In this document: piece after piece, positions 1 to 64,000 of the stretch
Numbering within the stretch: position 1 is the stretch's first letter
How the letters are laid out: each line of letters begins with the position of its first letter
NCBI GenBank assembly: GCA_002591745.1
Contig: PDLQ01000001.1
Span: 186,001 to 250,000 of the forward strand
Origin: Lewinellaceae bacterium SD302
Lineage (GTDB): Bacteria > Bacteroidota > Bacteroidia > Chitinophagales > Saprospiraceae
DNA length: 64,000 nucleotides
Direction of reading: 5' to 3'
Position numbers and translations under genes: made by a program
Notes under the pieces: generated by a model
The model's input: the letters and a program-made list of their open reading frames with translations, nothing else
Databases searched by the model: none
What the model was told of the DNA's origin: nothing

Positions 1-2433
1 CAGGATGCGGGCGTTATGGTCTATGATGGCGATTCTTTTACCAAATTTGACGAGAAGACCGGACTGAGCTCTAACACGATTTATACCATAGCTGAAGACG
101 AGGAAGGTCATATCTGGTTGGGTGCCGACGATTGTTTGAATCGTCTTGATTTCAAAACCAGTCAGACGGAGGGATTGCCCGGCTACGACGCTGATCTGGG
201 CCTTACGGTAAGCGTTATTTGTGACCTGGACGGAGTAAGGAACGATGAGTTTTTTAGCGACGCCAGCCTGATGGACCGTAAAGGTAATCTCTGGTGGGGC
301 GGAGCCACTGCTCTGCACAGCGCCCGAACCAGCGAGCTCTTTCCACAAGAGGCTCCGCCGGAGTTAAGTCTCGTTAATATCCGTTTGGAAAATGCTAGAA
401 TTGATTTCGGGCAAGACCTTTCGGATATACGCTACGACAGCCTGATCGGACGTAGGAATCTCCCGGTCGGACTGGACCTGCCCACGGAACAAAATGCCCT
501 GAGTTTTCATTTCTCGCCGGGCAATCACCCATTGAAAGAGCATTGTCAATTCACTTTTCGCTTGCTGGGGGCGGAAACCGAGTGGACCAAAGCCCGCAAC
601 GAACCGGTGGCGGAATACCGTGGGCTGGCGGCCGGCAGTTATACTTTGGAAGCAAGTGTGGCGGGTCGCAATGGTATCTGGAGCGAGCCCCTGCGTTATG
701 ATTTTTCTATTCGACACCCCTGGTGGCAACGTTATTGGGCCATTAGCCTCTGGAGCTTGTTGCTGGCCTTCGTGACTTACCGTATTTATCGCCTGGTATT
801 AAAACGCCGCCTCCGCTACGCCGAGGCCAGTAAAGTACTGGAACTCGATGAGTTCAAAACCCGCTTTTACACAAATATCACCCACGAATTTCGCACACCA
901 TTAACGGTTATACTGGGTATGAACGAACGGCTGGAAGGTAACCCGGAGGCTAAAACGTTGATCAAACGCAACGCCGATAAACTGTTGCGCCTGATCAATC
1001 AACTGCTGGACCTTTCGAAGATCGAGAGCGGCAATCTTCCCCTGAAACTGGTAAATACCGATCTGGTAGCCCACTGCCGGTACCTGACGGAGAGTTTTTA
1101 CTCCCTGGCCGAAGAAAAGCGGCAGCGACTGGTTTTTTTCGCCGAAGTGGATAAATTGATCACTGCCATTGACGAAGAAAAAGTACAGTACATATTCCTC
1201 AACCTGCTTTCTAACGCGGTTAAATTTACCCCCGAAGGCGGGCAGGTACTAGTTCAATTAAGCATGGCGGGTGATAAAATTCGCCTGGTGGTCAGAGATA
1301 ATGGCATTGGCATATCCCCCGAAAAACTGCCCCGTATTTTTGAGCGATTTTACCAGGTGGAAGGCGATAGTATGCGCCACGGAGAGGGCAGCGGGATCGG
1401 CCTGGCCTTTACCAAAGAACTGGTGAAGCTGATGGACGGAGATATTAAAGCCGTCAGCAAGCCGGGAAAGGGCACTACCATTATCGTAGAGTTGCCCCTC
1501 TTGAAGCAGGAGGGCGATTTGGATAAGCGTAATTCGTTTGGATTTCATTCCCGTCCGGCCAGACCCAATGGAAGACAGGGTAGCAAGGTTATCGATAACG
1601 CCGAAGTGGTAAGCCAAGCGACCATTCTAACTGACGAACCGATGACTGTTCTAGCTGGTGACGAATCTGAAACCGCACCCGAAAATGAACCCGTACTACT
1701 ATTGGTAGAAGACAATGCCGACCTGGTCAATTATATTCAGCGCTTGGTGCATGATAAGTACCACTTACTCCTAGCCCGCGACGGCCGGCAAGGACTGGAA
1801 ATGGCCACCAAAGAAGTGCCGGACATAATCGTTAGCGACGTTATGATGCCGGTAATGGATGGCTTTCAATTCTGTGCAGCAATCAAACAGGATACCCGCA
1901 CCAGTCACATTCCGGTGATTCTGCTCACGGCCAAATCAACCCAATCAGACAAAGTTCGGGGCTTAGGTTTTGGGGCCGATGCTTACTTGGCCAAACCCTT
2001 CGATGAACAAGAGTTTTTCATTCGGATTGAAAAATTGATCGAGTTGCGGGCTGCGCTGCAAAAGCGCTATAGTGGGTTTAATTCAATCGAGCAGGATACC
2101 AGCAGTAATCCCGAAGAGGTTTTCCTGCGTGAGTTGACCACCGTCATCGAAACCCGGCTGGACGACGCGGAAATGACCATTCCCGAAGTCGCCCGCGCTT
2201 TGGCTCTGAGCCAAACTCAGCTTTATCGTAAACTCAAGGCCCTGACCGGTAAAACACCCTCCCAGTTCGTGCGCCTTGTTCGTCTTAAAAAGGGAGCCTT
2301 GCTACTTTGCCAGCCAGGAAAATCTATTGCCGAAATTGCTTACGCCGTTGGTTTTTCCGACCCCAACTACTTTTCCAAGACCTTTAACGACGCCTTCGGG
2401 AAATCGCCAAGTGATTACCGCAAGGCGTTGTAA
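1..2433 (+). CDS. Hybrid two-component system sensor/response regulator, C-terminal part (5' truncated by window edge)
   Basis: The frame is open from base 1, so the N-terminus (normally a signal peptide plus many beta-propeller repeats) lies outside the window. Counting from the first in-window Met at 16: a last propeller-type repeat (about 1-50, with IWLG), a Y_Y_Y domain (about 165-233), one membrane segment (about 240-258), HisKA with the phospho-accepting His290 in the THEFRTPL box, a HATPase with NLLSNAVKF, DNGIGIS and GSGIGLAF boxes, a receiver with Asp608 in SDVMMPVMDG, and an AraC-type DNA-binding domain (about 700-805). Such one-protein systems sense a periplasmic ligand, often a glycan breakdown product, and activate nearby genes. 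The T9SS protein genes just downstream on the same strand are possible targets, but no SusC/SusD pair is present, so the ligand is unknown. Confidence 0.93.
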   Translation, partial: QDAGVMVYDGDSFTKFDEKTGLSSNTIYTIAEDEEGHIWLGADDCLNRLDFKTSQTEGLPGYDADLGLTVSVICDLDGVRNDEFFSDASLMDRKGNLWWGGATALHSARTSELFPQEAPPELSLVNIRLENARIDFGQDLSDIRYDSLIGRRNLPVGLDLPTEQNALSFHFSPGNHPLKEHCQFTFRLLGAETEWTKARNEPVAEYRGLAAGSYTLEASVAGRNGIWSEPLRYDFSIRHPWWQRYWAISLWSLLLAFVTYRIYRLVLKRRLRYAEASKVLELDEFKTRFYTNITHEFRTPLTVILGMNERLEGNPEAKTLIKRNADKLLRLINQLLDLSKIESGNLPLKLVNTDLVAHCRYLTESFYSLAEEKRQRLVFFAEVDKLITAIDEEKVQYIFLNLLSNAVKFTPEGGQVLVQLSMAGDKIRLVVRDNGIGISPEKLPRIFERFYQVEGDSMRHGEGSGIGLAFTKELVKLMDGDIKAVSKPGKGTTIIVELPLLKQEGDLDKRNSFGFHSRPARPNGRQGSKVIDNAEVVSQATILTDEPMTVLAGDESETAPENEPVLLLVEDNADLVNYIQRLVHDKYHLLLARDGRQGLEMATKEVPDIIVSDVMMPVMDGFQFCAAIKQDTRTSHIPVILLTAKSTQSDKVRGLGFGADAYLAKPFDEQEFFIRIEKLIELRAALQKRYSGFNSIEQDTSSNPEEVFLRELTTVIETRLDDAEMTIPEVARALALSQTQLYRKLKALTGKTPSQFVRLVRLKKGALLLCQPGKSIAEIAYAVGFSDPNYFSKTFNDAFGKSPSDYRKAL

Positions 2434-2602
2434 GCCAGTTGGTTAGTAATTATTTTCGGTCTTGTTGACCAATAATTCCTATACATCGGACGGATAATTC
2501 CCCACCCTTGCCCGATAGCTCGCCTTACTCGCGGCTTAATCATATCAACTTTGTTTCATCAAGCTAGGTCACTGCTGGCTGTGTCTAAAAACCTACATTA
2601 AG

Positions 2603-4798
2603 ATGAAACACAAATACTTTCAAATAACGAGTCTGGTGATTGCGATTTTCGGCATGATTCACCCCTTGCTGGCCCAATTCGACAACAGCGACGTAATCAA
2701 TAACGAGATCCACTGGGCCGCCCGTACCGGCAACCTCTACGCCAATAATAACTGGAACCCTTTCGGGGAAGACCGGATCGCCATGCTGGTTGATATCTAC
2801 GACTACACGAACCTGGACGATTGGCTGGGAGCAGAATGTGCACTATTTACCGTCAATGGGGAAGGAAGCAGTTTTGGTCATCACCAGCTACTGGCCCAGG
2901 CCTACTTCCAGGACTTCAACACCGCTTTGAGCTTCGACCTGGAAGCCTGGGGAGAATCCACCACCCCGAATCAGTGTACTTACGACATTGCCGATTTCTT
3001 ACCGAAGTACCTGGAAAGCGAAATCGACGGCGATCAAGATCAGGATTTCGTGCGACTGGCCGGCGCGGCGGCTTCTTGGTCGAACAACTGGAGTAGTCAT
3101 CCCGCCGAATGGCTGTACAGCGATCCAAATTACGACATGACCATCGAAACGATCTGGCGCTTCGTTGCCGGAGAAACCGCGCAGTCACCGCTACAATTCG
3201 GTACGCTGTCGGCCGATTTACTGTCCTTCGGTGATTTTAATTCAACCGCAGCCCAACCCGATGACTTTGATCCTGCGATCAGTTACTTTGGCTACGAGGA
3301 CAACGGCTATCGCGAAAGCCGGGACGTTTTTTACACTTTTTCCGTTGGCGAAAGAGCTTCCGTGGAAATCACGACCGACCACCCATTCACCAATTTCGAC
3401 ACCTACCTCACCCTGGTGGGTGAAAATGGCGTCATCGAGGTGGATGACGACGGCGGTTCCGGCGTAACGAGCCGGATCAACACCATGCTCTGCCCCGGTG
3501 ATTATACGGTGGTGGTTGACGGCTTCGATATGGCGGCCTACGGAAATTTCAGGCTGATCATCAGTCGTTTATCCAACACGCCTTTCTTCACGACCAGTGT
3601 ATCGATCACACCAGCTAATTGCCCCGAGACGGAAGACGGTTCAATAATGATAACACCTAATAATGGAGTAGCGCCATATACGGTCAGCTGGTCCGACGGC
3701 CTCACCAATTCTTCCCTGGAAAGAAACGGTCTTGGGGTAGGCGACTACGACATGACGATTACTGACGCTTGTGGTACCGAGTTCTCGACCATCATTACGG
3801 TGCCTCACGATGATTTTGAGGCCCCCCAGGCGGAATGTGAACCTTTTTTCGTTACAGTGCCGGAGGGCTCCGTATTCACCTTCGACGCCGCCGAGATAGG
3901 AGCGGCGTCTACTGATAACTGTGCCATCACCAGCTACTCCGTGGATCCGCCCACCTCAGCCGCATTCGATGGCAGTTTTTTTATCACATTGACGGTCGAG
4001 GACGGGGCGGGAAACAGTAACTCGACCTTTTTCTGTGCGGTAAATATGACCGTCGTTCCGGCCTTGGCGGGAGATATCTGCGGCAACGCCGAGTCGGTAG
4101 ACGATCTTTTCGGCGGCCCGATCGGAGAAGTACAGACGCGGGATGGATTGAACAACGTCGGCTATGCTTCCCTCACCGATCCCGTCGATAACTGCTTCGA
4201 ATTCGACGATATCGACGCCAGTCGCTGGTTTACCTTCACCGGTGACGGGGAGACTTACCGCATCGTGGTGCCGAACTGCGGATCACCCAACGGCCTGGAA
4301 AATGAAGACAGCCAGATCATTCTGTACGCCGGTGAGGACTGTAATAATCTGACGGAAATCGCCTGCAATGATGACGAGTTTCCCAGCGTGAACTTTGTGG
4401 CCGGCATCACATTCGTCACCGAGCCCGGTGAAACCTACCGTTTTTTCGTAGACGGCTACGGAGGCGGCTTTGGAGGCGGGGGCGTAGGCAACCCCGAAGG
4501 GGAGTTCTGTCTGGAGGTCATTCGCCAGATGCCGAGTAGCGTGACTAACAAAGTAGCAGTGCCGATTAAACTATACCCCAATCCTGCTTCCGATCAGGTT
4601 ACGCTCGACTTTGGCACGGTGCAAATTTCAAACGACGCTGAACTAATTATTCGAGATATAACGGGTAGATCGGTATGGTCCACTACTTCGGTTAACCCAC
4701 GAATAACCGTGGCTACGGATCACCTGGCTCCTGGGGTATACCTCATAGAACTCAATGATGGTAAGCTCCGGGCAACGAGTCGTCTGCTTATTCAGTAA
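2603..4798 (+). CDS. Secreted multidomain protein with PPC-like, SprB/HYR-like and T9SS sorting domains
   Basis: 731 aa with an N-terminal signal peptide ending near LLAQ. From the N-terminus: an unassigned acidic region (about 25-215); a segment resembling a pre-peptidase C-terminal beta-sandwich (about 240-325, YFTF-like start, DTYLTLV); a SprB-type repeat (about 335-400, ITPANCPETEDG and DACG); a HYR-like domain (about 405-485); a Cys-containing module (about 495-650); and a T9SS type A sorting domain (from about 653, LYPNPASDQ). No catalytic motif was recognised. It is probably exported through the outer membrane and retained at the surface or released. The Cys-containing module and linker are nearly identical to those in the next gene, indicating a recent duplication. 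The start follows from the signal peptide. Confidence 0.85.
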   Translation: MKHKYFQITSLVIAIFGMIHPLLAQFDNSDVINNEIHWAARTGNLYANNNWNPFGEDRIAMLVDIYDYTNLDDWLGAECALFTVNGEGSSFGHHQLLAQAYFQDFNTALSFDLEAWGESTTPNQCTYDIADFLPKYLESEIDGDQDQDFVRLAGAAASWSNNWSSHPAEWLYSDPNYDMTIETIWRFVAGETAQSPLQFGTLSADLLSFGDFNSTAAQPDDFDPAISYFGYEDNGYRESRDVFYTFSVGERASVEITTDHPFTNFDTYLTLVGENGVIEVDDDGGSGVTSRINTMLCPGDYTVVVDGFDMAAYGNFRLIISRLSNTPFFTTSVSITPANCPETEDGSIMITPNNGVAPYTVSWSDGLTNSSLERNGLGVGDYDMTITDACGTEFSTIITVPHDDFEAPQAECEPFFVTVPEGSVFTFDAAEIGAASTDNCAITSYSVDPPTSAAFDGSFFITLTVEDGAGNSNSTFFCAVNMTVVPALAGDICGNAESVDDLFGGPIGEVQTRDGLNNVGYASLTDPVDNCFEFDDIDASRWFTFTGDGETYRIVVPNCGSPNGLENEDSQIILYAGEDCNNLTEIACNDDEFPSVNFVAGITFVTEPGETYRFFVDGYGGGFGGGGVGNPEGEFCLEVIRQMPSSVTNKVAVPIKLYPNPASDQVTLDFGTVQISNDAELIIRDITGRSVWSTTSVNPRITVATDHLAPGVYLIELNDGKLRATSRLLIQ

Positions 4799-4924
4799 GA
4801 GTTTGTTGGGATTTCAGATTTGAGGTGAGTTGCTGGCCAATTGGCCAAATTTTGGATTCCCTACAAGCTCTAACCTTTTTGTTTCCTCCAGTTTCGTTTA
4901 CTCATATTCTAAATCAACTCAACA

Positions 4925-6841
4925 ATGAAGCTATTTCTCATTTTCCTCGCGGCCCTTGCCGTGAGTGGGGCACTCACTGCCCAAAACTTCGTAGAGGCTC
5001 CTCAGTCCTTTATTCAGGTTGGGGCCAGCTCGATTGCTTTCGGAAACGTTCGAAACCTGCCCAGCGGAAATTCGGACCTGTTCATTTCCGGCCGTAATGA
5101 TTCCGGCGATGTTGTCTCCATCTTATACGGAAACACGGGGGGAGGCACATTCTCTTCTTTCCCCGTCAGCGGTATACCTGCCTTCAGCAACGGAACGGCT
5201 ATTTTTGGGGATGTGGACAGCGACGGAGACGATGATATTTATATCTCCGGAATTACTGAAGATTTTAGTGACGGGCTGGGCAACCTTTATTTTAATGACG
5301 GTAATGGTTTCTTTAGCGCACTTTCACCTTCTCCCTTTCGTGAACTGCAGCGTAGTGCGGCGGCATTTATAAATCCGGACAATGACAACACCGTAGACGT
5401 TATAACCCTGGGGAACGAGCCCAGTGAACCCGCTGGCCGAACGGACTTCTATGCCAACATTAACAATAGTGAATTTCTCGAAGCCGTTGCTTTTCCTTTG
5501 GATGACCTGAAAACCGGTGCCGTGGCCGTAACCGACGTAGATGGAGACGGAAACGAAGACGTGATGATTACCGGGAGTAATGAAGCAAATGGCTCCTCAT
5601 TGGAATTTGTCAGTAAGCTGTACCGTTACGATGGCCTGGGAAACTACGTCGAAGTAGTTGGTAACCCCTTCATTGGAGTGATCCACAGTAGCCTTGATTT
5701 CGCCGACGTTGATAACGACGGAGATCAGGATGTTTTCATTACCGGCACGCAGATCAACGGAGCAGAGACTGCTCGCCTTTACTACCACGTCAGTAATGGC
5801 CAATACGAAGAGGCTATGAATCAGCCGTTTACCGGCGTCGAGTACGGTGCCAGTGAGTTTGCAGACATCGATGGCGACGGAGACGTAGACCTTATCGTCA
5901 CCGGGCAAATGCCTGGTGATGACCCTTACACCCAACTATTTCTTAATGACGGGGCGGGCAATTTCTCTGAGCTGGATAATAACTTACAAGACGTCTACTT
6001 CAGCGCCGTTGCTTTCAATGACGTAGACGGAGACGGAGACCAGGACCTGCTGATCTCCGGCTTCATTGACGACGATAACGTTTTTACCCGCCTATATCTG
6101 AATGAACCCTTTGCTGGAAACATCTGCGAGGATGGGCAATCAGTTAATACTTTGTTCGGCGGCCCGGTTAACGAGGTGCAAACGCTGGATGGCTTGAACA
6201 ACATCGGTTATGGCTCCATAGGCGATCCCGAGAACAATTGCTTTCAGTTCGACGGTATCGATGCCAGCCGCTGGTTCACTTTCACCGGAGACGGAGAAGC
6301 GTACCGGATTGTAGTGCCGAATTGCGGTTCGCCCAATGGTCTGGAAAACGAAGATAGCCAGATAATCCTTTATTCCGGCGATTGTAATAACCTCACCGAA
6401 GTTGCTTGCAACGATGATGAGTTCCCCGCAATAAATTTTGTCGCAGGTATAACTTTTAGCACCGAGCCCGGCGTAACCTATCGCTTTTTTGTGGATGGCT
6501 ACGGCGGTGGCTTCACGGGCGGCGGCGTAGGCAACCCCGAAGGAGAGTTTTGCCTGGAGGTGATTCGCCAGGAACCTAGTAGTGTGACTGACAAAGTAGC
6601 AGTGCCAATTGAGTTGTATCCAAATCCTGCTTCCGACTGGTTGACCTTTAACTTAGGGGGCATGTATATTTCTAACGATGCCAGCTTAGTTATTCGAGAC
6701 CTTAACGGGCGAAAAATTTGGGAGGGGCACCCCAGTGGCACACAAATGACCGTAAATACCGCAGGTTTTGCTGCCGGCGTCTATACCGTGGAACTGTATA
6801 GTGGAAAGTACCGGGCAGTGAGCAAATTAGTGATCAATTAA
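4925..6841 (+). CDS. Secreted FG-GAP/VCBS-repeat protein with T9SS sorting domain
   Basis: 638 aa; signal peptide of about 20 residues ending ALTAQ. Residues about 35-400 contain repeated calcium-binding FG-GAP/VCBS-type motifs: DVDSDGDDDIYISG, DVDGDGNEDVMITG, DVDNDGDQDVFITG, DIDGDGDVDLIVTG and DVDGDGDQDLLISG, each expected to form one blade of a beta-propeller. They are followed by the same Cys-containing module found in the preceding gene (about 400-555) and a C-terminal T9SS domain (LYPNPASDW). The likely role is extracellular binding or adhesion; no enzyme motif is visible. The two genes are only 126 bp apart on the same strand and share a C-terminal half while their N-terminal halves are unrelated. 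Confidence 0.87.
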   Translation: MKLFLIFLAALAVSGALTAQNFVEAPQSFIQVGASSIAFGNVRNLPSGNSDLFISGRNDSGDVVSILYGNTGGGTFSSFPVSGIPAFSNGTAIFGDVDSDGDDDIYISGITEDFSDGLGNLYFNDGNGFFSALSPSPFRELQRSAAAFINPDNDNTVDVITLGNEPSEPAGRTDFYANINNSEFLEAVAFPLDDLKTGAVAVTDVDGDGNEDVMITGSNEANGSSLEFVSKLYRYDGLGNYVEVVGNPFIGVIHSSLDFADVDNDGDQDVFITGTQINGAETARLYYHVSNGQYEEAMNQPFTGVEYGASEFADIDGDGDVDLIVTGQMPGDDPYTQLFLNDGAGNFSELDNNLQDVYFSAVAFNDVDGDGDQDLLISGFIDDDNVFTRLYLNEPFAGNICEDGQSVNTLFGGPVNEVQTLDGLNNIGYGSIGDPENNCFQFDGIDASRWFTFTGDGEAYRIVVPNCGSPNGLENEDSQIILYSGDCNNLTEVACNDDEFPAINFVAGITFSTEPGVTYRFFVDGYGGGFTGGGVGNPEGEFCLEVIRQEPSSVTDKVAVPIELYPNPASDWLTFNLGGMYISNDASLVIRDLNGRKIWEGHPSGTQMTVNTAGFAAGVYTVELYSGKYRAVSKLVIN

Positions 6842-6852
6842 AATCGAAAACG

Positions 6853-7620
6853 CTATTGTTTCACATAACGAACGGTGCGTAACTGCTCACCGTTCGTTAG
6901 CTGTAGCAGGTAAACGCCGCTTGGTAAGTTAGTCAGGTTGATGCCCGGAGCATCATTGTGATAAAGACTTTTACCGACTGCTCGTCCGGCAATATTATAA
7001 ATGGTGATACGGATCAAGCCCTTTACAGCCCCATTATCCGGTACCCTGAAGGCCAATCGCCCGTTGCCCGGATTTGGGAAAGCTATTAATCGATCTAAAT
7101 CGGTAAGTTGCACGCCAGTGGCCGTTCCACAATCCGGTTCTGCGAAAGTGTAGGGGTAGTCCCGCCAGGCAAGGTCGGCATTGTAAAACCGGCCGTTATC
7201 AAAAACTTCTCCCTGGGTAGGATAGTTGATCTCCGTTTTTTGCTCATTCAGTTCGTAAAGATTGTTTGAGAATCCACAGGTGAAAGTCTCGAAACTGTTG
7301 TTGGCAAGCGCCCAAACCGAGGTAAAGTAAAGAAAGCGGCTTCCTACTGCTAGTGAACTGACGTTCCAGCCACAACTGGCACTCGATCCATCGGAAATGA
7401 AGAATTCAGTAAGGTCAAATTCACCGACTAATTTTCTTTCCACAGCGACGGTGATTCCATTTGCAGCGATATCGGTTACGCGAATCTCCAGCGCAATTCC
7501 ACCGGTAGAATCAATATTGCAAATGACGTCTTCCAGGGGAGTATGGAGATCGATGCAGGAGCAGGCGCTGCCCACTAGGGAGCAAAAAAACAGTAGAGGC
7601 AGAAAAAGCAGTCTGGACAT
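6853..7620 (-). CDS. Secreted small T9SS-sorted protein, N-terminal domain possibly NTR/TIMP-like
   Basis: 255 aa from the chosen ATG at 7620. An in-frame ATG at 7659 would put 13 polar residues before the signal peptide MSRLLFLPLLFF, so the inner start is preferred. After the signal comes a CSC motif, a domain of about 120 residues with further cysteines (VICN, ASCGW, TFTCG), then a T9SS sorting domain (AFPNPGNG, PSGVYLLQL). A Cys-x-Cys directly at the mature N-terminus with scattered disulfide cysteines recalls the netrin/TIMP fold; this is inference from pattern only. The gene converges on the preceding one, 11 bp away, and its 3' end holds a perfect 11-bp inverted repeat. Confidence 0.75.
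   Translation of the reverse strand: MSRLLFLPLLFFCSLVGSACSCIDLHTPLEDVICNIDSTGGIALEIRVTDIAANGITVAVERKLVGEFDLTEFFISDGSSASCGWNVSSLAVGSRFLYFTSVWALANNSFETFTCGFSNNLYELNEQKTEINYPTQGEVFDNGRFYNADLAWRDYPYTFAEPDCGTATGVQLTDLDRLIAFPNPGNGRLAFRVPDNGAVKGLIRITIYNIAGRAVGKSLYHNDAPGINLTNLPSGVYLLQLTNGEQLRTVRYVKQ
6867..6898. repeat. Perfect 11-bp inverted repeat at a convergent gene end
   Basis: AACGAACGGTG at 6867-6877 is mirrored by CACCGTTCGTT at 6888-6898 around a 10-base loop. It lies inside the last codons of the minus-strand T9SS gene, just beyond the stop codon of the plus-strand gene. The position suits a transcription stop for the plus-strand genes, although no T-tract follows. Confidence 0.6.
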
Positions 7621-7683
7621 TACATTTGTCGTTTCCTGGTCAGACGTAAGCTTCTTCATCGGTGTTAGTGGAGAAGTGGGATT

Positions 7684-8826
7684 TTATCCTTGTGCCTTCA
7701 CCGGGGGATGTGATTTCAAGAACTCAACTACCGCTCCCGGCTCATCCGTAATCGACAAATAGTCAAAATACCGGCGACCGAAAGCCAATTGCCGTAAGGT
7801 AGGGTAGAGCGAAGTTTCAATTTCGTAACGCTCCCGTCCCAGAAAGACCATCGGGCTCACGAAATCGTATGTCACGTAATGATTCTGAGCGGCTTCCTGG
7901 AAAATCTCCTGGGTGGTACCCGCGCTGCCGGGGGCGTAGACGATGCCGTAAAGCGAAATGGCCAGCAAAGTATCCTCGCGAATGCTATTACTAAAATACT
8001 TGGCGATGTAAGTGGCGAACAGGTTGCTGGGCTCGTGGCCGTAGAACCAGGTGGGGATGGCCAGACTCTCGTTACCATCCGGAAAACGTTCCAAAACCTC
8101 GTAGGCTGCCTCATGAAAACCGGCGTCGGTGTATTTCGGGCTGGCGGCCAGGGTGTCGAATACCCACTGCAGTTCCTCTTCACTGATGCCCGCCAGGTAA
8201 GCTCCCAGGTTGGCCGCTTCCATAATACCGGGGCCGCCGCCGGAAACCACGAAGTAACCCGCTTCGGCCAGCATTTTGGCAGTACGCACGCTACGACGGT
8301 AATTGTCCGTATCACGGCCGGTACTGTGGCCTCCCATAAAACCGACGCTCTTGCGCCGCGTCAGTCCGTTTTCCTGAAAGTGGAGCAGCCGCCGCAACGC
8401 CTCGTCAATACTGAAATCGTGTAGTCGTTGCCACAGCGCCTCGTTAATACTGGGACAACGGCGGCTGTATTCAAAGTGACGATAGATATTCAGATCAACG
8501 CTGTTGTCTTTCCCGGGACTGTACCCCTCCATCAATTCCTCGTAGCTGTACAGAACATTTCGAAGTGGCCGGTAGGGAAGATCATTCGGTGCGTACAGAA
8601 AGTTGACGCCACGTTTGCGTAAGGACAACTCTTCCTCCAAAGCAATTCTACAACCAATAAAAAGGGTAGAGGCGTCCACGTCAAAATCTTCCCAGTTAAG
8701 ACTGATCTCATCGAGGTTCAGATTGACCAGGGTAGTGTTCTTCAAGTCTTTTTGCCCCTTAAGTAACCACTCGTTATCAATGGTATGAAGGACGGGGCAG
8801 GCCTGTACTTTTAGTTTGTTTTCCAT
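7684..8826 (-). CDS. LOG-family Rossmann protein, probable nucleotide 5'-monophosphate nucleosidase (PpnN-like)
   Basis: 380 aa cytoplasmic protein. The middle contains the LOG-family fold: VGFMGGHSTG, then SGGGPGIMEAANLGAYLAG (nucleotide-binding glycine loop) and, about 110 residues on, APGSAGTTQEIF, matching the family PGGxGTxxE signature with Ser for the second Gly. LOG proteins cleave the N-glycosidic bond of nucleoside monophosphates; long members such as E. coli PpnN also have N- and C-terminal extensions, and here about 140 N-terminal residues precede the fold. Purine or pyrimidine salvage is therefore the likely role, but the substrate is not readable from sequence. It lies 71 bp downstream of bshC on the same strand, with an inverted repeat in the gap. 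Confidence 0.8.
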   Translation of the reverse strand: MENKLKVQACPVLHTIDNEWLLKGQKDLKNTTLVNLNLDEISLNWEDFDVDASTLFIGCRIALEEELSLRKRGVNFLYAPNDLPYRPLRNVLYSYEELMEGYSPGKDNSVDLNIYRHFEYSRRCPSINEALWQRLHDFSIDEALRRLLHFQENGLTRRKSVGFMGGHSTGRDTDNYRRSVRTAKMLAEAGYFVVSGGGPGIMEAANLGAYLAGISEEELQWVFDTLAASPKYTDAGFHEAAYEVLERFPDGNESLAIPTWFYGHEPSNLFATYIAKYFSNSIREDTLLAISLYGIVYAPGSAGTTQEIFQEAAQNHYVTYDFVSPMVFLGRERYEIETSLYPTLRQLAFGRRYFDYLSITDEPGAVVEFLKSHPPVKAQG

Positions 8827-8848
8827 ATTATTCTTACGGTCTTATAAT

Positions 8849-8885
8849 CTGACAGGTCGGCTCGTGAGACCGTTGCAACTGTCAG
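8849..8885. repeat. Inverted repeat CTGACAG/CTGTCAG between bshC and the LOG gene
   Basis: CTGACAG (8849-8855) pairs with CTGTCAG (8879-8885); inside lies a second partial pairing GGTC/GACC. The element fills most of the 71-bp gap between two same-strand genes, so it could be a processing site or partial terminator. Similar CTGACAGGTC palindromes recur between genes in Bacteroidota genomes, to my recollection; this was not checked. Confidence 0.5.
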
Positions 8886-8897
8886 GCCACCGGATTA

Positions 8898-10487
8898 TTA
8901 AGCTTCGATAATGATCATGCCGTCCTTCAGTGGATCAAGATTTTCAATCAACACCTCGAACATACTTTCTCCTTCCTGTACGTAGATGTTCAGGAAGTTA
9001 TCCGTCCGTTCCTGCAGGCCGTTGCCGGGAAAGAGTTTGTCTTTTAGCCCCCGAATCTGATTAATGGTGGTGTCAAAACGCTGCTTCTCCGTCCGGCGGA
9101 TTCGGCCTTCCAGGTTTTCAATGGATTTGGCCTGGCGGGCGTGTTCGGCCAGTACCGCCTTTTTGAGGTTGGGGTCAATTTCCTCGGCCTTCGAGGCAAT
9201 GGACTGAAAGACGGCTTCGAATTGCTCCAGTTCACTTTCCAGGCTGAGTTCGTTTTCGGAGTTCTTTTCTACGTAGTCGCGGATAAGTAGTTCTACGTCG
9301 CCGAAAAGCTCATCAATGGTCACGCCGGCTTTGGCCAGTTTTTTCTGATTGCCCTTGTCTACCCACAGCACGGAGTTGCGGCGGATCAGCATCGGGAAGT
9401 TCAGCCCGAATGCCGCAAATTGTTCCTTACGCTCCAGCCAGTAAGCCAATTCGCCACCACCGCCGATGTAAGCCAGATTAGGAAAGATTTTCTCCTGAAA
9501 GAGCGGACGCATGACCACGTTAGGACTGAAGAATTCCGGATGGGTTTCCAGTTCAGCCTCCAGTTCATCGCGGCTAAAATCGTACGCTGTATTCAGCACT
9601 TTATAGCGGTCGTTCTCCAGCACAATTCGCTCCCGAAGGCCTTCACGCAGATAGAAGAAATTAATCTCGCGGGCGTGGGCCTGGGCACTGAAACCGGCTT
9701 CGGTCAGTGCTGCCTGGGTTTTTTCCACCAGTGGCTGTGAGCTTTGCTCGAAGATCTCCTGCCGCATAATTGGCAGGAAAGCGCGTTTGTAGGCGGGCCG
9801 CGCCATATCGGCTACCACTAATCCTTGTGCCCCAAAAAGATCATGTACGAGAGCTACCGTGGCCGGTCCGTATTTATCGTGGCTGGTAAATGCTTTTTCG
9901 ATGCGGGCGTAGATACTGGCTGCGGCTTCCCGGTCGCCAAGGATGTCTTTTAGTTCATCGAGTACTTTAGTGAGGGTGGCGGTGGACATGGCACCCACGG
10001 CGCCGGCTTCCTCATTCTCCCAAATTAGCTTATTGCCAAAGAGGTTGGCATATTGAATCTCCTCGAAATCGTGGTCTTCTCCGCCGGTAATGAATACGGG
10101 GACTACGTGTTGATCCGGATAGGCTTCGTTCAACTGCCGCGAGAGATTAATGACCGAACAAATCTTGTAAATGAAATAAAGCGGCCCGGTAAAAAGTGAA
10201 GGCTGGTGAGCAGTGATGACGGTAAAGGTGTCGTCCTGCTCAAGACGTTTCAGCTGTTGGTCTACGGCCTCCACCTGGGGCAGCTGATCATATTGCTTCC
10301 GTAATTCACCAACGAGTAACTGCCTGTCGGTTGCATCATTCTTCTTATCCTGCATCACCGCTCCGAAAGCATCCTTGGTCACGGGATATTTGTAAAATGG
10401 TCGCAGGCGTTCATCGGCGGTGGCGTAGGCAACGTCTCGATCCGAAAACTGGGGGATTTCCTTGAATGGTTTGTGGTGAATTTGCAT
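8898..10487 (-). CDS. bshC: Bacillithiol biosynthesis cysteine-adding enzyme BshC
   Basis: 529 aa, the usual BshC length. BshC is assigned the last step of bacillithiol synthesis, joining cysteine to glucosaminyl-malate in the cytoplasm. Family hallmarks are visible: TAHQPSLFTGPLYFIYKI near residue 94, VFITGGEDHDFEEI near residue 130 and YIGGGGELAYWLER near residue 345; the C-terminal third is a long coiled coil (about 415-500). bshA and bshB are not in the window. A copy of the dispersed TGCTACTTTG motif lies 24 bp upstream of the ATG, pointing toward the gene, with TTG 19 bp before its TAC, a promoter-like layout. Identification is firm. Confidence 0.95.
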   Translation of the reverse strand: MQIHHKPFKEIPQFSDRDVAYATADERLRPFYKYPVTKDAFGAVMQDKKNDATDRQLLVGELRKQYDQLPQVEAVDQQLKRLEQDDTFTVITAHQPSLFTGPLYFIYKICSVINLSRQLNEAYPDQHVVPVFITGGEDHDFEEIQYANLFGNKLIWENEEAGAVGAMSTATLTKVLDELKDILGDREAAASIYARIEKAFTSHDKYGPATVALVHDLFGAQGLVVADMARPAYKRAFLPIMRQEIFEQSSQPLVEKTQAALTEAGFSAQAHAREINFFYLREGLRERIVLENDRYKVLNTAYDFSRDELEAELETHPEFFSPNVVMRPLFQEKIFPNLAYIGGGGELAYWLERKEQFAAFGLNFPMLIRRNSVLWVDKGNQKKLAKAGVTIDELFGDVELLIRDYVEKNSENELSLESELEQFEAVFQSIASKAEEIDPNLKKAVLAEHARQAKSIENLEGRIRRTEKQRFDTTINQIRGLKDKLFPGNGLQERTDNFLNIYVQEGESMFEVLIENLDPLKDGMIIIEA

Positions 10488-10580
10488 AGGTTGTTTAAAA
10501 TTTTGGCTGGCAAAGTAGCAGAGTTTTTGATCAGAGCAACGCTAGACCATTGGGCCATAGACAAAACTTTGGGCTGAAAT

Positions 10581-10653
10581 GGGTCGAAGACCTCCGGTCC
10601 GAGGTACTCGTTAGCGCGGCAAAAGCGACACTCGAACCGGAGGTCCTCGATCC
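10581..10653. repeat. Long imperfect inverted repeat, 23-bp arms with 20 matches
   Basis: The arm 10581-10603 (core GACCTCCGGT) pairs with 10631-10653 (core ACCGGAGGTC); three mismatches in 23 pairs, loop of 27 bases, and weaker pairing continues a few bases outward. It could form an RNA hairpin or be a remnant of a small non-autonomous element. It does not fold as a tRNA. Confidence 0.75.
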
Positions 10654-10731
10654 ATTTAAACCGCAGCTTCTCAATCCTTCAATAATACCGGAATACTTGT
10701 CGGAGTCGGTCATTAGTTAGATGGGCCGGTT

Positions 10732-10777
10732 GTATATTAATCTTGCCGGCGCTTGCCGCCTGGTAAAATTAATATAC
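10732..10777. repeat. Inverted repeat with perfect 10-bp arms upstream of glpK
   Basis: GTATATTAAT at 10732-10741 pairs with ATTAATATAC at 10768-10777; the inner sequence adds partial GC-rich pairing (TTGCC, GGCG/CGCC). It ends 15 bases before the TGCTACTTTG copy that precedes glpK. Operator or extended hairpin are both possible. Confidence 0.65.
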
Positions 10778-10805
10778 TTACATTTCCACACTGCTACTTT
10801 GTTAG

Positions 10806-12329
<1,524 letters not shown>

Positions 12330-12564
12330 TTCGGCTTCGCCGTTAGTGAGCCTGCGGCGTTAGGACGGCACTAGCGCCTTTTGTAAGCTGGATCCTCGCG
12401 TTAGAATTTAGGAAGGCTGCGCCCTTTTGGAGCATTGGGATCAAAGACTATACTTGAGTCTTTGATCTAGGCTCCTAAAAGCGAGGAACGAGCGTCCAAG
12501 AGTCGCGCAGCGACGTCCAAAAGACCAACGGCCGTCCAAAAGCAAGGCGAAGCCGAGCGTCCAT
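12330..12564. repeat. Intergenic cluster of palindromic short repeats between glpK and corA
   Basis: This 235-bp convergent gap is built from small palindromes. A strong hairpin at 12440-12468 has perfect 11-bp arms (GATCAAAGACT/AGTCTTTGATC, 7-base loop), nested in an outer GGAGC/GCTCC pair. It is followed by three GTCCAAAAG-like units at about 12494-12545, separated by mini-palindromes. Read on the minus strand the units are CTTTTGGACG, the same word that recurs at 18733-18815. Confidence 0.75.
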
Positions 12565-13620
12565 TTAAATCCATCCTTTCTTCCGGAAAAACAGCAAGCA
12601 GCCTACAGTCAGTAACAACATCACGCCCCAGAGATAGAAATAGCCGTTAGGGTTGGTCAGTTCGGGGATGTTGATGAAGTTCATACCGTAGACGCCACAG
12701 AGAAATGTGAGCGGGATAAATATGGTGGATACCACCGTAAGTACCTGCATGACCTGGTTCATCTTGAAGCTGACTTCACTGTTGTAGAGATCCTGAAGAT
12801 TGTAGAGGAAATCGCGGTGACTGTCCAGTAATTCGCCGAGCTGGATTGTGTGGTCGTATAGATCCTGAACGAAGGGGTAAGTCCTTTCCTCGATCAGGTT
12901 ATTATCGCTACGGCTGAATTTTCCGATGGCTTCGCGCAGGGGTACAAAGGTTTTGCGGGCGGTTTGAAGTTGACGCTTCAGGTGGTATATCTCACTCTTC
13001 GAACTTTCTTTGGGGTCTTCGACAATGCGGTCCTCGATTTTTTCTATGATGTCTTCGACCTGCTCCATAACGTGGTAATAGTTGTCGGTAATGGCATCGG
13101 CGAGGGCGTAGAGCAGGTAATCTTCCCGGCGTTTGCGAATGCGGCTTTCGCGGGAGGTGATTCGTTTGCGGACCGAGGCGAAAAGATCACTTTCGTCTTC
13201 CTGGAAACTGATCACGTAGCCGGCGCCGGCGCAGAGGGTGATATGTTCGTAGTTGAGTTCCATGGTGTTGTTGTCAAAACTCAACGCGCGCATGGATAGG
13301 AAGATAGCACTGGGGAAATCGTCGAATTTAGGTCGTTGCTGGGTGTCGGCAATATCTTCGAGGGCCAGTGGGTGGACATTAAATTGCCGGCCGAAACTTT
13401 CGATTAGTTCCGTATCGTGCAACCCACGGACATCGTACCAATCGACCATACTGCCGGAAGCATCGAAAACTGACTCGAAATCGTACTCGCTTCGATCGGT
13501 TTGCTTCCATTCGGTTTCATCATATTGGAGATGAACGATCTGTACATTCTCTACTTTACGTTGGCCGGTAAAGACGACCGTGCCGGGGGCCTTGTTAAGA
13601 TTGGCTTTTTTTCCGTTCAT
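12565..13620 (-). CDS. corA: CorA-family magnesium/cobalt transporter
   Basis: 351 aa. CorA forms a pentameric inner-membrane channel for Mg2+ (also Co2+ and Ni2+). The long cytoplasmic N-terminal domain includes the conserved ALEDIADTQQRPKF segment and a charged stalk helix. Two C-terminal membrane helices enclose the signature YGMNF (Gly312-Met313-Asn314), the ion filter, and the protein ends in the usual basic tail (FRKKGWI). It is transcribed convergently to glpK and divergently from a sugar isomerase gene 39 bp away. Distinguishing a Mg2+ importer from a Zn2+ exporter of the same superfamily is not possible from sequence alone. Confidence 0.93.
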   Translation of the reverse strand: MNGKKANLNKAPGTVVFTGQRKVENVQIVHLQYDETEWKQTDRSEYDFESVFDASGSMVDWYDVRGLHDTELIESFGRQFNVHPLALEDIADTQQRPKFDDFPSAIFLSMRALSFDNNTMELNYEHITLCAGAGYVISFQEDESDLFASVRKRITSRESRIRKRREDYLLYALADAITDNYYHVMEQVEDIIEKIEDRIVEDPKESSKSEIYHLKRQLQTARKTFVPLREAIGKFSRSDNNLIEERTYPFVQDLYDHTIQLGELLDSHRDFLYNLQDLYNSEVSFKMNQVMQVLTVVSTIFIPLTFLCGVYGMNFINIPELTNPNGYFYLWGVMLLLTVGCLLFFRKKGWI

Positions 13621-13659
13621 TTGTTATTCTTCCTAAACTCCTTCAAGATACGTAAGTCT

Positions 13660-14595
13660 ATGGATCGTCGTTCGTTTATTCGCCATACTGGTTTGGGCGC
13701 CGCCGCCTGGTCGTTGGCCAATCCCTTATCTGCCACGGATTTTTTAGAGGATCGGAAATTTCGAATCAGCCTGAAACCAGACGCGATCGGCGTAAATATG
13801 CCCATTGATGAATTGTTGCCACTGGCGCAAAAGATAGGCTTTGAGGCAGTGGCTGTGTCCAGCGACTGGTTGCTGCAAATGCCCGAAGTGCAACTGAGTA
13901 ACTTACAATCCAGGATGAGTGATTTGGGCCTGACTTACGGCAGTGCCGGGATGCCGCTACAGTTCCGCGAAACCGAAAAACGATTCAAGAACGATTTGGC
14001 CGCACTCGGTAAACACGCCGTAGTTATGCGTAAAGCTGGAATTACCCGCGTGGGCACCTGGATCATGCCTAGCCATAACGAACTGACCTACGAAGAAAAT
14101 ATGGACTTGCACATAAGCCGTCTGCGCCAGGCGGCAAAGATTTATGCGGACAATGGGATTCGGCTAGGCCTGGAATACGTAGGCCCGAAAACACTGCACG
14201 ACGCGGCCCGCTACGGGTTCATCCGTACGGGGCGTCAGCTTAAAAGAATGATCGAGGAGATCGACGTTGCGGGGGTAGGCGTTATCCTGGATAGCTTCCA
14301 TTGGTACACCAGCGGCGAAACAGCCGAACACCTGAAGATCTGGCGCAACGAAGATATCGTTGCCGTCGACCTCAATGACGCGGACAAACGCCTCAGCAAA
14401 GAAACCCAGATTGACGGTAATCGTGAACTGCCGGGAGCCACCGGCATGATCGACCTGATGACATTTGTGGGCTACCTGAAAGCGGTCGGCTACGACGGCC
14501 CCGTTCGCGCTGAACCCTTTAATGAGACCCTGAATGCCATGGATGACCAACTGGCTGCCCAGGCTACTTACGACTCGATATCCCGGTCGATCTGA
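13660..14595 (+). CDS. Tat-exported sugar phosphate isomerase/epimerase-like TIM barrel protein
   Basis: 311 aa from the ATG at 13660; an open frame extends upstream into corA, but this start gives a clean twin-arginine signal (MDRRSFIRHTGLGAAAWS). The rest is an AP-endonuclease-2/xylose-isomerase-like TIM barrel: GLEYVGPKTLH, a metal-site-like DSFHWYTSGE (the usual His-Trp pair), VDLNDAD and RAEPFNE near the C-terminus. Tat-dependent members are common in Bacteroidota, usually of unknown substrate. It lies divergent from corA; the downstream methyltransferase gene follows after 60 bp. Confidence 0.8.
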   Translation: MDRRSFIRHTGLGAAAWSLANPLSATDFLEDRKFRISLKPDAIGVNMPIDELLPLAQKIGFEAVAVSSDWLLQMPEVQLSNLQSRMSDLGLTYGSAGMPLQFRETEKRFKNDLAALGKHAVVMRKAGITRVGTWIMPSHNELTYEENMDLHISRLRQAAKIYADNGIRLGLEYVGPKTLHDAARYGFIRTGRQLKRMIEEIDVAGVGVILDSFHWYTSGETAEHLKIWRNEDIVAVDLNDADKRLSKETQIDGNRELPGATGMIDLMTFVGYLKAVGYDGPVRAEPFNETLNAMDDQLAAQATYDSISRSI

Positions 14596-14655
14596 ATATT
14601 ATAAACCTATTTATCGCTTGTTGTAAAGCGGTTGGAATTACCTGAATTCAAACTT

Positions 14656-15789
14656 ATGCGAATCGACCACGCCGGCCGTACCTACCGTTTCAAGCGTTAC
14701 CCGGAAACGAACAATCATTCACTTCAGCCCATCAGTGCCGCTGATGAGTTGTTGTTGAGTGGCTATCAAAGTAGCAAAGTTGACAAAAAGGGAACGGCCT
14801 TATTCCACGATCGCTTTGGCGTGCTGGCTTGTCTTCTTCACGACGACAAGCCACAGTTCGTTTCTACTTTTATGAGTCAGCAACGGGCATTGGGGAACAA
14901 CCTGGCGGAAAATAAACTGGGGCCGCTTCCAGGAGAAGAATTGGGTATTCTGTCTAAGCTGAAAGCAAGCCAAATCGGCTTACTACGGGTTCCGAAGTCA
15001 CTGGAACTGTTCGAGCTGTACCTCAGCCAATTTGCCCGAATGGCCGCCACTGCCGACCCTGATAAACCGCCGGTACTATTAGCAGGTTTTATGACGCGCC
15101 ACTTTACGCCGGCATTGCTAAAAATTGCGGAACGCTACGCCAATTCGGTGGAGCAGGGTAGAGCAGTCAAAAAGGCGCGGGTACTTACCATCGGCGAATT
15201 CAAAAAAAATACGCCTTCGCCGGATGAGTTGATTCATAGTATCACTTACGGAGAGCGTACTTACCAGCAATACTACGGTGTTTTCTCCGCTAACCACATC
15301 GATTACGCAACCCAGTTCCTGCTGGAATACGCCGAGAAAAATGACTGGTTTGGACTGTCGGCTTCAGAAGATACGCGGGTGGTAGACATCGCTTGTGGTA
15401 ATGGTGTCATCGGTGCAGAGTTGATGGCCGGTCGTCCGAAAGCCAGACTTATCTCATTCGATGATTTGAGCCTTGCTACTTTGTCAGCCAACAAGAATTT
15501 ACCAAGCAAACGTAGCCGGATTATCTGGGACGACGGCCTGAGCCAGATCGCAGATGATTCAACAGATCTTGCCATTACCAACCCACCCTTTCACTTTGGC
15601 CATGAGACGAATATTGAAGTGAGCTTATCGCTTTTCAAACAAGCTAAGCGAGTACTGAAGCCGAACGGGCAACTAATCATTGTGTCGAACCGTCACCTGA
15701 ATTACACTTCACATTTGCGGCAACTTTTTGGTAGTGTGGAAACGTTGATGGATAACCCGAAATTCGAGATATTGCGGGCCAGACCCTAA
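14656..15789 (+). CDS. RlmG-like class I rRNA (guanine-N2) methyltransferase
   Basis: 377 aa from the ATG at 14656. A TTG start at 14632 would add eight residues, but the ATG matches the start of E. coli RlmG better. The N-terminal half is a degenerate methyltransferase-like domain, the usual RmsC/RlmG arrangement. The C-terminal half has the SAM motif VVDIACGNGVIG and the catalytic NPPF box (ITNPPFHFGHETN); the end (IVSNRHLNYTSHL, LFGSV, NPKFEIL) follows the RlmG pattern closely. E. coli RlmG makes m2G1835 in 23S rRNA; the same target here is inference. An 11-bp gap links it to the serine protease gene downstream. It contains two copies of the TGCTACTTTG motif. Confidence 0.85.
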   Translation: MRIDHAGRTYRFKRYPETNNHSLQPISAADELLLSGYQSSKVDKKGTALFHDRFGVLACLLHDDKPQFVSTFMSQQRALGNNLAENKLGPLPGEELGILSKLKASQIGLLRVPKSLELFELYLSQFARMAATADPDKPPVLLAGFMTRHFTPALLKIAERYANSVEQGRAVKKARVLTIGEFKKNTPSPDELIHSITYGERTYQQYYGVFSANHIDYATQFLLEYAEKNDWFGLSASEDTRVVDIACGNGVIGAELMAGRPKARLISFDDLSLATLSANKNLPSKRSRIIWDDGLSQIADDSTDLAITNPPFHFGHETNIEVSLSLFKQAKRVLKPNGQLIIVSNRHLNYTSHLRQLFGSVETLMDNPKFEILRARP

Positions 15790-15800
15790 ACAAGCGCTCG

Positions 15801-16823
15801 ATGAATTTATTGGAAAAAATTGTATTCAAACTGACTGGTCAACGTCAGGAAAAACAGCCCCCTAACTTACTGACTGATACTCAGAACGTCATCAAATCAG
15901 TACAAGCAGAGATCGATGGGGACCTGATTACTTACTGGGGAGCCGCGAATAGTTCCATTGCCGGAAATGACGGTATTGTCTTCGGTGAATTATTACGCAA
16001 TCGCAAACCGGCGGAGAAGCTGTATCTGATGATCAAAAGCAATGGCGGTTCGGGAGAATCATCATTGCGGATTCTCAATTTGCTCAGACAGCATTACAGC
16101 TATATCGTAGCACTCGTACCTTCCAATTGTGCATCCGCCGCCACGATGCTGGCCTTGGGAGCCAATGAAATCTGGATGGGCCCTTTAAGCTACCTCACTG
16201 CCGTGGATACCAGTATAACCCACGACCTTTCCCCCGTCGATAAAGATGATGATCTGGTGAGTGTAAGCCAGAATGAGCTGGACCGAGTACTGAAACTTTG
16301 GAATGGTGAATCAAAAAAGAAGGACGCCAACGCTTACAAAAGCCTATACGAACACATTCATCCGTTGGTTTTCGGTGCAGTAGACCGAGCCAGTTCATTG
16401 TCGATTAAACTGACCAGTGAGATTCTTTCCTACCATATGAAAAATACCGCTGAAATCGATAAGATCAGTCATCAGCTGAACAGTGAATATCCGTCCCACG
16501 GTTATCCGATCACTCCACGAGAAGCATTGAAACTCGGACTTCCGGTAAAGGACTTGCCGGAAGTACTCAATAGCCGGTTGATGGAACTGAACCATTTGTA
16601 CTCACAAATGGCACAGCGTTGCTACACCGATTACAGTGAGTACAAGTACCACAACAATCAAATCTATACGGTGATCGAACGATTGGGACTACAGACCTAC
16701 TATCAGACGGATAAGGACTTCACTTGGCGGAAGGAAGACAAAAGTTGGGTTTCCGGTAATGATGATTCCGGTTGGAAAAAGAATGATCAAGAAGGGAATA
16801 TCCGAAATTTCTACATCCGGTAA
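15801..16823 (+). CDS. ClpP/crotonase-fold serine protease of the serine dehydrogenase proteinase family
   Basis: 340 aa, no signal peptide or membrane helix, hence probably cytoplasmic. Residues about 40-230 have the ClpP/SppA-like fold: LYLMIKSNGGSGESS (oxyanion-hole GG) and PSNCASAATMLALGANEI, where Ser112 is the expected nucleophile, then MGPLSYLTAVD. This is the pattern of the SDH_sah family (serine dehydrogenase proteinase), whose biological role is poorly known. The C-terminal 110 residues are charged and unassigned. It sits 11 bp after the RlmG-like gene on the same strand, suggesting co-transcription; a functional link to rRNA methylation has no known basis. Confidence 0.8.
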   Translation: MNLLEKIVFKLTGQRQEKQPPNLLTDTQNVIKSVQAEIDGDLITYWGAANSSIAGNDGIVFGELLRNRKPAEKLYLMIKSNGGSGESSLRILNLLRQHYSYIVALVPSNCASAATMLALGANEIWMGPLSYLTAVDTSITHDLSPVDKDDDLVSVSQNELDRVLKLWNGESKKKDANAYKSLYEHIHPLVFGAVDRASSLSIKLTSEILSYHMKNTAEIDKISHQLNSEYPSHGYPITPREALKLGLPVKDLPEVLNSRLMELNHLYSQMAQRCYTDYSEYKYHNNQIYTVIERLGLQTYYQTDKDFTWRKEDKSWVSGNDDSGWKKNDQEGNIRNFYIR

Positions 16824-16830
16824 GCTAAGC

Positions 16831-18465
16831 CTAAGTCTGAATCACCCCCACGTTAAATTTCTCCACCTCCGCGTGATTCGCTGCTTCAATACCCGCGCTG
16901 ATCCAGTTACGGCTTTCACGGGGATCAATGATGGCGTCAACCCACAGGCGAGCTGCAGCATAGTATGGCGAAGTCTGGCGATCGTAGCGATCCTCGATCT
17001 TTTTGAGCAAAGCGTCCTGATCGTGTTGGCTGACGGTTTCGCCGCGGGCCTTCTTACTACCCACTTCGATCTGTAGCAGCACCTTGGCGGCTTGCTTACC
17101 GCCCATCACGGCGATCTTGGCGTTGGGCCAGGCCAGCATCAGGCGAGGGTCGTAGGCGCGGCCACACATGGCGTAGTTGCCGGCCCCGTAGCTATTACCC
17201 ACCACGATGGTGAATTTGGGCACCGTGCTGTTGGCCATGGCCGAAACCATTTTAGCCCCGTCTTTGATGATCCCGCCCTGCTCACTACGGGAGCCGACCA
17301 TGAAACCGGTGACGTCGTGGAGGAATACCAGCGGAATTTTCTTCTGGTTGCAGTTCATGATGAAACGGCTGGCTTTATCTGCGCTGTCGCTGTAGATAAC
17401 GCCGCCGAACTGGGTTTCTCCTTTTTTAGAGCGAACGACCTCGCGGTTGTTGGCTACGATACCGACGCTCCAGCCGTCGATGCGGGCGTAGGCGCATAGG
17501 ATGGTTTGTCCGTAACCTTTCTTGTATTCGGTAAATTTGCCGTCGTCTACCAATGCTTTTAGCAGATTCCGGCTGGGGTAGGGCTTGGCGGGGTCGTTGG
17601 GTATTACGCGTAACAACTCGTCATCGCCGCCCTTTGGTGGCTTGGCTTCACGGCGATCAAAACCGGCGAGGTCTGGTTTCCCGAGGTGACTGACGAGGTC
17701 GCGGATCGTATCGATGGCCTCCTGGTCGTCTTTTACTTTATAGTCGGTAACGCCGCTGATTTCGGAATGAGTAGTGGCTCCGCCGAGGGTTTCAGAATCA
17801 ACGTCTTCACCAATGGCTGCTTTTACCAGGTAGGGGCCGGCCAAGAAAATACTGCCGGTTCCTTCCACGATGAGGGATTCGTCACTCATGATCGGTAAAT
17901 AGGCTCCGCCGGCCACGCAACTACCCATGACAGCGCTGATCTGGGGAATACCCATTGCGCTCATTTTGGCGTTGTTGCGGAAAATGCGGCCGAAGTGTTC
18001 CTTGTCCGCGAAGATCTCATCCTGCATCGGCAGGAATACACCCGCACTATCAACCAGGTAGATGATCGGGATGTGATTTTCCATGGCGATCTCCTGAGCT
18101 CTGAGGTTCTTCTTGCCCGTGATCGGGAACCACGCTCCGGCTTTTACCGTGGCGTCATTTGCCACAATTACGCAACGGCGGCCCTGAATCTGGCCCAAGC
18201 CGACAATTACTCCTCCGGCGGGGCAGCCACCGTATTCTTCGTACATGTCAAAACCCGCGAAAGCACCTATCTCCAGGAATTTGCTGTCGGGGTCCACAAG
18301 CGCCTCTACTCTTTCCCGGGCGGTCAGCTTACCTTTGGCGTGTTGTTTGGCGATTCGTTTGGGGCCACCACCTTCGGCAATCTTTTCGAAGCGGTGCTGT
18401 AGGCGCGAAAGGAGGAGCTTCTGGTGGTCCTCGAACTCGTTGGCGGCAATCTCTTTTTTGGTCAT
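16831..18465 (-). CDS. Acyl-CoA carboxylase, carboxyltransferase beta subunit (methylcrotonyl/propionyl-CoA type)
   Basis: 544 aa, full length for the carboxyltransferase subunit of biotin-dependent acyl-CoA carboxylases. It moves CO2 from biotin to an acyl-CoA, feeding branched-chain amino acid or odd-chain catabolism. Two crotonase-type halves are visible: AKGKLTARERVEALVDP, then GGAYLPIMSDE in the first, and LVFLHDVTGFMVG with VGNSYGAGNYAMCGRAYDPR in the second. The pattern (NDATVKAGAWFP, GAGNYAMCGRA) resembles methylcrotonyl-CoA carboxylase beta more than propionyl-CoA carboxylase. The biotin-carrying alpha subunit is not adjacent, so the substrate stays open. Convergent with the protease gene (7 bp) and divergent from a small membrane protein. 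Confidence 0.9.
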   Translation of the reverse strand: MTKKEIAANEFEDHQKLLLSRLQHRFEKIAEGGGPKRIAKQHAKGKLTARERVEALVDPDSKFLEIGAFAGFDMYEEYGGCPAGGVIVGLGQIQGRRCVIVANDATVKAGAWFPITGKKNLRAQEIAMENHIPIIYLVDSAGVFLPMQDEIFADKEHFGRIFRNNAKMSAMGIPQISAVMGSCVAGGAYLPIMSDESLIVEGTGSIFLAGPYLVKAAIGEDVDSETLGGATTHSEISGVTDYKVKDDQEAIDTIRDLVSHLGKPDLAGFDRREAKPPKGGDDELLRVIPNDPAKPYPSRNLLKALVDDGKFTEYKKGYGQTILCAYARIDGWSVGIVANNREVVRSKKGETQFGGVIYSDSADKASRFIMNCNQKKIPLVFLHDVTGFMVGSRSEQGGIIKDGAKMVSAMANSTVPKFTIVVGNSYGAGNYAMCGRAYDPRLMLAWPNAKIAVMGGKQAAKVLLQIEVGSKKARGETVSQHDQDALLKKIEDRYDRQTSPYYAAARLWVDAIIDPRESRNWISAGIEAANHAEVEKFNVGVIQT

Positions 18466-18507
18466 TTTGGTAGTTATGGCTAGGTTGCCGGGAAATTACC
18501 ACAAAGC

Positions 18508-18732
18508 ATGGACAACTACCAACTTTTTAGCTTACTCATCCAGGCAGCATTTTTTGCCATTGGTGTGTATCTCTATCTCTTCGCCCGGGGTTTCATCAGT
18601 TTCGGCACAGATGAAGTGAAAGCTCGTTCCGAGGCATTTCGCCAGGAAAACAAAGGCTGGATGCGCTTATTGGGCCTGGCTCTGGCAGCGGTGATGCTGT
18701 TGAACATCGTCTTGGGGTTAATGGGGAGGTGA
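18508..18732 (+). CDS. Small two-helix membrane protein, unknown function
   Basis: 74 aa with two predicted membrane helices: about residues 5-28 (LFSLLIQAAFFAIGVYLY) and about 52-72 (LLGLALAAVMLLNIVLGL), joined by a charged loop with KARSEAFRQENK. No family recognised. It starts 42 bp from the divergent acyl-CoA carboxylase gene. The hydrophobic pattern and sensible amino acid mix make it more likely real than a chance frame, and it is followed by a repeat-rich gap. Confidence 0.65.
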   Translation: MDNYQLFSLLIQAAFFAIGVYLYLFARGFISFGTDEVKARSEAFRQENKGWMRLLGLALAAVMLLNIVLGLMGR

Positions 18733-18815
18733 GTGGACGCCTGCGGCTTTTGGACGGGCTGCTCCCTCTTGGACGTCACTGCGTGACTTTTGGATGCCTG
18801 TGGCTTTTGGGGTAG
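18733..18815. repeat. Degenerate CTTTTGGACG short-repeat array
   Basis: On the plus strand GGACG, CTTTTGGACG, CTcTTGGACG, CTTTTGGATG and CTTTTGG follow one another at roughly 20-27 bp intervals, separated by small palindromes such as CACTGCGTG. The same units occur in opposite orientation at 12494-12560, so this is a mobile or copied intergenic repeat family. Confidence 0.65.
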
Positions 18816-18875
18816 GCTAAGTTATACTTTTGACTTTTTGCTAACGGTTGCCCGTGACCTTTCGTCTAACTGGTT

Positions 18876-19364
18876 ATGAAATACTACTTGTTCATTTTAT
18901 TATCATTGTTTTTGTTTAGTTGTGGTGACGACGATGATAATGGAATTCGCCCCATCACGGACTGCGAAAGTGCCGGTGAAGTCGTGAATGATTGTTCCAA
19001 TTTTGCAAACTTGACCGAAGAACGCTACCAGCGCTTACTCATCGGCACCTGGGCTTTGGAAGCCACTTATCAAAATGCACCGATTACCTGCGAGGTCGAT
19101 CTACTCGATGGCCAACCGACCATTTCTTATTTCGAAGACGGGACTTACCTGGTCGAATACGCTAATGGAGAAACGGAAAGCGGCGAGTATTTCATGGATT
19201 ACTTATGTGGCGCCGTACCTCCATGCATTTTCCTGGGTGTTGGCTACGTAGGAGAAGCACCGGGTTTGGCCCCAAACTTCACTGGATTTTGTGAGGATGA
19301 CCGGTCGGTGGAAGATGCGCGACCAAGAGATGGTAACGCCAGGATTTACCGGAGAGTCGAGTGA
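18876..19364 (+). CDS. Putative lipoprotein, unknown function
   Basis: 162 aa. The N-terminus MKYYLFILLSLFLFSCGDDDDNG is a lipoprotein signal with lipobox FLFSC, followed by the acidic DDDD run typical of Bacteroidota surface or outer-membrane lipoproteins. The remainder has a LTEERYQRLLIGTWALEAT segment and alternating strands (DGTYLVEYANGE), reminiscent of lipocalin-like lipoproteins, plus three cysteines in the C-terminal part. Function unknown. Its last 19 bases overlap the end of the convergent mqnD gene. Confidence 0.75.
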   Translation: MKYYLFILLSLFLFSCGDDDDNGIRPITDCESAGEVVNDCSNFANLTEERYQRLLIGTWALEATYQNAPITCEVDLLDGQPTISYFEDGTYLVEYANGETESGEYFMDYLCGAVPPCIFLGVGYVGEAPGLAPNFTGFCEDDRSVEDARPRDGNARIYRRVE

Positions 19365-20188
19365 ACCAAAAAGTCTTTATGCTCAAAGGGAACGATGCCC
19401 AATTCCTTACCTCGGTTCAGTAAGAAGTCCACCGCTGCAATTCCTTCATCCCCAAGGTCTTCTGAGAAGTGATTTACGTAAAGCTTAATATGGGCTTCCC
19501 TGACTTTTGGGTCCATGCTTTGGGCGTGGGCCTGCACGTAATCCGCGGAGACTTCCGGATTATCGAAAGCATAGCGAACCGATTTGGCGATGACCCTTTC
19601 TACTTTTTGCTGCACATCCTGAGGCAGCCGGCGATTAACCACGATGCCGCCCAGGGGAATGGGGTAGCCGGTACTTTCTTCCCAGAATTCACCGAGGTCG
19701 CGCAGCTTTACCAAACCGCGTTCCGCGTAGGTGAAACGGTTTTCGTGGATCACCAGGCCGGTGGTGGCGGTATCGCCCAGGATGGCATCTTCGATTTCGT
19801 GGAAAAACATTTCCCGTTTGTCCTGCAAACCAGGATAAGCGAGGCCCAGAAGAAAATTAGCCGTGGTATAGCGACCTGGAATAGCGCAGGATGACTTAAT
19901 TATTTTATCCTCATCCAGAATTTTCTTGGATAGTAGCAGCGGTCCGCAATTTCTGCCCAGCGCTGACCCCGAACGTAAAAGGGCATACTGTTTGGTCAGG
20001 TAGCCAAAGGCGTGGTAGCTCAACTTGGTAATGTCAAGTTCATTATCGAAAGCTTTGGCATTCAGCGTAGCAACGTCCAGCAATGCTACCTTGAAGTCTA
20101 AACCTTCCGTATCTATCCGCTTGTGGACCAGGGCATCGAAGATAAAAGTGTCGTTGGGGCAAGGACTATAGCCGAGGGTTAAGGTCAT
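19346..20188 (-). CDS. mqnD: 1,4-dihydroxy-6-naphthoate synthase (futalosine pathway)
   Basis: 280 aa, the usual MqnD length. It converts cyclic dehypoxanthine futalosine to 1,4-dihydroxy-6-naphthoate in menaquinone synthesis. The start LGYSPCPNDTFIFDALV, then DITKLSYHAFG and SGSALGRNCGPLLLSK, are strongly characteristic of this periplasmic-binding-like enzyme fold. No signal peptide, so cytoplasmic. It stands alone here, but the UbiA-type prenyltransferase near 53 kb fits a later step of the same pathway. The 3' end overlaps that of the convergent lipoprotein gene by 19 bases. Confidence 0.95.
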   Translation of the reverse strand: MTLTLGYSPCPNDTFIFDALVHKRIDTEGLDFKVALLDVATLNAKAFDNELDITKLSYHAFGYLTKQYALLRSGSALGRNCGPLLLSKKILDEDKIIKSSCAIPGRYTTANFLLGLAYPGLQDKREMFFHEIEDAILGDTATTGLVIHENRFTYAERGLVKLRDLGEFWEESTGYPIPLGGIVVNRRLPQDVQQKVERVIAKSVRYAFDNPEVSADYVQAHAQSMDPKVREAHIKLYVNHFSEDLGDEGIAAVDFLLNRGKELGIVPFEHKDFLVHSTLR

Positions 20189-20449
20189 ATCTTATTTATT
20201 TGGACTTCAACTCCGAGGACCGAAGGAACGATCACCGAAGGTAAAGTAGCAATGCTAGTGGAGGGACAGAAGGATTAAAGTGGGCCGTATTTCTGATCTT
20301 GATGGCTTTAGCTATCATCTGGACCGCTCTATGGTATAACGTTGCTTCTGGCTTCAAGGTTATCGTCGCTGAAAGTACACTCCGTTGTTGAAATTATATC
20401 CATCCGACTACCCGGAGACTGATCCGATTTAGCTCCTTACCTTTGCAAA
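20189..20449. other. Gene-poor 261-bp region with a possible 29-codon membrane peptide
   Basis: Between divergent mqnD and the pseudouridine synthase. On the plus strand 20302-20391 encodes MALAIIWTALWYNVASG and a short tail; the hydrophobic frame continues upstream of the ATG (WAVFLIL) to a stop near 20242. It may be a tiny membrane peptide or the relic of a longer gene. A one-mismatch copy of TGCTACTTTG lies at 20250-20241, facing mqnD. Confidence 0.3.
20438..20445 (+). promoter_or_regulatory. TACCTTTG (TAnnTTTG) -7 element four bases before an ATG
   Basis: The Bacteroidota -7 consensus TAnnTTTG is matched exactly, and only CAAA separates it from the start codon at 20450. Transcription would begin at or next to the ATG, giving a leaderless or nearly leaderless mRNA. 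Confidence 0.6.
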
Positions 20450-21145
20450 ATGCAATTACAAGTATTATTCGAAGACAATCACCTCATCGCCATCAATAAG
20501 CCGGCCGGCTACCTCAGCCAAGGTGATAAAACTGGCGATGTGAGTATGGTAGATGCCGTGAAAGCCTACATCAAACAGCGTTATGGTAAGCCGGGTGACG
20601 TCTACCTGGGATTGATCCACCGCCTGGACCGACCGGTAAGCGGCGTGCTGTTGTTTGCTCGTACCAGTAAGGCACTGACGCGGATGAATAAGCTCTTCGC
20701 CGAACGGAAGGTGGCTAAAACTTATTGGGCGATCGTAGGTGAGCAACCCAAGCAAACTGAAGGAAAACTCACCGGATACATCTATAAGGATACGAATAAA
20801 AACAAATCCAAAATTTTGCCCAAAGCGGATAGCAACCGCTACCAGGGTGCTAAGAAAGCCGAGTTGAGTTATGGATTGATCGGCCGCCTGGGCAATAGTG
20901 TATTGCTGGAAGTAAAACCAAAGACGGGCCGGCCACACCAGATCAGGGTGCAACTCTCAAATATGGGAACGCCGATCCGCGGGGATATTAAATACGGTTA
21001 CCCAGAACCGAACGAAGACGGTAATATTCATTTACACAGTCGCTCGCTGGCCTTTGAACATCCGGTGAAGAAAGTACCCGTACTGATTACAGCCAGCGTA
21101 CCGCGAAATGACCAGGTCTGGGCAATGTTTAAAGAGATTGCGTAA
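20450..21145 (+). CDS. RluA-family pseudouridine synthase
   Basis: 231 aa. RluA-type enzymes isomerise uridine to pseudouridine in rRNA or tRNA. The catalytic motif is HRLDRPVSGVLLFARTS with Asp60; KPAGYLSQG near residue 18 and the C-terminal TGRPHQIRVQLSNMG box are also intact. There is no N-terminal S4 domain, so it belongs to the short form (RluA/TruC/RluD-like without S4); the target nucleotide cannot be read from sequence. A perfect -7 promoter element ends four bases before the ATG, consistent with leaderless transcription. Confidence 0.92.
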   Translation: MQLQVLFEDNHLIAINKPAGYLSQGDKTGDVSMVDAVKAYIKQRYGKPGDVYLGLIHRLDRPVSGVLLFARTSKALTRMNKLFAERKVAKTYWAIVGEQPKQTEGKLTGYIYKDTNKNKSKILPKADSNRYQGAKKAELSYGLIGRLGNSVLLEVKPKTGRPHQIRVQLSNMGTPIRGDIKYGYPEPNEDGNIHLHSRSLAFEHPVKKVPVLITASVPRNDQVWAMFKEIA

Positions 21146-21328
21146 TTCTAAACAAAATGTTGTTTTTAATTTGCTTTTTGTTTGAAATGTGTTTAAATTT
21201 GTAACATCTTGTTTGATAAGTGGTTTTCCCGACTCCGTATTCCAACAGCAGGAAGGTTTGAACGACCAGCGTTCGATAGACAGTAGGGGAGTGGATAGAA
21301 AATCACGGGTTGCAAATTTTCAGTTACT

Positions 21329-22318
21329 ATGCTTAATGCTACTCCCGGTAATACCGGGCAACTGCCTCGGTATGTGCAGCGCTACGCGCTATTGATTCGT
21401 CGCTATGCTTTTGAGCTGGTGGTGATTGGTTTCATTCTTTTCACCTGTGTAAGTCGTGGTTTGCGGGTCGGTGTGTCGATCCATGACCCCGAGGACATTG
21501 TGGCTGAGCAGTCCGCGCTGAGTTATTCGAGTATATCACCGTTTCAATTTTCGCTACCTAAACTGGGAGACATCTTCGCTTTCAGCGTGGTGGCTAGCGA
21601 AGAGATAATCAGTTTCACACCATCTCCCGACGCACTGGCCGCTTTAAATGAACGCCAGACGGCTACCTCGGTGCCGGTAGCGACTAGCGTGGCCCACGAG
21701 CACGTTAACGCTATAGACATCAAGGCGCCCGCAGCCCCTGGATACGACGATTTCAACAGCGTAGCGGTTACCGATGATCCTGCACCTCACCTGAGTAATC
21801 TGACCTTGGTACTGAGTCCGGATTACGGAGTGCGTAAAGGCTTAGATCCCGAAATTATCAAGGCTAAAAAAGCCCGGGTTCAGCGTTACCTCAATGCCTT
21901 CGCTGCCGCCGCCCAGGACGAGATGCGGGAATATGGCATCCCCGCCAGCATTACCCTGGCTCAGGGTTTACTGGAAAGTAATGCCGGTGATAGCAAACTG
22001 GCCCGCCAGAGCAATAATCACTTCGGAATCAAGTGCCGCAGCAAATGCCTGGGCTGTACCTGCCGCAACTACGGCGACGATACCCGCTACGATATGTTCC
22101 GCGTTTTCGATAGCGTTGCCGATAGTTTCCGGGAACACAGCATCCTGCTCAACAGCAAGCGTTATGCCAAACTGAAAAAGCACGGGATGGATTACCAGAA
22201 GTGGGCCCACGGACTGAAGTCTTGCGGCTACGCTACGGATAAGCGCTACGCCCATAAGCTGATCAAGATCATCGAGAATCTGGAGTTGGATCAGTACGAC
22301 GAGGCGGTAGCGGCTTAG
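21329..22318 (+). CDS. Membrane-anchored glucosaminidase (FlgJ/LytD-type peptidoglycan hydrolase)
   Basis: 329 aa. A basic N-terminus is followed by one membrane helix (about 33-50), a low-complexity periplasmic linker (about 55-190) and a C-terminal glucosaminidase domain (about 190-325) with ITLAQGLLESNAGDSKLA (Glu expected to be catalytic), NNHFGIKC and FRVFDSVADSFREHS. Such enzymes cleave N-acetylglucosaminyl bonds in peptidoglycan during growth or daughter-cell separation. The domain contains four closely placed cysteines (KCRSKCLGCTC), probably a disulfide or metal knot. No LysM domain is visible. The downstream gene converges 7 bp away. Confidence 0.87.
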   Translation: MLNATPGNTGQLPRYVQRYALLIRRYAFELVVIGFILFTCVSRGLRVGVSIHDPEDIVAEQSALSYSSISPFQFSLPKLGDIFAFSVVASEEIISFTPSPDALAALNERQTATSVPVATSVAHEHVNAIDIKAPAAPGYDDFNSVAVTDDPAPHLSNLTLVLSPDYGVRKGLDPEIIKAKKARVQRYLNAFAAAAQDEMREYGIPASITLAQGLLESNAGDSKLARQSNNHFGIKCRSKCLGCTCRNYGDDTRYDMFRVFDSVADSFREHSILLNSKRYAKLKKHGMDYQKWAHGLKSCGYATDKRYAHKLIKIIENLELDQYDEAVAA

Positions 22319-22325
22319 TTGTTGC

Positions 22326-23900
22326 CTAGGGGGTTAGCGGCTTTAGAATTACTAAGGCATTCATGACGTTTAGATCAAGGGAGTTCCTATTTCTAATCTT
22401 ACCGGTCAATCTAATGCTCTGTGTGTTGCTGGTTGGTACGATCATGCTTCTTTCGTCATTGATCTCTATCGTGATTGGTAATTGATAATTTACTTCCTTG
22501 GCGGTGTAACGATAATACAGGAAGTCGCCCTCTACGGATGCAACCAACCAGTATTCCAGAACAGGTAGTCGGTGATGATGTAAGTATTGTTTCAGAATTG
22601 GCGTCCAACCCAGATCGGCAACGGATTTGAGTTGTCGTATAAATGCCTGGGTTTCGTTGGTTGACTTTGGCAATTGCAAAAAATCACGGATCAGCAGTAA
22701 CCATTCTCCGTCGTTATTGATCGCCTGACGGATGCTATGCAACAGCAAAGCCCCTTTAGCCTGAAATTCCCCGTCGTTCAAATCGAAATCTGATGCCAGC
22801 GAATCAACCAGCGGTTGCCTTTCGCGGACGTAAGGCCGGTAAAGATCTAGATACTCCAGTGCTTTTTCTTTGCTGTAATAGAACTCGACGTACAGACTTT
22901 CCAGGTAAGTGATGAAAGCTTCCCGTAGCCAGCGGTCATTGGATTTGAGTTGACCGAAACGATGGTCAATATACAGAGCGGCAACGGAGCGGACCAACTC
23001 ATGATCCCAATCCATGCCGAGTGGTATAAAACCGCCGTAGCTGCCGCGCATGAAGCGATTGCCGTACTGTATCAAACCGGGAACCGCCGTTCCGCCGAAA
23101 GGTACTTCTACGGTCTGTAAGTGACGAAGGGTATCGGGCAAAGGGCCTAAATAGTGTTCCCAGGCTGTCAGGATCTTTCCGAATTGATTCAGGTGTTTAC
23201 TGGCCCGGTTCAGGTTGTAATCCAGAACGTGGTGTTGCAAACTCACCACTTGACCCTCGATGGTCGTGAAAGTAGTATCGTATGTGGCGTAGTAGCCGAC
23301 GTGGAGTTGTAATTTTTCCGGTCGTATGGGGGCAGCGTAACGATAGGTATAAGTGATCTTACGCCGGTCTTTGTCATGATCACTTTTAATGAGTTGCCCG
23401 TTACTGAGAGCAGAAAGGCGGTCTCTTACTGTGATGTCAACCGTACTACTATCGGCTACCATTCCCGGAATAACGGGTAGCCAACTTTGCTCCAGATCAT
23501 TGATCGGGGCGGTGTTCAGCCAGCTGCGGTCTTTGTAATCCAGGCTTTGGTGGAATCCGCCGGTCCAGGGAGGATTGGTAGATGGGGTAGGAGTGCCGGA
23601 ATAATAAATACTTAGACGGATGAATTCACCCTTCTGACCAACCGGAAAAGGAATACTTACGGAATTGAATGATTGCCGAAAACTGACGGGTGAGTTATTT
23701 ATAGTGACCTTCGATACCCGGAATTCGTTAGATAAAGAAAGTGAAATAGGCTGGTCTTCAGACCTGGTATTGATCAGCAACGTTGCGATGGCTTCGATGC
23801 TCCGATCGGATAAGTCAGGTATAATTTCCAGTTGATATTCGGAGCATTGTGGTACCACTTGCTGGGCAGCGAGTTGCGGTAATACGGCTGCCAGGACCAA
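22326..23900 (-). CDS. M1-peptidase-like exported protein with degraded zinc site (probable pseudoenzyme)
   Basis: 524 aa from a TTG at 23900; a hydrophobic frame continues upstream for about 14 codons without ATG, GTG or TTG, so the exact start of the signal peptide is unclear. The layout follows the M1 aminopeptidase family: N-terminal beta domain (about 15-200), then a catalytic-like domain. The GAMEN-like segment reads FGGTAVPGLIQYG, lacking its Glu. The zinc motif reads DHELVRS (His300, Glu301, Arg304 in place of the second His), and the WLREAF box that normally carries the third ligand comes 22 rather than 18 residues later. Peptidase activity is therefore doubtful; substrate or peptide binding is possible. 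Confidence 0.75.
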   Translation of the reverse strand: MVLAAVLPQLAAQQVVPQCSEYQLEIIPDLSDRSIEAIATLLINTRSEDQPISLSLSNEFRVSKVTINNSPVSFRQSFNSVSIPFPVGQKGEFIRLSIYYSGTPTPSTNPPWTGGFHQSLDYKDRSWLNTAPINDLEQSWLPVIPGMVADSSTVDITVRDRLSALSNGQLIKSDHDKDRRKITYTYRYAAPIRPEKLQLHVGYYATYDTTFTTIEGQVVSLQHHVLDYNLNRASKHLNQFGKILTAWEHYLGPLPDTLRHLQTVEVPFGGTAVPGLIQYGNRFMRGSYGGFIPLGMDWDHELVRSVAALYIDHRFGQLKSNDRWLREAFITYLESLYVEFYYSKEKALEYLDLYRPYVRERQPLVDSLASDFDLNDGEFQAKGALLLHSIRQAINNDGEWLLLIRDFLQLPKSTNETQAFIRQLKSVADLGWTPILKQYLHHHRLPVLEYWLVASVEGDFLYYRYTAKEVNYQLPITIEINDERSMIVPTSNTQSIRLTGKIRNRNSLDLNVMNALVILKPLTP

Positions 23901-24017
23901 AACATGAAATAGGAAGCGAAATGAAACTGAGATAGCTGCGATATTATGGAAGGTGATCTACACCGACCAAGATAAAGGTTTGCATAAGCAAAAAAGGAAT
24001 TCCTCTCCGCTTTATGA

Positions 24018-25517
24018 CTACTGTTGTTTTTGTATTAAATCTCCCACAATCCGCGCCGACAACAAACAAAGCGGCACCCCGCCCCCCGGATGCACACTCC
24101 CGCCCAAGAAGTAAAGATCATTGATTCGCTTACTGAAATTCGGATGACGCAGGAAGGCAGAAAAAGGATTGTTGCTGGAAGTCCCGTACAGAGCTCCCTG
24201 GTGAGATCCGGTCAGTATCTCCAGGTCGGAAGGACCCAAAATACGCTCTTCCTCGATCAAGTCTGCAACTGATTCCGGACGATCTTTCAACAATATGCGG
24301 TCAATTTTATCAATTACTTGCTGACGAAGCTGGGCTTTCAAAGTGTCCCAGTCTTGTCCGGCGTCGGCGGGTGCATTAACCATCACGAACCAGTTTTCTT
24401 TACCCGCCGGGGCGTCTTCTTTCACCAGCTTACTGCTGACGTTGATGTAAACTGTCGGGTCGTCACTGAGGTCACCGGCTTCCATGAGGTTAAATTCTTG
24501 TTGGTAGTCGTCGCTGAACAAAATGTTATGAACACCCAATTCAGCGAAGTCGGCACGAATACCCCAATAGAAGATCACGGCACTGGTGGATTTTTGCTGT
24601 CGCAGCGTTCGTTCGGGCTTTCTGGCCGTAGGTAAGAGCTTGTCGTAAGCGAGAAATACGTCCATATTACAGACGACCAGATCAGCGGAACTATGATGCC
24701 CCGTGCTCGTCCGAATGCCGGTAGCCCGCTCGCCTTCGAGCGTGATCTCTGCTACTTTGTTAGCCAGAAAAAATTGCACTCCCAACCGCTTGGCCAATTC
24801 GTAAACAGAGCGACTGATGTCGTACATACCACCCTCCGGCAAGTAGGCTCCGAAGTGATGTTCGAAGTGAGGAATCATGCTTAGCAGACCCGGTGCCTTG
24901 TAGGGGTTGCTACCGTTATAAGTAGCGTAACGGTCGAAAAGCTGGACCAGTTTTGGATGCCCGAGGTCACGTTCGTGAACTGCGTGCATACTTTTAAAAA
25001 GGTCCAGTCCCGGAATTTTAAGCATGGTTTTGGCCACCTCCCAACTCAACCAGGTGTCGGCTTTGTGCAGGCTTTTTTCCAGGAAAATGCGGCCGCTGCT
25101 GTCGTACTTTTTGGCCGCCTGAGCCATGAAGTCGATGATTTTTTGCCGATCTACCCCAAAGGCCGCCGCGCAATTATCCGCCAGTTGAGCAATCTCAGCC
25201 GGGGCATCCAGGGTCGTACCGTCTTCCCACCAGTAATGACAGACGATGGGGAGCTGCTGATAGTTGAAATGATCACGCGGGTCCTCACCGGCCAACACGA
25301 AGAGTTCGTCGACATACTGCGGCATAGTGAACAGGGAAGGACCAAAATCGAAGCGGTAGTCACCCAGCGAAAACTGACTCAGTTTGCCGCCTGGTGCCTC
25401 GTTCTGGTCGTAGACCTCTACCCGATAACCCGCTACGGCCAACCGGACGGCAGCCGCCAAGCCAGCGATGCCCGCCCCGACAATAATGGCTTTTTTTGAC
25501 TGGCTGTCTTTTCCCAT
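24018..25517 (-). CDS. CrtI/CrtD-family FAD-dependent carotenoid desaturase
   Basis: 499 aa. The N-terminal dinucleotide-binding motif IIVGAGIAGLAAAVRLA (residues 11-27) is followed by PGGKLSQFSLGDYRFDFGPSLF, typical of phytoene-desaturase-like oxidoreductases; the C-terminal GGSVHPGGGVPLCLLSARI is the second FAD-binding signature. The FGPSLFTMPQYVDELF wording resembles the 3,4-desaturase (CrtD-like) branch seen in Bacteroidota more than CrtI proper, so a role in making a carotenoid pigment is likely, with the exact double bond unknown. No other carotenoid gene is nearby. The start ATG overlaps the stop of the upstream isomerase by one base (TAATG), implying translational coupling. Confidence 0.85.
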   Translation of the reverse strand: MGKDSQSKKAIIVGAGIAGLAAAVRLAVAGYRVEVYDQNEAPGGKLSQFSLGDYRFDFGPSLFTMPQYVDELFVLAGEDPRDHFNYQQLPIVCHYWWEDGTTLDAPAEIAQLADNCAAAFGVDRQKIIDFMAQAAKKYDSSGRIFLEKSLHKADTWLSWEVAKTMLKIPGLDLFKSMHAVHERDLGHPKLVQLFDRYATYNGSNPYKAPGLLSMIPHFEHHFGAYLPEGGMYDISRSVYELAKRLGVQFFLANKVAEITLEGERATGIRTSTGHHSSADLVVCNMDVFLAYDKLLPTARKPERTLRQQKSTSAVIFYWGIRADFAELGVHNILFSDDYQQEFNLMEAGDLSDDPTVYINVSSKLVKEDAPAGKENWFVMVNAPADAGQDWDTLKAQLRQQVIDKIDRILLKDRPESVADLIEEERILGPSDLEILTGSHQGALYGTSSNNPFSAFLRHPNFSKRINDLYFLGGSVHPGGGVPLCLLSARIVGDLIQKQQ

Positions 25518-26464
25518 TAGCGCAGGAAGTCAATACTCTGTGCGATACTTTCCAGGGGAGCCGGACTCTGATCCTGTTCCACGAAACAGTAGTCAACGCC
25601 ATATTCTTTTCCCATTTTGGCCAGCTTTTTAATCGGCAAGCTACCATCGCCCAGCTCCTGAAAAGCGTCTTCAGGAATACCGTCCAATGTAGTGGTTACT
25701 TCGGTTTTTGGCTTCAGGTCTTTTAGGTGAAGCAATTTTACCCGCTCCTTGATCGTGGGAAGCAAGCCAACCGGATCAACCCCGGCGATGGCTGCCCAGA
25801 ATACGTCCAGTTCGAATGGAACGAGATTGGCCTCTAATCTTTCAGCCAGAATCTGCAGCGGGAATTGTTTTTGTGGGCCCATTCGTTCAAACTCGAAATT
25901 GTGGTTGTGGTAAGCCATTTGCAAGCCCCTTTCCTTCGCCTTCAAACCCGCTTCGTTAAGCTGGTCGGCAAGCTTGCGGTAGGCATCCAGATTCTCCCTT
26001 TCGCCGGGTTGAATGTATCCGAAAACCAGGTGACTCAAGTCGGCTTCGTTTGCCTGATCCAACACACTTTCAAAAGCAAACTTTTCTTTTTCGTCCGGCA
26101 CCAGATCCCAGCGGCCGGTGATGGTGGTCCAGAGCATGAAAGAACTGTTCACTTTCAAGTTCAGGTCTCGACAAATAGGCAAAATTTTAGCTGCCTGCCG
26201 GGTATCCATCAATTCCACCTGGTGGTAGCCAAGGTCTTTTATGGCCTTCAAAGTGGTTTCCGGATCGGCCTCTAACTGCTCCCGGACGGTCCAGAGCTGG
26301 AGGCCGATCGTATCTAAGTAGGGTGTTTTTTCGGTTGGCACAGGCGCGGGTTTTTCTACAGTACTATTATCTTTTGCAGTCTCTTTTCCGCAACCCATCA
26401 ACAAAAACGGACTGCCGGCGGCCAGGTAGACGGAATTGCGAAGGAAAGTTCTTTTGTTCATCAT
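25517..26464 (-). CDS. Lipoprotein sugar phosphate isomerase/epimerase-like protein
   Basis: 315 aa. The N-terminus MMNKRTFLRNSVYLAAGSPFLLMGCGKE combines an RTFLRNS export motif with a lipobox (LLMGC), so the mature protein is probably a lipoprotein outside the cytoplasm. The body is a TIM barrel of the AP-endonuclease-2 superfamily: IGLQLWTVREQLE, LGYHQVELMDTR, AYHNHNFEFE (metal-binding His) and ELDVFWAAIAG. Many Bacteroidota encode such exported isomerase-like proteins, probably in sugar metabolism, with unknown substrates. It is a distant paralogue of the Tat-type protein near 14 kb. Its stop codon shares one base with the start of the desaturase gene. Confidence 0.83.
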   Translation of the reverse strand: MMNKRTFLRNSVYLAAGSPFLLMGCGKETAKDNSTVEKPAPVPTEKTPYLDTIGLQLWTVREQLEADPETTLKAIKDLGYHQVELMDTRQAAKILPICRDLNLKVNSSFMLWTTITGRWDLVPDEKEKFAFESVLDQANEADLSHLVFGYIQPGERENLDAYRKLADQLNEAGLKAKERGLQMAYHNHNFEFERMGPQKQFPLQILAERLEANLVPFELDVFWAAIAGVDPVGLLPTIKERVKLLHLKDLKPKTEVTTTLDGIPEDAFQELGDGSLPIKKLAKMGKEYGVDYCFVEQDQSPAPLESIAQSIDFLR

Positions 26465-26471
26465 TAAGGTT

Positions 26472-26532
26472 TAAGAGCTTATTTGTGATTTCCGATTTTG
26501 GACGATGAGTGAGTTCCCAAGCAAACTCTAAG
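26472..26532. repeat. Intergenic imperfect inverted repeat, copy B (TAAGAGCTT...CTCTAA family)
   Basis: The element begins TAAGAGCTTATTTGTGATT and ends AGTTCCCAAGCAAACTCTAA, ends that are imperfect reverse complements. A related full copy lies at 28061-28120 and a half copy at 4796-4833. It sits directly upstream of the lipoprotein isomerase gene. Confidence 0.5.
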
Positions 26533-26566
26533 ATCAATGTACGGAAGCAAATTTACAAGGACAATC

Positions 26567-26815
26567 TTAAGATGGGGTACCCGGGGTGGTTATTTCAGTA
26601 CCCTGACCGCTTAATGATATCTGCTGATGAGTTATCGTGCTTACCGGGCAAATATCTTCGCAAAGTAAACAGGCAATATCGCACGGCCGGTCTACGGCAA
26701 TGGTATCGAAGGGGCTGATGAAACCTGCTTCCTGAGGACAGATCGCCACACAGGCACCACAATTGATACAGGCATTCCAGCCAATTGAGAACAGGACGGG
26801 TATTTTATTGCTCAT
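26567..26815 (-). CDS. Two-cluster 4Fe-4S ferredoxin
   Basis: 82 aa, cytoplasmic. Two cysteine motifs are present: C16-x2-C19-x2-C22-x3-C26-P and C45-x3-C49-x2-C52-x3-C56-P, the second with an extra residue in the first spacing. This is the bacterial 2[4Fe-4S] ferredoxin pattern, with an additional linker of 18 residues and a non-conserved C-terminal tail. It starts inside the last codons of the geranylgeranyl reductase gene (4-base ATGA overlap), so the two are made together. It probably supplies low-potential electrons to that reductase. Confidence 0.88.
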   Translation of the reverse strand: MSNKIPVLFSIGWNACINCGACVAICPQEAGFISPFDTIAVDRPCDIACLLCEDICPVSTITHQQISLSGQGTEITTPGTPS

Positions 26816-27993
26816 ATCTTTTTGTATTGACTATCAGGACTGAAGTATTCCGACATGGTAGCGTAGAGTTGACGGTTTCTCTCGGGGATGTCCTTGATGC
26901 GGAAAATCTCGCTCTTAGTTTCGTAGAGTCGCCACATTTGACGGCCCATAGCTTCGTACCAGCGGTCCTGGTAGCCTTTGAGTTCACTCGCCAGCGGTGA
27001 CACACCGTTATTGATCAGTTCGGCCAGGAAAGTTCCGGCGATTTCTCCGGCGCTTACCGCAGTATGCAGACCGCCGCCGGTGATGGGGTTAACGTGGCGG
27101 GCCGCGTCACCCACCAGGATCAGGTTGTCAGCGTATTGTTGGCGCAAAGGCGCGGCCAGGGGCACGCCACCACCCTGGACTTCCAGAATTCTGGCATCTG
27201 CGAAGCGTTCTTTAAAAAAAGATGAGCGCATAAAATGATCGACGTGCCAGCGAGCGTCATGATCAGTCATGGTCGGTATCACACCCAGGCCAATCTCAGC
27301 GTAACCCTCCCCTTTGGGGAACACCCAGGCGTAACCACCCGGAGCCCATTCGTGGCCGGTGACTATTTCTAATAACGGCTCGGCCTCTACCCGGTCTACA
27401 ATGAATTGTAAGCAACTGGCGAGTTCGTTGATCCGGATGTGCGTCTGCATACCGGCCCAGCGTCCGACTTGTGATTGCAGACCGTCCGCTCCCACGAGTA
27501 CTTTCGCCTGAATTTCAATTTCTTCGTCGAACCGTTTCACTTTCACCGTACAACCCGCTGCTCCGCGACTTTCATAACCCAGGCCTTCCGTTTTTAGCCA
27601 GACGTCTACTCCGGCCCGTTCGGCCCGGCGCATGAGGTAACGATCAAACCGGCGTCGATCTACTACGTAGCCCAGGGGGACCTGGTCTTCGGCCTCACCG
27701 TATTCCGTCGGTTTAAGCTGGCGATAATCGATCCGTTTTTCCAGTCCTTCTTCGTTCAGAATTCTGAATCCGTAAATGGGCTGGTGAATATATTCGGCAT
27801 CTATCTCGATTCCGACGGAAGTAAGGCCGTGACGGCTGATCGCGCCGGAACACTGAATGGGAGCACCTAATTCCTGTCGTTTGTCGACCAACAAAACGCG
27901 CAAACCGGCTTGGGCGGCGAAATAAGCGGTCGTGCTGCCTGCGGGACCGGAACCGACCACCACCAGGTCATACTGTTTTGTTGTCATAATCAT
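26812..27993 (-). CDS. Geranylgeranyl reductase-family FAD oxidoreductase
   Basis: 393 aa (a second ATG lies two codons in). The FAD-binding LVVVGSGPAGSTTAYFAAQAG is near residue 10; LGAPIQCSGAIS (Cys-containing substrate-site loop typical of this family), GADGLQSQVGRWAG, and NLILVGDAARHVNPITGGGLHTAVSAG (second FAD motif) follow in the order known from archaeal and plant geranylgeranyl reductases and the MenJ type. These enzymes saturate double bonds in polyprenyl chains of lipids, chlorophyll or quinones. In a menaquinone-using bacterium a menaquinone side-chain reductase is the best guess. The coupled ferredoxin gene supports a ferredoxin-dependent reaction. Confidence 0.87.
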   Translation of the reverse strand: MIMTTKQYDLVVVGSGPAGSTTAYFAAQAGLRVLLVDKRQELGAPIQCSGAISRHGLTSVGIEIDAEYIHQPIYGFRILNEEGLEKRIDYRQLKPTEYGEAEDQVPLGYVVDRRRFDRYLMRRAERAGVDVWLKTEGLGYESRGAAGCTVKVKRFDEEIEIQAKVLVGADGLQSQVGRWAGMQTHIRINELASCLQFIVDRVEAEPLLEIVTGHEWAPGGYAWVFPKGEGYAEIGLGVIPTMTDHDARWHVDHFMRSSFFKERFADARILEVQGGGVPLAAPLRQQYADNLILVGDAARHVNPITGGGLHTAVSAGEIAGTFLAELINNGVSPLASELKGYQDRWYEAMGRQMWRLYETKSEIFRIKDIPERNRQLYATMSEYFSPDSQYKKI

Positions 27994-28060
27994 TTAGCTT
28001 CTCACGCCTAACTGGCTCAATGAAAATAAGTTTCATTTAGCCTCAACTCTAAAGAGTATC

Positions 28061-28120
28061 TAAGAACTTGTTTTGATTTCTATTTCCTGAAAAACAAGCA
28101 ATTCCCAAACAAGCTCTAAA
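28061..28120. repeat. Intergenic imperfect inverted repeat, copy C
   Basis: Begins TAAGAACTTGTTTTGATT and ends ATTCCCAAACAAGCTCTAA; the ends are partly reverse-complementary (about 12 of 15 central pairs). It resembles the element at 26472-26532. The rest of the 275-bp gap 27994-28268 holds only a TGCTACTTTG copy (28152-28144). Confidence 0.5.
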
Positions 28121-28143
28121 TAACATTGAGGTATTAGTACTAA

Positions 28144-28152
28144 CAAAGTAGC
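28144..28152 (-). promoter_or_regulatory. Intergenic copy of the TGCTACTTTG motif upstream of the reductase gene
   Basis: On the minus strand the sequence reads CATTGCTACTTTGTTAGTAC, with the core matching all other copies. It points toward the geranylgeranyl reductase gene, 151 bp away. Confidence 0.5.
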
Positions 28153-28268
28153 AATGTTTTTAGAAGCAGACCGTCGTTCATGTGGCGACAACCCAAGAAT
28201 CACGGAGACGATCAGTAAAGTTCATTACCAGAGCTAAGGCAACTAGCTTTATAAAACACCTGGCTTGC

Positions 28269-29576
28269 TTAATGTTTCTTAGCCTGAACTACTTCTAAAA
28301 CCTCCCTGGCCTGACTTTCTCGGCTGTATTCCATTACATCTTTCAAGCCTCCGGAAATGGTGAATTGACCAAGGAGTATATCTTCCAGAAAGGCGTATAG
28401 CTCATCCGTTTCTTCCCGGGCGAAACACTTACCGCGTTTGGTTTTATCCAGCAAGCTGGCGGTTTCACTGTTCCGCTCGGCCAGGCCGATGATGGGGTTG
28501 CCGGCGGCGAGGTATTCGAATGCTTTACCGGGGATGATAAAATCGCCGGTTTTCATGGCCGGTGAAACCAGTAACAAAGCGTGAGCGGAGCGCTGAATGT
28601 CTACGATCCTGGAATGGGTGACCGGAGGATGTTGCTCGAAGCCGATATTATTGGCTTCCAGATAAGCTACGATAGCTGCATCCAGCACCCCGACGAATTT
28701 GACGCGTACGTTCCGATCCGGGTATGCGAGTTGTAAACGACCGACGGTATCCAGGAAGGAAAAAGGTTCGTAGTTACGGCCAATGCTGCCGGTATAGGTA
28801 ATGGTGAAACCTTCGTCTTTTTCCGGAGCAGGATTGCTGAAATCTTCCGTGGCAAATCCGTTAGGGATGATGCTGAATTTGTCTTCGGATTGCTCCGGTG
28901 TCTTTGCCAGATAAATATCCCGGAAACCTTCGGAGATGGTGAGCAAGTGATCGGCTTCGCGGACGACGGATTTTTCCATGTCGACATCCAGCTTTTGGGC
29001 GAAACCGGACTTCTGAAGAAGCTCGTAATAATAAATGTCCGTCCAGGGGTCGCGCAGGTCGGCGATCCAGGGAACATTAGGTTGTTTTCTTTTAAGTGCC
29101 CGACCAATCATCTGCACACTGTGGGGCGGGCTGGTGGTGATGATGGCGGAATAGTCGTACTCGTTGATCAGTTCCAGCCCTTTTTTGACGGCGTAGCGTT
29201 TCCAGCCGATGCGCGGATCGGGGTGAAAGAGATTACTGCGCAACCAGGTGATGGTCCGTTGCTTCCAGCCACCACTGCCAACGTTACTAAAGCCGGCGGC
29301 GGGCACCTTGTCTTTGCCGGCCATCCGGGCGTAAATACTGACGGGTTCGAACGAATTGGTCGTAAACACCCGTATCCCTGGATGAACATCCTGAACCAGT
29401 TTGTCGTCTCGCACGGGAAAACTGGCTACCTCCGGATCTACGGTAAGCACGTGAACTTCCACACCCAATTCCACGAGACATTTACTGAGCATTAGCCAGC
29501 GCAACACCCCGGCACCCCCACTGGGAGGCCAGTAATAAGTGATGATCAGAATTTTTTCGGTTTCGTTACGGGGCAC
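28269..29576 (-). CDS. Glycosyltransferase family 4 protein
   Basis: 435 aa from a GTG start at 29576, whose G is shared with the TAG stop of the YfhO gene. The N-terminal donor-side domain shows YYWPPSGGAGVLRWL, the glycine-rich start of WbuB-like GT4 enzymes; IADLRDPWTDIYYYE near residue 165 and FTITYTGSIGRNYEPF near 260 follow, with a GT-B second half containing the Glu-rich FEYLAAGNPIIGL region. These are cytoplasmic or membrane-associated enzymes adding sugars in polysaccharide or glycoprotein assembly. The one-base overlap with YfhO suggests that both act on one surface glycan, but sugar and acceptor are unknown. Confidence 0.85.
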   Translation of the reverse strand: MPRNETEKILIITYYWPPSGGAGVLRWLMLSKCLVELGVEVHVLTVDPEVASFPVRDDKLVQDVHPGIRVFTTNSFEPVSIYARMAGKDKVPAAGFSNVGSGGWKQRTITWLRSNLFHPDPRIGWKRYAVKKGLELINEYDYSAIITTSPPHSVQMIGRALKRKQPNVPWIADLRDPWTDIYYYELLQKSGFAQKLDVDMEKSVVREADHLLTISEGFRDIYLAKTPEQSEDKFSIIPNGFATEDFSNPAPEKDEGFTITYTGSIGRNYEPFSFLDTVGRLQLAYPDRNVRVKFVGVLDAAIVAYLEANNIGFEQHPPVTHSRIVDIQRSAHALLLVSPAMKTGDFIIPGKAFEYLAAGNPIIGLAERNSETASLLDKTKRGKCFAREETDELYAFLEDILLGQFTISGGLKDVMEYSRESQAREVLEVVQAKKH

Positions 29577-32152
29577 TAACCTTTTTTCTTGCGCTTAGCC
29601 TTGGTTTTTCCTTGCTTGGTGGCTGGTTCGTCCAGTACGGTAGCAGTGGCTAACTGCTCGCTCTCGGCTTTGCTACTTTGATAGTAACGAAAACCCACGT
29701 ACACGATACCACCAATCAACAACAGGCTACAAATCAAGGATAATATGTAACCGGTAGCGTAGGAGGACGGATTAAAACTCATCACGATCTCGTGCTGTCC
29801 CGCCGGCACCCGTAGCGCACGGAGTACGTAATTGGTACGGATGATCTCGGCCGGATTACCGTCGATTGTCGCTTCCCAACCAGTGTCGGGACCGTACCAG
29901 ACTTCGGAGAAAACGGCCAGTTGCTCGGCGTTGCTATTGAAATTGTATTTGAGCTCCATCGGTGAGTAACTGGTCAGAGAAATACTGCCCTGGCCGTTCG
30001 GTTGCAGGCCGCTGACCTGGTCCGCAAACTCCCGGTGAACGATTGCCGTTTCCGCTGGGTCGAACTGGCCGCCCAATCCGTTGATCTCGGCATTGGCATC
30101 ATCAACCATTTGGATATTACTGACCAACCAGGCATTACCCAAAGCGTTGGGGTTGCGCTGGGCCTGTGGCCCCTGGCCGGCATCAACGATGTAGTACTTG
30201 GCGTTCATCATGTTGAAGACTGCCTGGTTGCCAGCCTTCAGGTGACGGCTGATGAGGTCATCGTATCGCTGCAACTTGGCCGGATGGTAGCCGCCCACGC
30301 TTTTGTGGTGGTAGCTGGTCAGGCCATCCTGGAAGGGGTCACGAGCGGTTGTGTTGTATACCCGGTAATGAGGATCGGGGTCCTGCAAGATTTGCTGATC
30401 GGCAGGAGAGGCCGTGTAGCTTTGTTCCACCTTGCGTTTGGGGCTGTAATCGTCGGCCGTTACGTATCGACCACTGACGCCACTAAAATCTACTACCACC
30501 AATACAGCTAGGATGCCCGCCATGATCGCCACAGAGTAGGTTGACCGCGAGAACAGGAAGACGGCTCCGGCGGCCAGGGCCATAAAGAGGAAACTCCGGA
30601 TAGCGTCACCACGGAATATCTCCGCCCGGGTTTCTTCCAGAGCGGTTACCAGAGCATTAATAGTATTCTGGTCGCCGGCCTGACCCACCATTTGCTGAAT
30701 CCGGGGCAGGTCGGTAGGGCTGGTTAAGTCGAATAAAGAGGGGCCGATCAGGATCATCAACAGCATTGTGCCGAGTGAAACGCCCGCAGCGATGAAGAAC
30801 TTCTTTTTGGCAGCCTCGGCGTCGGCTTTTACCAATTTGGTAAATTCGTGGATGCCCAATAAGCCCAGCGCACTAACCAATAGCCCAATGGAAGTAATTA
30901 CCGAACTCGGTGCCCGGAATTTATTGAAGAGTGGCAGGTAGTTGTACATGAAGCGATTCAGCCACTCGGCGTAAGAGCCCATACTGAGCAGGAGGCCAAA
31001 TATGGTTCCGCCTACCAGCCACCATTTAACCGGCCCGCGTACGGTGAGTAGTCCCAGGACAAATAAAAACCAAACTACCGCACCCAAATAGCGCGGCCCA
31101 CTGGTGAATGGCTGACCACCGTGATAAGTAGGTGCCTGAAAGGTTTCGGGAATCCGACTACCCATGCGGCTAAGCGTTTTGCCGAAGGGGGTGTCGCGGT
31201 CAATTTCTTCGCCATACCCACCGCCGGCTGCCCGTGGGATAACGGTTGCCATGATATCTTCGAAGTTGTTACTCCAGTTCATGGCGTAGGTCCATTCCAG
31301 TCCGTCGGTTTCACTACTGCTGGTAGGAGCTACATTGGCCGGTGCTTCGCTTTTCAGGATGGGGGCTCCACGCATGGTTTGCTCTCCGTACTCCAGAGTA
31401 GGCAACGCATTACTGGCCGCCGAACCAAGAGCCAGGAGGAAGCCTGCGACTAACACACCCATGGTCTTACCAAAGTGAACCCAATCGCTCGTACGGGCCG
31501 AGTGAATGATCATACCGATCCCGAAAATTGGCACGGTAAGTAGGAAATAGTAGAGAAGTTGAGGGTGGTTGTTCAATAAGGACAAAGCCAGTCCGATGGC
31601 AAAAACCAGACCACCGAGTAGATATTTCTTACGCCAGGCTAATACCAGGCCGGCCATGATCAGGGGGAAATACGCAACGGTTCGAATCTTGGTATTGTGG
31701 CCGGTTTCGTAAAGGATGAAGTTATTAGACACCAGGCTGAAAGCCAGCGCACCCACAATACTGAGCCAGGGACTAACACCCATCAATACCAGGAAAATGT
31801 ACATACAGAGCATGGCCGAAAAGAAGATGCCGGCCGGGTAGGGCAGGCCGAGGCCGTTGGCCAGCTTATCAACGTACTTGAGGGTATTTCCGTCGGATAT
31901 TTTCCTGATCTGATAGGTAGGCATTCCACCGAACTGGGAATTGGTCCACAGTGCCCGATCTCCGGTTGCTTCCCGGTACTCAATAGCCTCCTGGGCGGTA
32001 GCGGAACCGGAGATCGAGTCGCCCTGGCGGATGGTCTTCCCGCTAAAAGCAGGACTGAAAGCCGCAAAGACTGCGACAATGAAAACTACGAGGGCGATCA
32101 GGTGAGGAAGAAAGTTCTTGAAATTCATATTCTTATAGAAGTTGCGATCCAT
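29576..32152 (-). CDS. YfhO-family polytopic membrane protein (GT-C-like)
   Basis: 858 aa from the ATG at 32152 (a GTG at 32158 is also in frame). About a dozen hydrophobic helices fill residues 10-600, followed by a large extracytoplasmic domain and a final helix near 810-830 with a Lys-rich tail. The first loop carries RQGDSISGSATAQEAIEYRE and FGGMPTYQI, as in YfhO/DUF6056-type membrane proteins; Gram-positive YfhO is needed to glycosylate lipoteichoic acid, acting as a flippase-associated GT-C enzyme. Here a role in decorating a surface polymer, with the coupled GT4 gene, is inferred. Confidence 0.83.
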   Translation of the reverse strand: MDRNFYKNMNFKNFLPHLIALVVFIVAVFAAFSPAFSGKTIRQGDSISGSATAQEAIEYREATGDRALWTNSQFGGMPTYQIRKISDGNTLKYVDKLANGLGLPYPAGIFFSAMLCMYIFLVLMGVSPWLSIVGALAFSLVSNNFILYETGHNTKIRTVAYFPLIMAGLVLAWRKKYLLGGLVFAIGLALSLLNNHPQLLYYFLLTVPIFGIGMIIHSARTSDWVHFGKTMGVLVAGFLLALGSAASNALPTLEYGEQTMRGAPILKSEAPANVAPTSSSETDGLEWTYAMNWSNNFEDIMATVIPRAAGGGYGEEIDRDTPFGKTLSRMGSRIPETFQAPTYHGGQPFTSGPRYLGAVVWFLFVLGLLTVRGPVKWWLVGGTIFGLLLSMGSYAEWLNRFMYNYLPLFNKFRAPSSVITSIGLLVSALGLLGIHEFTKLVKADAEAAKKKFFIAAGVSLGTMLLMILIGPSLFDLTSPTDLPRIQQMVGQAGDQNTINALVTALEETRAEIFRGDAIRSFLFMALAAGAVFLFSRSTYSVAIMAGILAVLVVVDFSGVSGRYVTADDYSPKRKVEQSYTASPADQQILQDPDPHYRVYNTTARDPFQDGLTSYHHKSVGGYHPAKLQRYDDLISRHLKAGNQAVFNMMNAKYYIVDAGQGPQAQRNPNALGNAWLVSNIQMVDDANAEINGLGGQFDPAETAIVHREFADQVSGLQPNGQGSISLTSYSPMELKYNFNSNAEQLAVFSEVWYGPDTGWEATIDGNPAEIIRTNYVLRALRVPAGQHEIVMSFNPSSYATGYILSLICSLLLIGGIVYVGFRYYQSSKAESEQLATATVLDEPATKQGKTKAKRKKKG

Positions 32153-32242
32153 ATTCACCCGGGATAGTATCCTGGGATATTTGGGTTGACTGCTCCGCAG
32201 TATATGGGTGGAGCGCTAAGATAGGAAACGGTGGCTTGTTGA

Positions 32243-33286
32243 TTATAAAAAGTCAACGTCGACGTCGTATGGGTAGCTCATCAGGAAATCCATTGCCTTA
32301 TCCACCGGGAACCCTTCAAAAATGATGCGATAGAGCATTTCGGTGATCGGTACCCTCAATTTGATGGTCTTGGCCAGGTGACGGGTCATCATTAAGGTAC
32401 GCACGCCCTCGGCCAGTTCGACGCTGGTGGAACGTACATCTTCCAGGGTTTCTCCGGTGCCGATACGGTAGCCGAAGGTATAATTACGACTCTTACGACT
32501 AGTGGCCGTAGCAATGAGATCACCAATGCCCGCTGTGCCGAAAAACGCCCGGGTATCACTACCCAATGCCCGGCCGAAATGGATCATCTCCACGAAACCG
32601 CGCGTGATGAGCATAGCCTGAATATTTTTGCCAAAGCCATAACCCTTCAGGATGCCGGAACCGAGTGCGATGACATTTTTCAGAACGCCGGCCAGCTCAG
32701 CCCCCAGTAAGTCGTGGTTACCGAATACGAAAAGCTGATCGCTGGCCAGTACGGCCTGGGCGCGTTCGATGACTTCATCGAATTTACTGGCAATGACGGT
32801 GGCAGTGGGCTGGCCATCCAGAATTTCGCGTGCGAGGTTGGGGCCGGCCAGGATGCCGGTGCGTACCACCAGACTTTCCTGGCGGATAACCTCGGTCATA
32901 GTGTGGAGATCCGTGCGTTTGAAGCCGGCGGCCGGAATACCGTTTTCCGAAGGACCGGTATAGTCCAGTCCCTTGGTACCGTGAACAAGTACGTGACTGG
33001 GTCTTAAAAACGGACCCAAGGATTGCATCATTTTCCGGAATTCGGAAGAAGGCACAATGGGGAAGATCAGTTGGCAACCAGTGGCCAGGTCCTCCAGTGA
33101 ATTGATGGCCGTAATGCGCTCGTGAACGGCTACGCCGTGGCGAAATCGCCGCTCGTTGATCTCTTTTACCTGCTCTGGCTTACGGGCGTATAATTTGACG
33201 TCCGTGTTCTTGGCCAATAAGTTGGCTACTGCGACGCCGAAACTGCCGGCTCCGATGACGCCAACGCATTCAAGACTTTCTTCCAT
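32243..33286 (-). CDS. gpsA: Glycerol-3-phosphate dehydrogenase [NAD(P)+]
   Basis: 347 aa cytoplasmic enzyme reducing dihydroxyacetone phosphate to sn-glycerol 3-phosphate for phospholipid synthesis. The NAD(P) loop VIGAGSFGVAVANLLAKN (from residue 9), the substrate loop LVHGTKGLDYTG, GILAGPNLAREI, GVLKNVIALGSGI (conserved catalytic Lys) and GTAGIGDLIAT are all present in the GpsA order. Compared with E. coli the C-terminus is slightly longer (SYPYDVDVDFL). It lies 23 bp downstream of the Hsp15 gene on the same strand, which suggests co-transcription. Confidence 0.93.
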   Translation of the reverse strand: MEESLECVGVIGAGSFGVAVANLLAKNTDVKLYARKPEQVKEINERRFRHGVAVHERITAINSLEDLATGCQLIFPIVPSSEFRKMMQSLGPFLRPSHVLVHGTKGLDYTGPSENGIPAAGFKRTDLHTMTEVIRQESLVVRTGILAGPNLAREILDGQPTATVIASKFDEVIERAQAVLASDQLFVFGNHDLLGAELAGVLKNVIALGSGILKGYGFGKNIQAMLITRGFVEMIHFGRALGSDTRAFFGTAGIGDLIATATSRKSRNYTFGYRIGTGETLEDVRSTSVELAEGVRTLMMTRHLAKTIKLRVPITEMLYRIIFEGFPVDKAMDFLMSYPYDVDVDFL

Positions 33287-33309
33287 AGCTCGCGAAAATA
33301 CGATAATCG

Positions 33310-33735
33310 TTACTCATCGCCATCCCATTCCAGGTAATCTTCTTTGAACTTACTGATATCCCGGCGTTCGCGCTTGGTGGGCCGGCCAGTTCCTTTCTCA
33401 CGGAACTCTCCTTTTGCTTTACCGACGAACCAATCCTGGTACTTGTTCAACTCTTCTTCTGGTGTGTGATCTACGTAACAGGTCTGCGCAATGGGGGCAC
33501 CGACTCGCTTGGCGATTACGCGAACGACCTCGAAATCCAATTCGAAGCCATTTTTCATCACCTTGACACGATCACCTATGCTGACGGAGGTACTGGGCTT
33601 GGCGTTCTTGCCATTCAGGCTCACTTTGTTGCGCTTTACGACGTCGTTGGCCAAGGTCCGGCTTTTAAAGATCCGAACGGCCCAGAGCCATTTATCGATG
33701 CGGGTTTTCTTCTCTTCCTTAATTTGGTTGGCCAC
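33310..33735 (-). CDS. S4-domain RNA-binding protein, Hsp15-like
   Basis: 141 aa from a GTG start. The N-terminal S4 domain (RIDKWLWAVRIFKSRTLANDVV, residues 12-33, then NGKNAKPSTSVSIGDRVKV) matches Hsp15/HslR, which recycles 50S subunits carrying a nascent chain. The basic C-terminal half (KGEFREKGTGRPTKRERRD) is also typical. A -7 promoter element TAACTTTG lies 16 bases upstream. The alternative, a generic S4 protein such as the RqcP-type, is less likely because of the length and tail. Confidence 0.87.
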   Translation of the reverse strand: MANQIKEEKKTRIDKWLWAVRIFKSRTLANDVVKRNKVSLNGKNAKPSTSVSIGDRVKVMKNGFELDFEVVRVIAKRVGAPIAQTCYVDHTPEEELNKYQDWFVGKAKGEFREKGTGRPTKRERRDISKFKEDYLEWDGDE

Positions 33736-33751
33736 AATTATTTCTTTGACG

Positions 33752-33759
33752 CAAAGTTA
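33752..33759 (-). promoter_or_regulatory. TAACTTTG -7 element upstream of the Hsp15 gene
   Basis: On the minus strand TAACTTTG fits TAnnTTTG exactly, 16 bases before the GTG start. The flanking TGC makes it look like a one-base-longer version of the TGCTACTTTG motif. No clear TTG upstream. Confidence 0.45.
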
Positions 33760-33782
33760 GCAGTATATGACAGTAGATACTG

Positions 33783-36272
33783 CTAAATTCGCACTCGCAA
33801 CCCGAAATAAACTCGCCTCGGTTCCGCTGGAATGATCCCCGGCCCGGGATAACCCGTAGCCCGTCTCGTGAAGTAACTGCGGTCCGTCAAATTATTTACG
33901 CCTGCCTGAAATTTGAAACGCCCCAGCTCGTAGGCGGCCGAAAAGTCGATGACGCCATATGTTGGGATCAATCCCCGGGTAGCATCTGCCACTAAGACCG
34001 CATTGGTAGCGTCGGAATAGTGTTCCTGCACGTAGGTGTAAAGCAAGGAGCCACTCAGACCTTTGTATTTTACAGAAAGGCCGGTTTTTACACTTACCGG
34101 CGGTACCAGTTCCACTTCATTTCCCACCACGCTGCTGGCTCCGCTCAGGTATTCCCCTTCAATTAAGCTTAGGTTCACAAAGGGGCGAATTTGAAGATCA
34201 CCGGCCTGTCCCTGGCGCAACAACTGAGTAAGGTCGAGTTCAGCGAATAGCTCCAGGCCGTATAGAGCCGCGTCACCGACGTTGGTGCGAAAAGTAGCCA
34301 GCCGTTCTATTGAGATAGGATCGGGAACGAGCACTTCCGTCAGCCCGATACGATCATTATAACGCAGAAAGAACAGGTTGGCATCGAATTGTAAGGCACC
34401 CTTCAGCCACTGACCACGTAAACCCAGCTCGGCGTTGTATCCGCTTTCGTCGTTCAGCAAAGAGTCTACGATCAGGTTAGGATTAGCTACGGCCAGGTCG
34501 GTGAAATTTATACTCCGATAATTCTGACTGATGTTGCCGTAGGCTTCCAGATCTTCACTGATACGGTAACCGAGGCCTAGTCCGAAAAGGGGGAAACTCC
34601 GCTGATTCTCCGCCTGATCTTCTATCCGTTGATCGAAGATCAATTGCCCGCCGCTGAATACCCTTTGCCGGAAATACCCCTCCGATGCCGTACGAATGTA
34701 CTCCAGGCGGACCCCCGGAGTGATGCTTAATTTACCCAGGTTGACCAGCTGCTCGGCGAAAAGCGCGGCGTTACGACTGGGAAAACGGTAGCTGGAGCGC
34801 TCCAGGTCTTCAGGGTTCAGGAAGTCAAATTCGGCCTCACTTCCATCGTTAGCGTCTCCTTGTTCGTTGCGGGCAAAACCTCGATAATAGCGGGCGCCAA
34901 TCAGGAAAGCAGCGGGGTTACCCCTGAAAACAAAACGGTGTAGAAGTCTGGCTTCCATGCCCTGGTTGCGGTAACGGCCACGAATCAGGTCCCGTTCCGC
35001 TAGCGGATCGGGTCGGTTGATGGGGCCCAGTTCACCCAGCGCATCCCTTTGAGCGTGCAGGGCAAAGGTGCGCACGTTCAAATGTGTCTTGTCGCCGAGT
35101 TCGTAATCAACGTGAAAGGCCATCAGATTCCAGTCTACTTTGAACCAGTTGCGGGCGCGTTTGGACTGTTCTGGATCTTGCTGAAATTCGAAATCTACCA
35201 GCCCGCCGGATTGTTGGGCCAGATAATTCATGTGTGTCAATTCCAACCCTAATCGCAGTTTCGGCGTCACCTGGTGATGGACATCCAGATAACCGGTATG
35301 CTGTTCAAAACCACTGTTCGGTCGCCAGCCGTCGCCGCGTTTATACTGGTGGAAGCCGTAATAAGTCGTTTTCCCTTTGCTGCCGCCTACGCTGTTAAAA
35401 AGGCTTAGCAAGCCAAAGGAACCGGCGGTAGTTTCGCTGATCAATTCAAAGGGGTCACCTTCCTTGCCTTCCTTTAGTTTAAAGTTCAGCAGTCCACCGA
35501 ATTGGGTGCCGTATTGCAGACTGGCCGCTCCACGCACCAGTTCAATTCTTTCCAGCGCCTGAGCGGGCGGTACATAGTAGCTTTCCGGATACCCCAATGC
35601 ATCGGCGCTGATGTCAAAACCGTTTTGGCGGGTGTTGAAACTACTGGTACGGTTGGGGTCCAGTCCCCGGGCGGCAATGGCGAGTTGTAATCCGCCACCG
35701 TCGTTTTCCCAGACGGTCAGTCCGGCCACCCCTCGGAAGATCTCCCGGGCGTTGTTTACGGCCAGGTTGGCGGTCAATTCATCGGGGCGGATCAGTTCTG
35801 TTTTACGGCCGGCGTAGATCGCCGTGGTTTCTACGTTGCGCAGCCGGCTCTGGGCGCGTTGCTGGCGGGTCGCATCCTCCACGGTTACTTCGCTGAGCTT
35901 GATAGCAGCGGGGCGCAAAGAAATTTCCAGATTGAGGTCGCCCTTAATTTCAATGCTTTGGCTCCAGCTTTCGTAACCCAATAGTTCGGCACGCAGCAGG
36001 TAATTACCGGCCGGTACGCCCGTAAGCAGGAAGCTCCCGTCGGTCTCCGTGAGGGTGAAGAACTGCCCGTCGTTCAGGTAAACATTGGCGGCTTCCAGCG
36101 GACTATTGTCGTCGTCAGGGTTTACGACCAGCCCTGCTACGTTGAAGTCCAAATCATTAACCTCATCCTGCCCCGATAGAATGGTGGGGGTGATGGCTAA
36201 CAAAGTAGCAAATAACAGAAAAACCCAAGGCTGTTTGGCCAACGACGAACTTGTACTGACAAACTGCTTCAT
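33783..36272 (-). CDS. TonB-dependent outer membrane receptor, FecA-like
   Basis: 829 aa from the ATG at 36272, chosen because it gives an ATGA overlap with the upstream gene; an ATG at 36293 would add seven residues. A signal peptide (ending near ILSGQ) is followed by a carboxypeptidase-regulatory-like beta-sandwich (about 40-125), a plug domain (about 130-250, with ERIELVRGAASLQYGTQFGG) and a 22-strand barrel ending in RRVYFGLRVRI. The sequence style (RGLDPNRTSSFNTRQNG) resembles ferric-citrate type receptors. It is the last gene of the DUF4856-imelysin-HTTM operon and is therefore likely to import iron or another metal chelate. A dispersed TGCTACTTTG motif lies in the signal-peptide region. 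Confidence 0.9.
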   Translation of the reverse strand: MKQFVSTSSSLAKQPWVFLLFATLLAITPTILSGQDEVNDLDFNVAGLVVNPDDDNSPLEAANVYLNDGQFFTLTETDGSFLLTGVPAGNYLLRAELLGYESWSQSIEIKGDLNLEISLRPAAIKLSEVTVEDATRQQRAQSRLRNVETTAIYAGRKTELIRPDELTANLAVNNAREIFRGVAGLTVWENDGGGLQLAIAARGLDPNRTSSFNTRQNGFDISADALGYPESYYVPPAQALERIELVRGAASLQYGTQFGGLLNFKLKEGKEGDPFELISETTAGSFGLLSLFNSVGGSKGKTTYYGFHQYKRGDGWRPNSGFEQHTGYLDVHHQVTPKLRLGLELTHMNYLAQQSGGLVDFEFQQDPEQSKRARNWFKVDWNLMAFHVDYELGDKTHLNVRTFALHAQRDALGELGPINRPDPLAERDLIRGRYRNQGMEARLLHRFVFRGNPAAFLIGARYYRGFARNEQGDANDGSEAEFDFLNPEDLERSSYRFPSRNAALFAEQLVNLGKLSITPGVRLEYIRTASEGYFRQRVFSGGQLIFDQRIEDQAENQRSFPLFGLGLGYRISEDLEAYGNISQNYRSINFTDLAVANPNLIVDSLLNDESGYNAELGLRGQWLKGALQFDANLFFLRYNDRIGLTEVLVPDPISIERLATFRTNVGDAALYGLELFAELDLTQLLRQGQAGDLQIRPFVNLSLIEGEYLSGASSVVGNEVELVPPVSVKTGLSVKYKGLSGSLLYTYVQEHYSDATNAVLVADATRGLIPTYGVIDFSAAYELGRFKFQAGVNNLTDRSYFTRRATGYPGPGIIPAEPRRVYFGLRVRI

Positions 36273-37606
36273 GGGCGAAAAGGAATTATCCATTTTTTGT
36301 GCTGTAAGTCATCAATCTGTGCGGCCAGGTCGACCTCCGGATCAATAAATTGTTGGCTGGTACGGCCGTTAAGAGCCACGTAAACTTCGGCGGTAACCCG
36401 TGGATTTTCGATGTCGTAACGCTCCCCGTAGATCCTGGCGAGGTGATGAGCATATTGAACCATAAAATCCGGCTGAATGGCCATTTGTTTTTCTTGAAAT
36501 TTAGTGAGGAACTCACTGTTGATAACCTCGGCCCGGTGCCCTGTTTTCGGGTCGTGAACCGTAAAAGTGGCCTGGCCGGTTTTTTCCACCAACATCACCC
36601 GCCAACCGAAGCGATAACCTTCTTCGGTCCAGAAAGTACTGCCAGGGTAGGCCAGCACCCGCAAAGGAAGCAAGAGCTGCACGATAAAAAAAGTCGCTAG
36701 CAACCATTTGACCATTACTTGATCTTTATTAAAAATCGGCCGGCTGTCTTCAGGGCGCATCGGGCTGAAACCTAGTCGCAGTTGCCACCTTTCGTGCCAT
36801 TCTTCCGAAAAAAAGATCAGCGTGGAGGTGATCATGATCAGCGGAAATAAGCCAATATTAAAGAGCAGCCAGGTCATCAAATGAAAGCCCAAGACTGCGA
36901 TGTAGGCCAACGGCCGACTCGGTTTCCAGAGCAACCAGCAGACAATGGTGAGGTCATAGAGTGCTCCGGCCCAACTAAAGACATAGGCGGTCGTCGGTTC
37001 GGCCAACAATGGACCAATTAAGGGTAGGTCGGCGTGCTCGGGTAACCAGATGGCCAAAGGCATCGCGCGGAATAACCAGTCCGGATTCAACTTGGCCAGC
37101 CCGGCAAAAAAATAGACCAGACTAAGTTGAGTAATGATGGCCCAGCGACACCAGGCCGGTAGGGTAGTGCTGCGCAATTTCGGCCAGATGAGGACATCTA
37201 ATGATCGGGCTCCGTTCGCGGGAATAAAGAATAGGAAAAGCGCCAGGATCGCCGCTAAATAATAATGGTTGAGGTAATTGGTGGCGTCAATCAACTCCGC
37301 CCAGGTGAAAGACACAAAAAAGAGCGCTACGGCCAGCCGGTATAATAATCCCGCAGCAATTAAAATCCCACAGACTGCCATGCAGATATACAGCAGATAA
37401 GCACCCGTTACTCCTGGCTCCGGTACCCAGTGGAAGCCATAAAATTTAAAGAAAAAAGTTGGCTCCCCGTAGAGTTTTTCTACCCAGCCATTGAGCATAA
37501 AGCGTACCGCCCCGTAGGTCATCAGTAAGCCATAGAGAATACGGAAGGTGACCAGCGGGGCGATGGCTTCAGCACGGAAAAGAAAGTGACTACCGTTAGT
37601 AATCAT
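36269..37606 (-). CDS. HTTM-domain membrane protein (vitamin K-dependent gamma-carboxylase-like)
   Basis: 445 aa. The N-terminal 290 residues contain about eight hydrophobic helices with the HTTM signature (FRAEAIAPLVTFRILYGLL near the N-terminus, YLNHYYLAAILALFLFFIP, QLSLVYFFAGLAKLNPDWL), as in vitamin K-dependent carboxylases. The C-terminal 150 residues form a soluble domain. Whether bacterial homologues carboxylate glutamate is not established. Its stop overlaps the start of the TonB receptor gene by ATGA, and the imelysin gene lies only 8 bp upstream, so it is part of the four-gene operon. A role in processing or import of the transported metal complex is speculation. Confidence 0.85.
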   Translation of the reverse strand: MITNGSHFLFRAEAIAPLVTFRILYGLLMTYGAVRFMLNGWVEKLYGEPTFFFKFYGFHWVPEPGVTGAYLLYICMAVCGILIAAGLLYRLAVALFFVSFTWAELIDATNYLNHYYLAAILALFLFFIPANGARSLDVLIWPKLRSTTLPAWCRWAIITQLSLVYFFAGLAKLNPDWLFRAMPLAIWLPEHADLPLIGPLLAEPTTAYVFSWAGALYDLTIVCWLLWKPSRPLAYIAVLGFHLMTWLLFNIGLFPLIMITSTLIFFSEEWHERWQLRLGFSPMRPEDSRPIFNKDQVMVKWLLATFFIVQLLLPLRVLAYPGSTFWTEEGYRFGWRVMLVEKTGQATFTVHDPKTGHRAEVINSEFLTKFQEKQMAIQPDFMVQYAHHLARIYGERYDIENPRVTAEVYVALNGRTSQQFIDPEVDLAAQIDDLQHKKWIIPFRP

Positions 37607-37614
37607 ATCAGTTT

Positions 37615-38703
37615 TTAGTCCGAATCACTGGGGTTGTCTACGTAAGTGATGGCTACGCACAACAGAGAAGGCATATCAGTCTTCAGCAGCACGATGTTAC
37701 GAACCAACTCTGCGTAAGCATCGGCAACCAACTCAGGCGATTCATCCACGGCAATAGCCAGAGAGCCTTCGATCTCGTTTACAGCATTTTGTCCGGCCAA
37801 ATACTGGTCATTGATCAATTCCCTCAATGGTTCACCGTCTTTCTCAGCGTCAATGGCGTCCAGATTATCGTCTAATCCGGTCTGAAACATCCGTTGGTTA
37901 CCCAGGATGGCTAATTGCAATAGCTCCAGGGAATTATCAAGGTATCGCCCTTCTACCGTCTCCGGGTTGGTGATGCCCAGGGTCGCAATACCGGCCGGGA
38001 TACCCAGGCGGTCCCGCTTGGTGTTTTCCCAGTGCTCGTTCAAGGCGTTGATGATCTGGCTAAGACTGCCGCCTGCTGCCGTGCCGGTGTTCGCAATAAA
38101 GGTGGTGCGGTATTCTCCGTTCCAGGCGTCGGCTACGGTTGCTACGGCTTCTTGCATGGATTCAACTACGAATCTAAGGTATGCGCGTGATTGGGCGTTG
38201 TAATTTCTATTTTCAAAAATGGCGATCAGCAGGTCGTCTTCCAGACTGAAAAACAGGTATTCCAGAGCAGGTAGCCCACGGTCGAAACCAAATACGTGAT
38301 CTTCAATGCCATCAGCCAAGAGTTCATCTACGGCGTCTTCGTTCACCGGAAATGGATTCATGACCGCCCGTAAATTGACGTCGATGGCGGGGCCAACCTC
38401 CAGCATTTCTTTGTCCGCATAATTAAGGTAGAGTGCTTGAATGGACTCACGCATCCGGGCTAAGGTCGTGGCATCAGTTGTGCTCAGGAATTCGTTAGTG
38501 GCTTCCAGCAGATCATCAGTGCCCGCCTTCAATTCATTGAATTCAGGGATGAACAGATTATCTGCGTAGTTGGTCAACATCGCCGTTTGGTCGAAATCAC
38601 CACCACAATTATTGCTACCTCCACTACCATCATCGTCCCCACAGCCAAAGGCCGTAAGGACGATAAGGGCAAGCAGTAAGATAGATTGCTTGGATATTTG
38701 CAT
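37615..38703 (-). CDS. Imelysin-like (M75) lipoprotein
   Basis: 362 aa. Lipoprotein signal with lipobox LTAFGC followed by GDDDG. The four-helix imelysin fold is indicated by TNYADNLFIPEFNELKAGTD near the N-terminus, GFDRGLPALEYLFFS and LGIPAGIATLG. In iron-regulated imelysins the first motif is GxHxxE; here it reads GLPALE, with Pro instead of His, a variant I believe also occurs in Bacteroidota homologues. These proteins sit in the outer membrane or periplasm and are linked to iron uptake; they are not considered active peptidases. Second gene of the operon. Confidence 0.85.
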   Translation of the reverse strand: MQISKQSILLLALIVLTAFGCGDDDGSGGSNNCGGDFDQTAMLTNYADNLFIPEFNELKAGTDDLLEATNEFLSTTDATTLARMRESIQALYLNYADKEMLEVGPAIDVNLRAVMNPFPVNEDAVDELLADGIEDHVFGFDRGLPALEYLFFSLEDDLLIAIFENRNYNAQSRAYLRFVVESMQEAVATVADAWNGEYRTTFIANTGTAAGGSLSQIINALNEHWENTKRDRLGIPAGIATLGITNPETVEGRYLDNSLELLQLAILGNQRMFQTGLDDNLDAIDAEKDGEPLRELINDQYLAGQNAVNEIEGSLAIAVDESPELVADAYAELVRNIVLLKTDMPSLLCVAITYVDNPSDSD

Positions 38704-38708
38704 GCTTT

Positions 38709-39815
38709 TTATAATTCAGTTGTTGCGGACCCAAAGTTAAAGGCGGCACCCATTTCATCACGTACGGCTTCGATCACTTCCCGGTCAATTTCGTAGAAAT
38801 CCATCTCGTTGAAGTCAGTGCTGCCCCCTACGCGTTCCAGGTAGTCGTCGACCTGAGCATTGGTCAGCGTCTTGTCTTCGTTGAACTTCAGTGAGTAGAT
38901 AAAGGCCACGGCCTCGCTCTGGGCGTGGGCCCGCAGGGCGAAGTCATCCCAATTGCTCATGGTACTGTTCAGGTAGTGAACGGCGGTGCCGGCTACCACG
39001 CGCTCCCAGGCGTTACGGGCTTCGTCGATGGCTTCATCGCGCAGGTCGAGGCGATCTGCGGTAATGGCTGCGCGTCCTTTCAGCAGTGCGTTCATCAGTT
39101 CGGCGTTGGTGCCCAACAGGGCGTCGCGGTCATTACAGTACTTGCCCCAGAAGACGGCACCGTCAGTATCCACCGGAAATGCTTCCGGTACGCCGAAGTA
39201 GCCGAAGGCTTCGTCCCAGTGATGCTCCATTTCAGTGCCTTCTCCTGGCTCAATTACTTCATTGTCTACGTTCATGCGCTCATCACCCATGTAAACGGCG
39301 GTTGCCTGATAGTAGAAACAAGCACCCATCAGACCTTTCTCGATGACTTGGGTGTATTCGACACCGTTTTCATTCAGCAGGTATTGCTTGGTACCGTCCT
39401 GGCTCACTGATACACCGGCTACGCCATCGGCAGCGGCTACATCGCTGGTACTGGCCAGGGCGATGTTGTCGAAATAACTCTCGAAGTCAGCCTGAACGGA
39501 AGAGAGCGTTTTGGAACGAAGCTGCTTGCTATCGTCGTAAGTGCCAGCAAACATGGCCCCTTCGGCGTTAGCGTACATGGCTTGCAAGCGAGCGGCGTCT
39601 AGTTCAACACCACTGGTATTAGCGGACTTCATGTAAGCCGTGATCTCCGTCATCTGAGCCAAGCGCTGAGTTTGACCGTCGTAGCTGACGTTTTCGAAAT
39701 CGTTGTAGCTGGTGGGAACTTGCAAGTCTGGCTGACTGCCGTTATCATCATCGTCACAGCCGGTAAAAAGTAAGACGAAAATTAGAAAGGGAAGGAGTTT
39801 GATTGTCAGGTTCAT
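38709..39815 (-). CDS. DUF4856 family lipoprotein
   Basis: 368 aa. Lipobox LLFTGC followed by DDDDNGS. The mature part begins VPTSYNDFENVSYDGQTQRL, the hallmark of the DUF4856 family of Bacteroidota lipoproteins, and contains MEHHWDEAFGYFGVPEAFP, a conserved His-rich stretch. Function unknown, but the family is commonly encoded beside imelysins and TonB receptors, suggesting metal binding or delivery. It is the first gene of the operon; only 5 bp separate it from the imelysin gene. Its promoter region contains a palindrome (see regulatory entry). Confidence 0.85.
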   Translation of the reverse strand: MNLTIKLLPFLIFVLLFTGCDDDDNGSQPDLQVPTSYNDFENVSYDGQTQRLAQMTEITAYMKSANTSGVELDAARLQAMYANAEGAMFAGTYDDSKQLRSKTLSSVQADFESYFDNIALASTSDVAAADGVAGVSVSQDGTKQYLLNENGVEYTQVIEKGLMGACFYYQATAVYMGDERMNVDNEVIEPGEGTEMEHHWDEAFGYFGVPEAFPVDTDGAVFWGKYCNDRDALLGTNAELMNALLKGRAAITADRLDLRDEAIDEARNAWERVVAGTAVHYLNSTMSNWDDFALRAHAQSEAVAFIYSLKFNEDKTLTNAQVDDYLERVGGSTDFNEMDFYEIDREVIEAVRDEMGAAFNFGSATTEL

Positions 39816-39861
39816 CGAGGTAAATTGATTGTTTTTTAATTAGATTAATTCTAAGTAGCCG

Positions 39862-39894
39862 CAAATGTAATAGTGCAACTCGCACTCCTGCAAA
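39862..39894 (-). promoter_or_regulatory. Promoter with internal palindrome for the DUF4856-imelysin-HTTM-TonB operon
   Basis: On the minus strand TTTG (39894-39891) is followed after 21 bases by TACATTTG (39869-39862), an excellent fit to the Bacteroidota -33/-7 promoter. Between the two elements lies the palindrome AGTGC-AACTC-GCACT (39872-39886), well placed for a repressor that would block RNA polymerase. Confidence 0.65.
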
Positions 39895-39925
39895 TTATGT
39901 GGAATAAATCTAGATAAAGTTATTG

Positions 39926-39955
39926 TTGAGTTTTTTGTGTCGCGTGCTACCTTTG
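39926..39955 (+). promoter_or_regulatory. Promoter TTG-N19-TACCTTTG, almost leaderless, for the methyltransferase gene
   Basis: TTG at 39926-39928, then 19 bases, then TACCTTTG at 39948-39955, ending four bases before the ATG at 39960. The elements fit the Bacteroidota consensus exactly and predict transcription starting at or beside the start codon. Confidence 0.65.
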
Positions 39956-39959
39956 ATCA

Positions 39960-40616
39960 ATGAATCATTCCACTACGCTTCGTGACTACCGAATCGGCCA
40001 ATTGACGGTACACTTAGAAACGATTGATGACACTGAATCTTTACTCGATGATCTGATCGAACGTGGGCCAGCAGACCCCGACTATCAGGACGAGGTGTTA
40101 CCCTATTGGGCCGATCTCTGGCACAGCGCGCTCGGCCTGGCGGAGAGTATGGTAGAACGTAGTGACGAACTTCGTGGTAAAAAGGTCATCGAGCTGGGCT
40201 GTGGACTGGGCTTACCGGGAATCGCAGCGGTGATGCTGGGCGCGGAGGTTACGTTTACCGACTACGTTGCCGATGCTCTGGATTTCGCACGCCTTAACCT
40301 GGAGCATAACGTACCGGAACACAACGCCCGCTTTATGGAGTTGGACTGGCGCAAACCCGCCCTCAAAGAAACCTTCGATTTTGTGTTGGCCGCAGATGTT
40401 GCCTACGAAAAGCGGTTTTTCAAACCCTTATATAGTACCATCAGAGGCTTGCTGGCCCCTAACGGTCAGTGCTGGCTTAGTGAACCGGGGCGGCCGATTG
40501 CCAGAGAATTTTTATCCGGCTTTACGGATCATGGTTTTCAGGAGATTTGGCGGACTAACAAAGTAGCAAGCCTGGATGGGGTCAAGAGAACGGTTAGCAT
40601 CCGGGCAGTGGGTTAA
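39960..40616 (+). CDS. Class I SAM-dependent methyltransferase, lysine/nicotinamide N-methyltransferase-like
   Basis: 218 aa. The SAM loop VIELGCGLGLPGIAAVMLGA (residues about 76-95) and VTFTDYVADALDFARLN are followed by FDFVLAADVAYEKRFFKPL. This D-x-x-Y (DVAY) box and the overall shape resemble the METTL21/ETFB-KMT group, which methylates protein lysines, and older nicotinamide N-methyltransferase-like annotations. The true substrate is unknown. A dispersed TGCTACTTTG copy lies within the last 60 bases of the gene. It is preceded by a promoter that ends four bases before the ATG, and diverges from the metal-uptake operon. Confidence 0.83.
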   Translation: MNHSTTLRDYRIGQLTVHLETIDDTESLLDDLIERGPADPDYQDEVLPYWADLWHSALGLAESMVERSDELRGKKVIELGCGLGLPGIAAVMLGAEVTFTDYVADALDFARLNLEHNVPEHNARFMELDWRKPALKETFDFVLAADVAYEKRFFKPLYSTIRGLLAPNGQCWLSEPGRPIAREFLSGFTDHGFQEIWRTNKVASLDGVKRTVSIRAVG

Positions 40617-40745
40617 TTAGGAGGGTAATTCCCAAAAAATTCGTTCTTTTGCACCACCAGCCAATTTGGGTGGGAAATGCTCGAAATCGCGTACCAGAAT
40701 GGCGTCAGCCAAAATAGTAAGCGGGCTCACTATTGAATTTGTAGT

Positions 40746-41663
40746 ATGTTAAGTCGCAGGAACGTTCGTATTAAGGTCATGCAAGTGCTCTACGCAGTCC
40801 AGAAGCAAGAGGACCAAAGCTACCGGGCCAGAAAAGCCATGTACGACAAGTTGGTCGATCGTTCGTTCCAACTATATCTTCAGAATCTGCTGATCATTCA
40901 ACGCGTGGCTGCCTACGCCAAGCAAGATCAGGCTCGTCGGATGAATAAGCATCTGCGCAGCGAGCAAGACAAGACCTTTACCCCCAAGCTGGCCCATAAT
41001 CCGGTCATGTCATCCTTGATTAATAATCCGGACCTGACGCTGGCCTACGACCGCAAGCAGATCGGAAAGACTATCGATGCCGATCTGATTGGCAAGCTTT
41101 ACCGCGATTTTCTGAAGACCGAAGTCTACCAGGAATACCTGGCCAATCCGGATACGACCATCCAGGAAGACCGGAAAGTTACTTTGGCACTATTCAAGTG
41201 GTTGCAGGGGCAAGAGCGTTTCCTGACAATGGTAGAAGACCATTTTCCACTCTGGGGAGAAAATAAAAGCCTCATTATCGGGGCAATTAAGAAAACGATC
41301 AAAGCACTACCCGCCGAGCAGGATTTCTTTAACGCTTATCAACAGCCCTCCGCAACGGTCACCGAATTCGGAAATGGTTTGCTAAAATTCACCACTGATG
41401 CCGATGCACAATTGTTGGAAAAGATCAAGCCCGTACTGGAGAATTGGGACGTCGAGAGAGTAGCCCTCATCGATATGATTTTGATCAAGATGGCACTGGC
41501 GGAGTTCCTCCATTTTGAAAGCATTCCAGCTACCGTGAGCCTGAACGAATATGTAGAAATCAGTAAACTCTACAGCACGGATAAGAGTCGGGAATTTATT
41601 AATGGAGTGCTGGACAAATTGCTCAAACAGTTGCAGGAAGAAGGACTGATACCAAAAGCTTAA
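40746..41663 (+). CDS. nusB: Transcription antitermination protein NusB (long Bacteroidota form)
   Basis: 305 aa, about twice the size of E. coli NusB. The start SRRNVRIKVMQVLYAVQ and the C-terminal ALIDMILIKMALAEFLHFE, VSLNEYVEISKLYSTDKSREFINGVLD are classical NusB sequences, separated by a long helical insert characteristic of Bacteroidota. NusB binds boxA RNA with S10 to prevent early termination in rRNA operons. An inverted repeat (AATAGT/ACTATT, about 40714-40735) lies just upstream. The gene is followed by the OmpA-like gene on the same strand. Confidence 0.93.
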   Translation: MLSRRNVRIKVMQVLYAVQKQEDQSYRARKAMYDKLVDRSFQLYLQNLLIIQRVAAYAKQDQARRMNKHLRSEQDKTFTPKLAHNPVMSSLINNPDLTLAYDRKQIGKTIDADLIGKLYRDFLKTEVYQEYLANPDTTIQEDRKVTLALFKWLQGQERFLTMVEDHFPLWGENKSLIIGAIKKTIKALPAEQDFFNAYQQPSATVTEFGNGLLKFTTDADAQLLEKIKPVLENWDVERVALIDMILIKMALAEFLHFESIPATVSLNEYVEISKLYSTDKSREFINGVLDKLLKQLQEEGLIPKA

Positions 41664-41756
41664 GTACGAACATACGCGTTGTGCTGGAGGTTCCTGATTT
41701 GTAAAGGTGTAAGATCACACCTATATTACAGTTATTCAAGCACCAAACACACAAGC

Positions 41757-43241
41757 ATGAGACAATCTCTTACCCTGATTAAAGCAGGCCTGGTCCTGTT
41801 GGTATTGCTTTTCAGCACTGCTACTTTGTCAGCTCAAAAAAACCAGGTAGCACTGCGCTACATCGCCCCGAACTACATCCTCGGGCTTGGTAAAGTTCCC
41901 ACTCCTCTGGAAGGCGCCGAAACTTTTGGCAGCGGGCTGGAATTCGAGTATCAGCGTCGAATAGCGCCGAACTTTTTACTGGGGGTGCCCATCCGGCTTT
42001 CCACCGGTGAAGCCCTGGTCAATATGGAGGATGCCAGTAAAGACCCCGTGAATCCATTCACCGATGTAGAAGAACTATCCGTGATTGGGGGTAACCTGTT
42101 GTTCATCTTTGAACCGATTGCCCGGTCGAGCGTATTCGATCCACAGATTTTTACGGGCTTTGGTGCCTTCAACGACTTTGATGGCAACACGACGGCGGAA
42201 TTGCCGATTGGTGTTAATCTAAATCTACGACTCGGTAATGGTTTTTACCTGTCACCACAAGCCTCCTGGCGTTTTGCTTTCGGCCCGGATCAGGACATCC
42301 GTCGGAACGTTCAACTCGGCATCGGAGCTCATCTGCAACTGAACGCCGAGCCCGTGGAGCCGGAGCCACCAGCAGTGGTCGACTCCGATGGTGACGGTAT
42401 TGAAGACAGTGCCGACCAGTGCCCCAACCAGGCCGGCCCAGTAACCACCCTCGGCTGTCCGGATACTGACGGTGACGGTATTGCCGACAAAGACGACAAG
42501 TGTCCCGCGATAGCTGGCACCTCTGCCTACATGGGCTGTCCGGATACGGATGGTGACGGTATCGCTGACCCGGACGACGGCTGTCCCGAACAAGCCGGCC
42601 CGGAAAGCAACAATGGTTGTCCGGTAACCGACCGGGACGGTGACGGTGTTCCAGACGCCGAAGATAAGTGCCCCAATGAGGCTGGTCTGTTAACCCTGAT
42701 GGGTTGCCCTGATTTCGATGGCGATGGCATTGCCGACCGCGATGACGATTGTCCGCGCGTAGCTGGTCTGGCCAAGATGAATGGTTGCCCTGATACCGAT
42801 GGAGATGGCGTAACGGACCGTGATGATAAGTGTCCAAAACAAGCTGGCCCGGCTACGAACCAGGGTTGCCCCGAAATTACCGTGGAAGACCAGGAAACCA
42901 TCGATTTTGCCATCCAGAACATCAATTTCGAGACCGCTAGTGCCACGCTGACGGCCGAAAGCCGTTCGGTACTGGATCGGGTTGAGGATATCCTGCGCCG
43001 TTACCCGGGTTACATGCTCGCCATTGGCGGACATACGGATAGCGTTGGCTCCGCAGAATCTAATCAGAAGCTAAGTAATCGCAGAGCTGAATCTGTTTAT
43101 ACCTACCTCGTGGGCAAAGGCATTATTGCCGCCCGGATGAGTTACGCCGGATTCGGTGAAACCATGCCGATTGCCGACAACCGTTACAAAGACGGCAGAG
43201 AGCAGAACCGCCGGGTGACGCTTGATTTGTCAATTCGGTAA
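41757..43241 (+). CDS. OmpA-family outer membrane protein with six thrombospondin type 3 repeats
   Basis: 494 aa from the ATG at 41757, which gives a proper signal peptide (ending TLSAQ); an upstream ATG at 41679 would place 26 polar residues before it. An N-terminal beta-barrel of about 190 residues is followed by six calcium-binding TSP3-like repeats (each DxDGDGIxDxxDxCP, about residues 205-370) and a C-terminal OmpA peptidoglycan-binding domain (INFETASATLTAESRSVLD, GHTDSVGSAESN, LSNRRAESVYTYL). It anchors the outer membrane to the cell wall. The dispersed motif TGCTACTTTG lies in the signal-peptide coding part. Confidence 0.93.
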   Translation: MRQSLTLIKAGLVLLVLLFSTATLSAQKNQVALRYIAPNYILGLGKVPTPLEGAETFGSGLEFEYQRRIAPNFLLGVPIRLSTGEALVNMEDASKDPVNPFTDVEELSVIGGNLLFIFEPIARSSVFDPQIFTGFGAFNDFDGNTTAELPIGVNLNLRLGNGFYLSPQASWRFAFGPDQDIRRNVQLGIGAHLQLNAEPVEPEPPAVVDSDGDGIEDSADQCPNQAGPVTTLGCPDTDGDGIADKDDKCPAIAGTSAYMGCPDTDGDGIADPDDGCPEQAGPESNNGCPVTDRDGDGVPDAEDKCPNEAGLLTLMGCPDFDGDGIADRDDDCPRVAGLAKMNGCPDTDGDGVTDRDDKCPKQAGPATNQGCPEITVEDQETIDFAIQNINFETASATLTAESRSVLDRVEDILRRYPGYMLAIGGHTDSVGSAESNQKLSNRRAESVYTYLVGKGIIAARMSYAGFGETMPIADNRYKDGREQNRRVTLDLSIR

Positions 43242-43485
43242 GTAGACAATAAATGATTTTTCGCGGGCGCGTCGATTCATTCGACGTGCCCGTTTGTGTT
43301 TTGGGTGACCGTAGAGTTGATTTACTATGAAAGGTCTTTGTTTTAGGGTGCGCCAGGGAAATACTTGGAACTGCCCACTTCGGCGCAAAGCTATCTGGGT
43401 TCACCTGTCAACCTCCATGAGTGTGATGCAGATGCTACCAGGTGGGATCAGCAGTTTGGCCAAATGACAATGATCATCGGTATGT
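43242..43485. pseudogene. Possible gene remnant between the OmpA gene and the aromatic permease
   Basis: About 55 codons are open from 43351 on the plus strand (frame ending near 43505), reading GKYLELPTSAQSYLG and HECDADATRWDQQFG, a plausible protein-like composition, but there is no start codon and no promoter. A 46-codon ATG frame at 43327-43467 in another phase looks less protein-like. I could not name a family; a decayed gene fragment is the simplest reading. Confidence 0.25.
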
Positions 43486-44724
43486 CTACCACTTTGGTAA
43501 GTAATTAAGCATCGATAAAAGCTGACAGACTGCGACTAATAGGCTCGACAGGATAAAAAACCATAAAAGCCCCTTGCCGCCCTTTACCTGGTAAGATCCT
43601 ATAGCTCTGGTTTTCCTAACCTTCAGCACCATGAAGTAAGGAGCTACGTAAAAGGCCAGAATCGCTACCAGACCGGCTACTCCGATGGCGTAGATAAAGC
43701 CGTGGGGAAAAAAGAAACTGGCTAGTCCCGGAGGCAGAAAAGTGAGGCAGGCGGATTTGAGCCGGCCCACTACGTCATCCTTGAAAGCGAAGCGATCCGC
43801 GATGTAATCAAACAGCCCTAAGCCAACGCCGAGAAATGAAGTGATAATGGCGAAATTGGAAAAAAGTTTCAGGGCGAAATTGACGGTATGATTGACTCCT
43901 TTATCATTGAAAGCATCGACCAGATGCCCCACACTCCCGCCCGCTGCGTTGATGGCGGTGAACTCGTCACGGCCAATATTGCCAAAGGTAACGACGATGA
44001 ACAACACGTAGACCAGAAAAACAAGGGCCGCGCCCCAAAAGATGCTTTTCCTGACTTTTAGCGGTCGTTTACCGTAGTATTTGTATAAACTCGGGACGAC
44101 GGCCGCAAAACCGAATGAGGTAACAAAATAGGGGAGGGCAGCCCAAACGTAGGATAGGTAGGATTCACCATAGCCACCCGTATCAAATAGATTTGTAGGA
44201 TTGATGGTGAGGGTGTAGCCGACCATGGCAACGATGAAGGAGATTACCATCCCGATCACTAAAACCGTTGAAACTTTTCCAACCGTACTCGTACTGGACC
44301 AAACCAGTAGGGCAAATAGTGCGCCCAAAAATAGTCCGGTAAGCCCCTGTCCCCAGTGTTGGCCGGTAGCCACTTCGTCCGTTGAGGTTTGAAAACTCAT
44401 GTGCCCGAAAGCGCTGAAGTAAGCGTAAAGCAAAATATACATCAGGAAGCCGATCATAATGCCGAGCAGGAAGTTCCAGTTCTTACCCAACAAACTGATG
44501 GACATGGCATTGAAGCTGTCGCCGGGTTCAAAGTGAACGTTAGTCTCCAGAATGTACAATGCTGAGAGATAATTGAGCACCCACAGGTAAAACAGGGCGA
44601 TCAGGCTAAATACGAACCACATACCCGAAGAAACGATGGGCAGCGAAAACATACCCGCGCCGATGGCGGTACCGGCCGTAATCATGACACCGATAAGTAT
44701 GGAACGATTTTCAATTTTGGCCAT
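43486..44724 (-). CDS. Aromatic amino acid permease (HAAAP family, TyrP/Mtr-like)
   Basis: 412 aa with eleven or so predicted membrane helices. The first helix carries TAGTAIGAGMFSLPIVSSG, the hydroxy/aromatic amino acid permease signature, and GFAAVVPSLYKYYGK is the conserved loop found in TyrP and TnaB. The protein would import tyrosine, tryptophan or related amino acids with protons across the inner membrane. It is divergent from the M43 protease gene, with a 16-bp perfect inverted repeat in between. Which amino acid is preferred cannot be said. Confidence 0.9.
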   Translation of the reverse strand: MAKIENRSILIGVMITAGTAIGAGMFSLPIVSSGMWFVFSLIALFYLWVLNYLSALYILETNVHFEPGDSFNAMSISLLGKNWNFLLGIMIGFLMYILLYAYFSAFGHMSFQTSTDEVATGQHWGQGLTGLFLGALFALLVWSSTSTVGKVSTVLVIGMVISFIVAMVGYTLTINPTNLFDTGGYGESYLSYVWAALPYFVTSFGFAAVVPSLYKYYGKRPLKVRKSIFWGAALVFLVYVLFIVVTFGNIGRDEFTAINAAGGSVGHLVDAFNDKGVNHTVNFALKLFSNFAIITSFLGVGLGLFDYIADRFAFKDDVVGRLKSACLTFLPPGLASFFFPHGFIYAIGVAGLVAILAFYVAPYFMVLKVRKTRAIGSYQVKGGKGLLWFFILSSLLVAVCQLLSMLNYLPKW

Positions 44725-44740
44725 TGGGTTAAACTCTAAG

Positions 44741-44789
44741 CATTGCTTCTATGAAGTAGCGATAAATTTATGACTTCATAGAAGCAATG
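44741..44789. promoter_or_regulatory. Perfect 16-bp inverted repeat between two divergent genes
   Basis: CATTGCTTCTATGAAG (44741-44756) is exactly mirrored by CTTCATAGAAGCAATG (44774-44789) with a 17-base loop. It starts 16 bp from the permease start codon and ends 68 bp from the M43 protease start. The symmetry suits a dimeric regulator of one or both genes, or an RNA hairpin in the permease leader. Confidence 0.65.
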
Positions 44790-44857
44790 TTGTCATAATA
44801 GCTTTGCTATATTTAAGGTTTGCATCTTTCCCTGAAGGACGACTATACCCAAGTTAT

Positions 44858-47104
44858 ATGAAAAGCACCCTTGTAATTGCCCCGAGTACATTACTGATAT
44901 TACTGATTTTTCTGGTGTCCGGATCACTTTTCGCACAGAAATATATTCCCGCCGATCCGACCTTGCCCGACTGTGGTACACCACCTCCAACCAGCCAAGA
45001 ATACGATTACGCCCGTGACGTGATCGGTCAGATTGAACTCGACGAGAATGCCAATACTACCTACATTCCCATCCAGGTACACATCGTACGGCTGAATAAC
45101 GGAACGGGAGGGCCTACGCTGGAAACCCTCGCCCGTGGGCTGAGCAATCTGAATCATCACTATGCGGCTTCTGGCATACAATTCTTTTACCGCGATTTTC
45201 CAGAATACGTGAATAATACAGACTACTACAACTTCAATCAGTTCGACGATAACATTGACGGAAACGATACTGAAACGGAGTTGCGTTCGCTGACGCCACG
45301 CGCTTCTGATGCAGTGAACGTATATTTCTGCCAGAGCGTCATTACCAGTTCCGGAGGTGCGGCTTGCGGGTATGCTTATTATCCTTCCAGTTTCGAAAGT
45401 AGGAATACCATTGTGATGGATAATCAGTGTATGTCATCACCCAACGGTACCTATCCCCACGAATTCGGCCATTATTTTGATCTGTTCCATACCCATCAGG
45501 GCACCGAGTCTGGGCCCAATAATTTTAATGCCGAAAACGTAGCCCGTAGTGGCCCCAACGCCAATTGTAATACTGACGGAGATCAACTCTGTGATACTGA
45601 GGCGGACCCCCGCTACGACAGTGGGAATTTCAGCAATTGCTCCATACCCAATAATGAGTTCGATGCCTTTGGCGAATTATACGTGCATCCGGTGGAGAAT
45701 ATCATGTCCTATTATCCGGATGGCTGCGGTGGTTTGCTGACCGCTGACCAGTCCGCTCGCATCGCCCAAGGTGCTATTGAGCGAAGTAGCCAGTCTTCCT
45801 ATAGCCTGGATGCCCAACCGCAGCAGGTTAACGTGCCGACCAACCTGACGGCTGTCTTCAACGAAGCCGCCGGCCGGATCGAACTGAATTGGACGGATGC
45901 CGCCAACAACGAAATGGGCTATTACGTAGAGAAGTCCACCACCTCCGCTACCGCCGGATTCCTGGCCATGGAAAATGCCGGCGTTGGTGAGAACGTCACA
46001 GCTTTCAATGATTTTGCCTACCAGCCAAATACCAATTACTGGTACCGGGTGAGACCCGTAAACGGTGCCGGAGATCAGTTCAGTAACGTAGCTCCGGTGT
46101 CGATCGGCCTGGTTTATTGTGGCTTTTCGACCACTACCTGCGATGAATACATCGCTCAGGTAGAGATTGGTACAATTGATAATGCCTCAGAATGCTCTGC
46201 TCCGTCGGGTTATACCTATTTTTCGAACCAAAGTACGAATGTGGCTCCCGGCGGCAGCTACGCAATCCTGGTGGAAAACGGTAATCCGTACCCGGATAAC
46301 GAATGTGCCGTCTACGTAGACTGGAACGAGGATGGTGATTTCGAAGACAACGGCGAATTCTACGCTTTGAATGGTAGCCCCGGTGAAGGCCCGTATGATG
46401 GAATCATAACCGTTCCGGCAGGAATCACTGAAGGGATGCGCCGGATGCGAGTTGCTCTTTCCTGGAACACCGACCCGAACGAATGTGGCAGCTACAATTA
46501 CGGGGAGGCTGAGGACTACAACCTCATGGTTGGATCAGCTCTTCCGGTGCGGTGGTTGAGTTTTAATGGCCGGGCCCTTAAAGAAGGTAACGAATTGAGT
46601 TGGTCTACGGCCGCCGAATTTAACAACCTGAATTTTGAGCTCGAACGACTTGACCCCCGCACGAATGAATTCTGGTCAATCGGAAAAATTGAGGCCGCCG
46701 GTAATAATGCCCGAGGCACCAACGAATACGCTTTCATTGATGCCAAGCCGCTGGACGGAGTTAACACCTACCGACTACGGCAGAATGACCTCGACGGTAG
46801 CTTTGACTATTCCCGTATCTTGGTGGTAGATCGTGCAAAAGCGGGTAGTAATGTCAATGTTTATCCCAATCCTGTTTCCGGGGGGCAACTTAGGGTGACT
46901 ACTACACTGGCAGGTCTTTCCGTAAGCGAATTGAGCATTCATGATGCCCTGGGGCGCAATTTGCCCGTGATCTTTACTGCTGCGGGCGCAGACGGTGACT
47001 TTGCCGCAGATATAAGTGGTTACTTACCGGGTGTTTATTTCTTACGACTGCGGTCTAAAGTAGATGGAGAATCAATCAGTCGGCGTTTCGTGGTTGGTAA
47101 TTAG
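44858..47104 (+). CDS. Secreted M43 (pappalysin-like) zinc metalloprotease with GEVED and T9SS domains
   Basis: 748 aa from the ATG at 44858, which begins the signal peptide (ending GSLFAQ); an upstream start would add polar residues. The zinc site is HEFGHYFDLFH, with His201, Glu202, His205 and His211, followed by the Met-turn NIMSYYPDGCGG about 80 residues on. Beyond it are a fibronectin-type III domain (about 325-410), a GEVED domain (about 440-560, VDWNEDGDFEDNGEF and YGEAEDYNLMV) and a T9SS sorting domain (VYPNPVSGG). A secreted protease for extracellular proteins; its neighbour imports aromatic amino acids, perhaps from its products. Confidence 0.9.
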   Translation: MKSTLVIAPSTLLILLIFLVSGSLFAQKYIPADPTLPDCGTPPPTSQEYDYARDVIGQIELDENANTTYIPIQVHIVRLNNGTGGPTLETLARGLSNLNHHYAASGIQFFYRDFPEYVNNTDYYNFNQFDDNIDGNDTETELRSLTPRASDAVNVYFCQSVITSSGGAACGYAYYPSSFESRNTIVMDNQCMSSPNGTYPHEFGHYFDLFHTHQGTESGPNNFNAENVARSGPNANCNTDGDQLCDTEADPRYDSGNFSNCSIPNNEFDAFGELYVHPVENIMSYYPDGCGGLLTADQSARIAQGAIERSSQSSYSLDAQPQQVNVPTNLTAVFNEAAGRIELNWTDAANNEMGYYVEKSTTSATAGFLAMENAGVGENVTAFNDFAYQPNTNYWYRVRPVNGAGDQFSNVAPVSIGLVYCGFSTTTCDEYIAQVEIGTIDNASECSAPSGYTYFSNQSTNVAPGGSYAILVENGNPYPDNECAVYVDWNEDGDFEDNGEFYALNGSPGEGPYDGIITVPAGITEGMRRMRVALSWNTDPNECGSYNYGEAEDYNLMVGSALPVRWLSFNGRALKEGNELSWSTAAEFNNLNFELERLDPRTNEFWSIGKIEAAGNNARGTNEYAFIDAKPLDGVNTYRLRQNDLDGSFDYSRILVVDRAKAGSNVNVYPNPVSGGQLRVTTTLAGLSVSELSIHDALGRNLPVIFTAAGADGDFAADISGYLPGVYFLRLRSKVDGESISRRFVVGN

Positions 47105-47122
47105 TCTCTCATAACAAGTACT

Positions 47123-47130
47123 TACCTTCG
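47123..47130 (+). promoter_or_regulatory. TACCTTCG -7-like element four bases before an ATG
   Basis: One mismatch to TAnnTTTG, separated by CCCC from the ATG at 47135. Same arrangement as at 20438 and 39948. No TTG at the expected distance. Confidence 0.4.
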
Positions 47131-47134
47131 CCCC

Positions 47135-48343
47135 ATGCCGAAATTCTACGCCGCCCAGGTAGCCGCAGTGGCCGAAGCCCTGGAAATTATTTTCAACGAA
47201 GGTAAATACGCCGATCGCGTCATTGCTCAGGTCTTGAAAGCCGATAAGCGAAGGGGAAGTAAGGATCGGGCCTTCATCGCCGAGCAGACTTACGAAGTCG
47301 TCCGCCATTACCGTCGCCTCGCCGAGCTGGCCGGGGGTGAACCGAAAACCAGGAAGGATTGGTGGCGCCTCATCGGTATCAGAATGTTGTTGGACGGTGA
47401 GGAATTGCCAGCCTGGAAAGAATGGGAGGGTTTGGATGCCGTTCGGCTGCAAAAGGAGAATGCCGAGCTCGAAAAACAGCTTTGCTACTTTGCCAGCCTA
47501 CCAGACTGGCTGGATGAACTGGGGCGCCAGGAATTGGGAGATGAATGGGAGCCTACCGCGAAGGCACTCAACCAGCCCGCCGACGTTATCCTGAGGGCTA
47601 ACCGACTAAAAACGGACCCCGCTGCCCTGCAAATAGCGCTGCGGGAAGACGGTATTGAAACCGATTTGCTGAGCGCCGACGGACTGCGCGTCACCAAACG
47701 CAGGAATCTGTTTCGTACCCGTGCCTTTCGGGAAGGATTGTTCGAAGTTCAGGATTTCAGTAGTCAACAGGCCGCGCCGGCACTGGACGTAGCCCCTGGA
47801 ATGAGCGTGATTGATGCCTGCGCCGGAGCCGGAGGTAAAACGCTTCATTTGGCCGCGCTGATGGAGAATAAAGGACGGGTGATTTCACTGGATACCGAAG
47901 CGTGGAAGCTTAAAGAACTTAAAAAGCGGGCGGCTCGTAACGGGGTACAGAACGTAGAAACCAGAGCCATTGAGAGTAGTAAAACCATCAAGCGACTCTA
48001 TGGCAAAGCCGATCGCTTATTGCTGGACGTTCCTTGCTCAGGTCTGGGCGTATTGCGCCGTAATCCGGATGCCAAGTGGAAGTTATCACCGGAGTTCATC
48101 GAAAGATTGCGCGGCGTACAGCGGGAAATCTTGCAACGCTACCCAAAAATGGTGAAGCCGGGCGGTAAAATGGTTTACGCTACCTGTAGTGTACTACCCA
48201 GTGAGAACGACGCACAACTGGATCACTTTCTGAATAGTGAGGCGGGTGCGGATTGGACCTTGATCGACAAACAGACGTTCCTGCCGCAACGGGACGGGTT
48301 TGACGGATTCTTCGTTTCCCGACTAGAAAAAAGGCAGCCTTAA
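47135..48343 (+). CDS. RsmB/RsmF-like RNA (cytosine-5) methyltransferase
   Basis: 402 aa. An N-terminal NusB-like helical domain (about 1-110) precedes a Rossmann methyltransferase: VIDACAGAGGKTLHLAALM (SAM site), RLLLDVPCSGLGVLRRNP with Cys301 (motif IV) and VYATCSVLPSEN with Cys351 (motif VI), the usual nucleophile pair of RNA m5C enzymes. E. coli RsmB acts on C967 of 16S rRNA; the same target is likely but unproven. The final 21 bases overlap the convergent HAD-like gene. A dispersed TGCTACTTTG copy is inside the gene. Confidence 0.9.
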   Translation: MPKFYAAQVAAVAEALEIIFNEGKYADRVIAQVLKADKRRGSKDRAFIAEQTYEVVRHYRRLAELAGGEPKTRKDWWRLIGIRMLLDGEELPAWKEWEGLDAVRLQKENAELEKQLCYFASLPDWLDELGRQELGDEWEPTAKALNQPADVILRANRLKTDPAALQIALREDGIETDLLSADGLRVTKRRNLFRTRAFREGLFEVQDFSSQQAAPALDVAPGMSVIDACAGAGGKTLHLAALMENKGRVISLDTEAWKLKELKKRAARNGVQNVETRAIESSKTIKRLYGKADRLLLDVPCSGLGVLRRNPDAKWKLSPEFIERLRGVQREILQRYPKMVKPGGKMVYATCSVLPSENDAQLDHFLNSEAGADWTLIDKQTFLPQRDGFDGFFVSRLEKRQP

Positions 48344-48934
48344 CCGCAATTGCTGCATTCGACTGACACCCATCACCGGGGACCGGGAAACGATGGGCAA
48401 CGGCTCCTGCACAATCACGGTAGAGACGAGGTAGTCGGGTAGCCCCAGCACATTATCCAGCAATGTATGGTGGGGGTGATTTCCCAACTCACGGAAACTC
48501 GTGCTTCCGTAAGTGGCGCCGATGTTGAGTTTGACGCCGGCGGCCCAGCTCCAGTTGAGAAATTCGGCCGTATCGCCCAGCGTAACGAGGTGGCGGCCGC
48601 TGGCCAGTCCCAAATCATTGACCATCGCCTGAATTGGATTGCCGGATTCGGTCGGGTACCTGATATCCGTGATCAGTTCCTTTGGTCCGCTTTTCCAGCC
48701 CAGCCGCTCCATGATAAGCTCCGTATCCGATGGAGAGAGTTCGCTGTACAGTATCACCCTTACATCCCGTTTCATCAACCAGCGAAAAACGGATACTATG
48801 CCCGGCACGGCTTCTAATGAGGCGGTACGGATGTACCCACCCATGTCTTCCTGCAAATTCACGCAAGTGTCCAGCAAACGAAAGACGGCGATGTCCAGAT
48901 AGGTAGCGGTTTTTTGGGATTGCGGAAGCGGCAT
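48323..48934 (-). CDS. HAD-superfamily-like protein with altered active-site motifs
   Basis: 203 aa. The fold is HAD/phosphonatase-like: GIVSVFRWLMKRDVRVILYSELSP (motif II region), then LVTLGDTAEFLNWSWAAGVKLNIGATYG, close to the C-terminal part of phosphonoacetaldehyde hydrolase-like proteins. Motif I, normally DxDGT, reads IAVFRLLDTCVNL, with Arg at the nucleophile position, and motif IV is GDTAEFLNW without the second acid. Catalysis by the usual mechanism is doubtful unless the aspartate two residues later takes over. It converges on the RsmB-like gene with a 21-base overlap. Function unknown. Confidence 0.7.
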   Translation of the reverse strand: MPLPQSQKTATYLDIAVFRLLDTCVNLQEDMGGYIRTASLEAVPGIVSVFRWLMKRDVRVILYSELSPSDTELIMERLGWKSGPKELITDIRYPTESGNPIQAMVNDLGLASGRHLVTLGDTAEFLNWSWAAGVKLNIGATYGSTSFRELGNHPHHTLLDNVLGLPDYLVSTVIVQEPLPIVSRSPVMGVSRMQQLRLRLPFF

Positions 48935-49231
48935 TGCGTTTGATTGTTCGACGGATATGGATGGCTACGAACCGTAAGAGTTCAGTGCAGGATTTTGGAA
49001 GATTTACTGATGTTTCTGGTTAATGCTGTGCGGATAACGGACCCGCTTCATATTACTTCATTACAAATATGGGGAAGCCTAATGCGTTATACAAGCCCGT
49101 CTAGTAATGCTAATGCTAACTTGTTAGTGACTTAACAATGGTTTAATAATGAGGCGGTTTTGTCAAAATTATTGAACAATGCCGCTTGCCTGGGTATTTC
49201 GTAATATTACGCTACTAAACTACTGCACAAC
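48935..49231. other. 297-bp gap without recognisable genes
   Basis: An open frame of 63 codons starting at 48944 has no sensible composition or start context. The stretch around 49100-49125 contains a short direct repeat (TAATGCTAATGCTAAC). The last 100 bases are A+T-rich and probably hold the promoter of the hydrolase gene. Confidence 0.4.
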
Positions 49232-50032
49232 TTGCGCCAAATACTCCACCACGAAGTACATTTCATCGGTGACCACCTAGACTGGATGGTCTTCATTCAT
49301 GGTGCGGGCGGCAGCCTGGTCACCTGGAAGCATCAGGTCAAAGCTTTCAAGCCCTTTTTCAATCTGCTGTTGATCGATATGCGGGACCACGGCTATTCCA
49401 AGGACCTGGAGCCTCACTACAACTCCTATGATTTCGACATCGTTTGCGACGACATCATCAAAGTGGTCGACGAGGTAGGCGTTACTAAAGCCCACTTCCT
49501 CGCGCTGTCCTTGGGCAGTATTATTCTACAAAAGCTCAGCGACCGCCGTCCGGATATGATCACCTCTATGATCATGGCTGGCGGGGTATTTAAGGCCGAT
49601 TGGAAAATTCATCTTTTCGCCCATTCCGGCAAGTTTTTGAGTTACTTCTTACCATTTCGCTGGATCTACGATACCTTTATCATGATCGTACTTCCCCGGG
49701 CAAATCATAAACCCAGTCGCCGGCTGTATCGTCTGCAGAGCAAAAAGCTCACCGCCAAGGAATTTCTCAAATGGCTGGGCTTATACCGGGATTTGTTCAA
49801 GGTCGTACGTCGTTTCTACCGCCGCAAATTATCTACTTCCAGCCTCGTCGTCATGGGGGGGCAGGACCACGTTTTCCTCGACGCCGCCAAACGCTTTACC
49901 AGCAAACACGCCCACGCCGCGGAACTGGTCGTTATCGATGGAGTAGGCCACCTTTGCAACCTGGAAGCCACGGACGTTTTCAACCGGGCAGTACTGAGGT
50001 TTTTGAACGTGGCCACACCGACCGGCGCTTAG
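49232..50032 (+). CDS. Alpha/beta-hydrolase fold protein
   Basis: 266 aa from a TTG start; no ATG lies between the upstream stop and this codon. The fold signatures are FIHGAGGSLVTWKHQ (oxyanion region), LLIDMRDHGYS and the nucleophile elbow FLALSLGSII, with Ala in place of the usual first Gly; VVMGGQDHVF and GVGHLCNLE supply the expected acid and histidine. No signal peptide. Substrate unknown. The C-terminal end is followed by a 236-bp gap leading to the DUF1573 gene. Confidence 0.8.
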   Translation: MRQILHHEVHFIGDHLDWMVFIHGAGGSLVTWKHQVKAFKPFFNLLLIDMRDHGYSKDLEPHYNSYDFDIVCDDIIKVVDEVGVTKAHFLALSLGSIILQKLSDRRPDMITSMIMAGGVFKADWKIHLFAHSGKFLSYFLPFRWIYDTFIMIVLPRANHKPSRRLYRLQSKKLTAKEFLKWLGLYRDLFKVVRRFYRRKLSTSSLVVMGGQDHVFLDAAKRFTSKHAHAAELVVIDGVGHLCNLEATDVFNRAVLRFLNVATPTGA

Positions 50033-50198
50033 TGGATGCAGAACTGATTTTTTTTGGCTGACAAACCCGCCCGGCTAGGCGCCAGGTCGGATGGGGTAGC
50101 AGTGCTATTACGAGCTAAACGGGCTTAGCAGAGTTCTACATTCACAAGCTGTTAACACAAATTGGCGCTACGTTTACGTTTAGCTACTGTTTGCTGTT

Positions 50199-50206
50199 TA
50201 ACTTTG
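50199..50206 (+). promoter_or_regulatory. TAACTTTG -7 element for the DUF1573 gene
   Basis: TAACTTTG fits TAnnTTTG exactly, 62 bases before the ATG. A good TTG at the expected distance is not obvious. Strong codon bias in the gene fits high expression. Confidence 0.5.
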
Positions 50207-50268
50207 CCATTGTTAGCAGCCCACTAAGGGTTTGCGCCCAAAAAACTTAATCATTTAATCTTATCATC

Positions 50269-50775
50269 ATGTTCAAGCAATTCTCTTTTGCTATCCTGAC
50301 TTTGGCCCTGGCCGTAGTAATGACTTCCTGCCAAAGCGGTAGCACCCCCGCCCAGGACGAAGCTCGTGAAGCCGTAACTACTGCTCCGGCTCCAACCAAC
50401 GCTCAACCAGCTCCTACCGTAGCCGTTCCTCAGGGACCTACTACCGCTATGGAATTCAGTGAGTCTACCTTCGACTTCGGTACCGTAACCGAAGGTGAAG
50501 TAGTTAGCCACACTTTCTCTTTCACCAACACCGGTAGCGAGCCACTGATCATCAGTGACGCTAAAGGTTCTTGCGGTTGTACCGTTCCTTCCAAGCCGAC
50601 CGCTCCGATCGCCCCGGGTGAAGCCGGTGAAATCACCGTAAACTTCAACTCTAAGAACAAGAGTGGTGCTCGTAACCAGAAAGTAACCGTTACGGCTAAC
50701 ACCAACCCCGCTCAGACCTTCATCTACCTGACTGGTAACGTGGAGAAAGACCCAGCCGCCGCTACCCAGAAGTAA
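50269..50775 (+). CDS. DUF1573 lipoprotein
   Basis: 168 aa. Lipobox VMTSC, then an Ala/Pro/Thr-rich linker (about 20-60), then a DUF1573 immunoglobulin-like domain: STFDFGTVTEGEVVSHTFSFTNTG, SCGCTVPSKP and a terminal LTGNVEK. These small domains are frequent in Bacteroidota cell envelopes, function mostly unknown. Codon use is strongly biased (GGT, CGT, ACC, CTG, AAC), unlike the neighbours, which points to a highly expressed protein. A strong intrinsic terminator follows immediately. Confidence 0.9.
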   Translation: MFKQFSFAILTLALAVVMTSCQSGSTPAQDEAREAVTTAPAPTNAQPAPTVAVPQGPTTAMEFSESTFDFGTVTEGEVVSHTFSFTNTGSEPLIISDAKGSCGCTVPSKPTAPIAPGEAGEITVNFNSKNKSGARNQKVTVTANTNPAQTFIYLTGNVEKDPAAATQK

Positions 50776-50791
50776 GCAGCAGCTAATCAGT

Positions 50792-50829
50792 AAAAAAGCC
50801 TTTCCGCCGAGTGGTGGAAAGGCTTTTTT
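50792..50829. terminator. Bidirectional intrinsic terminator
   Basis: AAAGCCTTTCC and GGAAAGGCTTT form a stem around GCCGAGTGGT, flanked by an A-run on the left and a run of seven T on the right. It lies between the DUF1573 gene and the convergent lipoprotein gene, whose last codons overlap the T-run; it can end transcripts from both sides. Confidence 0.85.
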
Positions 50830-51521
50830 TATTCCAGGAGTGACCAGGTTTGGTTGGTAATGGGGTCGGTGAAAGCGATGATGCCACGTGTAAAAACGTA
50901 GTAAATGCCATTCTCCAAATTTCTCATTCTTACCGCATTTTCGTAGCTTATTCCATTAAAATCTATGCTTGGAAGTAGCTGTGTGAATCCAAAAACCGAA
51001 GCAAACTGATCAGCGTCACGCCGAAATAGTATCCCCGCAAAATCATTACCAAAAATCCGGTCTGTTGATATTAGAAGAACATCATAGATTTCTAGTTCTT
51101 GACGAATTCCTCCTTTGCCTAGTTGAGTAGAGGCAGTGATCTTAAAGTTGAGATCTAAGTCATCGCTGGTTAAAGTGATCGTATAAAAATGACGGTATAT
51201 TATAAATCCTATAGTGTCAATTGAAGTTGTCAGATAAGAATAGCCATCACTGTATGGTTGATAAATAGTGTCGATGATTTCACTACTTGAACGGTTTGAG
51301 ATATAAAATGAACTCATATCACCAAACTGGTTGATAAACGTAACCGTATCATCAGTTTCGTAGCCAAGTTTTAACAAGGCTATATCCGAAACCAGAGCTT
51401 CTGGTCCTTCTACGCAGCAATAGGTTGTTTCCTCATTATTATTCAACACAATAGCATCATCATCAACAACGCATCCGGTAAGTATTAGTAGCCATATCAA
51501 GTTCAGTTTCGCATAACTCAT
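50829..51521 (-). CDS. Putative lipoprotein, unknown function, A+T-rich
   Basis: 230 aa. The N-terminus YAKLNLIWLLILTGCVVDDD has a lipobox (ILTGC). No family recognised; alternating hydrophobic strands (YLTTSIDTIGFIIYRHFYTITL) suggest a beta protein. Base composition is clearly A+T-richer than the surroundings (a sample line is about 38% G+C versus about 53% in glpK). It is separated by only 1 bp from the upstream gene, with which it probably forms an operon of unknown role, possibly recently acquired. Confidence 0.7.
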   Translation of the reverse strand: MSYAKLNLIWLLILTGCVVDDDAIVLNNNEETTYCCVEGPEALVSDIALLKLGYETDDTVTFINQFGDMSSFYISNRSSSEIIDTIYQPYSDGYSYLTTSIDTIGFIIYRHFYTITLTSDDLDLNFKITASTQLGKGGIRQELEIYDVLLISTDRIFGNDFAGILFRRDADQFASVFGFTQLLPSIDFNGISYENAVRMRNLENGIYYVFTRGIIAFTDPITNQTWSLLE

Positions 51522-51522
51522 T

Positions 51523-52257
51523 TTAGAAAATTTTATAACCTAAACTACAACCAAGGCGGTGCTCCCCTCTGCCGGAATTTTCGATTCCAAGAGCTCCTAG
51601 AAATGAAAAATGAAATCGCTCGCTCAATTGCTGAATCCATGATAGTTCTAAAGCAGCTCTTGGGTTGGTGCCATTTTGAATTACCTCTTCTCCTACAGAT
51701 TCAATCGGGATATCGATATCCTGGAAAGTTTCTAAAAACTGATTGTAAATTCTAGTGGTACGTTGTAAATATTTGTAACGATAGCGGCCTTCAATAAGCT
51801 TCGAAACAAGTATATTGAATTGGAAAGTTGAACGCACATCCATTCGGTAGTTCAAACCTATTCCATACTGATAACGGGTCGACTCAATGTGGTAATTGCC
51901 TTCTTTAGTACCAACCAATTCAGATCTTTGGAACGGACTTGAATAGTCCCTTACCGTAGCGTAGCCAAAAAAGTCTTTAAAGATTATTTTTTCTGCATAA
52001 AATCGAAATGGAAAGACTACGCCGAATTTCGTATCACCTTGGTAAGAAATATCAATTCTACCCATAACTCCATAAACTGGATTTGCGACCAATCCCGGAT
52101 TACTGCTTCTATTACGATTAATGTATAGTGGCAAATGAGCCCCTGCTCCTATACGTAAATCAAAATTTTCAGGATGTAGCATCGCCTGCGCCGAAACCTG
52201 ATCCGAGGCAAGGCTCAACAAACAGAACAGGATTAGATAGCGTATATTCAAGAGCAT
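51523..52257 (-). CDS. Exported beta-rich protein, possible outer membrane beta-barrel
   Basis: 244 aa with a signal peptide ending VSAQ. The mature sequence alternates aromatic and polar residues (FGVVFPFRFYAEKI, YHIESTRYQYGIGLNYRM, FQFNILVSKLIEGRYRYKY) and ends in LGCSLGYKIF, as in small outer membrane barrels. No family recognised. Same A+T-rich composition as the downstream lipoprotein gene, 1 bp away, so the pair probably works together at the outer membrane. Confidence 0.65.
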   Translation of the reverse strand: MLLNIRYLILFCLLSLASDQVSAQAMLHPENFDLRIGAGAHLPLYINRNRSSNPGLVANPVYGVMGRIDISYQGDTKFGVVFPFRFYAEKIIFKDFFGYATVRDYSSPFQRSELVGTKEGNYHIESTRYQYGIGLNYRMDVRSTFQFNILVSKLIEGRYRYKYLQRTTRIYNQFLETFQDIDIPIESVGEEVIQNGTNPRAALELSWIQQLSERFHFSFLGALGIENSGRGEHRLGCSLGYKIF

Positions 52258-52304
52258 AGGTTTTAGAGCAAGACTAAATTTACAAAATCCTCCAAATTCC
52301 TTAT

Positions 52305-52841
52305 TTACTTACACCCGCAGTAACCCAATACCGGAAATTCCGTCAACTCTCCACTCCGCTTATCCGTTACCTTCACTTTACCGGAATACATATTGCGTTT
52401 TTCCCCGGCCGCACCTTCATCAGTCAAAGATGTCTGAACCTTGAAATCAGCATCTTCGTGAAGATAGCTGTCATAATTGCTGCCGGCCGGCGTAAGACTG
52501 GCACCCGGGGCTACTTGTACCCGTTGTTCATTAATACCAATGAATCCGGGACCGCCGTTTCCACGATTGAAAGCGAAGAAATAGTGCTCCTCGTCAATTG
52601 GTTGTCCATCAAGGTACAATGCGCAATAGCAATCTTTGATCTCCGCGGGATAGGCGGGCAAAAAGGCAGCTCTGAGGCTTTTCGATCCATATTTGTCGGC
52701 AGCTGGTTCGGCGTCCTGAGCCGGGGTAGAGGTTTCGGTGTTCAGGTCGTTTAGTCCCATGGCATCGGCATCGCTCATGCGATCCTGGCCGCAAGAGGTG
52801 AGTAGTAAAATCAGGGCCAGGTAAGCAATTGTTGGTTTCAT
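52305..52841 (-). CDS. Putative lipoprotein, unknown function
   Basis: 178 aa. Lipobox LLTSCGQD; then an acidic linker (to about residue 45) and a folded domain with KDCYCALYLDGQPIDEEHYFF, RGNGGPGFIGIN and a C-terminal YCGCK. Four cysteines in CYC and CGC pairs suggest disulfides or a metal site. No known family. Base composition is normal for the window, unlike the two genes just downstream. It is divergent from the prenyltransferase gene. Confidence 0.7.
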   Translation of the reverse strand: MKPTIAYLALILLLTSCGQDRMSDADAMGLNDLNTETSTPAQDAEPAADKYGSKSLRAAFLPAYPAEIKDCYCALYLDGQPIDEEHYFFAFNRGNGGPGFIGINEQRVQVAPGASLTPAGSNYDSYLHEDADFKVQTSLTDEGAAGEKRNMYSGKVKVTDKRSGELTEFPVLGYCGCK

Positions 52842-52912
52842 TCTTTTGATATTTGGGGTTAAAGATAACCTTCGTTGGCAATGCTTGTTAATCTTAAAAC
52901 CAAGTCTTTCAT

Positions 52913-53800
52913 ATGGCCCGTGCCGTCTCCCGCAACATCGGTAATTTTCTATCGCTGATCAAGTTCAGCCATACCATTTTTGCACTGCCTTTTGCTTTAT
53001 TGGGTTTCTTTCTGGCGACCCAGGACAGTGGCGAATCGCTACAATGGACAACGCTGATTTACGTTTTGCTATGCATGGTCTTTGCTCGTTCGGCGGCGAT
53101 GGCTTTTAATCGCTACGTCGACCGGGACATCGACGGAGACAACCCCCGGACAGCCGTCCGAGAAATCCCCGCCGGGGTGGTTAGTCGCCGTTCAGCCCGT
53201 TGGTTTATCCTGTTCAATTGTGTCGCTTTCGTAGCTTGTGCCTGGCTAATTAATCCGCTTTGCTTTTATTTGTCGCCGGTAGCTCTGGCAGTCGTTTTAG
53301 GCTACAGTTATACCAAGCGCTTTACCTATTTCTGTCACTTTGTACTCGGAGCCGGACTGGCCCTGGCACCAGTCGGCGCTTATCTGGCGGTTACTGCCCA
53401 GTGGGCATTTTTACCGATTCTATACGGTTTTATCGTCCTCTTCTGGGTAGCGGGTTTCGATATTATCTATGCGCTTCAGGACGAAGATTTTGATCGTGAT
53501 CATCGGCTCAACTCCATCCCCGTACGGCTGGGCAGGGTAGGAGCCTTACAGTTGAGCCGTCTACTGCATATTAGCTGCGGTTTACTAATCGCTTTTGCCG
53601 TCTATTGGCAGTGGCAAAATTATCCGGAAAGTGGGTTGCTGACACTGTTGGCCGGGCTTGCCTTTATCGGCTTATTGATTTATCAGCACCGCCTGGTCGG
53701 TCCTACCGACCTAAGCAAAGTGAATCTCGCCTTCTTTACCACGAATGGAGTCGCCAGCCTGGTATTTGGATTAACGTGTATCCTGGACTTTTACTGGTAG
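52913..53800 (+). CDS. UbiA-family prenyltransferase, probable MqnP of the futalosine pathway
   Basis: 295 aa with eight or nine membrane helices. Both aspartate motifs of the UbiA superfamily are present: NRYVDRDID (about residue 65) and YALQDEDFDRDHRLNSIP (about 188). UbiA-type enzymes attach a polyprenyl chain to an aromatic ring. Because the organism has mqnD, the 1,4-dihydroxy-6-naphthoate product of that pathway is the likely acceptor, making this the MqnP-type enzyme; a 4-hydroxybenzoate substrate is the alternative. The short N-terminal LIKFSHTIFALPFAL is typical of this subgroup. Confidence 0.87.
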   Translation: MARAVSRNIGNFLSLIKFSHTIFALPFALLGFFLATQDSGESLQWTTLIYVLLCMVFARSAAMAFNRYVDRDIDGDNPRTAVREIPAGVVSRRSARWFILFNCVAFVACAWLINPLCFYLSPVALAVVLGYSYTKRFTYFCHFVLGAGLALAPVGAYLAVTAQWAFLPILYGFIVLFWVAGFDIIYALQDEDFDRDHRLNSIPVRLGRVGALQLSRLLHISCGLLIAFAVYWQWQNYPESGLLTLLAGLAFIGLLIYQHRLVGPTDLSKVNLAFFTTNGVASLVFGLTCILDFYW

Positions 53801-53824
53801 AAGATCATAACTCCAGGGTTCCGC

Positions 53825-54304
53825 TTACTCCATCGTCTTGCCCGTCACCAGGGATGCGGCCATTTTAGCGAATGAGATCATCTTACCGTGCTTTGTATCC
53901 CAGTAGTAACCCTCGGAGGGAGTGAATTTCAGTAACGTTAGATTCGGATCGGAGGGACCTTCCTGAAACCAGACTTTGGCGAAAGGACTCCATAATTCTT
54001 TTACTTTTTCCGGGTCGTTTACCAACTCTGCTTTTCCATAGATGCTCAGGTGGTCGGTTTGTCCGCTGTTGGAAACTATGACTTGGGCGCGAGAATCGGC
54101 TTGCACGTATTGATTGCGGTCACTGTCGCGGGCGCTGAAGAACCAGACCGTTCCGTCGTCATCCACTGATTGTGGGGCCATGGGGGTTACGTCGATGGGT
54201 AGCTTGCTCAGATTGCAGCAAAACATTGCTACTCTGGCGTCGCCGATCATTTGTTGAATTTTTGCTGCGGCTTCGGCGTTGAACAGATTATTATTTTCGG
54301 CCAT
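53825..54304 (-). CDS. Pyridoxamine 5'-phosphate oxidase-like flavin-binding protein (general stress protein 26 type)
   Basis: 159 aa. A single split-barrel domain: GDARVAMFCCNLSKLPIDVTPM, VDDDGTVWFFSARDSDRNQYVQ, AQVIVSNSGQTDHLSIYGKAELV and WSPFAKVWFQEGPSDPNLTLLKF. This arrangement matches the general stress protein 26/PPOX-related group binding FMN or F420; true PdxH would need a different C-terminal motif. Function is probably in redox or stress response. It is divergent from the GH65 fragment. Confidence 0.85.
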   Translation of the reverse strand: MAENNNLFNAEAAAKIQQMIGDARVAMFCCNLSKLPIDVTPMAPQSVDDDGTVWFFSARDSDRNQYVQADSRAQVIVSNSGQTDHLSIYGKAELVNDPEKVKELWSPFAKVWFQEGPSDPNLTLLKFTPSEGYYWDTKHGKMISFAKMAASLVTGKTME

Positions 54305-54394
54305 TTTTTTAATTGCTAAAGCAGCTTAATAAGCGTAAAAGTTCGATTTTCCTTGTTATAAAACCTTGCTACATTGATAGCCAAACAACACATT

Positions 54395-54670
54395 ATGTTC
54401 AGAATAATTTTACTATGTCTTTTTACGGTAAGTACCATTCAGGTCAATGCGCAGAGCGGCGGATGGACCATCGAAGCAAGTGAGATCGACCCCAATGAGT
54501 ACTACGGCATCACGGTCGCCAACGGTATGGTGGGCCTGGTGAGCAGTACCGAGCCGATGAAAGTGAGAGATGTAGTCCTGAACGGTGTTTACGACAACTA
54601 CCAACGCGGGCGGGTCAGCAATATCCTCAAGACCTTTAACCACATGAAGTATGAACCTCTGGTACCATGA
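54395..54670 (+). pseudogene. N-terminal fragment of a GH65-type glycoside phosphorylase-like gene
   Basis: 91 codons from the ATG at 54395. A signal peptide (ending QVNAQ) is followed by GGWTIEASEIDPNEYYGITV and ANGMVGLVSSTEPMKVRDVV, the start of the N-terminal beta-sandwich of family 65 enzymes (maltose/kojibiose phosphorylase type, usually over 650 aa). The frame ends after LKTFNHMKYEPLVP, and no later part of such an enzyme is found in the 64 kb. The break coincides with an A+T-rich palindrome at 54667-54707. It is therefore a truncated gene remnant, or a short exported protein reusing the same start. Confidence 0.6.
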
Positions 54671-54707
54671 TAAAATGGATGAGTCGGGAAACCATTAAAT
54701 CATTTTA
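54667..54707. repeat. Perfect 11-bp inverted repeat at the end of the GH65 fragment
   Basis: ATGATAAAATG (54667-54677) pairs with CATTTTATCAT further on (ending near 54707), around a loop of about 19 bases; the stop codon of the fragment lies in the first arm. May be a terminator-like hairpin or the scar of the event that truncated the gene. Confidence 0.55.
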
Positions 54708-54734
54708 TCATTCTCTGATTAAATTAATTCTTAT

Positions 54735-55316
54735 ATGCACGATATCGAACCCCATTTCCAGTGGCGAGACAAATACCGCAGCGACCAAGATTCCCGCAAT
54801 CCTTTTTATGGCCGGGTGTACAGTGAGTTCGGCTACGAGAATAAAGTTTACAACTACCTGTTGCACCCCCAATGGGATGCTTTCGGATCGGAAACCCTTT
54901 ACCTGAAAGTCATTTTTGTCGATTACGACACCCGTTACACCATAATTCAATTCATTGGTGAGTGGAACGATGCACTGCACAATGACATCATGCATCTCAA
55001 GCGAGAGGTGATCGACGAGTTACTGGCCGCCGGTATTCGCTACTTCATCCTGGATGCCGAAAATGTGCTTAACTTCCACGCCGACGAAGACGACTACTAC
55101 GAAGAATGGTACAACGATGTGGCGGACGCCGAGGGATGGGTCATCGTTCTCAATACTCTGGAGCACGTAGCGGATGAGATGCGCCAGTCCAGATTGGATA
55201 ACTACCTCCACTTTGGAGGGCTGTTCAATAGCATCAATTGGCGACCGCAGAAACCGGAGCGGGTATTTGCCGCGATGGAAGGATTATTAGCAGCGGAAAC
55301 GAAACGGGTAGATTGA
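54735..55316 (+). CDS. Conserved-looking cytoplasmic protein of unknown function
   Basis: 193 aa. No signal peptide. Aromatic-rich and acidic: HFQWRDKYRSDQDSRNPFYG, YNYLLHPQWDAFGSETLYLK and a central FHADEDDYYEEWYNDVADAEG. The composition (Trp, Tyr, Asp and Glu) and the even spread of hydrophobic residues argue for a real folded protein, but I do not recognise a family. It begins 65 bp after the GH65 fragment and is followed by a promoter-plus-hairpin leader. Confidence 0.65.
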   Translation: MHDIEPHFQWRDKYRSDQDSRNPFYGRVYSEFGYENKVYNYLLHPQWDAFGSETLYLKVIFVDYDTRYTIIQFIGEWNDALHNDIMHLKREVIDELLAAGIRYFILDAENVLNFHADEDDYYEEWYNDVADAEGWVIVLNTLEHVADEMRQSRLDNYLHFGGLFNSINWRPQKPERVFAAMEGLLAAETKRVD

Positions 55317-55357
55317 GTCCTAAACATCGCTCAAAACAAAAATTCCCAAACTTTCCT

Positions 55358-55365
55358 TACCTTCG
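55358..55365 (+). promoter_or_regulatory. TACCTTCG -7-like element upstream of a hairpin
   Basis: TACCTTCG differs from TAnnTTTG at one position and stands in the same context (CTTACCTTCGCCC) as the element before the RsmB-like gene. Transcription would start near 55370 and run into the hairpin at 55385-55429. Confidence 0.45.
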
Positions 55366-55384
55366 CCCTGCGCTCACCGGAGCC

Positions 55385-55429
55385 AAGAAACCTGGGAATG
55401 CCTTAAGTGGCATTTCCGGGTTTCTTTTT
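55385..55429 (+). terminator. Long hairpin with T-tract in the leader of the following gene
   Basis: AAGAAACC-T-GG-G-AATGCC pairs with GGCATT-T-CC-G-GGTTTCTT (16 of 18 pairs, 8-base loop) and is followed by five T. It is an intrinsic terminator by form. It may end the upstream gene's transcripts, or, because a promoter-like element precedes it, act as an attenuator for the gene starting at 55469. Confidence 0.7.
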
Positions 55430-55468
55430 AACCAACGAGCTGATAGCCAAATAAAAAGACTTAGAGTT

Positions 55469-56869
55469 ATGTATGATCTAGCCGAAGATTACGCCGCCCG
55501 CCTCGAAGGCATCGCCGTGGCCATTCAGGATGCCGAAGTATTGCAACAGTACCTCGACGAAGAGGAAGACGTGTACTATAATGCCCTCAAAGAAGGCTAC
55601 GAGCCTTATATGGAGGAGTTGCAGAATGAGATAGCCGCCAACCACCCGTTGCAACTGATCGCTTTTGAAAAAGCTCTGCTCGATGAGCGTTTTGAAGGCC
55701 TGTTTCTACCACGGGTACTGGGTTATGCTGTTCTGCGGGGCGAGGTGAACGATTACTACAAGTACGTTCGCCAACAAGAACACTTCGGTGAAATGCTGAA
55801 ATTTATCGCCGGTAACAGCAACTTCGACCAGTTACGCAACCGCATCGGTCAGAGTATCCAGGTTGGTTTCGCGCTGAGCAGCGACATCTGGGTGACCAGC
55901 CTGATCGAAAGTGTGGGTAGCAAACAGGTGCGTCAATTTTTACTGGGCCAAAAGCGACCCGAACACCGCGTAGTACAGGGACGTCAGCGTGCTTACAATC
56001 GTTTTAAGCGTCAATTTAAAGGTCGCAACTTCCAGTTCGCCGAATTCCCCCAGACTGCTAATGAACTGACTTTTAAGTTTAATCCCCTCAAAGACTTTCT
56101 TCTTTACCGTGTATCCGAGGAAGGACTGGACAACTCCAGTCTCGTACAGCCTCTTCACGAATTTATTACCAACGAAGCACTGGCGGGCACACCGCAACTG
56201 ATGCAGATCGCCACGATCTACGCTGCCTACTTCGAACTCAGTGAAGAGCAGAAAAAGGCGCTGATGGAAATGATGACCCGCGAGCGCAAGGAAAACCCCG
56301 GTGCCACGGAGGTCGTTCTGGCCCTGATGCTGGAATTAAAAGCCAGCCGCAAATTCGCCTTCGGCCCCGCCGAGGAACTTAAGTTGGGTGAAGTGATGGA
56401 CCGTAGTATCAAAAATGACCTGAGCGCCTACTTCGATCTGACGGATAAGCTACACAAAGACGGTTTCGTCAACCCATCCGTACACGAAGCACTGGCCACA
56501 GAGGTACTGAATCACCCCGGCCTGAGTGATTACAACGAAAACCTCCGCCAATCCGTTTACGGTTATTTTCAGCGTTTCAAGGATGGCATCGGCACCGACG
56601 ACTATTCCGAATGGTTCGATCTGGCGGTGAAGCAATTCCCCGTTTACATGAAACTCTTCGGTAACGAGGCCTTCAACCAGCAACTGCGTCAATTGTCAAT
56701 CAAGTACGCCAAGGACCTGATCAAGGCTTACCCGGATAAACGTGGGAAGTACTACCGCGAAATCAAGAAGTGGACGGTCGCACATTTCGTGGCCTGGAAC
56801 TTCATGACGGAGAAACAACTCAAAGAATTTTTCAAAACGCCCCGGAAGAAAAAGCCGGTTGCGGAATAA
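55469..56869 (+). CDS. Large helical protein of unknown function
   Basis: 466 aa from the ATG at 55469; the open frame extends upstream but crosses the terminator hairpin, so the inner start is preferred. No signal peptide or membrane helix. The sequence is rich in charged, helix-forming segments (DLAEDYAARLEGIAVAIQDA, RKENPGATEVVLALMLELKA) and ends in a basic tail (TPRKKKPVAE). No family recognised. A strong terminator follows directly, so the gene is probably transcribed alone. Confidence 0.75.
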   Translation: MYDLAEDYAARLEGIAVAIQDAEVLQQYLDEEEDVYYNALKEGYEPYMEELQNEIAANHPLQLIAFEKALLDERFEGLFLPRVLGYAVLRGEVNDYYKYVRQQEHFGEMLKFIAGNSNFDQLRNRIGQSIQVGFALSSDIWVTSLIESVGSKQVRQFLLGQKRPEHRVVQGRQRAYNRFKRQFKGRNFQFAEFPQTANELTFKFNPLKDFLLYRVSEEGLDNSSLVQPLHEFITNEALAGTPQLMQIATIYAAYFELSEEQKKALMEMMTRERKENPGATEVVLALMLELKASRKFAFGPAEELKLGEVMDRSIKNDLSAYFDLTDKLHKDGFVNPSVHEALATEVLNHPGLSDYNENLRQSVYGYFQRFKDGIGTDDYSEWFDLAVKQFPVYMKLFGNEAFNQQLRQLSIKYAKDLIKAYPDKRGKYYREIKKWTVAHFVAWNFMTEKQLKEFFKTPRKKKPVAE

Positions 56870-56876
56870 ACAGAAG

Positions 56877-56905
56877 GGCGAGTCGGGCAACCGACTCGCC
56901 TTTTT
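56877..56905 (+). terminator. Strong intrinsic terminator
   Basis: A perfect 10-bp stem GGCGAGTCGG/CCGACTCGCC around a GCAA tetraloop, followed by TTTTT. It begins 8 bases after the stop codon of the preceding gene. Confidence 0.93.
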
Positions 56906-57003
56906 ATTTATTCCATAACTGCACTCTGCTTAGGGGTTTGGGGTTATATTGAGCATCAGTTGGTTGTAAACTACACTAGTGTATCCCGTCGAATCGCTCT
57001 GCT

Positions 57004-58170
57004 TTGAATACAGTATCCCGTCTTTCCGCTCTTTTAATTGCCATTACACTGGCCTCCACCCTGCCGGCTCAATCTTTACTGGATCGGGTGACGGATTGGT
57101 TTGAATTCGATCTGCGTAAGCCACGCCTGGGCGATACTGATACCACTTTCATTCCCAAGGTAGTTCTATCACCTACGGTTTCCTACGAGCCGGCGACCAG
57201 CCTCGGAGTGGGTGCTGGCATCAAAATATTGTTTAAGCCCAAAGGCGCAGGCCCTGAAACGCGCACCAGTAACGTGCCGATTGGATTAACGTACACCTTT
57301 AAGAATCAGCTGATCTTCAACTCGGGTTATACCGTCTTCTTTCCAGAGGAACGCTGGTTGCTACGCGGTAATCTGGGCTATTCTGATTTTCCCGTACTCT
57401 TCTTCGAGTCGGGGCCGCGCTCTCAGCGGTCCGATGCCCACGACATCCGTTACCGAAGGATTTTGGTAGAACCTTTGTTACTGCGCAAGATCGGTCAGAA
57501 CGACGTGTTTTTTGGTGGTGGCTTTCGTTTTAATCGATTCTTCGACCTGGGCCTGGAAGAACCGGAGGACGTGAATAATCCGGACTTCAAAGTAGCAGAG
57601 TTGGCATCTGCCTCGGTTGGCCTGGAACTTGCTTTCTCCGTAGATGACCGGGATAACGTACTGAATGCCTCCGAAGGGAAGTTTCTGGAATTTACCCACG
57701 GTTTTTACGGTAAAATTCTGGGGGGGACTCATCAGTTTATGCTTTCAAAAGCTGATTACCGGGGCTACATCCGCCCATCCTCCCGTAATGAAAATGTGAT
57801 CGCTTACCAACTTTACGCCCGTTACGCCTGGGACGGAACCCCGAATCTGGAGCTTTCCAGTTTGGGCGGGGCAGAGTTGCTTCGTGGATTCAGGGAGTTT
57901 CGCTGGCGCGACCGGCTGGCCTACTTCGCTCAGGTGGAATATCGTTACCAGGCCTTCCGGAAACTGGGGTTCGTATTCTTCGGTGGAGCGGGTGACGTGA
58001 GCGGAGAAGATAATCCGGCCAATTTTAATACTTTGAAGTACAGCCTGGGTGCCGGCATCCGGATCAAGATCATCGAATCAGAAAACCTGAACGTTCGTTT
58101 TGACTATGCACTGGGGATGGGACGGAGCAACGAGCGAAACTTTTATTTGGGTATCGCCGAGGCTTTCTAA
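57004..58170 (+). CDS. BamA/TamA-type (Omp85 superfamily) outer membrane barrel protein
   Basis: 388 aa from a TTG start, the first usable codon giving the signal peptide (ending TLPAQ). The mature protein lacks POTRA domains and consists of a surface-antigen barrel: LSPTVSYEPATSLGVGAG, then paired strands and, near residue 300, LLRGFREFRWRD, the Omp85 RGF/Y hallmark that lies inside the barrel, ending in NFYLGIAEAF. Short POTRA-less members are widespread in Bacteroidota; their cargo is unknown. A dispersed TGCTACTTTG motif is inside the gene. Confidence 0.85.
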   Translation: MNTVSRLSALLIAITLASTLPAQSLLDRVTDWFEFDLRKPRLGDTDTTFIPKVVLSPTVSYEPATSLGVGAGIKILFKPKGAGPETRTSNVPIGLTYTFKNQLIFNSGYTVFFPEERWLLRGNLGYSDFPVLFFESGPRSQRSDAHDIRYRRILVEPLLLRKIGQNDVFFGGGFRFNRFFDLGLEEPEDVNNPDFKVAELASASVGLELAFSVDDRDNVLNASEGKFLEFTHGFYGKILGGTHQFMLSKADYRGYIRPSSRNENVIAYQLYARYAWDGTPNLELSSLGGAELLRGFREFRWRDRLAYFAQVEYRYQAFRKLGFVFFGGAGDVSGEDNPANFNTLKYSLGAGIRIKIIESENLNVRFDYALGMGRSNERNFYLGIAEAF

Positions 58171-58296
58171 ACTCGATCGTTAGGCGGGGCTGAAAAGTGT
58201 GATAATATCTGCAATTCTGAATATCGATTAATTGGTGTTCACAAGAAATTGGCTATTTTCAATTTTCCCGTCTTCTAATAGAACCTCGCCAATTTG

Positions 58297-58346
58297 TGCC
58301 GGTTGCAAGAACAACTGCTTTTGCCTTCACCGGCATTGCTACTTTG
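58297..58346 (+). promoter_or_regulatory. 7-bp inverted repeat and TGCTACTTTG motif upstream of otsAB
   Basis: TGCCGGT (58297-58303) pairs with ACCGGCA (58329-58335); three bases later comes the dispersed motif core GCTACTTTG (58338-58346), 25 bp before the ATG and oriented toward the gene. The arrangement suits a promoter with an operator. Confidence 0.45.
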
Positions 58347-58371
58347 AAGCCAAAAAACCATAAATCCAAAG

Positions 58372-60567
58372 ATGCCAAGACTCGTTATTATTTCCAATCG
58401 CTTGCCCGTAACTATTGATCGTCGTGACGGAGAATTACACTATCATCCCAGTGCTGGCGGCCTGGCTACCGGTTTGAACTCCCTGGATGAGAGCTATGAC
58501 AAAGTCTGGATCGGCTGGCCTGGCCAGGTGAGTGAAAAAGATGATAAAGACGAGATTCGCCGCGACTTGGCCAAGGAAAAACTGGTACCCGTTTTCCTGA
58601 CCGATGATGAAATCGAACTCTATTACGAAGGTTTCAGCAATAAAACTATTTGGCCGCACTTCCACTACTTTACGGAGTATACGACCTATAATGAAGACTT
58701 CTGGCGCAGTTACCAGGAAGTGAATTACAAGTTTTTTCAGGTAGTCGCCGATGAGATCCGGGACGACGATATGGTCTGGGTCCACGATTACCAGTTGATG
58801 TTGCTGCCGAACCTGATCCGCCAGAAATTTCCGCAGGTGAGTATTGGTTTCTTTCTGCACATCCCATTTCCCAGTTACGAAGTCTTCCGAATTCTGCCGT
58901 ACCGGGAAGAGTTGCTGGAGGGGATGCTGGGAGCTGACCAGATCGGCTTTCACACCTATAACTACATGCGCCATTTCCTGAGTGCATCTTATCGTCTGGC
59001 GGGTTACGAGCAGGCCTATCACCACCTGACCATTGACGACCGACAGGTGAATGTAGACGTTTTCCCGATGGGCATCGACTACGATAAATACGCCCATCCT
59101 CAGGTGGAGGCGGATAATGACAAAGAGAGTCAGGAAATTCTGGAATTGGCTTTGCACCGTAAACTCATTGTGTCCATCGACCGCCTGGATTACACCAAGG
59201 GCATTCCGCAGAGGATCAAAGCATTTCGTCAATTCCTGAAGCGTTACCCGGAGTATCACGGTAAAGTCAATCTGGTGATGCTGGTCGTTCCTAGTCGCTC
59301 TAACGTAGATACCTACAAAGAATTAAAATCCGAAATAGACGTACTGGTAAGCGAAACGAACAGCGAATACAGCAGATTTAACTGGATACCGATAAGATAT
59401 TACTACCGTTCGCTTAACTTCGCGGCGCTGACAACACTTTACCGTGCCTCCGACATCGCGCTGATCACTCCGTTACGTGACGGAATGAATCTGGTGGCCA
59501 AGGAATACATCGCGGCTAAGGAAGACAGCAAAAAGGGTGTCCTCATACTTAGTGAAATGGCCGGAGCGGTACACGAGCTCAACGATGCCATCACGGTAAA
59601 TCCACAGGACGCCAACAAGATCGTAGATGCTTTGGTTACCGCCCTGGAAATGCCGCTGGAAGAACAAGCCGAGCGACTGGAACGAATGCAGGCTAAACTA
59701 AAAATCTACAATGTAAAACAGTGGGCTGCAAACTTCATTGAACAACAGCAGCTCTTGAAAACCAGCAATTTGGCACACAGCACTACCAAACTGAAAGGAG
59801 AAGAGGCCGATGCGGTCGTTGAAAAATATCGCACGGCCAAGCGTCGGCTGTTCATTATCGACTACGACGGCACGATGATGGATTTCAACGTAGATCCACA
59901 GGCCGTAAGCCCGGACGAAGAAGTACTTTCCATTCTGAACGGACTGGCGGCTGACCCAAAGAATATGGTGGTGGTCAACAGTGGCCGCGACCGTACCACG
60001 CTGCAGAAATGGTTGGGAGACTTACCCATTGGCATGAGTGCCGAACACGGTGTCTGGATGAAAGAAGAAGGGGAATGGCAACTGAACCCGAACGTGACCG
60101 ATATCTGGAAGCCCAACGTACGGGAGGTGCTGGAAAATCTGGTGACCCGTACTCCCGGCTCCTTCATCGAAGAAAAAGACTACAGCCTGGCCTGGCATTA
60201 CCGGGGCATTGATAAGGAATTTGGTGAAAAACGGGTTCGTGAGTTCCGAGACGTACTGGCTTTCCTGATCCAGAATCAGGACCTGCAAGTGCTGGAAGGT
60301 AATAAAGTGGTCGAGATCAAGAATTCCGGCGTCAATAAAGGAAAGGCGACGAACTACTGGGTCAATCGAGATGATTTCGACTTTGTTTTCGGAATCGGCG
60401 ATGACTCTACCGACGAAGACATCTTTAAAGCCATCACCAACTGTCTAAAGGACAAGCCAGATACACTGGGTGTCTCCGTCAAGGTTGGAAATGGGCATAC
60501 CGAAGCCAAGTACATGGTGCCAGGTGTAAAGCAGGTCCGGAAATTCTTTAATAAACTCCTAAGCTAG
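58372..60567 (+). CDS. Bifunctional trehalose-6-phosphate synthase/phosphatase (OtsA-OtsB fusion)
   Basis: 731 aa. Residues 1 to about 470 are a GT20 trehalose-6-phosphate synthase: ISNRLPVTIDRRDG, WVHDYQLMLLPNLIR, FFLHIPFPSYEVFR, GADQIGFHTYNYMRHFL, IDRLDYTKGIPQRI and TPLRDGMNLVAKEYI. Residues about 490-731 are the HAD phosphatase: FIIDYDGTMMDFN with Asp497 and Asp499, VVNSGRDRTTL, KGKATNYWV and GIGDDSTDEDIF. Both activities look intact, so the protein makes trehalose from UDP-glucose and glucose 6-phosphate, probably against salt or desiccation stress. The upstream region carries an inverted repeat and the dispersed motif. A Na+/H+ antiporter gene converges one base after the stop. Confidence 0.96.
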   Translation: MPRLVIISNRLPVTIDRRDGELHYHPSAGGLATGLNSLDESYDKVWIGWPGQVSEKDDKDEIRRDLAKEKLVPVFLTDDEIELYYEGFSNKTIWPHFHYFTEYTTYNEDFWRSYQEVNYKFFQVVADEIRDDDMVWVHDYQLMLLPNLIRQKFPQVSIGFFLHIPFPSYEVFRILPYREELLEGMLGADQIGFHTYNYMRHFLSASYRLAGYEQAYHHLTIDDRQVNVDVFPMGIDYDKYAHPQVEADNDKESQEILELALHRKLIVSIDRLDYTKGIPQRIKAFRQFLKRYPEYHGKVNLVMLVVPSRSNVDTYKELKSEIDVLVSETNSEYSRFNWIPIRYYYRSLNFAALTTLYRASDIALITPLRDGMNLVAKEYIAAKEDSKKGVLILSEMAGAVHELNDAITVNPQDANKIVDALVTALEMPLEEQAERLERMQAKLKIYNVKQWAANFIEQQQLLKTSNLAHSTTKLKGEEADAVVEKYRTAKRRLFIIDYDGTMMDFNVDPQAVSPDEEVLSILNGLAADPKNMVVVNSGRDRTTLQKWLGDLPIGMSAEHGVWMKEEGEWQLNPNVTDIWKPNVREVLENLVTRTPGSFIEEKDYSLAWHYRGIDKEFGEKRVREFRDVLAFLIQNQDLQVLEGNKVVEIKNSGVNKGKATNYWVNRDDFDFVFGIGDDSTDEDIFKAITNCLKDKPDTLGVSVKVGNGHTEAKYMVPGVKQVRKFFNKLLS

Positions 60568-60568
60568 C

Positions 60569-61810
60569 TTATTCACTTTCCATCCACCTCAACAGCGGTC
60601 CCACGCTGATGCCGTGAATAAGGATGGAAAATAGAATGGTGAAATTGACGATGGACCAAATCGGATCGATCTGCGCAAAACCTTCGGTGCTGTTTTGGGC
60701 GTAGGCAAGGTAGTAGATCGAGCCGATTCCTCTGATGCCGAAGATACTGATGATGATTCGTTGCCGGTAATTCAGCTCGTGGCAACCGTAGAGTGAGATC
60801 ATCCCGGCTAACGGACGAACGATGAGTACCAGCGCCATTCCGAGCAAGGCTCCCGGCCAGGTGAGGTCATTCAGCCCACCGGTAGCCAGAATACCGCCAA
60901 AGGCGATCAGAAAAACCCCGAGCATTGCCTGCTCCACCTGGTCGATGGCGGCATAATTCTTGCCGTGAACCTCTGATTTTTCGTTGCGCCGGCGGCTGGC
61001 TACGGCACCTACAAAAACTGCCAGGAAACCATAGCCTTCCGCTATCTCGGCGAGAGAGTAGGTTATCAGTATCGCGGCCAGCATAAAGAGACCTTCTTTG
61101 ATGTCGGTGTCTCTTTTTTCACTGAGTTGTTCTACTCCCTTGAAATATACCCTCGACAAGATCACACCAATAAATAGTCCGATGCCGGTTCCAACGGCAA
61201 TTCGATAAGCAACATCCCACCACAGCCACTCGGTTACCGCGGCTCCATAGGCCGTTACCCCGACCAGTCCAATAGCCAGGTAAACGAAGGGAAAAGCCAG
61301 CCCGTCATTCAGACCGGCTTCCAGCGTCAGCCCGAAACGAACGTGGTCTTCTCCACCTTCATTCGGTGGGCCGACCTGTACATTACCGGCCAACACCGGA
61401 TCGGTAGGTGCCAACACCGCCCCCAGTAGTACTGCCGATGCAATGGGCAGACCCAGTACGAAATAACCAAGTCCACACAGGGCTGCGATGGTCAATACCA
61501 TTGTTCCGCCGAGTAGATACCAACCGATTCGCCAGTTCTTCAGACTAGGCTTGCGGTCGATCTTAATTCCAAGGCCGGCCAGTGAGATGATCACAATGAG
61601 TTCAGTGACGTATTCAATGACGAGGCGGTCGAAGGAGTTATCCTCGGGGTTAATAAAGGGCAGGTCCAGCGGTAGATTGAAGATCAATATGCCGAACAGC
61701 ACATAGATAATGGGCGTAGTCAGTAGCCTTTGGTTGAGTAATTTAGGAAGGTAAAACATCCCTAACATGGCGATTCCCGCCAGGAGGTAAGACAGTATAT
61801 GGGTAGTCAT
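60569..61810 (-). CDS. Na+/H+ (cation:proton) antiporter, CPA1-like
   Basis: 413 aa with about 12 membrane helices. VLAPTDPVLAGNVQVG carries the TDP motif and LTLEAGLNDGLAFPF the ND motif, the ion-binding pair of the CPA superfamily. It lacks a long C-terminal cytoplasmic domain. It exports Na+ (or K+) in exchange for protons across the inner membrane, a usual need of marine bacteria. The stop lies one base from that of the convergent trehalose gene, so the two osmotic-stress genes share an end but not a promoter. Confidence 0.9.
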   Translation of the reverse strand: MTTHILSYLLAGIAMLGMFYLPKLLNQRLLTTPIIYVLFGILIFNLPLDLPFINPEDNSFDRLVIEYVTELIVIISLAGLGIKIDRKPSLKNWRIGWYLLGGTMVLTIAALCGLGYFVLGLPIASAVLLGAVLAPTDPVLAGNVQVGPPNEGGEDHVRFGLTLEAGLNDGLAFPFVYLAIGLVGVTAYGAAVTEWLWWDVAYRIAVGTGIGLFIGVILSRVYFKGVEQLSEKRDTDIKEGLFMLAAILITYSLAEIAEGYGFLAVFVGAVASRRRNEKSEVHGKNYAAIDQVEQAMLGVFLIAFGGILATGGLNDLTWPGALLGMALVLIVRPLAGMISLYGCHELNYRQRIIISIFGIRGIGSIYYLAYAQNSTEGFAQIDPIWSIVNFTILFSILIHGISVGPLLRWMESE

Positions 61811-61844
61811 CGCAGCTTAAACTCTGAAATCGCGTTTTTGATCA

Positions 61845-62378
61845 TTATTTACTCTCCAAAACTCGCATTGCCTGGCGACGGTGACGCCGAAAGTGGGCAA
61901 GTACGAAAGTCATGGTCGTATCAATACTCACCCGACCGGCCAGGGGATGTTTGAAAACGCGTTTGTTGTAATACTCAGACGGGATATTCAGAAGGTCGGC
62001 CTGCATTTTTTCACGGTGGGCTCGCCACTTGGTTAAGGCTGCGTTGAGATCACTTTCCTCCGGCAAGTACTCGGTACCGATCCCCTGCGGTGCTTTGAAT
62101 TTAACGGGGGATCTAAGGTAGCCTACTAGCAACATTCTTTTCCATATGTCGGTGAGGCCTTTGCCGGGCAGCTCCGGTGAAAAACTAAGCTTCTTTTTGA
62201 TGTATGACATGATTCCACTTTCCGAAAGCATCATGTGTTCAATACACTGCATGGCGGACCAACCTCCATCGGCGGCTTTGCGGTTCAGTTGCTCGTGGGA
62301 GTAGTTCTTTAACTCTTTGCTCCAGGCATCCAACTCATCATTGAGTTTTTGTAAGTTGGCTTTGGTCTGATTGGTCAT
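61845..62378 (-). CDS. DinB-like four-helix-bundle protein
   Basis: 177 aa. The signature histidines of the DinB/YfiT-like family are present: WSAMQCIEHMMLSE in the second helix and AHFRRHRRQAM near the C-terminus; these bind a divalent metal in known relatives, some of which are thiol S-transferases using bacillithiol. With bshC in the window a bacillithiol-related role is possible but not shown. It ends 35 bp from the antiporter start on the same strand. No signal peptide. Confidence 0.83.
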   Translation of the reverse strand: MTNQTKANLQKLNDELDAWSKELKNYSHEQLNRKAADGGWSAMQCIEHMMLSESGIMSYIKKKLSFSPELPGKGLTDIWKRMLLVGYLRSPVKFKAPQGIGTEYLPEESDLNAALTKWRAHREKMQADLLNIPSEYYNKRVFKHPLAGRVSIDTTMTFVLAHFRRHRRQAMRVLESK

Positions 62379-62535
62379 TTGCTGGAATTAATTTTGGAGA
62401 GCGCCTCAAGCTATTCTCCCGGATATAGTGCCCGTCGGCAAGATTGAAAAACCGTCATTTCTCCTCCCTTGCGTCCGTGCCCTCGGTGTGAGGTCTCGTT
62501 ATTGATGGCTGGAAAAAATGGAAAGCCTCAGTTTA

Positions 62536-64000
62536 TTAACGGACCACCAATTTATGACGTTGCAACTCGCCATTAGCACGAAGCAGCACGAAGTATACCC
62601 CGCTCGGCCAGTCATTGGTATCGAATTGATGGACGGGTCCGTTCATCCGGGCGCTATAAACTACTTGCCCTCCGGAGGAAATTACCGAAAGCTGTCCGCT
62701 CAGCAATGATTCGCTTTGCAGATGAACCAGTCCTCCGCTGGGGTTGGGAAAGAGTTGGAAACTATTTTCCAGTACGACTTGCTCGCGGTTATTTACCGCC
62801 GTTTCTTCAGAAATGAGTACTACCAGATTCTCGCGGCCACCAAGACTCAGTTCCAGTTGATGATCAGAGAACCCGCCATTTTCATTGATCGTGATGGTAC
62901 CCAGGCTTTCATTGTTCAGGAGGTCGGTCAGGAAGTATTCGCCGGCTGATAAAGTAGAAGCACTCAAACTTACGGACGGAGATTCGATGCCTTCGTTGCT
63001 GAAATTGGAAAGTACAAGGGCAGCCTCTTGCTGATGTACCCGGGCAAAAGTAAGTAACTGCTCATCGTTGCTGGATACGTCCAGGTAATTCCCTTTTCTC
63101 AGGCTGGGCTGCTCGTTACGGAGGTGGATGTAACGCTTGTACTGGGACAGAATCGAGCCGGGGTCCGACGCCAGCATTGCTACATTGTTAGTCAAAAAAT
63201 TCGGCCCCAGTCCGTACCAGGGGGTAGCGGAAGAAAAACCGGCATTTGCTGCGTCACTCCACTGCATGGGGCGGCGAATGTTGCGGTGGTCACCCGTGCC
63301 GAGCATGCCGAGTTCCTCGCCGTAATAAACGAAGGGTACGCCGGGTAAGGTGAGGTAGATGGCCGCGGCCAGTTTCATTTTGCTTTCGTCGCTGCCCAGA
63401 TTGTTGAAGACCCGATCCATATCGTGATTGGTCAGGAAAGTCCCGTATTGGAGAGCGGGGTAGGAGGCGCGAATCTCATCAATTTGCTGGCGAATGGCCG
63501 TAGGGTTACCACTGTTGACGGCCCCCTGAATATCGCCGGCCAGGTCGAAGTCGAAGCAGGCGTCCAGACGGTCGTTTTGCACGTAGGGGATAATGGATGG
63601 GGTAGAGGACCAGACTTCGCCAATGGAGAAAACATCCGGGTTAGCTGCGTGATAAACGTCGTTGAACTCTTCGAGTAAGGCGAAGGTCTCCGGGGTGTTT
63701 TCGAGAACAGTACCATCTTCAATGAGGTATTTAATGGCGTCTAGCCGATAGCCGTCGACTCCCAGATCAAGCCAGAAATCGGCGACGTTGAACATTTCCG
63801 CTTTTACGTCGGGGTTCTCGTAGTTCAGGTCCGGCATGCCGCTCCAGAAAAGGCCGTAGAAATATTCACCGCTGTTTTGGTGCCAGACGTTTTGCCCCCA
63901 GGGGCCGGGGAAGGCGGGATTGTCTTCGGACCAGATGTACCAGTCGCGAAATTCTGCGCTACCCGCCGCGGATTGGTTGAACCAGGGGTGCTGGCTGCTG
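62536..64000 (-). CDS. Secreted GH13 alpha-amylase-family enzyme with T9SS domain (N-terminus beyond window)
   Basis: The frame is open from base 64000, so the signal peptide and first part of the barrel are missing. The visible 488 codons hold the catalytic residues: GYRLDAIKYL (nucleophile Asp), FSIGEVWSS (acid/base Glu) and FLTNHDMDRV (third Asp), then LPGVPFVYYGEELGM, a C-terminal beta domain (about 320 to 400) and a T9SS sorting domain (LFPNPSGGLVHL, SGVYFVLLRANG). It hydrolyses alpha-1,4-glucans such as starch or glycogen outside the cell. A family-65 fragment and a trehalose synthase gene occur nearby, but no Sus operon is visible. Confidence 0.92.
   Translation of the reverse strand, partial: SSQHPWFNQSAAGSAEFRDWYIWSEDNPAFPGPWGQNVWHQNSGEYFYGLFWSGMPDLNYENPDVKAEMFNVADFWLDLGVDGYRLDAIKYLIEDGTVLENTPETFALLEEFNDVYHAANPDVFSIGEVWSSTPSIIPYVQNDRLDACFDFDLAGDIQGAVNSGNPTAIRQQIDEIRASYPALQYGTFLTNHDMDRVFNNLGSDESKMKLAAAIYLTLPGVPFVYYGEELGMLGTGDHRNIRRPMQWSDAANAGFSSATPWYGLGPNFLTNNVAMLASDPGSILSQYKRYIHLRNEQPSLRKGNYLDVSSNDEQLLTFARVHQQEAALVLSNFSNEGIESPSVSLSASTLSAGEYFLTDLLNNESLGTITINENGGFSDHQLELSLGGRENLVVLISEETAVNNREQVVLENSFQLFPNPSGGLVHLQSESLLSGQLSVISSGGQVVYSARMNGPVHQFDTNDWPSGVYFVLLRANGELQRHKLVVR

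Follow-up and report, generated by a model that had tools for sequence, protein, structure and literature searches.

A dispersed, oriented motif in a Saprospiraceae genome as a possible mark of self-DNA in uptake or repair

The window analysed here, a 64-kb stretch of DNA from a Lewinella/Neolewinella-like member of the Saprospiraceae, carries open reading frames (ORFs) for, among others, a methyltransferase, a CrtD-type desaturase, a TonB-dependent receptor and a BamA/TamA-family protein, and the 10-letter word TGCTACTTTG is dispersed both within and between the genes (Table 1). Sixteen copies are present in the window, against 0.08 expected from dinucleotide shuffles. The original prediction listed 16 exact copies of GCTACTTTG, every one with a T in front and 14 with NNAG behind, and placed 12 copies within ORFs and 4 between ORFs; each of these statements, including the positions, was confirmed, and the over-representation is larger than first claimed, with 1,344 copies of TGCTACTTTG in the 5.48-Mb genome. 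As for the three near-copies proposed in addition, those at 54368 (27.8 bits) and 63179 (30.0 bits) are sites of the motif described below, whereas the one at 20241 (GCATTGCTACTTTACCTTC) is without the downstream part and scores below 14 bits. An extra site absent from the original list, at 36135–36144 on the plus strand (21.6 bits), forms an inverted pair with the minus-strand site at 36189–36216.

Table 1. Motif sites in the 64-kb window, with core, tail class, genic context and motif score.
Position	Strand	Core	Tail class	Context	Score (bits)
2294..2321	+	exact	A	inside ORF 16-2433(+)	30.9
4537..4564	-	exact	A	inside ORF 2603-4798(+)	30.2
6580..6607	-	exact	A	inside ORF 4925-6841(+)	31.1
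10499..10526	-	exact	A	intergenic	34.3
10786..10813	+	exact	A	intergenic	31.1
14755..14782	-	exact	A	inside methyltransferase ORF 14632-15789(+)	32.6
15468..15495	+	exact	A	inside methyltransferase ORF 14632-15789(+)	32.9
24744..24771	+	exact	A	inside ORF 24018-25517(-), CrtD-type desaturase	32.8
28132..28159	-	exact	A	intergenic	33.9
29665..29692	+	exact	A	inside ORF 29576-32158(-)	30.9
36129..36156	+	near, TGCTACGTTG	B	inside ORF 33783-36293(-)	21.6
36189..36216	-	exact	A	inside ORF 33783-36293(-), TonB-dependent receptor	21.8
40547..40574	-	exact	A	inside ORF 39960-40616(+)	24.0
41813..41840	+	exact	A	inside ORF 41679-43241(+)	33.0
47477..47504	+	exact	A	inside ORF 47135-48343(+)	29.2
54361..54388	+	near, TGCTACATTG	A	intergenic	27.8
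57576..57603	-	exact	B	inside BamA/TamA-family ORF 57004-58170(+)	26.8
58331..58358	+	exact	B	intergenic, upstream of ORF 58372-60567(+)	32.6
63172..63199	+	near, TGCTACATTG	A	inside minus-strand ORF	30.0

The core is non-palindromic and sits in a motif of ~27 bp, which in logo form reads RRCAYTGCTACTTTG-[NT|A]-AGYCMAAAAA; conservation is limited to these ~27 bp, and the flanks are graded. Besides the NNAG extension, a second form of the tail exists that is one base shorter (AAGYC). In 1.35 Mb, 336 exact copies were found, 329 of them with full context and a score of at least 14 bits, and these fall into tail classes A (204), B (88) and neither (37). Motif positions +16 to +21 are A-rich and correspond to an A/T-rich 3′ flank of the USS type. 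Cores without a mismatch are more numerous than cores with a single one (445 versus 181 in 1,754,847 bases), the latter being close to the level of a reversed control (152). Among 272 matches to the pattern, where core variants can be seen in motif context, the exact core (134) is followed by GGCTACTTTG (14), TGCTACCTTG and TGCTACATTG (7 each), and TGCTTCTATG and TGCTACGTTG (5 each). Two checks suggested at the outset concern a Markov null of order 5 or higher and strand bias: an order-5 model, fitted to the 386,275 bases in which the word was counted and thus with the motif included, predicts 4.15 core copies where 95 are observed, and the genome-wide copies are divided into 675 forward and 669 reverse, i.e., there is no strand bias. 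The reversed word occurs 16 times genome-wide, compared with the 1,344 copies of the true word.

Relative to genes, which were called by ORF length alone and have crude starts, the sites show an approximately ten-fold preference for intergenic DNA, with 1.48 sites per kb in co-directional, 1.75 in divergent and 0.70 in convergent intergenic regions, and 0.15 in ORFs. Nevertheless, 182 of 398 sites are located within ORFs, in both orientations, and so are 110 of 234 exact copies, 80 of which lie in the frame that starts at the third codon position. The proposal that intergenic copies point toward the next gene start is valid for all four exact copies in the window but is not a genome-wide rule; co-directional intergenic regions hold 59 sites that face the same way as the genes and 61 that face the opposite way. 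Where the flanking genes diverge, 48 of 70 sites aim at the nearer start, and 41 of the 182 genic sites fall within the opening tenth of the ORF, as far as the crude starts allow. The sites are without overall gene orientation.

Along each strand, the sites show mutual exclusion over ~3 kb, an effect that weakens with distance. Only 5 same-strand pairs closer than 1.2 kb were observed versus 71 in shuffles, and in held-out contigs 0 versus 17. The mean same-strand spacing is 6.8 and 6.6 kb (CV 0.53 and 0.54; held-out values 0.53 and 0.55). Sites on opposite strands show no mutual exclusion and form a nearly independent set, such that the two orientations are interleaved along the DNA and 88 opposite-strand pairs are separated by less than 300 bp, which is 3.4 and 4.1 times as dense as under random placement. 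The motif score increases the farther away the closest strong site of the same strand lies (Spearman 0.15, p=6e-4) and not with the distance to an opposite-strand site (Spearman 0.02, p=0.64). Compared directly, weak sites did not differ significantly from strong ones in their same-strand distances (p=0.09). In two control genomes rich in USS (1,063 and 1,052 copies), for which positions only were used, the same-strand CV is 1.11 (99 gaps, one strand) and 0.86 (46 gaps, the other genome), and same-strand gaps shorter than 0.18 of the mean, for which 16.5% would be expected, amount to 11% and 6.5% in the controls and to 1.1% and 1.5% here. Per-strand exclusion is the new element of the present analysis; in the two USS controls it is no more than mild.

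No motif-rich genome was found among 20 congeners, 297 other sampled genomes of the family or 394 other sampled genomes of the phylum. The bare 10-mer is above the reversed control in some genomes of the family and order (40 versus 22, 38 versus 15, and 28 versus 1); the longer pattern has zero matches in both family genomes of this trio, the third (G078) being from the same order. Two scans of viral contigs (53 and 101 stretches) returned one match apiece in all 53 stretches and in the 80 listed of the 101, and thus no motif-rich phage was seen, and a plasmid search with one 1.3-kb piece as query gave no match. With regard to origin, the sites look to have been gained by substitution, judging from the few alignments at hand. 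Only 7 of the 182 genic sites have a covering homologue in the relatives compared, one of the seven at more than 50% identity, and in three of the seven, aligned at 34–45% identity, a gap falls close to the core. Four sites have usable alignments, three of them ungapped and one in a variable stretch, with no close strain among the genomes compared. The site at 15468–15495 shows no gap against homologues (core residues ATL), as is the case for the site at 57576–57603 (residues FKVAEL) and for a near-site in contig C93 when aligned with a 66% relative, whereas the site at 14755–14782 falls in a variable, gapped part of the protein alignment. The longest site-free stretches in 1.35 Mb (25.6, 19.4 and 14.8 kb) carry a defence island, metal-efflux genes and a type I restriction system, and may be recent arrivals.

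ComEC and DprA are both found in the genome. ComEC is present in 21 of 21 genomes of the genus searched and can therefore not explain a motif that is restricted to one of them. A PilB/PilT-type ATPase was not found among the PF00437 (pilus-ATPase family) matches, both of which are in other ATPases (ClpB-type and an AAA_11/12 helicase); the search for pilus machinery covered this ATPase family. A nuclease domain of the AddB kind, PDDEXK_1, is present in a 1,085-aa frame.

By analogy with known systems, the motif is probably a self-DNA signal for uptake, and our favoured, albeit tentative, reading is that of a genome-wide self-DNA recognition signal working like the USS and DUS uptake sequences. 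An uptake signal, one of the options in the original prediction, agrees with a motif that is abundant, sharply defined, A-rich in its 3′ flank, more frequent in non-coding DNA and free of strand bias; the strict same-strand exclusion and the failure to find a pilus-type ATPase complicate a plain uptake signal. In the available text of Redfield 2006 (PMC1626085), a strong consensus is described as a puzzling trait common to USS and DUS, along with non-coding preference, orientation bias that is not significant, some opposite pairs at short distance and, in the case of USS, 3′ motifs rich in AT; the traits listed there are all present in this genome. A DNA-binding receptor would read the motif and favour DNA that carries it, conspecific motif-bearing DNA would be taken up and recombined, and as a result of this preference the motif would accumulate by substitution where the sequence tolerates it. 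The purpose of the motif would then be DNA uptake, and we predict a reader other than a type IV pilus, whose action would extend a few kb from the site in one direction. A more specific version, which we consider possible with lower confidence, is a directional self-DNA signal of ~27 bp that acts over a few kb to one side, tiles each strand independently and serves a non-type-IV-pilus machine in one Bacteroidota lineage; such a signal is of a kind not described in the literature searched. In the open-access literature, no report of a Saprospiraceae uptake sequence, no match for Lewinella natural transformation and no title or abstract match for a DNA uptake sequence in Bacteroidetes was found. 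Riemerella columbina, also of the Bacteroidota, is transformable and prefers its own DNA according to an excerpt of PMC7965970.

The per-strand arrangement could also arise if, as for Chi, an end-processing or translocating enzyme senses the motif from one side only and then changes its behaviour, because each strand would need a copy every few kb and extras would be redundant. Same-strand exclusion with a nearly independent opposite-strand set, the rise of motif score with same-strand and not opposite-strand distance, the lack of orientation in co-directional intergenic regions and the AddB-kind nuclease domain are all in line with this. However, PF12705 occurs in 21 of 21 genomes of the genus searched and the motif in one only, the motif is not G-rich but contains a variable spacer and an A-rich tail, and the direct comparison of weak and strong sites is not significant; to our knowledge, non-coding preference is not a Chi trait. 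We regard a Chi-like function as unlikely. Less probable again is a chromosome-organising role, in which the oriented motif would be bound by a nucleoid or SMC-related protein that spaces domains on each strand independently. The regular same-strand spacing, genome-wide spread and absence of orientation in co-directional regions could be accommodated by such a putative reader, but the orientations are equally frequent and interleaved, so that no polarity of the KOPS kind is seen and a KOPS-like function was rejected. Moreover, regulatory sites born by point mutation are usually more relaxed in consensus, as stated in the portion of Redfield 2006 (PMC1626085) at hand.

High copy number, intergenic preference and occurrence in one genus genome only would suit a mobile short repeat (REP/MITE-like) copied into ~1,300 places, and the three gapped sites among the seven covered could be taken as insertions. 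Conservation confined to ~27 bp with graded flanks, the many exact copies in ORFs with most in one frame, and the predominance of ungapped sites in usable alignments make this very unlikely, even though few sites were examined. A global transcription factor site or promoter element, which the original prediction also considered, is highly improbable: the intergenic copies in the window, the bias in divergent regions and the genic sites in the first tenth of ORFs favour it, but it was rejected on the balanced orientation in co-directional regions, and close to half of the sites lie in ORFs, in both orientations. Finally, same-strand exclusion might reflect the purging of recombining direct repeats that delete the DNA between them, atop other functions. 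Direct repeats are indeed the most depleted class and the effect fades with distance, but USS cores are also direct repeats and their short same-strand gaps are no more than mildly under-represented, and the common core is short for homologous recombination, which renders this explanation extremely improbable.

If the uptake reading is true, the recognition of self-DNA by sequence tags would have evolved once more, with a different reader, in a Bacteroidota member without pilus ATPases. The per-strand spacing is measurable and bears on the old question of drive alone versus directional function, and more than 1,300 sites in one genome are offered for study. Chi sites are 5–8 bp, G-rich, directional, needed on both strands every few kb and common to relatives; the present motif would resemble them as a directional signal found on both strands every few kb, but it is ~27 bp long, A-tailed and enriched in one genus genome. 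HIP1 of cyanobacteria is likewise a highly iterated genome word of debated function, but as described in the accessible part of PMC4390886 it is an octamer with palindromic sequence and a link to DNA methyltransferases, unlike the long, oriented motif here, which disposes of the HIP1-like option in the original prediction. Pasteurellaceae and Neisseriaceae are the groups with described uptake sequences in the section of PMC7811141 consulted, and Neisseria and H. influenzae use type IV pili for uptake (PMC7965970, excerpt). As for DUS in Neisseriaceae, excerpts of PMC3630211 describe a short word with thousands of copies, conserved within species and bound by ComP. ComP is a pilin. One word occurs in variant forms, the DUS dialects, throughout much of the family, and USS and DUS are widely common within their families (PMC1626085 and PMC3630211, in part); here the word is not enriched in any of 20 congeners, and no sharing or dialects among relatives were found, other words having been sought in 4 of the 20, where 100 kb each (400 kb in all) gave no dispersed word of similar strength among the top words. 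The motif also differs from USS in sequence and phylum, in being found in one genome and not in a family, and in the lack of a pilus-type ATPase among the matches searched. Uptake is independent of USS orientation according to the available part of Bakkali 2007 (PMC1939737), so plain uptake drive, being orientation-blind, would not predict the strong same-strand exclusion seen here. In common with USS of Pasteurellaceae, on the other hand, the motif has a non-palindromic ~10-bp core with an A/T-rich 3′ flank, about a thousand copies without strand bias, an excess of perfect over singly mismatched cores and, as far as the text of PMC1626085 at hand describes them, a non-coding preference and close opposite pairs.

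The 10-bp core word TGCTACTTTG occurs 675 times in forward and 669 times in reverse orientation in the whole host genome (147 contigs, 5,478,864 bases), against 9 and 7 copies of the reversed word, and the 16 exact copies that the original prediction had located in the window were all borne out at their positions. Over 1,754,847 bases of this genome, perfect cores number 445 (6 for the reversed word) and cores with one mismatch 181 (152 for the reversed word). The commonest double variant of the core, TGCTTCTATG, has 16 copies in the host genome against 6 reversed, five of the copies being in full motif context. The profile of the motif, built on 975,185 bases with 234 exact copies in full context, is conserved from about −5 to +21, in the order R, R, C at −3 (94%), Y at −1, core, A-G-Y-C and a tail rich in A; positions −16 to −13 carry weak signals. 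On the 3' side of TTTG there are two forms with spacing offset by one base, NTAGYC-like (class A, 204 of 329 copies) and AAGYC (class B, 88), and 37 copies have neither form; seven of 336 exact copies were excluded from the classing for missing context or a score below 14 bits. In full motif context, core position 0 also tolerates G, and position 6 any base. The weight matrix finds 398 sites at ≥14 bits in 1,354,847 bases, and an earlier matrix of like kind gave, at the same threshold, 281 sites in 0.93 Mb against 1 on the reversed sequence.

Sites on the same strand exclude one another at short range. Over the first 1.35 Mb, orientation alternates in 292 of 391 neighbouring sites, and same-strand spacing has means of 6.8 and 6.6 kb with CVs of 0.53 and 0.54. 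In a held-out set of two contigs outside matrix building (400 kb, 125 sites), 86 of 123 neighbours alternate, and same-strand pairs closer than 1.2 kb number 0, where random placing predicts 23.4 and shuffling the orientation labels 500 times gives 16.6 (sd 2.9, lowest 9). For all 523 sites the corresponding count is 5, where 500 such shuffles give 71.4 (sd 5.6, lowest 54). Relative to random, same-strand density is 0.02–0.13 below 1.2 kb, 0.28–0.47 at 1.2–3 kb, and at least 0.77 farther away. The exclusion holds among genic sites alone (1 pair below 1.2 kb, 9.3 expected) and among intergenic sites alone (0 and 15.0). Below 300 bp there is an excess of opposite-strand pairs, as would follow from a preference of both strand sets for short intergenic regions; at 300–2,400 bp, a range picked post hoc, there are fewer convergent than divergent pairs (49 and 76, p = 0.02), so independence between the strands is imperfect. 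The farther a site lies from its nearest strong same-strand neighbour, the higher its motif score tends to be, though the correlation is weak (Spearman 0.15, p = 6e-4), and weak and strong sites showed no significant difference when compared (p = 0.09).

With ORFs called by length as sole criterion, site density is about ten-fold higher between ORFs than within them. Orientation is even in co-directional regions (59 sites with the genes, 61 against), and in divergent regions 48 of 70 sites face the nearer gene start. Genic sites are scattered along the ORF, sense and antisense alike, the first tenth holding 41 of 182. Among exact copies within ORFs, 80 of 110 start at a third codon position, and one of the six reading frames is barred because the core has a stop codon there. 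Alignments to homologues suggest that sites arise by substitution. Homologues of the BamA-family gene (96, 73 and 61% identity) align without gaps across the motif, and two others introduce a one-residue gap column just upstream of it. A near-site on host contig C93 has no gap relative to a relative at 66%; in the homologue search that included it, three of seven sites were gapped near the core, all three in poor alignments. Three site-free stretches stand out as the longest in 1.35 Mb; a fourth, of >13 kb, reaches the end of the sequence examined. From the gene content of the three, a small sample, we infer that they arrived recently.

Coordinates or extents of features and placement of the 398 sites (window positions unless a contig is named)
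Feature	Coordinates or extent	Sites	Sites per kb	Content
Co-directional intergenic		120	1.48	
Divergent intergenic		70	1.75	
Convergent intergenic		17	0.70	
Within ORFs		182	0.15	
Edges or very short gaps		9		
Site-free stretch 1	25.6 kb	0		DrmD-like, OLD-type, type III-like and GmrSD-type genes
Site-free stretch 2	19.4 kb	0		P-type ATPase and AcrB-family efflux gene
Site-free stretch 3	14.8 kb	0		Type I restriction system
Motif-free defence island, host genome (L072, L073)	C60:30933-48479	0		Adjoins ATP synthase gamma gene; DrmD-like helicase, type III-like helicase, OLD nuclease, GmrSD-type protein; candidate PDC-M16A/B proteins, one with TOTE-type domains
BamA-family gene	57004-58170			Site encodes FKVAEL
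Methyltransferase gene, site	15474			Encodes ATL, within ungapped conserved stretch
Methyltransferase gene, site	14767			In gapped, variable stretch
Inverted pair	36129-36216	2		Copies 66 bp apart within TonB-dependent receptor gene
Frequent words in a congener, G013 (L115-L119)	C14:3600001-3700000			Overlapping words AGTTGCGAGTTGCGA, suggesting a tandem repeat

The core has 1–12 copies per genome in 20 congeners. The word TGCTACTTTGNNAGYC has 714 copies in the host and 0–2 per genome in 297 others of the family, and CNYTGCTACTTTGNNAGYC has 665 in the host, one in each of 3 of 394 other phylum genomes and zero in the remainder; the two samples share a few genomes, and each is part of its group. 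No dispersed word of comparable kind appeared among the top eight words per length in 100 kb from each of four congeners. In an Oligoflexales MAG (G345), many contigs carry the bare 10-mer on the + strand about 50 bp in from their start, which suggests that assembly broke at copies of an unrelated repeat. Host Pfam matches include Por_Secre_tail, SprB and BshC, pointing to Bacteroidota, and one host protein has relatives in Saprospiraceae MAGs and Lewinella sp. W8, plus two distant ones from other phyla.

That sites are missing within about 3 kb of a same-strand site yet retained beside an opposite one suggests a reader with a one-sided, saturating action over a few kb. DNA import that begins at a site and proceeds one way could give same-strand exclusion. 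So could a Chi-like enzyme arriving from one side. We lean, though not securely, towards uptake as the function of the motif, given its lineage specificity, length, A-rich tail and intergenic location.

Combined, the hallmarks of the motif would be those of an uptake sequence. Within the genus, 21 of 21 genomes have ComEC and a PDDEXK_1 domain, and DprA was found in the host. Compared with uptake sequences, however, the host motif misfits in its direction-dependent spacing, its confinement to a single genome and the lack of a pilus ATPase, for which a PF00437 search of the host gave two weak matches, one within a ClpB-type protein and the other within an AAA_11/AAA_12 helicase. A preference for own DNA is possible in Bacteroidota, as reported for Riemerella columbina (PMC7965970), and the frequent words that its authors list are all A/T-rich. 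Spacing of the uptake sequences of Pasteurellaceae (USS) and Neisseriaceae (DUS) is described by Redfield 2006 (PMC1626085) as somewhat more regular than random, and Bakkali 2007 (PMC1939737) cites the even spacing of Karlin and disputes its meaning. The Hin-type USS pattern is abundant in 3 of 398 genomes of the phylum of Asaia, and site positions from two of these, with few sites and no Neisseria, served as a spacing control. The first has 99 same-strand gaps with a CV of 1.11, 20% being below 1.2 kb against 26% expected; in the second, 23 of 48 neighbours alternate and the CV is 0.86 over 46 same-strand gaps. In this partial control of two genomes, USS show at most a mild deficit of short same-strand gaps, without alternation.
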